Positions 1 to 38,459 of a DNA stretch of 38,459 bases are shown in pieces. A model generated the notes under the pieces. The model was given only the letters and a program-made list of their open reading frames with translations. It ran no database searches and had not been told where the DNA came from. The stretch spans positions 268,503 through 306,961 of the forward strand of contig WELB01000154.1 in NCBI GenBank assembly GCA_009602725.1. The letters are read 5' to 3'. Made by a program: the position numbers and the translations under genes. This stretch comes from Spirogloea muscicola. Lineage: Eukaryota; Streptophyta; Zygnematophyceae; Spirogloeales; Spirogloeaceae. Numbering within the stretch: position 1 is the stretch's first letter; every line of letters starts with the position of its first letter.

Positions 1-153
1 ATGCGCCTGGCCGTCTCGCTGCAGAGGTCCATGGCCCGTGCGCTGCACCTGCGTGCTGGCCGAGCCCTTGCTGCTGCCTCTGGCTCTGGCCAGGGGACAT
101 ACTTCCAGGAGCATAGCCTCTCCGACCTGCGCCTGCTTAGCAGGGGTTACTGA
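1..153 (+). mobile_element. RLE retroelement fragment: last 50 codons of the ORF
   Basis: The reading frame from base 1 gives 50 residues and a TGA at 151-153, ending SDLRLLSRGY. This terminus recurs about 13 times in the window at the C-terminus of a retroelement ORF (see 11631-13909 and 30989-31984). The middle part, with QRS, ALH and RAGRALAAASG, matches the 38084-38323 minus-strand copy closely and the 11123-11640 copy more loosely, which defines a second subfamily (type II). The fragment is cut by the window edge, so an upstream part may exist. It is not a free-standing gene, because all relatives continue upstream into zinc-finger and endonuclease sequence. Confidence 0.75.
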
Positions 154-345
154 GTGGTTGGTAGCTGCTTTGTTTTTTCTTGTGTGCTTGTCATTTCTGC
201 TGCTTCGCCTTAGGGCTTCGCCTGGCTTCCCCCCCCCCTCTTCTTGTACTCTGTTCATTCTTTTTTGGGCTGGCTGTTCCAGCCCATATTCTCAATGGGC
301 GAGCCCTTCTTTCTTTCTCACAGCCGCTCCGTTTCCCATCGTGTC
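154..345 (+). repeat. Retroelement 3' tail with GGGCTGG/CCAGCCC stem-loop
   Basis: After the stop at 153 there is a pyrimidine-rich stretch and then a perfect 7-bp stem: GGGCTGG at 267-273, loop CTGTT, CCAGCCC at 279-285. The flanking text (ACTCTGTTCATTC before it, CTCAATGGGC after it) is repeated nearly word for word at 30225-30285, and in inverted form at about 14170-14225 and 38265-38310. It therefore belongs to the element and not to the neighbouring host gene. It ends only about 180 bases before the start codon of the DUF3598-like gene and probably lies in that gene's promoter region. Confidence 0.7.
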
Positions 346-400
346 AGCAGCCACCGTCCCTCTCACCTCACGTCCTGGCGCCACCCACAGCCGCGGCCAC

Positions 401-434
401 GCCGCCGCCGCCGCCGCCGCCGCTGCCGCCGCCT
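401..434 (+). repeat. (CCG)n microsatellite
   Basis: About eleven near-perfect GCC/CCG triplets lie in the putative 5' region of the DUF3598-like gene. Long open frames overlapping it on both strands encode only Ala, Pro or Arg runs and are artefacts of the repeat. Confidence 0.8.
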
Positions 435-522
435 CATCCGCCGGCGCCGGCGCCGGCTCTCGCACCTTCAGAGGCCTCTGTAGCGCGGCCGTGGCGGACG
501 GCATTGCAATGAGCGGCGCGCC

Positions 523-1929
523 ATGATGGCCGCCTGCGGCTGCCGGGCCCCCAGCCTGCGGCCCGCCGCCTCTGGGACGTCGACAGGGGACCCCGCTGCC
601 CGCCTTTCGCGACGGCGCGCCGGGCTGCGAGGCCCCAGTGCCTTTGACGAGTGGCCCTTGCAAGGCCGACAGGCCGGCAGAAAGGGAAACCCCTCCGCCG
701 GCAGCAGCGCTGCGCAGCCCAGCAGGGAGGGCCTGCGCTGCGAGATGGCTGCCGACGGCCGCGGCGACGGCGGCCGCAGCGGCGTAGTCGGCGGCGGCAG
801 CAGCCGGCGGCTGAGCACCGAGGAGCACTGGGCGTGGCACCGGCCGCACCTGCAGCACTGGCACGGCCGCTGGGTGCTGTGGGATCCCGCCGCCGGCGCC
901 GGCAACTCCAAGTCCTACCGCTCTGTGCGCTCGCTGCAGGCCACCGACGCCGGCGCCACGGCGGTCCGCCACAAGGTCGGCGCCAGCCGGCCATCACTGC
1001 GAGCTACGGAGCACAGCCAGACTGCACGGCCGCTGCTCTGCAAGTGGGCCAGCAGCTGCCGACCCAGACCAACATATCGTGGCTGTGGCTGTCGTTCGGT
1101 GCTCGCTTGTTGCAGAACCAGTGGTATGGAGCCGAAGGCGACGCGGATTGGAAGTGGGACTACGGGCCATGGCACTACAGCGCTGCCGAGCACAGCCTGC
1201 CCGACGGCCTCGTGCACCCACAATCGCCTGACCACCGTGTCCTCGCCCTCGGGCCTGACGGTGACAACTGCTGGGCGCAGCTGCGGGTCAAGCCCGGCGA
1301 TCTCAAGTCGGCCGTCTTCGTCGAGTTCTTCTTCATGGCAGGTCCATGATGCCGCCAAAACCCCTGTCACAAGAGCGACTCGGTCATTTATCACGTCTGC
1401 TGTTCAATTGTTGCCAATCTTGCCTGTCTCTTGCCTATCTTGCTCCTCGGCAGGCCCTGGGGCGCGGTTCAGCGTCCCGGTCGGCTACAACGAGAAGGAG
1501 GCGTTGCTGGTCGGCCTGACGCTGGAGGACGCCCTGCCTGACGACCAGCAGCAGCCGGCATCCTGGACTGGCAATCGGTGGACGCACGAGAAAGCAGACC
1601 TAGCACCGGCGAGGCCGGAACTGAGGGGCCGCTTTGTGGGCCTCGAAAGAACAACCACCCCAACCCTCGATCACTCAGAAGCGATGGGCGAGTGGAAGGG
1701 CTTCTATCGAGGCCGCGACTCAGAATTGGTCCTTCTTTACCATCTCCCCAACAACGTCTCCGTGGCCGCTCCTCCAAGTTTGCCGATTGGTAAGGACTTC
1801 GAGTTTGTGGCCACGTGGCTCGCCAGCAGCGACGAGATTTTGCAGACGTGGGTCAAGTACGCAGCCTCTGGAGAACTCGAGTATGTGCGCGGAGGTCGGT
1901 ACAAGCGAGTCGAGGACGGCACCTTGTGA
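523..1929 (+). CDS. DUF3598-like (lipocalin/calycin-type) protein
   Basis: Proposed exons are 523-975, 1017-1341 and 1454-1929, giving about 417 residues. The first join is in phase but implies an intron of only 41 nt. The second is a clear GT-AG intron. The N-terminal domain has the pattern LQHWHGRW, then DP and SYRSVRSLQ. The C-terminal domain has MGEWKGFYRGRD, then LLYHLPNNVSV and a final W-to-YAASGELEYVRGG segment. These resemble the first and last calycin-like strands of DUF3598 proteins of cyanobacteria, algae and plants, whose biochemical role is unknown. The first ~90 residues are Arg/Ala/Gly-rich and could be an organellar transit peptide, or the true start may lie downstream. Stop codon is TGA. 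The family call rests on memory of the fold pattern and is moderate. Confidence 0.5.
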   Translation: MMAACGCRAPSLRPAASGTSTGDPAARLSRRRAGLRGPSAFDEWPLQGRQAGRKGNPSAGSSAAQPSREGLRCEMAADGRGDGGRSGVVGGGSSRRLSTEEHWAWHRPHLQHWHGRWVLWDPAAGAGNSKSYRSVRSLQATDAGATAVRHKVGASRPSLRATEHSQTARPLLCKWASSCRPRPTYRGCGCRSVLACCRTSGMEPKATRIGSGTTGHGTTALPSTACPTASCTHNRLTTVSSPSGLTVTTAGRSCGSSPAISSRPSSSSSSSWQVHDAAKTPVTRATRSFITSAVQLLPILPVSCLSCSSAGPGARFSVPVGYNEKEALLVGLTLEDALPDDQQQPASWTGNRWTHEKADLAPARPELRGRFVGLERTTTPTLDHSEAMGEWKGFYRGRDSELVLLYHLPNNVSVAAPPSLPIGKDFEFVATWLASSDEILQTWVKYAASGELEYVRGGRYKRVEDGTL

Positions 1930-1990
1930 ATGTGCTTGAAGGCATCTGTATGGCCAGGACAACTTTGACAAAATGCCGAGTGCACATTCC

Positions 1991-2026
1991 ACATCATGAA
2001 CATCATGCACATCATGCACATCATGC
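1991..2026 (+). repeat. 9-bp tandem repeat ACATCATGC x4
   Basis: Four consecutive 9-mers (ACATCATGA once, ACATCATGC three times) lie about 60 bases after the TGA of the DUF3598-like gene, probably in its 3' UTR. The 1930-2228 interval between this convergent gene pair otherwise shows nothing I can identify. Confidence 0.8.
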
Positions 2027-2228
2027 CCCTACTGGCTTTGCACACTTCGCAATATCTGCTTGGCACTCGGAATTGGTCAGAGCATTTTGTGAACGCTGGA
2101 CAACAATATGCGTGGCACACGTGGCCACTGCTATGTTGTGTGAATAGCAGCTGACTGCCTTCATGAGAAAGCCCACTACTTTGACGTAAGTCCATACTAA
2201 CTGTGATCCGGCTGTGCACGTTCGGCAG

Positions 2229-4246
2229 TCATTGATACCAATCTAGAAACAGAAGAGCCAAGGATGCGACGATCAGAAAGAGGAGGAGGAAAGTACGGTT
2301 ATCCTTATTACTCCGCACGGTCTTGACGAGCTCCTTGTTGCCCTTCTCTACATTGTGCGTTGCCTCCACAGCCTGTCAGCAATGAGCACATCTTTGATAT
2401 GTAAGAAGTGCACAGGACTGCACACAGCTGCGATTTTGCAAAACAATCAAACTCCAATGGCTGCAGCATGCTTGCCACCTTCAGTACATGCTGACACGTA
2501 AATGTCACCAGGCATTCCAGAGTAGCTCAATCTAGTGTTGCGGAAATAGGCTCACTGCTCCAAAGAAGATGCAAGCCACCTTCTTCTGTTACTGGCACCC
2601 TTGACACGTGCAGCAATTCACACCTGCTGATACAGCTGCTCAATCTGATGAGCCTGCTGAACTATGTGTGTAGAGAAGAGGTGGCTGAGCGCGGACATCT
2701 CCAGCATCTTGCTCTCGGCTTCACGGGCACTGTCCATTAAGCTGCTCAGCTCAACCTATCCATAAGCCACAGTGGCAGTACGTCCATCTTTACCAGATCA
2801 GAAAATATGTTACCATAATACAGGGGGCCACGTTGCCAGCTCCTCAGTGTCGAGAGCACCATTTGCCACCACTACAACCAGATATAGCAGCAACTCACAC
2901 AGAGCGGTGCCCTGCAAGGGTATCCAGCAAATACAAGCTCACACACAAGCATATAACCATTCATCTACCTGCAGCGCCCTTGTATCTTCTTGGAGAAGAA
3001 TTTGGGCTTGCCCATCTCCCCTTGCTTCAGTTGTTGTAATGTCTAGTACTTTGGACCTGCCGCCATCAGGGTTTCCCAGCATCCCTGCATCCCTTTTCGC
3101 CCTGAGCCTGTTGAGGGGCTCGCGGCGCTCCAATGCCTCCTGGTACCGGAGGACCCTCATCTTATCGAAGACGCCTGCGACTGCTGCAAGGCGCTCACTC
3201 AGGTACAGCACCTAGGCCCCACAGAAGCGACATTGACAGCTTGCTTATGATAGGCTAGAGCTTGAAGGGAGGTAGACACTGACAGGCAAAGCTTGGATGC
3301 AGCAACTCGTCTGCTGAGAATGTTAATGTACACACCACGCCTTGCTGGTGAGCTGCTACATGAGGCTCCGAACCGCTCTGCTGGGATAGCCCAAGCCAGC
3401 TGAGCGATGAGGGCTTTCCAGGCTCAGCAACTATAGTTGCTCTCAGGACGTCAATCTGCTCTCGACAGGCCTTCATAAAGAGCCCAACCTTGAGAACCAA
3501 ACATCATGAAAGCATATTTGTCAGGTCTCTAACATGCTCAGCGACGACTGAAGAGTACGGACAGATGTCTTAGAGTGTTGCATAGACAAGATCCCTTGCT
3601 CTCAACATGAGTCATGGGTATATCTCCTGCTGTAACCATGTGCAAAATAGACGGGAAGGCCAACACTGCTAACAGGACACAAGCGTCATGCAGCTGGGTG
3701 GGCAGCCCGCACCTCGTGCTCTATGTCGTCCTTCTCTCGTTCAGTGCTCCGCTGCCGATCAAGATAGTCCTTGTGGTGCCTGGCAATGAAGGCCTGCATC
3801 GTCCGCACGTTGCCGAGCTGCCATAGACAGCAGAGCAGAGCCAGCGTCGCAGCGTCAAATGCTGTATATCAGTGGAAGCCTGTTTTGTCAGACGACGAGC
3901 TTGCAAAGTGGCCGAACGTGCATAAAGAGTGGCCGACTGGTGCAAATGCCTACAATGTCGAGCGCCGTACGGTGGAAGGGGGTGTGGAGAACCGGCTGCC
4001 TCAACAGGAACTTGGACGTAATCTTCGCCATCTGTGCCTGGTGTGACGTGCCATCCATACGGCAAAGGTACGTCAGGAACATCGCTGGCTGGCTTCTGCC
4101 GCCCTCGAGCCGAAGCATGGTCACGGCGTCCGAGAGGACTCTCAAGAGCCCTTGAAGCTCACCTCGGAGCGGCCCTCGAGCGACGCCGCCCGCCGCACCG
4201 TCTCCCTAAAGGCCTCGGTGCGGTCCCTCCCGCCTGGCACGGCCAT
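2229..4246 (-). CDS. SYP81: SYP81 / syntaxin-18 (Ufe1-type) Qa-SNARE
   Basis: Seven phase-0 exons: 4246-4163, 4031-3954, 3817-3713, 3488-3336, 3211-2969, 2755-2624 and 2372-2229. They give 312 residues, close to the ~310 of plant SYP81. The start MAVPGGRDRTEAFRETVR fits the family N-terminus. Exon 4 contains FMKACREQIDVLR and WLGL, and exon 6 contains the SNARE helix with MLEMSALSHLFSTHIVQQ. Exon 7 has VEKGNKEL and then a C-terminal membrane anchor at about residues 292-308, ending LDWYQ. SYP81/Ufe1 proteins act at the ER in Golgi-to-ER retrograde fusion. All junctions are GT-AG and the product looks intact. It is transcribed divergently from the DDX11 gene. Stop is TGA. Confidence 0.93.
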
Positions 4247-5005
4247 CGTGCCGGGACTGCCGCCGGCCGAGGCGGCTACTCGCGGATGAGCCCCCGGACT
4301 GGAGCTCGCGAGCTACCGACCGCGAGCCGATCGGGACGCGACGAGTCTGACGACCATGGCCGACGAGAAAGGCCCGTCTCAGCCGTCTCAGTCGGAGCAG
4401 GTCCTGTCCCGAGCGCGGCCCCCTTCCTCAAGCCCGGCGCTTGCCAGCGAGGTCGCTGCCCGGCTGGACTGCGACCGCGCCAAGTCCAGTCGGCGGCAGC
4501 TAGTAAGGAGGAGCTACCATAGAGCAGAGGAGCGGAGGAGGGCCTCGGAATGAGAAGCGGGGAGCGCCACTGCGAAGCTCTAGGGTTAGGGTTTAGGGGG
4601 TCTAGGGTCATAGAGGCCAGGCTGCAGGCGGGGGGGAGCAATGGCGGCAGGCTCCGCGGCGAGCTGCGGGCTGACAGGGACGCCTAGCTGGATCTAAGCT
4701 GTCGGGATGAGATGCCGCTGCCGCCGCCGCCGTCAGCTAAGTGGGGCAGCTTAGCTGGGCCGCCCGCGCGCGGGAAACTGCAGTCGATCTCCGATGGCCC
4801 CCCTCAGCTGACCCCCGCCGCGCGCCGCGCCGGGACGCGCGGCGCCGCCGCCGCGCGCGCTGCTCCGGCGCCGGCGGCGTGGCCGGAGGCCGGGCTGTCG
4901 CAACCGGCGAGAGCCCGTGGCCGTGGCCAGCGTCGCGGACCAGCGGATGCTGGCCACGCGGCACTGAGGGCCGTGTAGGAAAGCTTGGACGTCGAGCGTG
5001 CCGCC
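4247..5005. promoter_or_regulatory. Divergent intergenic region between SYP81 and DDX11
   Basis: This 759-base GC-rich stretch separates two start codons facing away from each other, so it should hold both promoters. I see no TATA box that I would defend. Small open frames here, for example one from 4356, have no recognisable product. The one notable element is the telomere-like tract described separately. Confidence 0.5.
4579..4608 (+). repeat. Short telomere-like (TTTAGGG-type) tract
   Basis: The tract reads TCTAGGGTTAGGGTTTAGGG followed by GGGTCTAGGG, that is, imperfect plant/green-algal telomere units. It lies in the SYP81-DDX11 divergent promoter region. It could be an interstitial telomeric remnant, or a telo-box-like promoter element as known from plant genes. 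It is too short to mark a chromosome end. Confidence 0.6.
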
Positions 5006-8000
5006 ATGAGTAGCGAGTGCGCCAAAGGCGCTACTGATAGCGCAAGCCACCAGGATCCTATGTTCGGCGCCTTCCCATTTCCCCCTTATGACATCCAGAA
5101 AGGCTTCATGCGAGCCGTCTATGATTGCTTGAGCCGCGGCGGCGTCGGTATCGTGGAGAGTCCCACCGGTGTGCACGTCCTGCTCTCCTGCCGGCCGCTG
5201 GTCGTTGTACAAGCTGCGAATGATTTAGCCAAGACGCACCATGCCTCTGTTCTGGAAGCCAGGATTCGCTGGTTTTGGGCATGACGCCTGGAGCTATTGC
5301 TATTGGATTAACCCTTCAGCTGATATGAGAATGTTATCTGACATCATGCAGGTACAGGGAAGACGCTGAGCCTCATATGCAGCACACTGCAGTGGCTCCT
5401 TGATCAGCAACAGCAGAGCTCAGCAAGCGAGGCAGTAAAAGACTTGGTCACAACTGGAGAGGTCGTGACACTGGAACCAGATTGGTTGCGGGACGTGCCT
5501 TCGAAGATCATTGAGTTGAAGCCTTGTTCTCTCCAGCGCAAGAATAAGATGAAGGCGAAAAAGGCTGCTGCTCGAAGAGGTCTTGAGGTGGTCGTTGAGG
5601 CTGCCTTGCCCAATCTGGAAGCCGACAGACATGGGGAACAAGGCATACATGAGGATGAGCTTCTTCTTGGCGACTGGGACAGCGATTCCGAAGGTACATT
5701 GTATCTTTTGTATGCAAGCTCTTACAGCAAGATAGTCTGCAAGTTGCTCAGAAATGCGACCTGTGAGATTATCAAGGTCGTGAAAGCAGCTGCTACAAGA
5801 CAATTCACCCAGAAGCCTCAGACGTGACTGGATGGCTGAGTGGAATTGGCTGGCAGTTTCGAAGAAGAGAATAAGGGAGCGTCTCTGCACGGTGGACTCT
5901 GCAAGCAGCGGTGAGGACGAAAGCAACAAGGAGAGCGATGTAGGTGTGAAGCAACTGAAGGTCTTCTTCTGCAGCAGGACCCATTCACAGCTCTCACAAG
6001 TTATTGGGGAACTCAGGAAAACCTTATTTGCAGAGTCCTTACAGACCGTGGCACTGGGCTCCCGCAAGAGCTTGTGCATAAATGAAGGTAAGGTAAGATG
6101 AACCTGGATCCACATGATGAAGCACTCAGATGAGCACGCTTTGTGAAAGGAGCAGTACATGCAAATCTTGTCTAAATTTGACGATCTCATTGTGGTGGTT
6201 AATTCCTTTGAGGGCCACTTACTCCCGCAGTGCTACTGCAGCTGTGAGATTGTCAGGAAGTACAGCCCATGTCAATGATCGCTGCTTGGAGCTGCAGAAG
6301 CAAAAGGACGTCAAGAAGAAGGTAGACCTGTTACCTACAGCTGAACTGTGGCATTGGGGCTCTCAAAGGCAAAGTCTGAAAGCAGACTCGCATTGCTCTG
6401 CACATGAAACGTTGGACACTGCTCCTGCCAGAAATATGCAATTTAAGGGAGCTTAACTTGTACGCACTGATCGAGTATTTCAAATGTTGTGAGACTGGCA
6501 TGCCTGTGAGTCGGTGCATTGCCTGACTCCGTGTCTGCTCTGCAGGGGCCAAGGAAGGACTGAAGGCTAGCAAGGCCAAGAAAGGCTGCCCTTTCCTCTC
6601 ACAGAAGGGTCAACGCAAATTCAAAAAGTATATTCTAGAGGCGCCACCGTTGGATATTGAGGATCTTGTCAAAGTTGGAAGGCAATTAGAGAGCTGCCCT
6701 TATTATGCCAGCAGGCAACTCGTCCCTTTGGCAGACCTTGTCGTCCTGCCATATCAGGTGAGGCTTGTCTAGCCTCCAGACATTAGCAGTTGTGCATCCT
6801 ATGCTTGGAGGACATTGAAACCAACATTTTGTATCATGTGAATATTGACAGGGGATCGTCAGCATCGTCAGCTCATGTGAGGGGCTCTCACAATAGCCGG
6901 ACACACAACTGCGTCTTTGGTGCCTAACAGGCGTTGCTGCACAAGCAGACACGGGAAGCACTTGATGTGCATGTGCAAGGTTCCACAGTTGTCATTGATG
7001 AAGCTCATAACCTGGTGGACACGGTTGCAAGCATCTACAGCTGCCGTCTCTCTAAGTTGCAGGTGCAGTCGTAACTTCTGATTCCACATCCTGCTCAGAG
7101 CCATGCAGATGTGTGGCTCACTACTTGAGTCCACATAAACTCTGCCTTTGACAATATGCTCATTATTGTGAGTTCATCTAGTGATACCTTACTTAAGGAT
7201 TACCATCCGTCTAAGGAGCAATATAGCTCTTGATGCATATAGACATGTTCTGCAGATTATGAGGGTGCAACTTCAGCTGGGAGCATATCTGGACAGGTAC
7301 AAGGATCGCCTCGCTTCATCAAACTGGAGATACATCCAGCTGTTGCTACAGATCTTGACACCCCTTCTGAAATATTTGAGTAGCGGTGAGCTTACCAGAC
7401 CCTTGATTTCTGCCTGTTACCTAAACTTGGTGAGATCACAGATGCCGCAAGCTCGCCATTGCAGTTTTTAGTGCTCCTGTACTTTGAAATCGACTAAGAC
7501 TTTAGTGTCTGCATACGTTACTCGCAGATGGTGGAGCTTGCACCATGACAAGAACAGCAACTAGGATGATGACTATCAATGACTTCACATTTCTATGCGG
7601 CCTTGACAATGTGAACTTCTTTAAGCTGGAACGATATATCAAGGACAGCAACATTGTACACAAGGTTTGGCTTCTTGTCACGCTCGCTCCAACAACTCGC
7701 CAACAATGTAGCTGACTTCGTCGTCTAAGCTATTGAGACGCTGGCATGTAGAGAAGCGCAACCCTTGTCTGACGTGCTTCATGTACTTCCTTACAGACAT
7801 GAAATATGTAGTAAGAAAAACAAAGGGCAACACAAGGAACAGCACTGCTTGTTGATGCTTTGCAACTTTGGGTGCGTGATGAACCTCATACAGCGCAAGT
7901 GTTTCTGGCAGGTGAGCACATATGGGCAGCAGCAGCAGCCTCAGCACCTCCAGATCGGCGAGGGTTCTCATGAAAGTAAAAGCACCTCAATGAGCGCTTT

Positions 8001-9901
8001 TCGAGCATTTGCAGACTTTCTTATCGCTCTAGTCAATGCAGATTCAGACGGCCGGGTGCTATGCCAAGCAGCAGGTCCTGAGACAGAGGATCCCTACTAC
8101 AAGTTTGTCATGCTCAATGCTGCGAGGCACTTTGAAGGAGTGAGCTACTCTATGCCTGCTTACAGCAAAAGTTCAAAGGTCAATATATATCATGAGCACA
8201 TATTGCTGAGACATGAGCTCCAGAGCACAATGCAACGCTGATAAATTGTTGGTTCTGGCGTGCAGATTGTGCAGAGTGCAAGAGCAGTCATACTTGCAGG
8301 TGGTACACTACAGCCGGTTCAGGATCTTCGAGATGGATTGTTCCCAAACATTGATCACAAGCATTTGCAGGTCTATTCATGTGGTCATATTGTCCCTGCA
8401 AGTAACATCCTTCCATTGGCTATTTCCAAGGGTCCCACTGGAAAGGAGTTGAACTTCGGCTTCAAGTCGCGCTCTTCTCAGACTATGGTATGCTCTTCGT
8501 TGTCTTTGTTCATGCAGCACTTGTTGCACTTGCAGAGTGCTGTAAGGCTTTGTAGCTCGAGTACTCTGATTCTTGTGACTTTAATGAGGAGTCTTCTTAT
8601 GCAGCAGGCTGTGAGCTGAGACTGATGCTTCCTGTCTGACTTTCCTCGACCGTCACATGAGTTGATATGCAAGTCCTTGCGGTGCCAACTTCAATGTGCT
8701 CTGCTTGCATCACTAAATTTTGTAGGAAGCTCACTAGCCCTTCTTATATTGAAGGCCATAATTTGAATGGACAGACTGAGGAGCTGGGTCGGATAATGTG
8801 CAACATATGTACACTAGTTCCTGATGGAGTTGTGTGCTTTTTTCCTTCCTTCGCCTACGAAAGCGAAGTGCATGATACATGGCATGCTTCCGGCCTGATG
8901 AAAAGGATTGAGGATAAGAAAACGGTCTTTCGAGAACCACGTTGCTCCACTGATGTGGACAAAGTGCTCCAGCAGTATCGTGATTGCATAAATACACTCC
9001 AACATCGACAAAGTGGACAGCTAAGCTCACTGGATGCCGCCTCTTGCAAGGAGGGGGTATGCCTGGAGGGGGTAGGTAGTGCACCCATCGGAGACGAGAG
9101 GTTAAATCAAGGACGTCCTGGGAGTCCAAGACAGCAGAGAGGAAGGGGAAGAGGCGGTGCTCTGCTACTATGTGTTGTTGGAGGCAAGATGTCCGAAGGT
9201 ATCAACTTCAGCGATGGCATGGGCAGATGCGTGGTCATGGTTGGTCTTCCCTATCCAAGCCCCTCAGATCCGGAACTCCTTGAGCGGATGCACTACTTAG
9301 ATCAACGAGCGACCACAGGGAATGCTCACAACTCTGCAAAGGAGGTACTGTCTTCCTTTCCAGACTGTTTGTCCTTTACTTGACCTGCACATTAAGTTGT
9401 CAAGCATTGTCAAAGCTCACAGTGAAGGTCTCCTGTCAGTGATAGCGCAAGAGAAATTGCTTGCAATTGCAGGCTGCCGAGGTGAACATCCTTCGGAGGT
9501 GCGGACAACGAGGGCAAGCATACTATGAAAATCTTTGCATGAAGGCAGTCAATCAGTCAATTGGTAAGTGCCACTTGTGCAACTTAGGTCGATTTAATCT
9601 ATCGTTTGGCTGGTCAACAACAGGGACAACATAGCGACAACCTTGATGACTTGGTACAAGTAGAGCGCCGTTGTCTTATGTGCCTCCACTGCTGGATGAA
9701 CCTCTGTATACAGGTCGCGCTATTCGCCACATTGGAGATTATGCAGCCATCATGCTGCTGGATACACGCTACAATCTCAGTATCCAAGGTGGACCTCTTA
9801 CCAAGCTTCCTGGCTGGATAAGAAAGCGTTTAATATGCTGCACGAGAAGCTTTGGTGACGTCCCCCGCTTGCTGCACCAATTTTTCCAGGAAAAAGAGTG
9901 A
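5006..9901 (+). CDS. DDX11: DDX11/CHL1-type iron-sulphur DNA helicase (XPD family)
   Basis: Exons: 5006-5168, 5352-5693, 5857-6087, 6242-6321, 6554-6757, 6931-7062, 7256-7385, 7528-7664, 7912-8139, 8266-8487, 8775-9344, 9473-9563 and 9714-9901. They total about 905 residues, matching the usual ~900. Walker A is ESPTGTGKT (residues 51-59), motif Ia is [10 protein letters not shown], and motif II is DEAH (363-366). Motif V is [16 protein letters not shown], and motif VI spans the last intron (NQSIG/RAIRH). Four Cys at about 242 (SLCINE), 260 (NDRCLELQ), 284 (KGCPF) and 320 (ESCPYY) fit the 4Fe-4S site. Known homologues unwind forked and G-quadruplex DNA and act in sister-chromatid cohesion in the nucleus. 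The exon 4/5 border is uncertain: the better acceptor at 6545 breaks the frame, so 6553/6554 was used. Stop is TGA. Confidence 0.95.
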
Positions 9902-10153
9902 TCTCGTTCAGGTCTACGTGATTGCCAATTGTTCAATGTGTCCAACCTCGTCAGCCTTGTCATATTATTCTTTATTCGTTGATTCGTTACTTCCATCTTA
10001 CTCAGAAGTAAGAGTCCAGCTTCCAGCACATCCGCAATACCAATCAGCAGCGGACTGGAGTGAGAAATTTTCTTGACAAAGATCGGGATACAAGTTATTA
10101 GGTCGTGCGTTTGCTTCTGATGCAGTCCTTGGTAGTGTTGTGGTTATTAATGC

Positions 10154-10372
10154 TCATTCCAAGCAAAGCAGAGAGTCCTGAAGGGGCTGAAGGGGCTGAT
10201 AGATAACCCGAGTCAGCAGCCGCACGTTGGAGAAGTTTGCAGCTGGAAAATAGGCACTTCGACGAGATCCAGAAGTAGCAAATAGAATATGGCCTGCCCG
10301 CAAAAATTGCGTGTAGTGTAATAATGGAACGCCAAAGGGGTCAAGTACAACAGCAAGCACAGCTGATGACAT
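10154..10372 (-). pseudogene. Retroelement ORF terminus, type II, stop codon lost
   Basis: On the minus strand the frame reads ATSGSRRSAYFPAANFSN and then VRLLTR, matching the type II terminus at 11123-11640 (APASGSRRSASFPAAS, then SDLLLLTCGY). The terminal GY-stop is replaced by VIY and the frame runs on, so the copy is decayed. It sits directly downstream, in the same orientation, of the type I terminus ending at 10399. The 9902-10153 stretch before it, after the DDX11 stop, holds nothing I can identify. Confidence 0.65.
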
Positions 10373-10398
10373 ACATTAATCACTGCACATTGACGGGC

Positions 10399-10841
10399 TC
10401 AGCAACCACGGGTCAACACATTAAGGTCGCTGATTGATGCCTGAAAACCAGATGGCAAATATCAAGCCCTTCTGCCACCAAAGTGGAGCTCGCCCCGCTT
10501 TCTGGTGCAAAGTATGAGCCTGAGCACGCAGAACAGCGCTGCAAACAGGCCAACACTCGATGGTGCAAGGACAACAGAGATGCAGCTGGCAAGCCCATCT
10601 CAGCCGGAAGCACATCTGCGCGTCGTGCATAGCCTAGATTGGCAATGTTCTTAAGGAGAGTGTGGAATCGAGGACCTATACAGCCAAATATGTCGACTGC
10701 AGCTGGCATGAGCTGATCGAAGAAAGCGCGGCCAGATTGACTGGTGGCTGGGCATGAGCTGATCGCAGTGGCGGTAAGGAGCGCAAGAGTACCACGGTGG
10801 AGGCTCGCTGTGGCATTCTTTCCTCTTGGCTGGCCTCTCAC
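10399..10841 (-). pseudogene. Retroelement C-terminal fragment, type I
   Basis: The minus-strand translation contains QLMPAAVDIFGCIGPRF, then NIANLGYARRADVLPAEMG and a LLSLHHRVLACLQR segment. It aligns with the region after the endonuclease in the 11631-13909 and 30989-31984 copies. The end appears as SDLNVLTRGC-TGA at 10399-10401, in a frame shifted from the upstream part, so at least one indel is present. The zinc finger and the catalytic endonuclease residues are missing. It is a dead 3' fragment. Confidence 0.75.
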
Positions 10842-11017
10842 TATTTCTTGTTATTCACAGCCACCGCCCTCTCTTAAGTGGGAAATACACAGCTAGGCAT
10901 CTAGAGCTAGGCATCTAGGCATCTAGATCTCTTAGAAGCGGCATTCTTCTTGTGGCGCTGTGGCAGCGTTCAACTGCCGTTCCGCTGTCTAGAGAATTGC
11001 TCGCCCTCAGAGGGTAG

Positions 11018-11036
11018 GGGCTGGGAAAGCCAGCCC
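11018..11036 (-). repeat. GGGCTGG stem-loop of retroelement 3' tail
   Basis: GGGCTGG, loop GAAAG, CCAGCCC form a perfect 7-bp stem. It lies about 90-100 nt past the TGA (11123) of the minus-strand copy at 11123-11640, the same relation as at 153/267. The interval 10842-11122 also holds a short run of GCATCTAG-like repeats around 10890-10930 and no gene. Confidence 0.7.
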
Positions 11037-11122
11037 AGAAAGAGTGGACAAGGTCCAAAGAGCCAAAGGCTGCCGAAAAGAAAACCCACACAGCTAGACA
11101 CTACACGACCGCAGATGGAAGC

Positions 11123-11640
11123 TCAGTACCCACAAGTGAGCAACAGCAAGTCCGAGTAACTCGCAGCTGGGAAAGAGGCACTCCGTCGAGACCCAGAGGC
11201 AGGAGCTATAGCGCAGCCTGCTCGCGAGTGGACTGCGTGAGCCAGGGAGCGCTGGAAAGAGACGGAGAGCCGCATGCGGAAGCCTGCGCGAGCGAGCCGG
11301 TGTAGCCCGCCTCCAGGAACACGCCATGAATGGCGTTCTGCAGGAGGTCGTGGGAGCCGGTCCTCTCACCTCCGTGCGCACAGTGGAGCATGCCGGTGTA
11401 GCCCGCCTCCAGGAACACGCCATGCATGGCATCCTGCAGGAGGTCGTGGGAGCCGGTCCGCTCACCTCCGTGCGCACAGCGGAGCATGTGTGCAGCCAGC
11501 TCCGCAGTGTCGGCGTGGCGGGCTCCGCATTCGCACTACGCGACACCGACGAGGCATGGAAGAAGGAGGCCAAGGAGCCGGTGGACCGTTGTCCTGAAGA
11601 CCGAGTGGGGCATGGTGAGCGCAGCGTAGATTGGGAGTGC
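11123..11640 (-). pseudogene. Retroelement zinc-finger/RLE fragment with internal deletion and in-frame TAG
   Basis: Read on the minus strand from 11640, the frame gives FRTTVHRLLGL, then PCLVGVA-TAG, then CECG, an AAHMLRC finger and SHDLLQDAMHGVFLEAGYTG. The other copies read CLIGVTQCECG and CLIGVRQCECG, so the TAG stands at an otherwise fixed Gln. The stretch from the finger to the start of the endonuclease is then duplicated in tandem. After that the sequence jumps to the type II terminus, ending SDLLLLTCGY-TGA at 11123-11125. The endonuclease catalytic core is deleted, so it cannot be functional. It abuts the plus-strand reverse transcriptase fragment head-to-head at about 11640. Confidence 0.75.
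11299..11490 (-). repeat. 96-bp tandem duplication inside the retroelement fragment
   Basis: Two 96-base units, 11299-11394 and 11395-11490, each begin GGTGTAGCCCGCCTCCAGGA and differ at only a few positions. The unit is exactly 32 codons and in frame. On the minus strand it encodes the last finger residues plus the start of the next helix (ML[RH]CAHGGERTGSHDLLQ onward). Divergence between the units shows that the duplication is not very recent. Confidence 0.85.
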
Positions 11641-13909
11641 TGATAACCACGCCGCCGCCCCGGGAGGAAGCGCTACTCCTCTCCACCTGCCGGCACATCA
11701 CCAGAGCCACCATTCCCCCGCGCATCGCCGATGCTCTCAACTCCAGCCACCTGCTGGCTCTGGCCAAGCCGTCAGGTGGTGTGAGGCCCATCGCCATGAC
11801 CGAAGTCATCATGCGGCTGGTGACCAAGGCTTTGTGCGGCGAGCTCAAGTCCCAGCTGTCCACCCATTTTTCACCCCACCAGTTTGGTGCTGGCATGTCC
11901 TGCGGGGCAAAGGCCCTCGTCCACGGGATCCGAGCAGCACTGGATGTCAAACCATCACACATGGTCCTTGGACTGGAAATAGCCAATGCATTCAACATTG
12001 TGGTGCGCAGCGCCATCATGGAGGAGCTGCGTGATCACTTCCCGTCCTTGATTCCATACTTCCTCATGGCCTATGGCCGGCCAGGGCGGCTGCTGTGGCG
12101 TTCGGAGGAGTCTTGGACGACCTTATGGTCCACAACTGGCACACGCTAGGGAGATCCCCTCAGCCCCATACTTTTCGCCTTGGCACATTCCCGGGCACTA
12201 CGGCGCACCCAGAGCCTGCACCCCAACCTCCTCTTCCCCTCCTACGCCGACGACACACATATCGTCGGCCCACCGTCAGCAGTCATGGCGGCTTATCCCT
12301 TGCTCATATACGAACTGAGCACAATGGGCCTGCAGGTTTGCCACGCCAAGAACGTGGCATGGTCACCACACGGTCTCCCCACCAACCTCCAGCTCCCACC
12401 AGGCTGCCAGACCCCTGCCAATGGGCTGGCTGATCTCAAAGTTCCCCTTGGCACTCCATCCCACTTTGCGGAGGACTTACGTGAACCTCTGCAGCAACAC
12501 CTTGCCCCCCTCCCCTCCCTTCCTCTCCTCGGAGATCCGCAGCTGGCGCTGGCCATCCTTACTCGCTGCATTGGTCAACGAGCTGGCTACTTGCAGCGAA
12601 CAGTCGCCCCAATGGACATGGTGGGTGAGCTGTACAAGGAGTTCGACACCTTCCTCCTGCAAACCCTGGCTTCCCTGATGCAACACCCATCCTTCCCCTC
12701 ACCTTCATCCTCCCTGCAGGCATCCCTTCCCACACGAATGGGCGGCCTGGGCTGCGGGTCACTTGAACAGACGGCGCAGGCAGCCTCTCTCGGTTGCTGG
12801 CACCAGGTTGCCTCCTTTCTTCCCTTGCGCTTCCCTTGCCTGGCCGGCCCTGCAGCCGAGGTGGAGGAAGGCTCCTTGGCATTCCAATTGCAATTGAGGA
12901 GCATCCTGGAGTCAAAACTCTGCTCCCTCCCCTCCCTACAACCCCTCCTCACCCCCTTCTCAGCGCTCGCTCAAGCACCAGACAAAGCGGCACAGGCCAT
13001 ACTCGTTGCTGCAGTTGAGGACGAGCGTCGCAAGGCGTTGAGGACGATGCTGGATATCAAGACCAATCCAAGGAGTCTGGCACGTCTCATATTGCTCGCA
13101 ACGCCTGGGGCAACGGATTGGCTCACCACACACGCAATCCACAACGCTTTCAAAATCAGCCCTGAAGCATTCCGGACGCTTCTCCAGCTGTTCCTGGGCC
13201 TGCCCCCGACCTGCCTGATTGGAGTAACTCAGTGTGAGTGTGGCTTCCGTGCGGAGGGCGGAGACCTAGCCACCCACATGCTGCGGTGTCCCACAGGCCC
13301 TGAGGGGGTGGGCGTCCACAACCTCCTACGAGAAGCCCTGGCGGGCTTGATGCGCGATGCCGGCTACCGCGCCATTGTGGAAGTAAGCAATGTGATGCCC
13401 ATCACCATGGATTCCCAGGGTCGCCATCACCGTCGCACCCTGGACATTGTGGGTGTACAACCTGGCGGAGGCCCACGAGCCTTGGTGGATGTGATGGTGA
13501 CCGAGGCATACAAGAGTTCCGCTTCCACACACATTGCTGGCCACGCAGTGGGAGGTGCTGAGTGGAGAAAGCTCCGACACTACTCTGACTACCCCCGCAG
13601 CGACCACCTTCTCCCGGCTGCAATCGACACTTTCGGCTGCTTGGGTCCTCGCTTCCATACCCTACTTGAAAACATAGCGAGTCTGGGATATGCACGACGC
13701 GAGGATATGCTTCCAGCCCACATAGGTATGCCGGCAGCCTATCTGTCAGTTTTGCGACGCCGAGTGTCAGCTTGTCTGCAGCGAGCTCAGGCTCATGCGT
13801 TGCATCAGAAGCTGGTCGAGCCTTGGCTGGTAGTTCAAGAGCTTGTTGATTGCCGTCCGCTATTCGAGCATCACTTAGCGACCTCTATGTGCTGACTCGT
13901 GGTGACTGA
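11631..13909 (+). mobile_element. Non-LTR retroelement, RT + CCHC-like finger + restriction-like endonuclease (5'-truncated)
   Basis: One frame runs from 11631 to 13895 (about 755 codons), interrupted only by TAG at 12147-12149. RT blocks in order: LLALAKPSGGVRPIAM (finger strands), HQFGAGMSCGAKALVHGIR, LEIANAFN (motif A), then TAG-GDPLSPILFALA (motif B) and YADDTHIVGP (motif C). Next come the finger CECG...THMLRC (C-x-C-x11-H-x3-C) and RRTLDIVGVQPGGGPRALVD, which fits the PD-(D/E)XK-like endonuclease of RLE-class non-LTR elements such as R2/CRE types. Oddities: motif A has Glu where RTs have Asp, the TAG replaces the conserved Gln of QGDPL, and the last ~12 codons are frameshifted (the family end SDLYVLTRGD-TGA is at 13907-13909). 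The N-terminal region is absent. The copy is probably inactive. Confidence 0.85.
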
Positions 13910-14261
13910 GCGGGTCAGCTTAGCAGCAGGTGACGTACATTTGTCAATGTGCTTGCCTTTGTACTTGGCCACACATGGCCTCCCCATCTCTTAATACACA
14001 CGTCTTTTCTGCCTGACCTTGGACGAGATGCCCAGCGCAGATGTAGAAACGAATACAGTTCGACGGGGCCAGAAATTTATATATGGAAAAGGCAGTGAGA
14101 AGCAAGTGGCTCACAACGCTCTCCCGATGATGAGGGCTGTGAGAAGCCAGAAGAAAGAAAGGGCTAGCCCATTGAGGCTAGGGGCTGGAACAGCCAGCCC
14201 GGAAAGAATCAACAGAGTACGAGAAGGGGCCCACAGAAGAAGCGCTGCTGGCAAGCGAGCT
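13910..14261. repeat. Retroelement 3' UTR (+) followed by an inverted stem-loop module (-)
   Basis: 13910-13985 continues the plus-strand element with text shared by other type I tails: GGTCAGCTTAGCAGCAGGTGA, then GTGCTTGCCTTTGTACTTGG. From about 14225 back to 14130 the minus strand reads like the tail at 150-345, including a perfect stem GGGCTGG/CCAGCCC (14182-14188 with 14194-14200). Two element tails therefore meet here in opposite orientation. No host gene is visible before the HIT gene start at about 14262. Confidence 0.65.
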
Positions 14262-15393
14262 ATGGCGGCACTCGGGGGAAGCCCTCCCCGCGACCCGCGC
14301 CGCGACCGGCGCCGCGGCCCGCGGCCCTGCCCGCCGCTCCTCCCCCTAGCCGTCCTGCTGGTCGTTGCGGCGGNTCACGCGGCGCCGCGGCCAAGGTCGG
14401 GCACGTCATGGTGGCGCCGCGCCGCCACGCCGCGGCCGTCGGCGACCTGCGCCCGGACGAGCTCCTGGACCTCGTCAGGTGCAGCGCTTGTACCTGCCAT
14501 TGAGCTATTTGCCTCAGCACAAAATCCACCATCGATGCGCCCTGCTCGCCATCTGCCCCAACATTGTCGACGACGCCTGCGACGGCTTGACGACGACAGC
14601 GCCAGTCCAGCGGCTCGCTACCGGAACTCAGTGAATGTGATGAGATCCTGGGTCTGAACTACTGGCCGTCGGCTGTCGTCCGGGAGCGCGAGGTCGTGCA
14701 TTGCGAGCTTACGCCGGTCGCTTGGCAACAGAGCAGTCTGCCTGGCCGCCCGCGCGAGCTACGCCGCTTGGTACACCGCCAGCTCCTGGCCGACGGCCAA
14801 CATCGGGCCCAAGGTGTGACTCCGCGCGCAGGCTGCTCATGTGCGTCCTCGTCCGCCTCAAACACACGTCCTTGGGTCCACGGCTTGCCATGCAAAGCCC
14901 AGGATCGTGAAGGATGCAGCTTCTCGCGTTGGTGTTGTGCGTGTCTGCCACAGAGCTGCCAAGGCTGCCGATACTCCTGTGTCAGTGCTGCATATCCCCA
15001 GGGCCTCGCTGCATGGCTCGCTTGGTAGGGGTCGCAGCGACCGTAAGACAGCCCATAAAGCAGGCAGCCCAGCATGCTTACCGGGGCCTGTCGGGGGCGC
15101 AGGCTAGCTGCAACATGGGCTTCAATTTTGGGCCTCATGGCTGCGACCATCTGGGGCTGGAGGGCCTCGGTCACTTGCACGTACACGTCGTGCCCCGCAA
15201 CCCCGACGACACAAACTTCATGTGGTGGTCGACTCGCGCATCCATTCTCCACCTCAAGGATATGCCCGTCCGGCAAGGTGAGGGTCCCCATGACGGTCTT
15301 TCCGCTGTCTCGACCTGCTTGTTGCAATGTTGACTTCCAGACTGCACAATGCACTCTGCAGAGACAGGCTTAGATCGAAGCTTGCTTATGTAA
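14262..15393 (+). CDS. HIT-domain (histidine triad) protein, first copy, incomplete model
   Basis: Two firm pieces are visible. The exon ending at 14477 encodes GHVMVAPRRHAAAVGDLRPD and then ELLDLV. The exon of about 15048-15277 encodes SCNMGFNFGPHG, then GHLHVHVVPRNPDDTNFM, which has the His triad H-x-H-x-H. HIT proteins hydrolyse or phosphorolyse nucleotide-phosphate bonds, and the D-T-N-F-M context resembles the Ap4A phosphorylase/Fhit-like branch. The start at 14262 gives an Arg/Pro-rich leader plus a hydrophobic stretch that could be a targeting peptide. However, the single n at 14374 lies between it and the domain and the frames do not match, so bases are missing there. With canonical splicing the last exon (15341 on) ends in TAA at 15391-15393. 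The long middle intron (about 14478-15047) has a weak acceptor. Confidence 0.55.
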
Positions 15394-15455
15394 GCTGACT
15401 AGTGACTTGACAAGCTTTTCGTTCTTGATGCTAAAGGCCAGCTTTCTCAGCCGAA

Positions 15456-16205
15456 ATGGCAAGATTGGAAGGCCTCCGGAAGTCGAGTGATGATATCGGC
15501 ACAATGCCGAGCGGCGGCCTAGGCCAAGCAGCGGGACAGCAGCTAGTCTTTGAACCCGACTTTGCTGACACGCACCCGACACAAGACCAGTGCCCCCTGT
15601 GCCGCGAACACGACGCTCTGAGGTCGAACGAGCATGGAAGGGTGCTTTTCAGCGTGAAGCCTTACAAGTTTGGCCACGTGATGGTCATCCCCAATCGCCA
15701 TGTCGCAAATTTGGAGCTGTGCTCTGATGAGGAAGTTCTTGGCCTCTTTGCATTGGTCTCGGAAGCTGGGCAGGTAATGGGCTGCACATATCAAACAACA
15801 CATCTTTGCATTCCATGCGGGGCTGCGGATTGGCTAGACACAGTATTGTGCATCTTGGCAGTACAAGCCAACATAGCTGTCCTGGAGCTGGCCACTCCCC
15901 TAGAACCTCAGCATTGCAGTGTGTCTATCTAAGTGCCCATGCTTGCCACGTGATTGACCTTGCAGGTGGCAATTGAGGCTACTGGAGCTGACAGCTACAG
16001 TGTTGGCATCAACATAGGGCCTCATTCAGGGGCTTCAATTCCAAGTCACTTGCACATTCACATAGTTCCACGGTCGCCGAATGACTCATCCATGGCATAC
16101 TGGCCGTCTGTGGAGGCTGAGCACGGTGGGTACCAGAAGCCCAAGAAGCTCAGGGCACTCTTTGAACGACAATTTGGATCTCCAGCTACGCATGCTCAAA
16201 CTTGA
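15456..16205 (+). CDS. HIT-domain (histidine triad) protein, second copy
   Basis: Two exons, 15456-15773 and 15966-16205, give 185 residues. Exon 1 has CPLCREHDALRSNEHGRVLF and then FGHVMVIPNRHVANLELCSD, the substrate-binding half of a HIT fold with a C-x-x-C pair. Exon 2 has YSVGINIGPHSGASIPSHLH followed by IHIVPR, giving the catalytic H-x-H-x-H. This is the Fhit/Ap4A-hydrolase-like class of nucleotide hydrolases, and the exact substrate cannot be read from the sequence. It follows the first HIT gene on the same strand by about 60 bases. The two differ clearly in sequence (HLHIHIVPRSPNDSS against HLHVHVVPRNPDDTN), so this is an old duplication or two subfamilies side by side. Stop is TGA. 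Confidence 0.88.
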
Positions 16206-16628
16206 CATTTCAGAAGTGTGATGACATCGTTTGAACCTCTAGTCAGTGCTAATTACTGCTTTAAGTTGCTTCTCCTTAATTCTGTACAATTTGGACATGG
16301 TTTCCACACAAGCGATTGATTCCGTATCGTTGGACAAGCTACAAAGAATGCTGGCAATGTGCCACTGTCAGTCGCTAGTCACTGTGTACAAGAGAGTTGA
16401 GCTGTGATGAAGGCTGTTACTCTGATCTTTATGAGGTCACTGCAGAGACCATACAGCAGCGCGTGCGATCATTAATCTAGCAAAAAATCTGCTATGTGCT
16501 GCTTCTACTCTGACAGAAGCACCAGGCGCTTTGCACAATGCTAATGCAAAGAGGAATTGATAGACAGAAAGTTGACAGATTCCTGCTACATGCACAGCTG
16601 CAAGTGGTGCTAGATGATTCCACAGCAG
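16206..16628. other. Intergenic region between convergent HIT and Nudix genes
   Basis: 423 bases, AT-richer than the flanking exons, holding the 3' ends of both genes. I see no ORF, RNA gene or repeat that I can support. Confidence 0.5.
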
Positions 16629-18964
16629 TCAAACTCTTGACCAGGGGTATCGGCCCCAGTACATGGCTTGAGGTACCCTGCTAAAGCCCGACTCCACCTT
16701 GTCCACAACAAACCCCTTGTACATGCCTTCGGCAGTTGCGGTGCACAGATCCAGCATCTTCTTCAGCATCTCACTTCTTTGGTAGAGAGGTTGAGCTGCG
16801 AACTCTGCCAGAGGCATCCACTGCCATACAGGAGCGCAAGTCATCTTGCTAGGAAGCAGAAGGAGAGCAGGAGCTGATTGCAGCTTAAGGCTTTGTCGCA
16901 CGCAGTACTTGAGAAAATGACGTACAAAATAAAAGATAGTCACTGTTCCGCATGGAGGTACATAGCCACCACTACTTACCTTCGAGTCTTCAATCTCAGA
17001 CTCCTGCTTGGTGATCTCGCTTGATAGAGGGCGCAGGATGCAAACAAAGAATAGGTCGGACTTCCCAAAGGCTACCTGATGCGATTGCCTGTAAGTGCAA
17101 TGAAAAGGAGGTGAGGGGGGACTGCACACACCCAGTTTGTATTATCATTGATGGGGCAACCAGCTGCAAGTATGAGCACATGAGGAGAAGAGGCAATGAA
17201 AAAACCTGAAGCAGGTCAACTCCAGAAATTCAGCGTCGATCTGCGGTGAGATGCCTGTGTGTCAGCACTGATCAATCGTACATACCCTCTGTGAAAAGTG
17301 GAGTCCCTTGAAGAAGACCTATATCAACATTCGCATCTGGTCTTGCTCTTGGCGTGAAAACCAGAGGCAGACAACGTCCACAACTTCTGCATGCCCTGGC
17401 AAAGGTGGAAGAAGGGGGGGGACAGCGCTCTCACTCCAGTCTCCTCCTTGACCTCCCTTATCGCTGCTGCACTTATGTCCTCATCCTGCACAAGTTGGAG
17501 AATACATTATATCATTCTGCTCAAATGACTCACTTTTCCTCAGCTTTGTGAGGAAAATCATTGGCAACTCTGCAAAGGCAAACGGTTCCCGTAAGTCAAG
17601 GCTAAAACTAAGAAGGAGAAAGTCACCTGTCCACTTGTTAAGAATGAAATCTTCAATCATAAATTGCTTAAGTTTGTTGCAAAGCAAACAATACTTCAAC
17701 CCAGGCACAGCAGATTATTGAGAGGCATAGCAGAGCACAGCAGCTGCACCTGGTTGACTAGACCTGTCGGCATCTTCCAGACACCAGAGCCTCGGAGAGG
17801 TCCATTGCGCTCCTGGACTGCAAGCACCTGCTATGCCATGGTAAAGGGCTAGGAGCTTAGGGTCACCTCGTTGCTGGCAAGTTCTGAAAATTCAAGGGTT
17901 GGGAGGCCTGAAGATCGGCTTTGTCAGGCAGCAAGTGGGTAAGCCCATCTGTTCACAGACCATCAGCAATGCATCCAGCTTAAGAAAAACAAATATGTGC
18001 TGGATGCTGGCGCACTAAGATGAGCAGCATTCAGCACAATGGGCACCTCTTTGGCATCGTTCATGACGAAAGCGCCAATGCCTATTTGGTGGGACGCATT
18101 GGGGGGCAGCGTGGATGGAGATGGCGGCAGCCAGCGCGTCAACATCACGTAGTCGGCCTCAGCATGATGGAAGATGAAGCCTGCCTGCCACAGAGCCCGC
18201 CCAGCATCAGCGACGACCCTGTAGCGGTGAACACCTTCCTCGAAACCCACTTGGGTGCGACAGCCAGGCAGAGTAACACAGATGTCAACGCCGCTCGCTC
18301 AAGAGCGGAGCCATACCTCCACGGCGGGCAGGATGAGGTTGGCCCTCTGGATCGGCAGCTTGAGCCAGATGCCCCTCTTGCCCTGCGCACACCGACCGGC
18401 GCGGATGCCAAGCGGCGATCGTCAACCAGGGCAGGGACTGGCTTCGTAGTGAATTGAACATGGACCCAAGTCGTACACCACGCACACACACCCCAGACTT
18501 GAAGCAGGATTCTGGGCTTCGAGCTTCTCGCCATCCGACAACAGTACTTAGATGCACAGTCTGTGCGTGGCAATAGGGGCACCTGGGAGGCCCAGATGGC
18601 CAGCGCCGCGGCGAGCTGGCCCGGGAAGAGCGCCGCGTCGGCCGGCAGCGTGGCAGGGTCGACGATGATCCCGCTGTAGCGGTCCTCGTGGCCCCCCAGC
18701 GCAGCCGCCGCGGCCGGCACTGCCGCCACCGACAATGGCTCGTCACCAGCACCTGCCATCAAGAAAGCAGCACAAATATGGCGACCATCTCACAAGTGGC
18801 ACATGGCAATCACAGCTGCACCTCTGGGCGCCGTCGCCAGCGCCAGCCTCGAGCTGTCAGAATGGCAGCTCGAAGCCATGGGCGGGTCAGCTCCGTGACG
18901 TACCTGGGACTAGGTCCTCAGGGGGCAGCGGCGCCAGCCCCGCCGCCTGGCCCTCGATCGCCAT
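16629..18964 (-). CDS. Plant-type Nudix hydrolase with pre-Nudix domain
   Basis: Exons: 18964-18904, 18752-18583, 18382-18317, 18184-18047, 17827-17750, 17485-17435, 17240-17206, 17088-16980 and 16820-16629; about 299 residues, all phases consistent. The pre-Nudix part has GKRGIWLKLPIQRANLILPA and then FHHAEADYVMLTRWLP. The Nudix part has RGSGVWKMPTGLVNQ and a perfect G-x5-E-x7-REUxEExGU box (G167, E173, R181-E182, E185-E186, G188), with its last residue across an intron. GKSDLFFVC, RPLSSEI and YKGFVVDKVESGF match plant NUDT2/6/7/8-like proteins, which cleave ADP-ribose, NADH or related nucleotides. The open frame above 18964 is Ala/Arg-rich and could extend into a plastid transit peptide, but the n at 19078 blocks this. 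An alternative start is 18762 (282 residues). Stop is TGA. Confidence 0.92.
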
Positions 18965-19084
18965 GGCCCCCGGGACTCGCTCTCGCACAGCGAAGGCCGC
19001 CGCCGCAGAGAGCCCTCGCCGGGCCGCCGCCGTCACTGCCGGTGCGCCGCTGCCAGAGGCCACGCCGCCGCCGCCGCNTGGCCC

Positions 19085-19115
<31 letters not shown>

Positions 19116-19530
19116 TGGCGGCGGCGCAGCGCTCATCCAGGGGCAGTCGCCACGGCACGGCGGCCAGGGGGGGAAGCCGGCCAGGCTGCGTCGTGGGCCT
19201 AGATTGTTGGCCAGGAGGCCACGTCCCTCGAGGACCCACGTTACCATCCTCTCACAGCCACCGCCCACTACTGGCAGCCTCTTCTTCACGATGCCAGGGC
19301 AGCATAACCTGTTCTAGCAGCCACAGTCTTCTGGCTCCGCGCAGACCAAAGTCGAGCTGTCCACTCTTTGGGTCTGGAGTTGGTGACCGTGCTGCGTGTT
19401 GTGATCACGACGATCGGGCTTCGTATTTGCTGCCGTCTGTGCGTGCTAGCCGCCGGGTGCTGCGGCGGGATCGCCGCCGCCGTGCCGTGGCGGAGAGGGA
19501 ACGAGAGGGCGGCCACTTCGCCGGACGGCC
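18965..19530. promoter_or_regulatory. GC-rich divergent region with CCG/CGG repeats and a one-base gap
   Basis: The region lies between the 5' ends of the Nudix gene (-) and the GNAT-like gene (+). A CGG run at about 19093-19127 and a CCG run ending at the n (19078) give long Ala/Pro/Gly open frames that are composition artefacts. Part of 18965-19080 may be the 5' end of the Nudix coding sequence. No other feature is supported. Confidence 0.5.
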
Positions 19531-20538
19531 ATGGCCCTGCGGCTGCTGCCGCCACTGCCGCTGGTTGGGCTCACCATGGCCACAGGCCGGGGCTTGTTCG
19601 CCACGGAGGCTGGCGGCTGCTGCGGCAGCGGAGCTAGCCGGCCCCCATGGCGACCGTCGCCGGCGAGTTGCTTCGGCTATGGAGCTGGCGCGCTGGCTCA
19701 CCCCCTCCATCGTCGGCGAACCACAAGGAGTGGGGCTGCTGTCGAGGCGCTCGGGCTGCAACCACAGGCCGAGTCTTGTGTGGCCGACGAGTCCGCCGCA
19801 GTGGCAGGGCCGGCACAGTTGCGGCTGCCCACGGTGGCCGACGTCGCCGCGGCGGCTCTGGAGCGCGGCGTGAGCCTCGGCCTGCGCACCGTGGGGCCCT
19901 TCTTCGCGATCACGGCTGCTGAGGCTGTGCCCGGCGGCGCCGTGCTGGGCGAGGCCCGCGGCGTAGTGCGGCTCTGGACGCGCGGCTGGCTGCTGCACCT
20001 CGACAGCCTGCGCATGACGCGGTCCTACTCGTCGTCCAGCGCCAGGCGCTTGCTGGGTATCGCGGCCCTCATGGGCGGCCTGGCGCTGTGCCATGGCCGC
20101 GAGCGCGGCTGTCGCACCGCTGAGCTGCTCGCCATCCACGACACTGATGAATACCACGCCAAGGTCAGGCCTCCTGGCACTCGCCCCCACTGGCCCCACC
20201 AATCACATTTGGATGCATGCAGACATTCAGTGAGCTGCCTTGCATTCCACAACAGCAGCTGCGCCTTTTAGGACTGCTCGCTATGGAAGGCCTTGGCCAT
20301 GTACTTGAAGGCCTGTCTGACATGGCAATGTGGGACCCCTTGCTCCGATATTCGACAGCTGGTGAGGTACTACCGACGGCTGGGCTTCGAGGTGGTGCAT
20401 GAGGTGGAGGGCGGCTCGCTGCATGACGTAGGCCACACGTTGGTCTGGGGAGGGCGCGGCACGCGCATGAACGGGGACATTGAGCAGCTCCTGCGGCAGT
20501 GGTCCAAGACGCTGAGTCCCCGAGTTCGCAGCACATGA
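19531..20538 (+). CDS. Conserved plant/algal-type protein with GNAT-like C-terminal region
   Basis: Exons 19531-20163 and 20359-20538 give 270 residues, TGA stop. Residues ~1-75 are Ala/Arg/Ser-rich with few acids, compatible with a plastid or mitochondrial transit peptide. From about residue 95 there is an ordered region: LPTVADVAAAALERGVSLGL, then VVRLWTRGWLLHLDSLRM. The C-terminal part reads ALCHGRERGCRTAELLAIHD, then DEYHAKLVRYYRRLGFEVVH and LVWGGRGTRM. The helix followed by L-V-R-Y-Y-R-R-L-G-F-E-V-V resembles the last elements of the GNAT acetyltransferase fold. I recognise the pattern as shared by plant proteins of unknown function but cannot name a substrate. No clear acetyl-CoA loop (R/Q-x-x-G-x-G/A) is visible, so catalytic activity is not assured. 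Confidence 0.7.
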
Positions 20539-21319
20539 CGTTTTTTGTTGGCAGCACATCCACTTTTACTTCGGCATTCTCTCTCCTGCCACGCTCAAAC
20601 AACCTAGCTTCTGTGGCATGCACAGCAACGACTGTGCCTAAACAAGTCTAGCACGTCATTCATCGCTTGTCAATGCCAGCACGCAGGTTCAGGTGTCCGT
20701 GCTGACAACAAGGAGTTTTGGAAAAGTGAGCCTTGTCCACCACTAGGTCCTGCGCGCAAGCATGTGCACCCCTCAGACAGCAACCCCATTTTGAGCATCG
20801 ACTGCACGCTGATTGACTGCATGGCCCTGGAGCGTCATACATTCGGATGGAGCCAAAGTTGCACTCACTTGATCAAAGCAGCCCTGCAGCAATCCAGAAC
20901 ATGATACTTGTCTATGAAGGAACACGAAGACAAGAAGTACCGCAACGCAGATTGTTCAATAGCAGCTGGCGGAGGCTCAGCAGTGCCTGGGCACCGTGAG
21001 AACGAGTTGAGGCTTTGGGCTGGGGAACAACTGCAGAGTGTGTGGGAGGTGTTTTTAATAATGTCTAGAGAGTCTTATAGGCAAATTGGCATAGGTGGAC
21101 AAGGTAGTGAACGATGACATCAGCTCAACTTGTTGCTTTCTCATTGACAACAGAGCTTCAGCCAGGCATCCCTCACCAGACACAAATGACTCATTGTGCC
21201 CACACTAAGCTACTGTCAATGAATGGCAAGGTGAAAACAAGCTGATGTAAAGAGAATCAATAGGTGCTGCTCCTAGTTTGTCAAATGTGCATCCTCAGGA
21301 CGCAACTTGTCACTGAAGT
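20539..21319. other. Intergenic region between convergent genes
   Basis: 781 bases between the stop of the GNAT-like gene (+) and that of the membrane coiled-coil gene (-). Small open frames are present (for example 20908-21117 plus and 20660-20842 minus), but none shows a domain, splice context or family resemblance. Nothing else was seen. Confidence 0.5.
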
Positions 21320-22763
21320 CTAGTCCTGCTCTCTAATTCTAACATTTGAGGCATGGTCTGTCTGAGTGGCACTTTCCGGCTCTGCACCAGCATCCTTCCA
21401 CCAATTAACGGCTTCAGGTGCCCACGTTCTGATGGCAAAAGCTCCCGCGCCTGTTACTCCAGCAATTAGCGCTGCTCCAAACAGGTAGTTGAAGAGCTTT
21501 GACCGTAGCTGTCGCTGCCAGCGACGCGCTCGCGCCAGCTCTGTAAGTTGCACAAGTCGAGTACGGTCCTTGAGACTGCTGCTAACTTGAACCCTGAGCA
21601 ACTTAAAAGCAAGCGGCTAAACCATCTAAGCTAGTTGCATTAGTGAGGCTGCCGTCCCTGCTGCTGATTGAGATCCTTCTTACGAGCATGTTGAGCACAG
21701 CTCTAGCTGAAATCCGCACCTAGGACTTGCAGAACACAGGCAGTGACCGGTCTTGGGCTACAACCGACCTTGATTTCGCTGCGACATCTCATCGTTCATC
21801 CGCTCAATGTACTGCAGCTTGTCCTTGAGGCGTGCGATCTCACGCTCCTTCTTGGCTAGCATTGCTGCCAAGTCCTCACCACTGCCGGTTCCCGGAATTG
21901 CTGTCCCCCCTCTCGCACCCCTGCCCTGCTGCTGCTCCAAGCTCGTACCTGCTGGCCAGAAACTAACGCCGGCCGCGCTCGCATCTGCATCAGCTGCTAT
22001 GACGCTCTCCACAGCACCAGTACTTCTCCCAGATCCTTCCTCGTACACAGCGGAGCTGACCGGCTCTGCGGGGCCAGCCTGAGCATGGCGCGTTCCCGCG
22101 CCGACGGGCGTCCTCGTAGAGTCGCTCAGCTCCGACGACGTCCTATCAAGGGGCTCTTTCCCGGGTGCCCGTTGCTGCGACTCGGTCCGACGGCCGCTGG
22201 CGCTGCCGCTTCTGTCACGCCATGGCTGTGTCCTCGCGCCAGACCGCATGCTGTCATCGTCACTGGAGTACTCTGCATGCACGGCCAAGCAGTGGGAGCC
22301 GCTTGATGGAGGCGAGCACACCCCAGAGCCCACTGAAAGGGGTCCAGTGGCTCGCTGATGATGGGTAAGATGGACTGGGAGGCTTGGCTGCCAAACCGCC
22401 ACCAGCATGTGAGGCCTGAGACATACCGTCAAGCGAGTTGTCGGCAGCGTCGTAGAACTCCTCGTTGCTGACGCCGCTGAGGCGGCTCCCGGGCAGGGTC
22501 GATGACGCGGCAGCTGCAGGGCCACCCGCGCCGCCGGCTGCCGCTCCAGCCGGCGGGCTCGGAGCCTCGCCGGCGGCGGCGAGGGGTTCGGCGAGGGCTT
22601 CCTCGCGCGGAGGCTCCGGCTCGGCGTCCCGCATGGCGGCGCCTTCCAGGCCCGCGCCGCCGCCGCCGCCGCCGCCGCTGCCGCCTGGTGGTGCGTGTGA
22701 GAGGGGGTCGTCGTCGACAGGCGCGTCAGCCGGATGCGGCGTCGACGGCACGGCGGACGCCAT
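21320..22763 (-). CDS. Disordered coiled-coil protein with one C-terminal membrane segment (function unknown)
   Basis: Exons 22763-22322, 22272-21765 and 21593-21320 (phases 1 and 2 match) give about 407 residues. The first ~90 residues are Pro/Gly/Ala/acid-rich. Then come SNEEFYDAADNSLDGMSQAS, EYSSDDDSM and a Ser/Gly/Glu-rich disordered middle. A heptad-like helix follows, with MLAKKEREIARLKDKLQYIE and MNDEMSQRNQ. Next is a basic stretch (RARRWQRQLRSK) and a hydrophobic span at about residues 350-371 (LFNYLFGAALIAGV onward), leaving ~36 residues after it. This suggests a membrane-anchored cytosolic tether or adaptor. The MN-x-EMSQRNQ signature seems familiar from plant coiled-coil proteins, but I cannot assign a function. 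It is divergent from TAF13 across the sequence gap, so a further upstream start is possible. Stop is TGA. Confidence 0.72.
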
Positions 22764-22812
22764 GGCGGCGTGGGCGGGCGCGGCCCTGCCAGCGCCGGGC
22801 CCCGAGCCCGCG

Positions 22813-23409
22813 NNNNNNNNNNNNNNNNNNNNNNNNNNNNNNNNNNNNNNNNNNNNNNNNNNNNNNNNNNNNNNNNNNNNNNNNNNNNNNNNNNNNNNNN
22901 NNNNNNNNNNNNNNNNNNNNNNNNNNNNNNNNNNNNNNNNNNNNNNNNNNNNNNNNNNNNNNNNNNNNNNNNNNNNNNNNNNNNNNNNNNNNNNNNNNNN
23001 NNNNNNNNNNNNNNNNNNNNNNNNNNNNNNNNNNNNNNNNNNNNNNNNNNNNNNNNNNNNNNNNNNNNNNNNNNNNNNNNNNNNNNNNNNNNNNNNNNNN
23101 NNNNNNNNNNNNNNNNNNNNNNNNNNNNNNNNNNNNNNNNNNNNNNNNNNNNNNNNNNNNNNNNNNNNNNNNNNNNNNNNNNNNNNNNNNNNNNNNNNNN
23201 NNNNNNNNNNNNNNNNNNNNNNNNNNNNNNNNNNNNNNNNNNNNNNNNNNNNNNNNNNNNNNNNNNNNNNNNNNNNNNNNNNNNNNNNNNNNNNNNNNNN
23301 NNNNNNNNNNNNNNNNNNNNNNNNNNNNNNNNNNNNNNNNNNNNNNNNNNNNNNNNNNNNNNNNNNNNNNNNNNNNNNNNNNNNNNNNNNNNNNNNNNNN
23401 NNNNNNNNN
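22813..23409. other. Assembly gap (597 n)
   Basis: A run of undetermined bases between two divergent genes in very GC-rich surroundings. It hides the promoter region, the N-terminus of TAF13 and possibly part of the minus-strand gene. Open frames drawn through it are meaningless. Confidence 1.
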
Positions 23410-24638
23410 GAGGCTGCGGCTGCCCGCGGCCGCGGCAAGGCCCCGGCGGCCGCGGCGGGAGGAGCGGCCGGCGGCGACGAGGGCGCCCTCAAGCGCAAGC
23501 GCGGCCTCTTCGCCAAGGACCGTGAGTCACGGCCGCTCTGCTGGCTCCGCTCGCCGCCTGCCCGAGGTCCCAGAGCTCTGCCGTGAGCGCAACCGTGGTT
23601 CTCAAAGGCCTTGCACCGTTGATTTTGCGCCAAATTAGCGAACGGGAGCTTGGCAGTTCCACCCCAGCCTCGCTGCTCCTGCCTGACCTCCCTGCCACTG
23701 CTCACATGGCTGGCGCAGTGAGGCTGATGATGTACGGCTTTGGCGACGACCCTGATGTGCGTGCGAGGCAGCGACACGCGCCTTCTACGATGACATTCCA
23801 CGAGCACTCTGTCGTAGACGTCTTGACGAGTAGAAGGACTTGTGAATGGAGCTCGAGCTTGCAGTTGCAAAGCAACTGCGACTGCTTCATTGGGTGCCCA
23901 ACTTGTCTTTGTGGGCAAGACTGGGGCCAAGTGAGTTGCAGCGCAGGCAAGCAGTGTATCTCAGGCGAGTGGACTTTGATGCGCAGCATGCTCCTACCAT
24001 GTCCGTCCTGATGCAGCCTGCACCGGAGACCGTGGAGCTGGTGGAAGATATACTGGTGGAGTACATCACCGAGATGGTACATGCAGAGCTCTCCGCACCT
24101 TCTCTCACTTGCTGGCGCCAGCTTATGATGGACACATCCAAGTCAAGACACTGCATTATCTTTGCATGATTGTACAATGTCTGCCTACTGCTCGCCTTAC
24201 TTATTGCCACTTCGCAAGCTCTTCAATCGCAGATTCACAAGGCACAGGAACTAGGCTCAAGGCGTGGCAAAATGGCCACCGAGGACATTCTGTTCCTCAT
24301 ACGGAAGGTAATGCTGGCCTTTTGCATCTCCTGACAAATGAACAGGGATTGAAAGCTGGACAGAAATGTGAGCTTGTAGAGTCATGGAGTCTCCTTGACC
24401 ACCATGCCATGCATTGCCGAGGTCCCTCCAGGTATATCTTAGCAGATGCTGTTGCTTCCGAGGGGGATCAAGTTCTTCAGACTAGGTGAGTAGTTGTGTT
24501 GATCATCGGCAATTGCATCTGTGGCAGGACTCAAGGAAATTTGCCAGGGTGAAGGAGCTCCTGGCAATGAATGAGGAGCTGAAGAAAGCTCGGAAGGCCT
24601 TTGAGGTTGACGAGGAAAGCCTTGCTGAAGCAACATAG
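23410..24638 (+). CDS. TAF13: TAF13, TFIID subunit (histone-fold), N-terminus in gap
   Basis: Visible exons: up to 23521, 23719-23756, 24017-24076, 24233-24307 and 24528-24638, all phases consistent. The order is KRKRGLFAKD, LRLMMYGFGDDPD, ETVELVEDILVEYITEM, IHKAQELGSRRGKMATEDIL with FLIRK, and DSRKFARVKELLAMNEELKK with ARKAFEVDEE. This is the TAF13 histone fold from end to end. TAF13 pairs with TAF11 within TFIID in RNA polymerase II initiation. The Ala/Gly-rich part before KRKRG continues into the gap, so the start is unknown. The frame ends at TAG (24636-24638), the usual family length. Read through, it would add an acidic tail of 15 residues to a TGA at 24684-24686, which matters for the code question in the findings. 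Confidence 0.93.
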
Positions 24639-25844
24639 ACAGCAAATGACAGTGACGAACATGAAGACGAAGAGTCCCGAAGGTGATCTTTTAGGCCGAA
24701 TTGGCCACTGTACTATTTTGTCCTGTCAATATATTGTAGAGGATAGCTCACCTTTATACAGGATGAACTCCCGGTTGCAGAGGAACCCAACCAGATTGGA
24801 AAGTGTCAAAATGAGCTGTGCAGCTCGTCTGAAATGCACAGCTTGCAAGGACTACTGCAGCATCCTTGCAGCATGCTGGACTGTTGCACTGCTGGACATG
24901 CTTGTGCACTTTCAAGTCGCGTGTTGGCACCACGTTACAGGCAACAATTACTTGTGAAATCCTTAGGCCTGTGCACAATGGCAACCAATTTAAACTCCCC
25001 ATTATGTTGATGGAGCTTAATTCTTGTGATTGTTAGACACATCCTCAACCATATTCTGCGGCTTGTCATGTGCTGCTTGATTGCAATTGCCCCAGCTTGG
25101 GTGAAGGACCGGCTGGAGTATCTGAGGTCTTCACGGTCATTGCTTGCATGTGCATAGATGACGTCACTAGACCCGCTTGCAGACGGGAGGGCCTTGTAAA
25201 TCACAGGCAGCAGCAACACTTAATTATAGTTTGCAGCACAGCAGGATCTGTACAGTATAATTATCTGTGTAACAATGTATAAGTTGCAGAGCTGTGGTAG
25301 CACAGCTTTGCAAGTCCTCTCTGACGCTCCAGGTGACTGTCACTGCCAGCCTCAAGGCAATAGTTGCAGGACAGTCTGGAGCAAGAATGGTTGTGACGTG
25401 ACTATGGCTGCTTCTGATCTATGAGTAGGATTGCCTAAGAGTGACTGATGCACACTATAAGGTAATTGCAGTGATTCTGTCAGACTGCGTATCACTGTGG
25501 CACCTAGCTTAAGCCGGTTTCAATACACGAGATGCTCAGTTCCTGTTGAGAGCATATTCCTAACTAGTTGGTCAACTAGCTTACAAGATACCTTTGAACG
25601 ATCTATGTTATGGGTCCTAGACAATGTATGTGTGTATCGGAAATGTAGGGTACTTTATGTGTGTAATGAGATGCAGGGTAATGTACGTCCTCTCCGTCAA
25701 TGGCAGCCTTCCAGTTCCCCACCTTCCTCTTGCAGGTGACCAAGCCTGCAACTGGCCCAGTAAATATGGTACAATAATACAGGGAAACTGTCACAAGATG
25801 CTGGTTGACAGCACATGGAGAGGCCCGCATAGATGTGCAGTCCC
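24639..25844. other. Intergenic region between convergent TAF13 and BAT1-like genes
   Basis: About 1.2 kb, AT-richer than the exons, holding both 3' UTRs. Several open frames of 60-130 codons occur on both strands, none with recognisable domains, splice support or biased composition. No RNA gene or repeat was identified. Confidence 0.5.
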
Positions 25845-28800
25845 TCATGCCATGACTTGCTTGACAGGTTGGAAATTGTTGCCCTTGGACATTGACATGT
25901 CGATGTTGCGCACAGGGCCATGGAACCATTTGCGTGCATCAAGCGCAAACCAAAGCAGCGAGCCCGCAAGGACGAGGCCAGAGGCTGCAGGCAAGCCAAG
26001 TGTCAATGAGGGAGGCCCTTCATGAACCTTAAGGGGATACTTGAAACGAAGGAGTAAATTCTGCAAGTTGGGGACAGACAAATGCTTGGCATGCATGCAT
26101 TGGCAGGCACTCTATGCCGAGAGATGCCATATTTTCATGCACACTGTGCTTGATTCAGCCCCCTGCTTCAACATGTGAGGGCAGCTTATCCAGCAGCTTG
26201 GCAAGCTGTAGAAAAGCAAGCAACTGACAGCTCACCGATCGGGCCATAGTTGTAGTTGTTCCATGTAACAGGATACGTGAGCGGAACCATGAAGATGCCA
26301 CAAGTATAGACAATGTAGCAGAGTGAGATGAAGCACAGCGGCTTGCTGAAGGCACCCAGATGAAATGGACCCCTCTTGAAGTCTTCGTTGGGAAGGATGA
26401 GTCGGAAGAAGATGGGCACGCCATATGTCCCCACCCATGCAATTGTAGCCACACTGACAATTGCGTTGAACGCTACTGTCGTACTGCTCATGAAGCACAA
26501 TGAAGTACAATGAATGTCAGATTGCTCAACTGATTGCTCGCTGTTTGCTAGCTACACTCCTCTCCCTGTCTGCAACTTCCCGATGCAACTTTCTGTCTGT
26601 GAAGCATGTGCATATTCTCCAATCCACAAAGCATGGACCTTGGTGAAGGCATCGACGGGAATGCTAAAAGGACCCAAGCCAGACAGCTACCTCCTAGCAG
26701 ACACCTATTTCCTGATAACGTGCAATGCAAGAGAACTGAGAATGAGAAGACTGTGGAGTACCCAAAATTAGGCAGACAAATAAGCGTGCAGATTAATGCC
26801 ACTAGCCATGCTGCATATACAGGAACTTGTGCCTTGTTGAGCTTTCTCCACAACCAGGAAGCAGGCATGGCCCCATCACGTGATGTAGCATAAAGGGCTC
26901 TTGCAGCAGCCAAAACTCCTCCAACACCTGACACCATGAGCCATGGAGATTGTTAAGGCCTTACAGAAGTGAAGGTATGCAAGAGCCTTGACTCTAGAAG
27001 GAAATCGTGATGAGAAGCTGTTGAGTATGACTCAGTGGGAGAAGATGGACTTTCTAGGCATCTTCACTGCCAACCTAATCTTGTCTTGTGGCTGTTGAAT
27101 AAGCGACTCAATGTAATAGAAGGATGCTATGAGCATGGACACCTGATGCATAGAATGGGATGACCATGAGAATGAGAAAGACGTAGGCCCCTGCTCCAGA
27201 TCCATAACGGCCATGGAAGGCATCATAGAGGATTTGTGCTGGAGGGTAGAGGCCTCGAGTCTCGTTGGTGGGGTCAAAAAGGTCCGCCCAGTAACCCTAT
27301 TTAAGGCAACAAAATTCACATTGGTTTGTATGTCACAGGTTTGAGAGGACAGAGATGCTTCAGGAAACACCACTCCTTTGGCTGACCTTGTATCACAACT
27401 ACATCCACAGCACTAGTATCTACGGCCTCCATTCTCCGAAGGTGACTGTATTGTCTCGGTCGGATGCTTTGAGTAGGTAAAGTAAAGCAATCAACTGGGC
27501 ATCAACTCACAGTAAGAGGAGCTACCTGAATGCTGAAAGTGAAGGCATTCAGGAGGGCATAGCCAAGAACAAGTTCCACAAAGATGGATGTCATGATGGC
27601 TTTGGGGCCTGCTGATGCAGCGTTCTTAGTCTCCTCTGTGACATGTGCAGAGGAGTCATAGCCAAAGAAACAGAATTGGGGAAGAAGCATAGCAAAGAGG
27701 AAATTGATGCCGGTGTTGGAGACACCTGCATTGAAAACCACATAGCAGGCATAAGGTACACATGGTTTTCCTGAAGGAAGTCGCACGAATCCCTGTAAGT
27801 GCATGAAGCCTACAGCAGCTGCTATTGTCTGAAGCGACCCCATACTGCTCGATGCAGCTCTGTGTCAATAAATCATTCTTCTTCAAAGGGGCCAGAATCT
27901 GCCATTATGGGCAGTCTTTTGAAGAGATGGCTGTCAGATGATGCAATATTGCAAAGAGGATGATAGACAACCTGTTACAATGGCTGAGTCCTCATAGTGA
28001 AAGTAGACATATGAAGCTTTTTGAGTGGTGCGAGCCACCAATGGCAGCATAATAACCTGTGGAAGAGCTCTCCTTGACTGACTTTTATGACCAATCTGTG
28101 CTGCGAGACTGAGCATTTGAAGCCTTTTAGATGCTGCACAAGCAATTTCACGTGCTCCAGGAGACAATTACATGCTTGCGCTGAAAGCAGCGCAAGAGAA
28201 AGTTGCGACAAGAGACTCCTCTTTCAGGGGTAGAGTTGACATTTACCAGTGCAGCGGTGTAGACAATGTTAAAGTACACAAAGAAAGTGGTGAAAAGTGA
28301 CACCATCTTGATGGACAGAGTGTTCAAGGCAGCCCACTGGATCTCCAGCGACATGAATATGAGGAAGAATAGCCACTTTGGAGCGAAGTAACCTCCATTC
28401 TTGTTGGTGCCAGTTGTTAGGAGGATGATCTGCTGAATGATCTGGGTTGCTACAGGACAGCAGCAATACAGTCAGCTGTCGTGTCAAGCTGTCAATGCTC
28501 CCCTATCTGCGTTGCTCTAAGGAGAAGTCAGGGAGGCCCGCAAGAAGAGGCCACCTCTGTGAGACAACATAACGCCTTTAGCAGATTTTAACGAATCATA
28601 AGATGTCATGGACAATGCAGATTGTGTGGAAGCTTAGGTTCAAGGCTGCTGGAATGCCAGAAGTATTGGGGGCTAGCTTGGGTGATATGAGTACCAGGGA
28701 ATGCTACCGAAGCACTTCCAACGGTAAGTGCAATGACTTCAAACCAAGCCGTAACCCAGGAGACAAGTGGCTTCCACTTATGCGGAGCCATAGAAGCAGC

Positions 28801-29621
28801 CCAGAAATACAAGGAGCCCGTAGTCTGCACTCAAGAAGAACTAGTCGTAATGTCAAGGTGTCTGCTGTCAGCCATTTGCAGGCTGCTTCTGAGGACATTC
28901 TTGTTGCAGAAGGAGGAGCTCAAAGAGTTGCAGTACGTGCAGCCTTGTTACATTCAGTAGATGCACACATTTTAGCTGCTTGACTACCCTCTTGTGCCTC
29001 CCTCAGGCGTGTCAGGAGTACTATTGCACTGCACGGCAACCAGAGCATGAGCCTTACAGGGAATGACGAGCAGATCTCGGAGAGACACAAGCCGACGCAG
29101 ATGGAGCACGCTGCGACTGGCCACCACGGCCACATGACATTCTGAGGGCCACCGTAGCTGATGGCAATGGCGTAGAAGGGAATGACAGTGATGTACGGGT
29201 TCATTACCGAAATAGAGACAGCCAGGATCTCAATGAAGTTCTGCAAATGGAGCCAACAGGCTGTCAGGGCCTCGAGTACTCGCTGAAGCCCGGGGAGTTG
29301 AGAGGTCATGAGAGTCATGGTTGGAAGTCACGAGCAGTGATGCAAGTGGGCTATCCTCATCTGCTTTGGTTTGTGACACGTTCCGGTTAATGGCGGTTCA
29401 GCTGGTTTGCACAGTGTCTGCTGCCTTTGTCTCGGCGAAAGGAGAGACAGATGAAGAGGACAGGCAGGAGGGAGGGTGTGCGCATGATGTACCAGCTCCC
29501 GCCGGAGCTCCTGCTTGTAGCCGAGCTCGTTGAGGCGGATCTCGCCGGGGTCCTTGACCCTGTCGGCCGGCTCGGCGGCCGGCTCGGTCTCCAAGGCGCC
29601 AATCCCCGTCCCGTAGGCCAT
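25845..29621 (-). CDS. BAT1: BAT1/GABP-like amino-acid transporter (APC superfamily)
   Basis: Eleven exons: 29621-29493, 29240-29058, 28824-28695, 28449-28247, 28056-27972, 27725-27526, 27426-about 27391, 27296-27143, 26927-26762, 26483-26236 and 25984-25845; about 556 residues. The start is followed by EIRLNELGYKQELRREL, the typical N-terminus. Later landmarks are SEICSSFPTTGSLYFWAASM, GTNKNGGYFAPKWLF, FFGYDSSAHVTEETKNA, GVLAAARALYATSRDGAMP, VATIAWVGTYGVPIFF and WFALDARKWFHGPVRNIDM. About 12 hydrophobic segments are expected. Plant BAT1/GABP moves amino acids or GABA across organellar or plasma membranes. The end of exon 7 is ambiguous: several GTs keep the frame, while the one giving VVVIQG does not match the next exon's phase. 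The promoter side abuts retroelement tails from 29800. Stop is TGA. Confidence 0.93.
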
Positions 29622-29799
29622 GGTGGAAGGCCCTGGGAGGCGGTTTCCGTCTCGCGGGGAGCAGCGCGCCAGGCAAAGGAAGCGAGGCACGGCGTCAGGG
29701 CCCCGACGGCCGCGCGGCGGCGGGAGGCGCGGCGCCGCGGCGGCGGCGGGGCGCCCTGCCACTCGGCGCAGCGGGCCGGGGTGTGCTCTGCGTCCCCTT

Positions 29800-29945
29800 C
29801 AGCCTGTCAACGTGCTTCCCCTTCGGTACTTGGCCACTCAGGCCCCTCCATCACTCAAAACACACTCCAATCCGGCCCTTGTCCATCCCTTTGGGCTGGC
29901 CTTTCCCAGCCACCAGTCCATCTGGCCGCGCTTTCTTTCAATCTG
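29800..29945 (+). repeat. Type I retroelement 3' UTR with stem-loop
   Basis: The stretch carries CAGCCTGTCAACGTGCTTCC, TACTTGGCCACTCAGGCC and CCCTCCATCACT, as in the type I tails at 13930 and 32580. It ends with the stem GGCTGG (29894-29899) / CCAGCC (29906-29911) and the shared text CACCAGTCCATCTGGCC. No coding part precedes it: the fragment starts within the 3' UTR, about 180 bases upstream of the BAT1-like start codon. Confidence 0.65.
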
Positions 29946-30169
29946 GTACTGGCCCGCTCTCGCCTGCCGGCCATTCCGCGGCCCTCGCCCCGCTGGAGGA
30001 GCTCTCCTCTACCCTCGGCCAAAAGGGCCACACTCTAAAAAAGAGTGTCCTGGATGGGATTGCATCGGCCTCCCTTTTCACCCTCGCCGTCTCCACGAAT
30101 TGCCGGCTCATTTTCACCTCACGATCATTCACTAGTGGGCTACCCAATCACAGGCATCGCCGTCTACTA

Positions 30170-30310
30170 GAGCGTCTATCTCCCTTTCTTTGTTTCTTTG
30201 TGCTTGTTTTTCTTAGCGCTTCCTTCTCGTACTCTGTTCATTCTTTTTTGGGCTGGCTTTTCCAGCCCCTATCCTCAATGGGCACTTTCTTCTTTCCCTT
30301 CCCCCAGCTC
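30170..30310 (+). repeat. Second retroelement tail with perfect GGGCTGG stem-loop
   Basis: It is nearly identical to 150-330: a T-rich lead, TACTCTGTTCATTC, GGGCTGG (30250-30256), loop CTTTT, CCAGCCC (30262-30268), CCTCAATGGGC. No ORF terminus is recognisable just before it. Between it and the first tail (29946-30169) nothing further was identified. Confidence 0.65.
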
Positions 30311-30329
30311 ACGAAGAAGAAGGGTCCAT

Positions 30330-30830
30330 CCATCTCATGCGCACCGATGATGCTGTTTTTCCCATTTCCAACCAGGCTGGCCAGCCGCAGCTCCCGCCGG
30401 GGATGACGAGAGCCCGCCGGCCCCGTGGCCCGGCCCACGGGCGCGGAGGGCGCTTCCTTGGCGGGCCCCTCCCCACGTGGGCCCCGCGGCCGCTTTGTGC
30501 CGCCTTTTGGCGGTGGCCAATGCCCAGCCCGTACTACCCCGTGGGCCGAGCCCCGCCCCATGACTGGCCGCCCGGCCCCCGTGGCCCGGGCGAATCTCAG
30601 CCGGCCCGATCGCAGCACCAAATGCTGCTTTGCCCATCCCTTATTTAGTGTGCGCAAGCTCCGCCGCCACCACCTGGTGGGAATGCGACCCCGCGGCCGC
30701 CTGGCCTCGACTGTCCCCGCGCACGTGATGACGTGCACGACGTGAGTGTAGCCCAGAATGGACAGAATGGTCAACGGCAGCCATTGCGGGCTACCGTCTG
30801 CAGCGGAAGTTTGTCGAAGGCTAAACGGCG
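30330..30830. other. GC-rich unassigned stretch
   Basis: This region has strong GC/CpG content between 30370 and 30610 and several short inverted repeats, for example CCCGTGG/CCACGGG at about 30422-30441. Open frames on both strands are long because of composition. No protein family, splice pattern or RNA gene is supported. It could be the promoter/5' region of a lost gene or part of an element. Confidence 0.35.
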
Positions 30831-30988
30831 TGCCAGCGGCTGGGCAGAGCCCACTGAGAGGTGAGAGGAGATGGAGCGTTGAGCGGGCAGAAAAGAGATC
30901 GTGTATTAGAAAGAAATGTAGGCCAAATGGCCAGGTACAAAGGCAAGCACATCTAAACATCTACATAACCTACAGCAGATTGACCCGC
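30830..30988 (-). repeat. Type I retroelement 3' UTR of the RLE fragment upstream
   Basis: On the minus strand, following the TGA at 30989, the sequence reads GCGGGTCAATCTGCTGTAGG and TGTGCTTGCCTTTGTACCTG. It reaches a decayed stem-loop (GGGCTCTGCCCAGCC) near 30839-30853. The order agrees with the tails at 13910 and 29800. Confidence 0.6.
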
Positions 30989-31984
30989 TCAATAACCACG
31001 GGTCAAAACATAAAGGTCACTACTCGATGCATGAATACTAGATGCCAGGAACGGAGCCCTTCTGCCACCTACTAGAGCTCGCCCAGCTTTCTGGTGCAAG
31101 GCACTAGCCTGAGCACGCTGCAAACAGGCCGAAACTCGACGTCGCAAGAGCGACAGATATGCAGCTGGCAAGCCCATCTCAGCCGGAAACACATCTGCGC
31201 GTCGAGTGTAGCCTAGATTGGCAATGTTTTGAAGCAGAGTGTGGAAGCGAGGACCCAGACAGCCAAAGATGTCGATTGCAGCTGGCAGGAGTTGATCGCA
31301 TTGGGGGTAATCGGAGTAATGCCGCAGTTTTCTTTGCTCTGCTCCGCCCACTGCGTGCCCAGCAATGTGTGTTGATGCTGGGCCTTTATATGCCTCCGTA
31401 ACAACAACGTCGACCAGGGCCCGTGGTCCTCCACCAGGTTGCACGCCCACAATGTCAAGTGTGCGGCGATGATGACGTCCCTGGGCGTCCGTGGTGATAG
31501 GCATGATATTGTTGACTTCCACGACCGCACGGTAGCCGGCGTCGCGCATCAAGCCCGCCAGGGCATCGCGAAGGAGGTTGTGAATGCCCACCACTTCTGG
31601 TCCAGTGGGGCATCTCAGCATGTGAGTAGCGAGCACAGCACCCTCTGCACGGAAGCCGCACTCGCACTGGCGCACCCCAATCAGGCAATTAAGTGGGAGG
31701 CCGAGGAAGACTTGAAGCGATGTCCGAAAGGCCTCGGAGCTGATGCTGAAGGCGTTGGCGACGGGGGGAGAGGTGATCCAGTCAGTGGCACCAGGTGTGG
31801 CCAGAGAAGTGAGGCAGGGCAGAGAGGCAGGGCTTGGGCCAGTGTTCAGAAATAAGAGCCCGCGCAGGGGACTCGGCTGGTGCCCTTCGTTAATGTGGGT
31901 GTCGGGGAATCCGGGAGGGCACCGCCCCAAGTGTCTGACAGAGCTGCTTATGGCGGTGAACGCGGTTAGACGCCGCCCCACCAA
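30989..31984 (-). mobile_element. Retroelement fragment with intact zinc finger and restriction-like endonuclease
   Basis: An uninterrupted 331-codon frame. Similarity to the 11631-13909 copy starts near LATPGATDW (about 31810), so the first ~55 codons are of other origin and the real insertion is 5'-truncated. It carries CLIGVRQCECGFRAEG, then THMLRC (C-x-C-x11-H-x3-C), GIHNLLRDALAGLMRDAGYR, HHRRTLDIVGVQPGGGPRAL with VDVVVTEAYK (PD-(D/E)XK-like), LLPAAIDIFGCLGPRF and the end SSSDLYVLTRGY-TGA. Unlike the other copies it has no frameshift from finger to stop, so it is the best reference for the family C-terminus. The RT domain is absent, so it is not autonomous. Confidence 0.85.
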
Positions 31985-32309
31985 GCACGTGATGCAGGTG
32001 GTTACCGCCTTCGCGGAACCACTTACCGCCCCTATCTAATCTGGAAGGGAGGTGGATGGGAAACTACTCCACGGCTGCCGCCGCCTAGAAGGAAGTGCTC
32101 GCTCTTGGAGAAGAGCGGCTGGCAAAGCCAGCCCAAAAAGAATGGACAATATCCAAAGCCAACGATGAAAAAGCTGCCGCCGCCTAGAGCTAATTAGCTA
32201 ACTCGAAGTCAGCCAAGGCTTCTCCCTTAGCGATTTCTCGCCTAAGGACAACAGTGAGTATAGGCTTCTATCTGACATGGGCTTGCCGGCCTATTTTATA
32301 AGGTCTTGC
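31985..32309. repeat. Spacer with one inverted stem-loop module
   Basis: GGCTGG (32117-32122), loop CAAAG, CCAGCC (32128-32133), followed by CAAAAAGAATGGACA, is the minus-strand form of the element stem-loop. The rest of the stretch holds nothing I recognise. Confidence 0.55.
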
Positions 32310-32640
32310 CACGTCGTGTGTCAGCCTGTTTGCAGCCAGCTCAGGCTCATGCATTAAGACAACGGAAACAGCTCTCCCAGATTGACAGCAGTTGCTGCGA
32401 GAGGCCAGTCCAAGAGAATGAACACGGGTTACAACAGGTCTTGCTTATCACCAGGAAGCCGGTCGAGCCTTAGCCGGTGGCACAGGGCTTGTTAATTGCA
32501 GTGCCGATATTCGGGCATCAATCAGCGACCTCTGTGCGCTGACTCATGGTTCCTTAGCGGGGTCAGCTTAGCAGCAGGTGATGTACATCTGTCAATATGC
32601 TTGCCTTTGTACTTGACCACGCAGGCCCTCCATCACTTGT
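32310..32640 (+). pseudogene. Decayed type I retroelement terminus with small insertion
   Basis: CGTGTGTCAGCCTGTTTGCA matches the CVSACLQR-type segment of intact copies. A 92-base unrelated insert follows (about 32357-32448), then EAGRALAGGTGLVNC and SDLCALTHGS. The canonical GY-TGA is mutated (TAC TGA became TCC TTA). The type I 3' UTR follows at 32563-32640 with GTCAGCTTAGCAGCAGGTGA. Confidence 0.7.
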
Positions 32641-32719
32641 GTTGGAAGACTTCTTCGTCTTCACCTCGATACCGTATTTCCTGAATGAGATTTGAATGAG
32701 TGGTAAAGGCTTTAGGCTG

Positions 32720-33010
32720 TCCATGCCTTTAGACTGGCCTCTCACAGCCACCAGTCAATATGGCCTCGCTTTTCCTTTGACCGTTACAGACCTTGTCCAT
32801 CCTTTCGGCTGGCCTCTCCCAGCCATTGCCTTGAATTGGAAGCGCTGTTTCTTTGAGGCTGGCATTTCACAGCCAATGCTGTCAGTCTGGAAGCGCTTTT
32901 CTCTTTTTGGGCTGGCCTTTCCCAGGCCCTACCCTTTGTGCGTGAGCAAAGTCCTTTCATTGGGAGAGCCACTTCTTCTTCTTTTTCTGACAGCCACCGC
33001 CCTCTACTAA
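32720..33010 (+). repeat. Array of four to five retroelement stem-loop modules
   Basis: The GGCTGG/CAGCC stem recurs at about 32733, 32807-32824, 32857-32873 and 32917-32935, with a decayed unit near 32985. Spacing is roughly 50-75 bases. Each unit is preceded by variants of GAAGCGC(T)TTTCTTT. Stem positions vary while pairing is largely kept. It follows the decayed terminus and tail ending at about 32640. Confidence 0.55.
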
Positions 33011-33027
33011 AAACGTCTCTTTTCTTT

Positions 33028-33085
33028 CTCTAGGTCCGGGGTCCGTCAGGGCGACGCTTTTCCGCCCTCTGATTATGCTTTTTGT
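33028..33085 (+). pseudogene. Reverse transcriptase motif B remnant
   Basis: One frame reads RSGVRQGDAFPPSDYAF, resembling the S-x-x-G-x-R-Q-G-D-P-L-x-P block of RTs. The same block in the 11631-13909 copy has TAG in place of this Gln. Sequence around it carries stops in all frames, so only a scrap remains. The match is short and could be coincidental. Confidence 0.4.
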
Positions 33086-33179
33086 ACTTGCTGACTAGAG
33101 GTTATAGAGCGCCTTTTGCTGACGTCTTGAAGAACGATGTCCTGCTTCTTATGCCACCCGGCCCTTTCAGACCTTGTCC

Positions 33180-33400
33180 ATTCCTTTGGGCTGGCCTCTC
33201 ACAGCCATTGCTATGAAGTAGAAGAGCTGTTTCTTCTTCTTGCTTCTTGCGCAGCGGGGTTGCTCTTCCTCCCCTTGCTCATCTGACTTCCTACTGCTGA
33301 CACGGGGGTACTAAGTGCGCCCTGGCTGCCTAGCCTGTGGCTCCGTCATAAATACCTGTATGCATCTGGCTGGCTTTCACAGCCGCTCTTTTAATACCAG
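33180..33400 (+). pseudogene. Type II retroelement terminus and tail
   Basis: 33256-33312 includes SSDFLLLTRGY and then TAA, where all other recognisable copies have TGA. The 3' tail (GCGCCCTGGCTGCCTAGCCT, then CCTGTATGCATCTGGCTGGC) is about the same as the tail of the minus-strand copy at 38084-38323. Another stem-loop (GGGCTGGCCTCTCACAGCC) stands upstream at about 33189. From 33401 to 33770 I recognise nothing. Confidence 0.65.
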
Positions 33401-33989
33401 CAGCCGCTTTGTTGTTCTAGGCCGCAATTACGACGACACGAGCCTAGGACGTAAGTATGCTTGACTGGGGGCCACTCTTTGTATGGTTAAGGACGTCTTC
33501 GGTTGCCGACACGACTAGGATGTCGCAACGATGGCCATCATCGACAAGCTGTCAGGGAAAGCTCAGCAAAGGGGAATGAGACCTTCAAGCAAGTGCCCGT
33601 CTTGGCCCCAGTGGCAGACTGTTCGAGGAGCTTAAGCGAGGACTGTTGACGTTGAAGTCAACTACCGGGAAAGAAGTTGTCCTATCGCTTCCCCGCAAAC
33701 AATAGGTTTTTGGACGAGTGGAAGATGCAATTTACTTCACGAGCATAGCCATTGCAGCGGAGATGTTGGAATGAAGATGGCCGATAACATTAGAAAAGAG
33801 GCCGTTCTGCACTCCTGCCGGCCTCCACAGAACGGTCAGGTGCACCCCGCCTCATCGTCATCATATGAGGTATATGACAAATTCCGACCACGTACAAGTG
33901 GGAGAAGAGGAGACGTCAGGAGCTTCTCGACTCCGGCAACGTCAAGGTGGCTCAGCGAGTATGCAACCTGCACCATCCAACACCGCCTC

Positions 33990-34532
33990 ATCTCCACCAT
34001 ATCTTTGTCAGGCATTCACAGTATTCTCCAAGATGCCCTGGCGGGGTGACGCGAGAAGCCAATCACCATATGACTGTGGAGGTTAAGGGCATCATGCTCA
34101 TTGCCACCGTTGCCCAGGGTTGCGCTCTGAACGTTGTAAGTGTACAATCTGGTGGAGGAACCACGGTGCAATAGCTGACGTGACTGTCATGGAGGAGTAC
34201 GAAGGCGCTGCCTCGATCTACACTGGTGGCCATGTACGTGACAGTACAGACTTGAAGAAGTTGCAGCCCTGGTTCGACTACCCCTGGTGTGAGCATCTCC
34301 GACCAGCCGCAGTTGACACTTACGGCGTCCTGTGTCCTCCTTTCCACACCTTGTTTTGGGCCTTGCCAAGCTAGGATACCCTCAAACCAAGGTTGTGCTT
34401 ATGGCGGACTTGACATCAGCATGTTTTGTTCTTGTTCTTGTTCACATAGGGGCCGTTATCTGGAACTTGTGATCTGTCGTCCGCTATCAGGCATCCGTTA
34501 GCGGCCCCTATGTGCTGACCCGCGGCTACTGA
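33990..34532 (+). pseudogene. Heavily decayed zinc-finger/RLE retroelement copy
   Basis: Pieces in shifting frames follow the family order: GIHSILQDALAG (then TGA), VEVKGIMLIAT, VVSVQSGGG, ADVTVMEEYEGAASIYTGGH, LRPAAVDTYGVLCPPFHTL, and finally GTGCTGACCCGCGGCTACTGA at 34512-34532. Several frameshifts and stops separate them. It is older than the 30989-31984 copy. Confidence 0.7.
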
Positions 34533-34940
34533 GCAGGTCGGTACAGCTGCAGGCGGCCTGCTCGCGAGACGTGCTTGCCTGATTATTGCTTGCTGGGCTG
34601 CTCATCCCCTGCTCAATGTGGACACTGAATGTGGACGCTGATACCCCGCGCGCGCAGGAGTGTCACTGCAGCGCCCGCGCTCGGCAGCGGGGCTGCCAGA
34701 CACCGTCTGCCGCCTGCCGCGGCGTCGGCTCCACCAGCGAGCTTCGTTCAGCTACAGCATTTTCGAATTTCTCCATGCCGCAAGCTGCGTCCTTTCGAGG
34801 GAAAGGACTCTATTGCCACCTCCAGAGGGCGAGGCCGCCTCTTCCTGTGACAGCTACATGCCCCATAACCAGGACTTTGTGAGGCTCAGTGTGACCTCCC
34901 TAAGAAGAAGTGACCCTAAAAACTCTTCCAAAGGAGATGG
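34533..34940. other. Unassigned stretch
   Basis: There are open frames on the plus strand around 34586-35070, but no family resemblance or splice pattern that I can defend. Confidence 0.35.
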
Positions 34941-34944
34941 AGTT

Positions 34945-35094
34945 TGTTTTACGCGATGGAGGGCCTCAGTGGCCAAGTACAAAAGCAAGCACATTGACAC
35001 ATGTACATCACCTGCTGCTAAGCTGATCCGCTCAGTAACCACTAGTCAGCACGTAGAGGTCGCTAAGTGATGCACGAAAGCCAGACCTCCAAAA
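34945..35094 (-). pseudogene. Type I retroelement terminus and 3' UTR
   Basis: On the minus strand the sequence SDLYVLTSGY-TGA (stop 35032-35034) is followed by GATCAGCTTAGCAGCAGGTG, then GTGCTTGCTTTTGTACTTGG and CCCTCCATCGC. This is the same order as the tails at 13910 and 32563. Only the last ~20 codons of the ORF are present. Confidence 0.75.
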
Positions 35095-35159
35095 GGGACG
35101 AGGGCTGTGAAAAATCAGCCTGACAAGAATTGACAAGGTCACCTTTATTCCAGAGACTA

Positions 35160-35300
35160 GTTTCTCCGAGCTCGGCTGCTGTAGTAGGGGTTACTGAGGG
35201 TTTCGTAGCTACTTGATTCCCTGTTTCATTTTAGCGTAGTCCCTGGCCCCTTCGAGATTTGTTCGTCTTTCTCTTAGGGCTGGCCTCTCCCAGCCACCGC
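35160..35300 (+). pseudogene. Type II retroelement terminus with stem-loop
   Basis: ELGCCSRGY-TGA (stop 35195-35197) is a degenerate form of the family end. About 80 bases later comes the stem GGCTGG (35278-35283) / CCAGCC (35290-35295), followed by the ACCGCCCT text also seen after other stem-loops. Orientation is opposite to the adjacent fragment at 34945-35094. Confidence 0.6.
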
Positions 35301-36302
35301 CCTGTCCTGGACGCGTCTCTTTCATTTCGTTTTTCATTTCGAACACAACGGGCGCGCCTTTCTATGGTGAGGCAATCAAGCCAGGTCAAGGGCCGCAGCG
35401 CCGGTGACCCCAGCTGCCGCAGGATTGCTGACGCAAGGCCAGCCTCAGGCCAGATCATCCGGCACGGCCAGCCGAGCCCTGCTGCCTCGAGCACAGGCAG
35501 CTGTACTCGCTGATGAAGCTGCCGTTGTGAGTTGCAGATGTGAGGGCTAGCCCCAGGAACGCCTAGTCCTTGTTCAAATTTGAGTAAGGGCGCATGCACT
35601 GTGCATGTCGCTGCGCCGGCTGCATGGTCAAGTCTATAAGAATTGATCGTGAATACATAACACTTCATTTATATTTGAATAAAAGAATCACGGATGAAGA
35701 ATAATAGGTTCGGGGCCCCAAGTAGAGGCATGCCTTAATCCTCACTGTTCGAGTCCCACGCCCTTCCATTTGTGTTGCGGGGCCATTCGCCTTGTCAGCT
35801 TTCTCACCAAAACCAGGCCAGTGTCGCACCGCTATATGACATCCGAAGTGTCCTACTGAGGCCTCTGACTCATTTTGTCCTGTGGTTCAGACATTGCCAA
35901 GAAGGACAGGCTCCTAGGACAGGCTGGTTGCTCAGCTTTCTTCTTGTCCTGTCCACACACATCCAATAGGCACACTGGGAATTGGGCTCTTCAGCTACAC
36001 CAGAGAGGCGTCAGGTGCATCAAGGTGTCTTCCTCTTATACAGTCTCCTTGCTAAGTTCGCATATGCCACACGCTAGCCCTCGCACGTGGCCTGCAGCTT
36101 ACACTGGCAGCCCTCTGGAGCCGCTACTGGTGATTTTCAGGAACGAAGGCAAGTTGTCAGAATTAAGAACGATAAGAAAATATATGATGAGTCCACAAGT
36201 GGGCAATGTCATTCTGGAGCATGGTGCAGAGCTGGTCAGGCAAGCCTGACGAGTGCTCAATGTGCATGGCAATGGCAGATGGCCAGATGCTGGATGAAAT
36301 GG
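35301..36302. other. Intergenic region, 3' side of the BTB gene
   Basis: About 1 kb. An AT-rich patch lies at 35630-35705. A minus-strand open frame at 35231-35668 and a plus-strand one at 35259-35513 overlap a GC-rich block (35380-35520) that might be a captured exon, but I cannot identify it. No RNA gene is supported. Confidence 0.4.
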
Positions 36303-37781
36303 TCAGACATCCGCACAACACATGATCAGCTCACTCTGAGCAGAGGTCCAATCATTCACCTCTGGCTGCCTGTCGTCTTGGTCGGCATTGTTGAATCTGA
36401 GCAGCAGTGTCTCCAGTCCGCAGTAATGATGCCACCGGTCCTCAGTGCCCCGCTTCTGCACCCTCTCTACAAGATCGATGATAGCGACAGCCTGCTCCCT
36501 GACGCAGAAAGTACAGACGACCTTGCACGCGTCGGCGTAGACCTCATCCAGGCCAGCTGTGCAGCAGCGGCTGCTGAGAAAGACCAAGGTGGGCACCCAG
36601 ATGAGGAGGAAAGAGAGCCGCTCGCGGTCCTCAACGGCCAAGCGCCCTGTTGCAAGGCCGCGGAGGCAGCTCCGCAAAATGCCATTGAATGTGCCACCCG
36701 TCTCGTCGTCGGCCTGACTCCTGATCGAGTTGGCCAGCCACTCCTGCGTCGCGAGCAGCGCGGCAAGCGTCGGCCTGAATCCCAGGTCGTGAACCTGCGC
36801 GAGCAGCCAGCCATACTTGAAGAGCAGCCCCGGGAAAAACATGGCCTGCGCAGCAAGCGTGCTGGCCTCGCTGCGCACGACGTCGAAGACCGCGTACTCC
36901 ACGCCGCGGCAGAGGGCCTCGTCGCCCGTGGCGGCGATATTCTTGAGCATGGCCATGAGCGGCGCCTCCGCAGCTATGACCGTCGCCGCTTCATGCCGGG
37001 GGCTCAGTGCAACGCGGCTGAGCGCGGCCTCCACCAGCGCGCGCGTGACGGCCCGCACCGCCTCACAACCTGTGAGAGGGTCCCTATTGCTGGCGCGGCG
37101 CGCAAGGAGCTTGTTCAGGCGGCCATCATCCAGTGGGATGGACCTGGCAAACGCCTTGATGGTTGCCTCCTCTGCTGCTGTCCATTGAATGACGGTCAAA
37201 TACTCGGCCGCGAGGTTGACGCCGTCCTGGAACAGGAGTTCGGCTGACGCCAACAGGAAGCCAAATGCGCTGGTGAAGCACTGTAGCGGCGTTGCCAGCG
37301 CCATCTTGTTGTACATGGCCTTGATGACTGCAACGTACGCTTTGGCGCCGCTCGCCGCCACCAGCTCCATCGTCGTCACGCCGCCGCTGCCGGCCCACGC
37401 CGCGGAGCACCGCGCCTCGAGGAAGGGGCTCTACGGGCACACAACGGCCTTGTGGAGGTGAAGCTCGATGGCGCGGCCGCTGCAGGCGTCCTTCACCGTC
37501 AGTAGAAGGTCCGCCTTCTCGCGACCGTTGAAGCGGGGCTGCGTCGTTGCAGGGTGCGCCGCAACGCTGGGAGCGCGGGCGCCGCTGCCGCCAGCTGCCG
37601 TTGCAGGCCTGCCAGCGAGCCGAGCTGACGCCCCCAGCGGCGGATTGCCGGCATGAGCTGCGAGCACAATCGCTCCGGGGAGCTCGGCGGCCGTGGCCTC
37701 ACTCGGCTCGCTCGTCCGCAGGGCCCGCTCCGAGGGCTGGCCGCCGCGGCGCGCCGCTCGCCTCGGCATCTGGTGGCCCAC
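36303..37781 (-). CDS. BTB/POZ-BACK-like protein gene with in-frame TAG at codon 117
   Basis: The frame from ATG at 37781 to TGA at 36303 is 493 codons and intronless, broken only by TAG at 37433-37431. Before the TAG: a Pro/Ala-rich leader, then FNGREKADLLLTVKDAC and AIELHLHKAVVCP, the first strands and helix of a BTB fold with the conserved H-K. After it: SPFLEARC, then AYVAVIKAMYNK and FGFLLASAELLFQDG, the rest of the BTB. A long all-helical region follows (FARSIPLDDGRLNKLLARRA through LLFKYGWLLAQVHDLGF). BTB proteins often serve as Cullin-3 adaptors or dimerisation modules, but no partner can be inferred here. A splice around the TAG would delete the conserved H-K block. It is therefore a mutation, a sequencing error or a sense TAG. 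A downstream start at 37379 would lose the first half of the BTB. Confidence 0.7.
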
Positions 37782-38083
37782 GGACGGGGCGCGGCAGGCG
37801 GCGAGGCGGCCGCCGCAGTGCGGAATGACTGCCGCTTCTGCAGAGAATGCGCGACAGGCAGCGCCCGGAGGAGCTTGCGGCTGCTGAGACTACGAGAGTG
37901 GCGGCGCGGCTGCCGGGCGCTGCCTGCTGGCCAGCTGCGGCGGGGTGGTCCGACAAGCTCGGCAGCCGGGGAGCAGAGCAAGGGGGAAAGCGGCTGCTGA
38001 TATTAAAAAATCGGCTGTAAACTGCCAGCCAGATGCATACAGGTGTTCATGACGGAGCCAAAGGCTAGGCAGACAGGGCGCCC
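37782..38083. other. Upstream region of the BTB gene
   Basis: GC-rich up to about 37975 and then AT-richer. It probably holds the promoter of the minus-strand BTB gene. At 38005-38066 it overlaps the 3' tail of the adjacent type II retroelement terminus, whose minus-strand text GCATCTGGCTGGCAG matches 33357-33372. No gene was seen. Confidence 0.45.
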
Positions 38084-38323
38084 TCAATACCCCCGAGTCA
38101 GCAGTAGGAAGTCAGATGAGCTGAGGGGAGGACGAGCAACCCCGCTGCGCAAACCAGAGGCTGCTGCAAGGGCGCGACCAGCCCGGCGATGCAAAGCAAT
38201 CGCCTGGGACCGCTGTAGAGACATAGACAAGGGCATACGGTAGCAGGACACAAGACCCAAAAGAAGAAGTGGCACTCCCAATGGGGGCAAGGGCTGCGAA
38301 AAGCCAGCCCAAAAAGAATTCAC
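38084..38323 (-). mobile_element. Type II retroelement terminus, open to stop
   Basis: The minus-strand frame contains MSLQRSQAIALHRRAGRALA and then SSSDFLLLTRGY-TGA. It matches the 1-153 copy over about 45 residues, and 33256-33320 at the end. Its upstream part (38245-38310) is the stem-loop tail of yet another copy that ends at 38408. New insertions thus appear to sit within older tails. Confidence 0.7.
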
Positions 38324-38407
38324 AAAGGTTCAGAGGGGCCTAAGAGCGGTGAGCAGCTACAAAGGGGCCTGAGGATGCAATGGTAAAACAGGGGGAGGAT
38401 GGATCAC

Positions 38408-38459
38408 TCAATAAGTACGAGTGAGGAGCCTCAGATCCGACAGACTAGCTGCCGGGAAG
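38408..38459 (-). pseudogene. Retroelement ORF terminus at window edge
   Basis: The minus strand reads SDLRLLTRTY-TGA (stop 38408-38410), followed about 100 bases later by the stem-loop module near 38290-38310 (GGGCTGGCTTTTCGCAGCCC, imperfect). It is cut by the end of the window. Confidence 0.65.

Follow-up and report, generated by a model that had tools for sequence, protein, structure and literature searches.

Repeated gene ends in the window

The stretch of DNA analysed here (hereafter the window; 38,459 nucleotides, C154:268503-306961, in an assembly of 153.1 Mb and 471 contigs) carries nearly the same C-terminal peptide, SDLxxL(T/S)RGY-stop, many times over, and the question is what these repeated gene ends are and why they lie so close together. 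A scan of the window for the C-terminal motif found 6 strict and 14 loose ends, against a mean of 0 strict and 0.82 loose ends (maximum 4 loose) in 100 shuffles of the window in two-base blocks. The strict ends lie at 153, 33314 and 34532 on the forward strand and at 38084, 30989 and 10399 on the reverse strand. The original prediction had listed 13 termini of one retroelement. Eleven of these 13 (153, 10399, 11123, 13909, 30989, 32550, 33312, 34532, 35032, 35197 and 38084) align with copies elsewhere in the genome, those of terminus 153 at 99%, and the terminus at 38408 is recognised by its motif alone. The terminus near 10154 found no support: the reverse strand there reads ...RLLTRVI... and has no alignment to superfamily copies. 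On the other hand, one terminus absent from that list was found at about 33076-33108 (LLTRGY with the stop lost), and the loose end at 27934, one of the 14, had no other support.

The repeated gene ends are 3' stumps of a superfamily of LINEs (non-LTR retrotransposons) with an R2-type endonuclease (RLE), whose copies in the window are collected in Table 1. Superfamily matches cover about 6,505 of the 37,860 non-N bases of the window, about 140 of them chance matches in GGC-type repeats, and the reversed window gave 108 matching bases.

Table 1. Copies and fragments of the RLE LINE superfamily in the window.
Feature	Position	Strand	Match
Family E 3' fragment, ...LSDLRLLSRGY-stop and E tail	1-311	+	best 40 genomic matches 96-100%
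Decayed A2-like 3' fragment, terminus 10399	10331-10719	-	79% DNA to A2; tblastn 4e-26
C/D/E-like fragment, terminus 11123	11126-11670	-	57% aa to D, E 3e-22; 52% to C, E 2e-10
Family A copy, 5'-truncated within the ORF	11661-14002	+	94% DNA to A (L002) over 11673-14002
E-type tail fragment	14155-14243	-	81-95% DNA to E tails
Family A2 copy, endonuclease part intact to stop 30989	30899-31834	-	99.5% DNA to A2 (L042), 925 bp
Family A 3' fragment, terminus about 32550	32272-32634	+	83% DNA to A over 32449-32631
Decayed terminus LLTRGY, stop lost	33076-33108	+	loose motif; resembles L060 tail by eye
Family C 3' fragment, terminus 33312	33247-33407	+	89% DNA to C
Old decayed A/A2-like endonuclease and C-terminus, terminus 34532	34011-34553	+	tblastn 3e-19, about 46% aa
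Family A 3' fragment, terminus 35032	34944-35097	-	85% DNA to A over 34958-35086
E-like 3' fragment, terminus 35197	35148-35250	+	75% DNA to E
Family C 3' fragment, terminus 38084	37990-38261	-	98% DNA to C
E-like terminus SDLRLLTRTY-stop	38408-38440	-	loose motif alone
Further E-type tail fragments	30222-30283; 32089-32149; 10999-11051	+; -; -	81-95% DNA to E tails

As had been predicted, a reverse transcriptase (RT) is present in only one window copy (11661-13811, by tblastn with the A, A2, C and D proteins), and a finger together with an endonuclease in two (11661-14002, and 30992-31834 on the reverse strand). The first of these holds most of the RT, the linker, the knuckle, the endonuclease and the 3'UTR, with a frameshift near the C-terminus; it matches the A protein at 93% over 717 aa (tblastn), and its 5' open stretch scores 25.3 bits for RVT_1, under the cut-off of 29.6. 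The second matches the A2 protein at 98% over 281 aa (tblastn). A third copy, at 11126-11670 on the reverse strand, has lost the endonuclease core: a complete finger is followed by a 96-bp tandem duplication (the tandem repeat at 11296-11488) and then by the C-terminus.

For the fragment at 1-311, most of the best 40 genomic matches end at 309-320. Its E tail carries a GGGCTGG/CCAGCCC hairpin, L068 extends it upstream into endonuclease coding sequence, and it matches the C protein at 64% over 50 aa (tblastn, E 0.004). The best 40 genomic matches of the C fragment at 37990-38261 are 97-100% identical, and the old A/A2-like fragment at 34011-34553 has DNA matches in pieces, at 75-76%.

Families and recent activity

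The original prediction of subfamilies with different tails was borne out, and its number, two, was too low: the superfamily comprises five or more families (A, A2, C, D and E) and, beyond these, a diverged E2. The window clearly contains A, A2, C and E; D and E2 are clear elsewhere in the genome. In amino acid identity to A, A2 (L042) stands at 81%, C (L047) at 45% and D (L046) at 46%, D being 55% identical to C. E2 (L071) is 93% identical overall to E (L070), which is 5'-truncated with an open frame that starts in older sequence; L071 is fuller.

The genome contains intact, nearly identical copies. With the longest open stretch of the window, 12150-13895, as query, 12 loci tied at 1141.4 bits with 93% identity to the window copy over 555 aa, among 75 scored of 10,912 candidates, and have open frames of up to 1267 codons. 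In their main DNA match to L002, A loci are 99.1-99.9% identical in 15 of 16 cases and 94% in the other. Protein queries gave rough first-look candidate counts of 10,912 (A), 16,491 (C) and 18,888 (E), and 3'-end DNA queries gave 2,723, 1,975 and 3,765, respectively. The genome has 462 exact occurrences of the youngest A end and none of its reversed pattern. In a random sample of 20 stretches of 1.5 kb, 1,485 of 21,157 non-N bases (7.0%) match the superfamily, all of them within 4 of the 20 stretches, and the reversed control gave 58 bases. Several families look recently active.

Protein architecture and endonuclease

In A, A2, C, D and E2 we found a single ORF of 1,267-1,368 codons from stop to stop. 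It runs from a Pro-rich N-terminus through one or more zinc fingers, the RT and a zinc knuckle to the endonuclease, and this architecture is common to all six families, E included. RVT_1 (Pfam) was detected in the same five families with E-values of 8e-19 to 2e-15, and an RT profile found R2 chains (5e-10) and LINE-1 chains (1e-8) in the PDB. The finger was recognised by sequence pattern, its Pfam scores all being under the cut-offs. APE endonuclease, RNase H and Myb were absent among the Pfam matches, the scan reaching E 1 for A2, C, D and E2 over their full open frames and E 10 for the 1,086 aa of A that follow the first 181. With its single ORF bearing a finger, an RT and a C-terminal endonuclease, the superfamily belongs to the RLE non-LTR retrotransposons, as the original prediction held.

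The knuckle, which had been singled out as odd, is so in all six families: it reads C-x1-C-x11-H-x3-C in A and A2 and C-x1-C-x12-H-x3-C in C, D, E and E2, and the unusual spacing is also present in the window copy at 11126-11670. None of the six has the spacing CX2-3CX7-8HX4C given for RLE LINEs in the excerpt of PMC5678591.

The C-terminal 271 residues of D were modelled with a mean pLDDT of 62 (between 55 and 87 for the blocks from residue 71 to 230). The model shows a helix, three main strands with a short hairpin, a helix and a strand. Its first 7 structural matches are all R2 (Z 13.4-11.2), followed by influenza PA (Z 8.0), and Foldseek also placed R2 at ranks 1-5, with E-values of only 1e-3 to 1e-2. 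The predicted fold is thus of the R2-type PD-(D/E)XK kind. A search of the PDB by sequence with the endonuclease profile found no chain, and for 1,032 residues of A the AlphaFold model was of too low a quality to be useful (pLDDT 43.9). In E numbering, H840, E861, D881, D896, K926 and Y930 are invariant in the six families; K-x2-K-Y is exact in C and E, and its second K is missing in A, A2 and D. The excerpt of PMC5678591 places the catalytic K of LINE-RLEs in the second helix, in KX2KY, and the invariant residues appear to fit the residues given there when matched by motif order, without alignment.

Relation to known LINEs

Strict targets, rDNA being one, are what RLE LINEs are mainly known for. 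In an RT tree of 10 rows with one R2 row and many open forks, the six families come together in a single group (support 98/98); the row 8c8j, named only RNA-directed DNA polymerase, we take to be an L1 core. The identity of the RT to that of R2Tg, 25-27%, is compatible with a place inside or outside a catalogued clade.

R2 of Bombyx mori, Taeniopygia guttata and Platysternon likewise has a single ORF, an N-terminal finger, an RT, a knuckle, the R2-type endonuclease fold and 5' truncation. Unlike R2, the elements described here are dispersed, some with target duplications, have no Myb domain among the Pfam matches and carry the knuckle spacing given above. The insertion into one site of the 28S rRNA gene that marks the R2 clade is not seen among the young A flanks, which differ when compared among themselves. 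The CRE and R4 clades are also RLE LINEs that make target duplications (PMC3636483, in excerpt), but their members are mostly target-specific according to the excerpt of PMC4640811, which sets the dispersed elements here apart by description. HERO, another RLE clade, has many members without target specificity, as here (same excerpt of PMC4640811), whereas its knuckle spacing as an RLE LINE differs from that here, again by description (PMC5678591, in excerpt). Among LINEs of green algae, Dualen/RandI bears an RLE too (excerpts of PMC3636483 and PMC8226300), but Dualen carries an APE besides (PMC3636483), and the stretches scanned here with Pfam have none. Zepp and Zepp-like L1 elements share nested insertion and arrays made mostly of 3' ends; Zepp, however, is an L1-type (APE) element concentrated at putative centromeres, whereas the elements here have an RLE and lie on many contigs (PMC8226300, in excerpt). 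The predicted R2-type endonuclease fold and the absence of APE among the Pfam matches set the superfamily apart from L1 and Zepp.

We put at about an even chance that the superfamily falls within one of the catalogued RLE clades (CRE, R4, NeSL or HERO) without being exceptional there, its host alone being new. Its architecture and endonuclease residues are typical of RLE LINEs, and CRE and R4 usually make target duplications (PMC3636483, in excerpt), but the knuckle spacing differs in 6/6 families, the insertions are dispersed, and the RT is far from R2Tg, with CRE, R4, NeSL and HERO compared by description only. Only tentatively can the superfamily be read as a deep, undescribed RLE LINE clade of the green lineage, characterised by its knuckle, an RNA end with a U run, CCTT-like priming and co-expansion by self-nesting. 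In such a clade, the short U run of the RNA would perhaps be a Pol III-type terminator.

Relatives outside the host genome were absent from viral contigs (queries A1, A4 and A5), genome contigs (A1), plasmids (D) and phages (E), which says little, as nearly all the sequences in these collections are from prokaryotes or viruses. Among the papers listed in searches of an open-licence library, none was recognised as describing these elements.

Nesting and crowding of the copies

Superfamily DNA is in excess in the flanks of the copies. Of 21 young A ends (taken by map order), 10 have it in the 100 nt on their 3' side, compared with 21 of 211 random 100-nt pieces (p 5.6e-5), the random pieces coming from 20 segments with hits in just 6 of them. 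Similarly, superfamily DNA of at least 30 bp lies within 300 nt downstream of 14 of 28 A copies, compared with 11 of 70 random pieces. At the level of single bases, C copies stand in tandem five bases apart (L091), C is inserted in C and E in C (L076, L079), and A2 adjoins A, the two sharing TTTCCTTCGG.

Because superfamily DNA is enriched in the flanks, nesting would account in part for the crowding of ends in the window. Alternatively, the copies may have accumulated in gene-poor DNA with no attraction to older copies, which we consider possible but doubtful. Gene-poor chromatin, rather than target sequence, could give the nesting bias; the window also contains decayed fragments that differ in age; and the genome was sampled only thinly, by 20 segments from 67 contigs. 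Such accumulation is at odds with the base-level nesting of C with C, E in C and A2 beside A. The nesting excess, on the other hand, helps to explain the crowded ends without a special locus.

The conserved C-terminal peptide

All families end in SDLxxL(T/S)RGY-stop or a near form. The codons for this peptide differ by family, Ser being AGC or TCC and Arg CGT, CGG or AGG, and selection on the protein is therefore the plainest cause of its conservation. An RNA hairpin over the stop codon, kept in place of the protein end, is an improbable cause. The peptide codons of A and A2 do make up one arm of an 8-9-pair stem that spans the stop, and in this stem one pair has changed on both arms and another on a single arm, but C, D and E encode the same peptide in other codons and fold no such hairpin. 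The two-sided change was inherited as one difference; with its pair broken in 3 of 20 rows and a covariation term of 0.08, it gives the hairpin weak support as compensatory change. The folding z-scores of the tails are modest in A and A2 (-1.84 and -1.78) and vary among the others (E -2.47, C +0.71, D -0.73, E2 -0.71), and we therefore do not generalise to a 3' RNA structure conserved across the families.

Integration

The copies bear the signs of target-primed reverse transcription, namely 5' truncation and a fixed 3' end. The 5' ends of truncated young A copies are scattered from position 792 to 3338 (among them 2733, 2752, 2929, 2966, 2993, 2996, 3031 ... 3338), and C copies start at 4013, 4048, 4079, 4088, 4101, 4163, 4197, 4274 and 4277, in agreement with the 5' truncation proposed for the short copies in the original prediction. 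At the 3' end, 36 young A copies run to ...ACACGCA and continue with T at +1 in 34/36, at +2 in 34/36 and at both in 33/36. T follows at +3 in 27/36, T or C at +4 in 35/36 and C at +5 in 28/36, and farther out the bases become mixed. The T run is 0, 1, 2, 3 or 4 nt long in 2, 1, 9, 11 and 13 of the 36 ends, respectively, and the target DNA after it is usually rich in pyrimidines. In older A, A2, C and E ends the next bases are mostly T or rich in T/C. All 36 young A flanks are different and, compared among themselves, show no single common site.

Target duplications are above chance in a minority of copies. Flank words of at least 7 nt are common to both sides in 11 of 31 pairs, compared with 5.2% of shuffled pairs, and in 9 of 28 pairs of a second A set, with a null of 3.4%; five of these 28 have N flanks, and seven loci are common to both sets. 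Most copies examined, including the A and C copies of the window, have no target duplication of 7 nt or more. Many readable duplications start right after the T run, as in CCTTGACGAGC (L132), CCTTTATAC (L115) and CTTCTCAGAAA (L008); others lie 6-8 nt from the fixed end (L017, L024, L028).

These stumps very probably come from a recently active RLE LINE superfamily that integrates by the following cycle. We propose that the protein would bind the 3' end of its own RNA, a short 3'UTR with hairpins, and that its endonuclease would nick the purine strand at a pyrimidine-rich site, with the top strand about CC^CTT as read by eye from the readable duplications. The RNA would then be reverse transcribed from the nick into a copy that ends in the fixed 3' sequence and a short T run, the latter presumably brought in by the RNA itself. 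Reverse transcription would mostly end early, leaving 5'-truncated copies, and an offset cleavage of the second strand would duplicate several to about 20 bp of target. New copies would often land in or beside old ones because junctions and old tails are rich in pyrimidine tracts. That the short fragments are instead SINEs with borrowed LINE tails is very improbable: most copies are short and their tails are common to many copies, but the 5' breakpoints in A and C are scattered, the fragments run on into LINE coding sequence, and no recurring separate head was seen among them.

Host and implications

An abundant, dispersed and recently active RLE superfamily of a green-lineage genome, one identical young end of which recurs hundreds of times, would suit the study of how R2-type endonucleases lose strict targeting, and would also serve to study the pairing of a 3' T run with the target and the building of repeat clusters by self-nesting. 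If the clade is new, it would help to trace how LINEs evolved early in green plants.

A green alga had been proposed as the host. The genome has 68 matches to the chlorophyll a/b-binding family (PF00504), and the host can safely be placed in the photosynthetic green lineage at large, as a chlorophyte or a streptophyte. The Rubisco large subunit had no match in the genome assembly, possibly for want of a plastid contig. The best PF00504 match resembles many chlorophyll a-b binding chains in the PDB, and those that we take to be of mosses and land plants score somewhat above those presumed to be of chlorophytes.

Apparently rearranged element copies and a further tail type

Two E-type elements elsewhere in the genome, L070 (family E) and L071 (E2), were compared over L070:217-4011 and L071:250-4044, and had 0 differences across 681 nt and the following 1,200 nt, while beyond this identical stretch most of the 150-nt blocks show a divergence of about 10-17%. 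This identity-then-divergence pattern looks like that of a template-switching chimera. In the family C fragment L072 (C20:926995-927375), family C positions 1090-1164 directly abut 4102-4359, followed by an inverted family C piece; L072 is a copy with an internal deletion or rearrangement.

A decayed copy in the window contains a 96-bp (32-codon) tandem duplication with a 94% match (window 11296-11488, minus strand), which spans the end of the zinc knuckle finger, otherwise complete, and the start of the endonuclease.

At L060 (C6:1315000-1315300), LTRGY-stop is followed by the tail TTTGGGCTGGCC...TAGCCA, a tail type that suggests one more family. Similar tails are also present in the window at 29877, 32715, 32790, and 33172.

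Probable host exons and an open frame

Pfam results for three stretches of the window
Feature	Position	Strand	Pfam result
Helicase_C_2 domain	8661-9383	+	E 1e-27
HIT domain	15435-15932	+	E 1e-4
Open frame, 375 aa	36303-37430	-	no match at E 0.001

The Helicase_C_2 and HIT stretches, which lie between the window repeats, are probably host gene exons.
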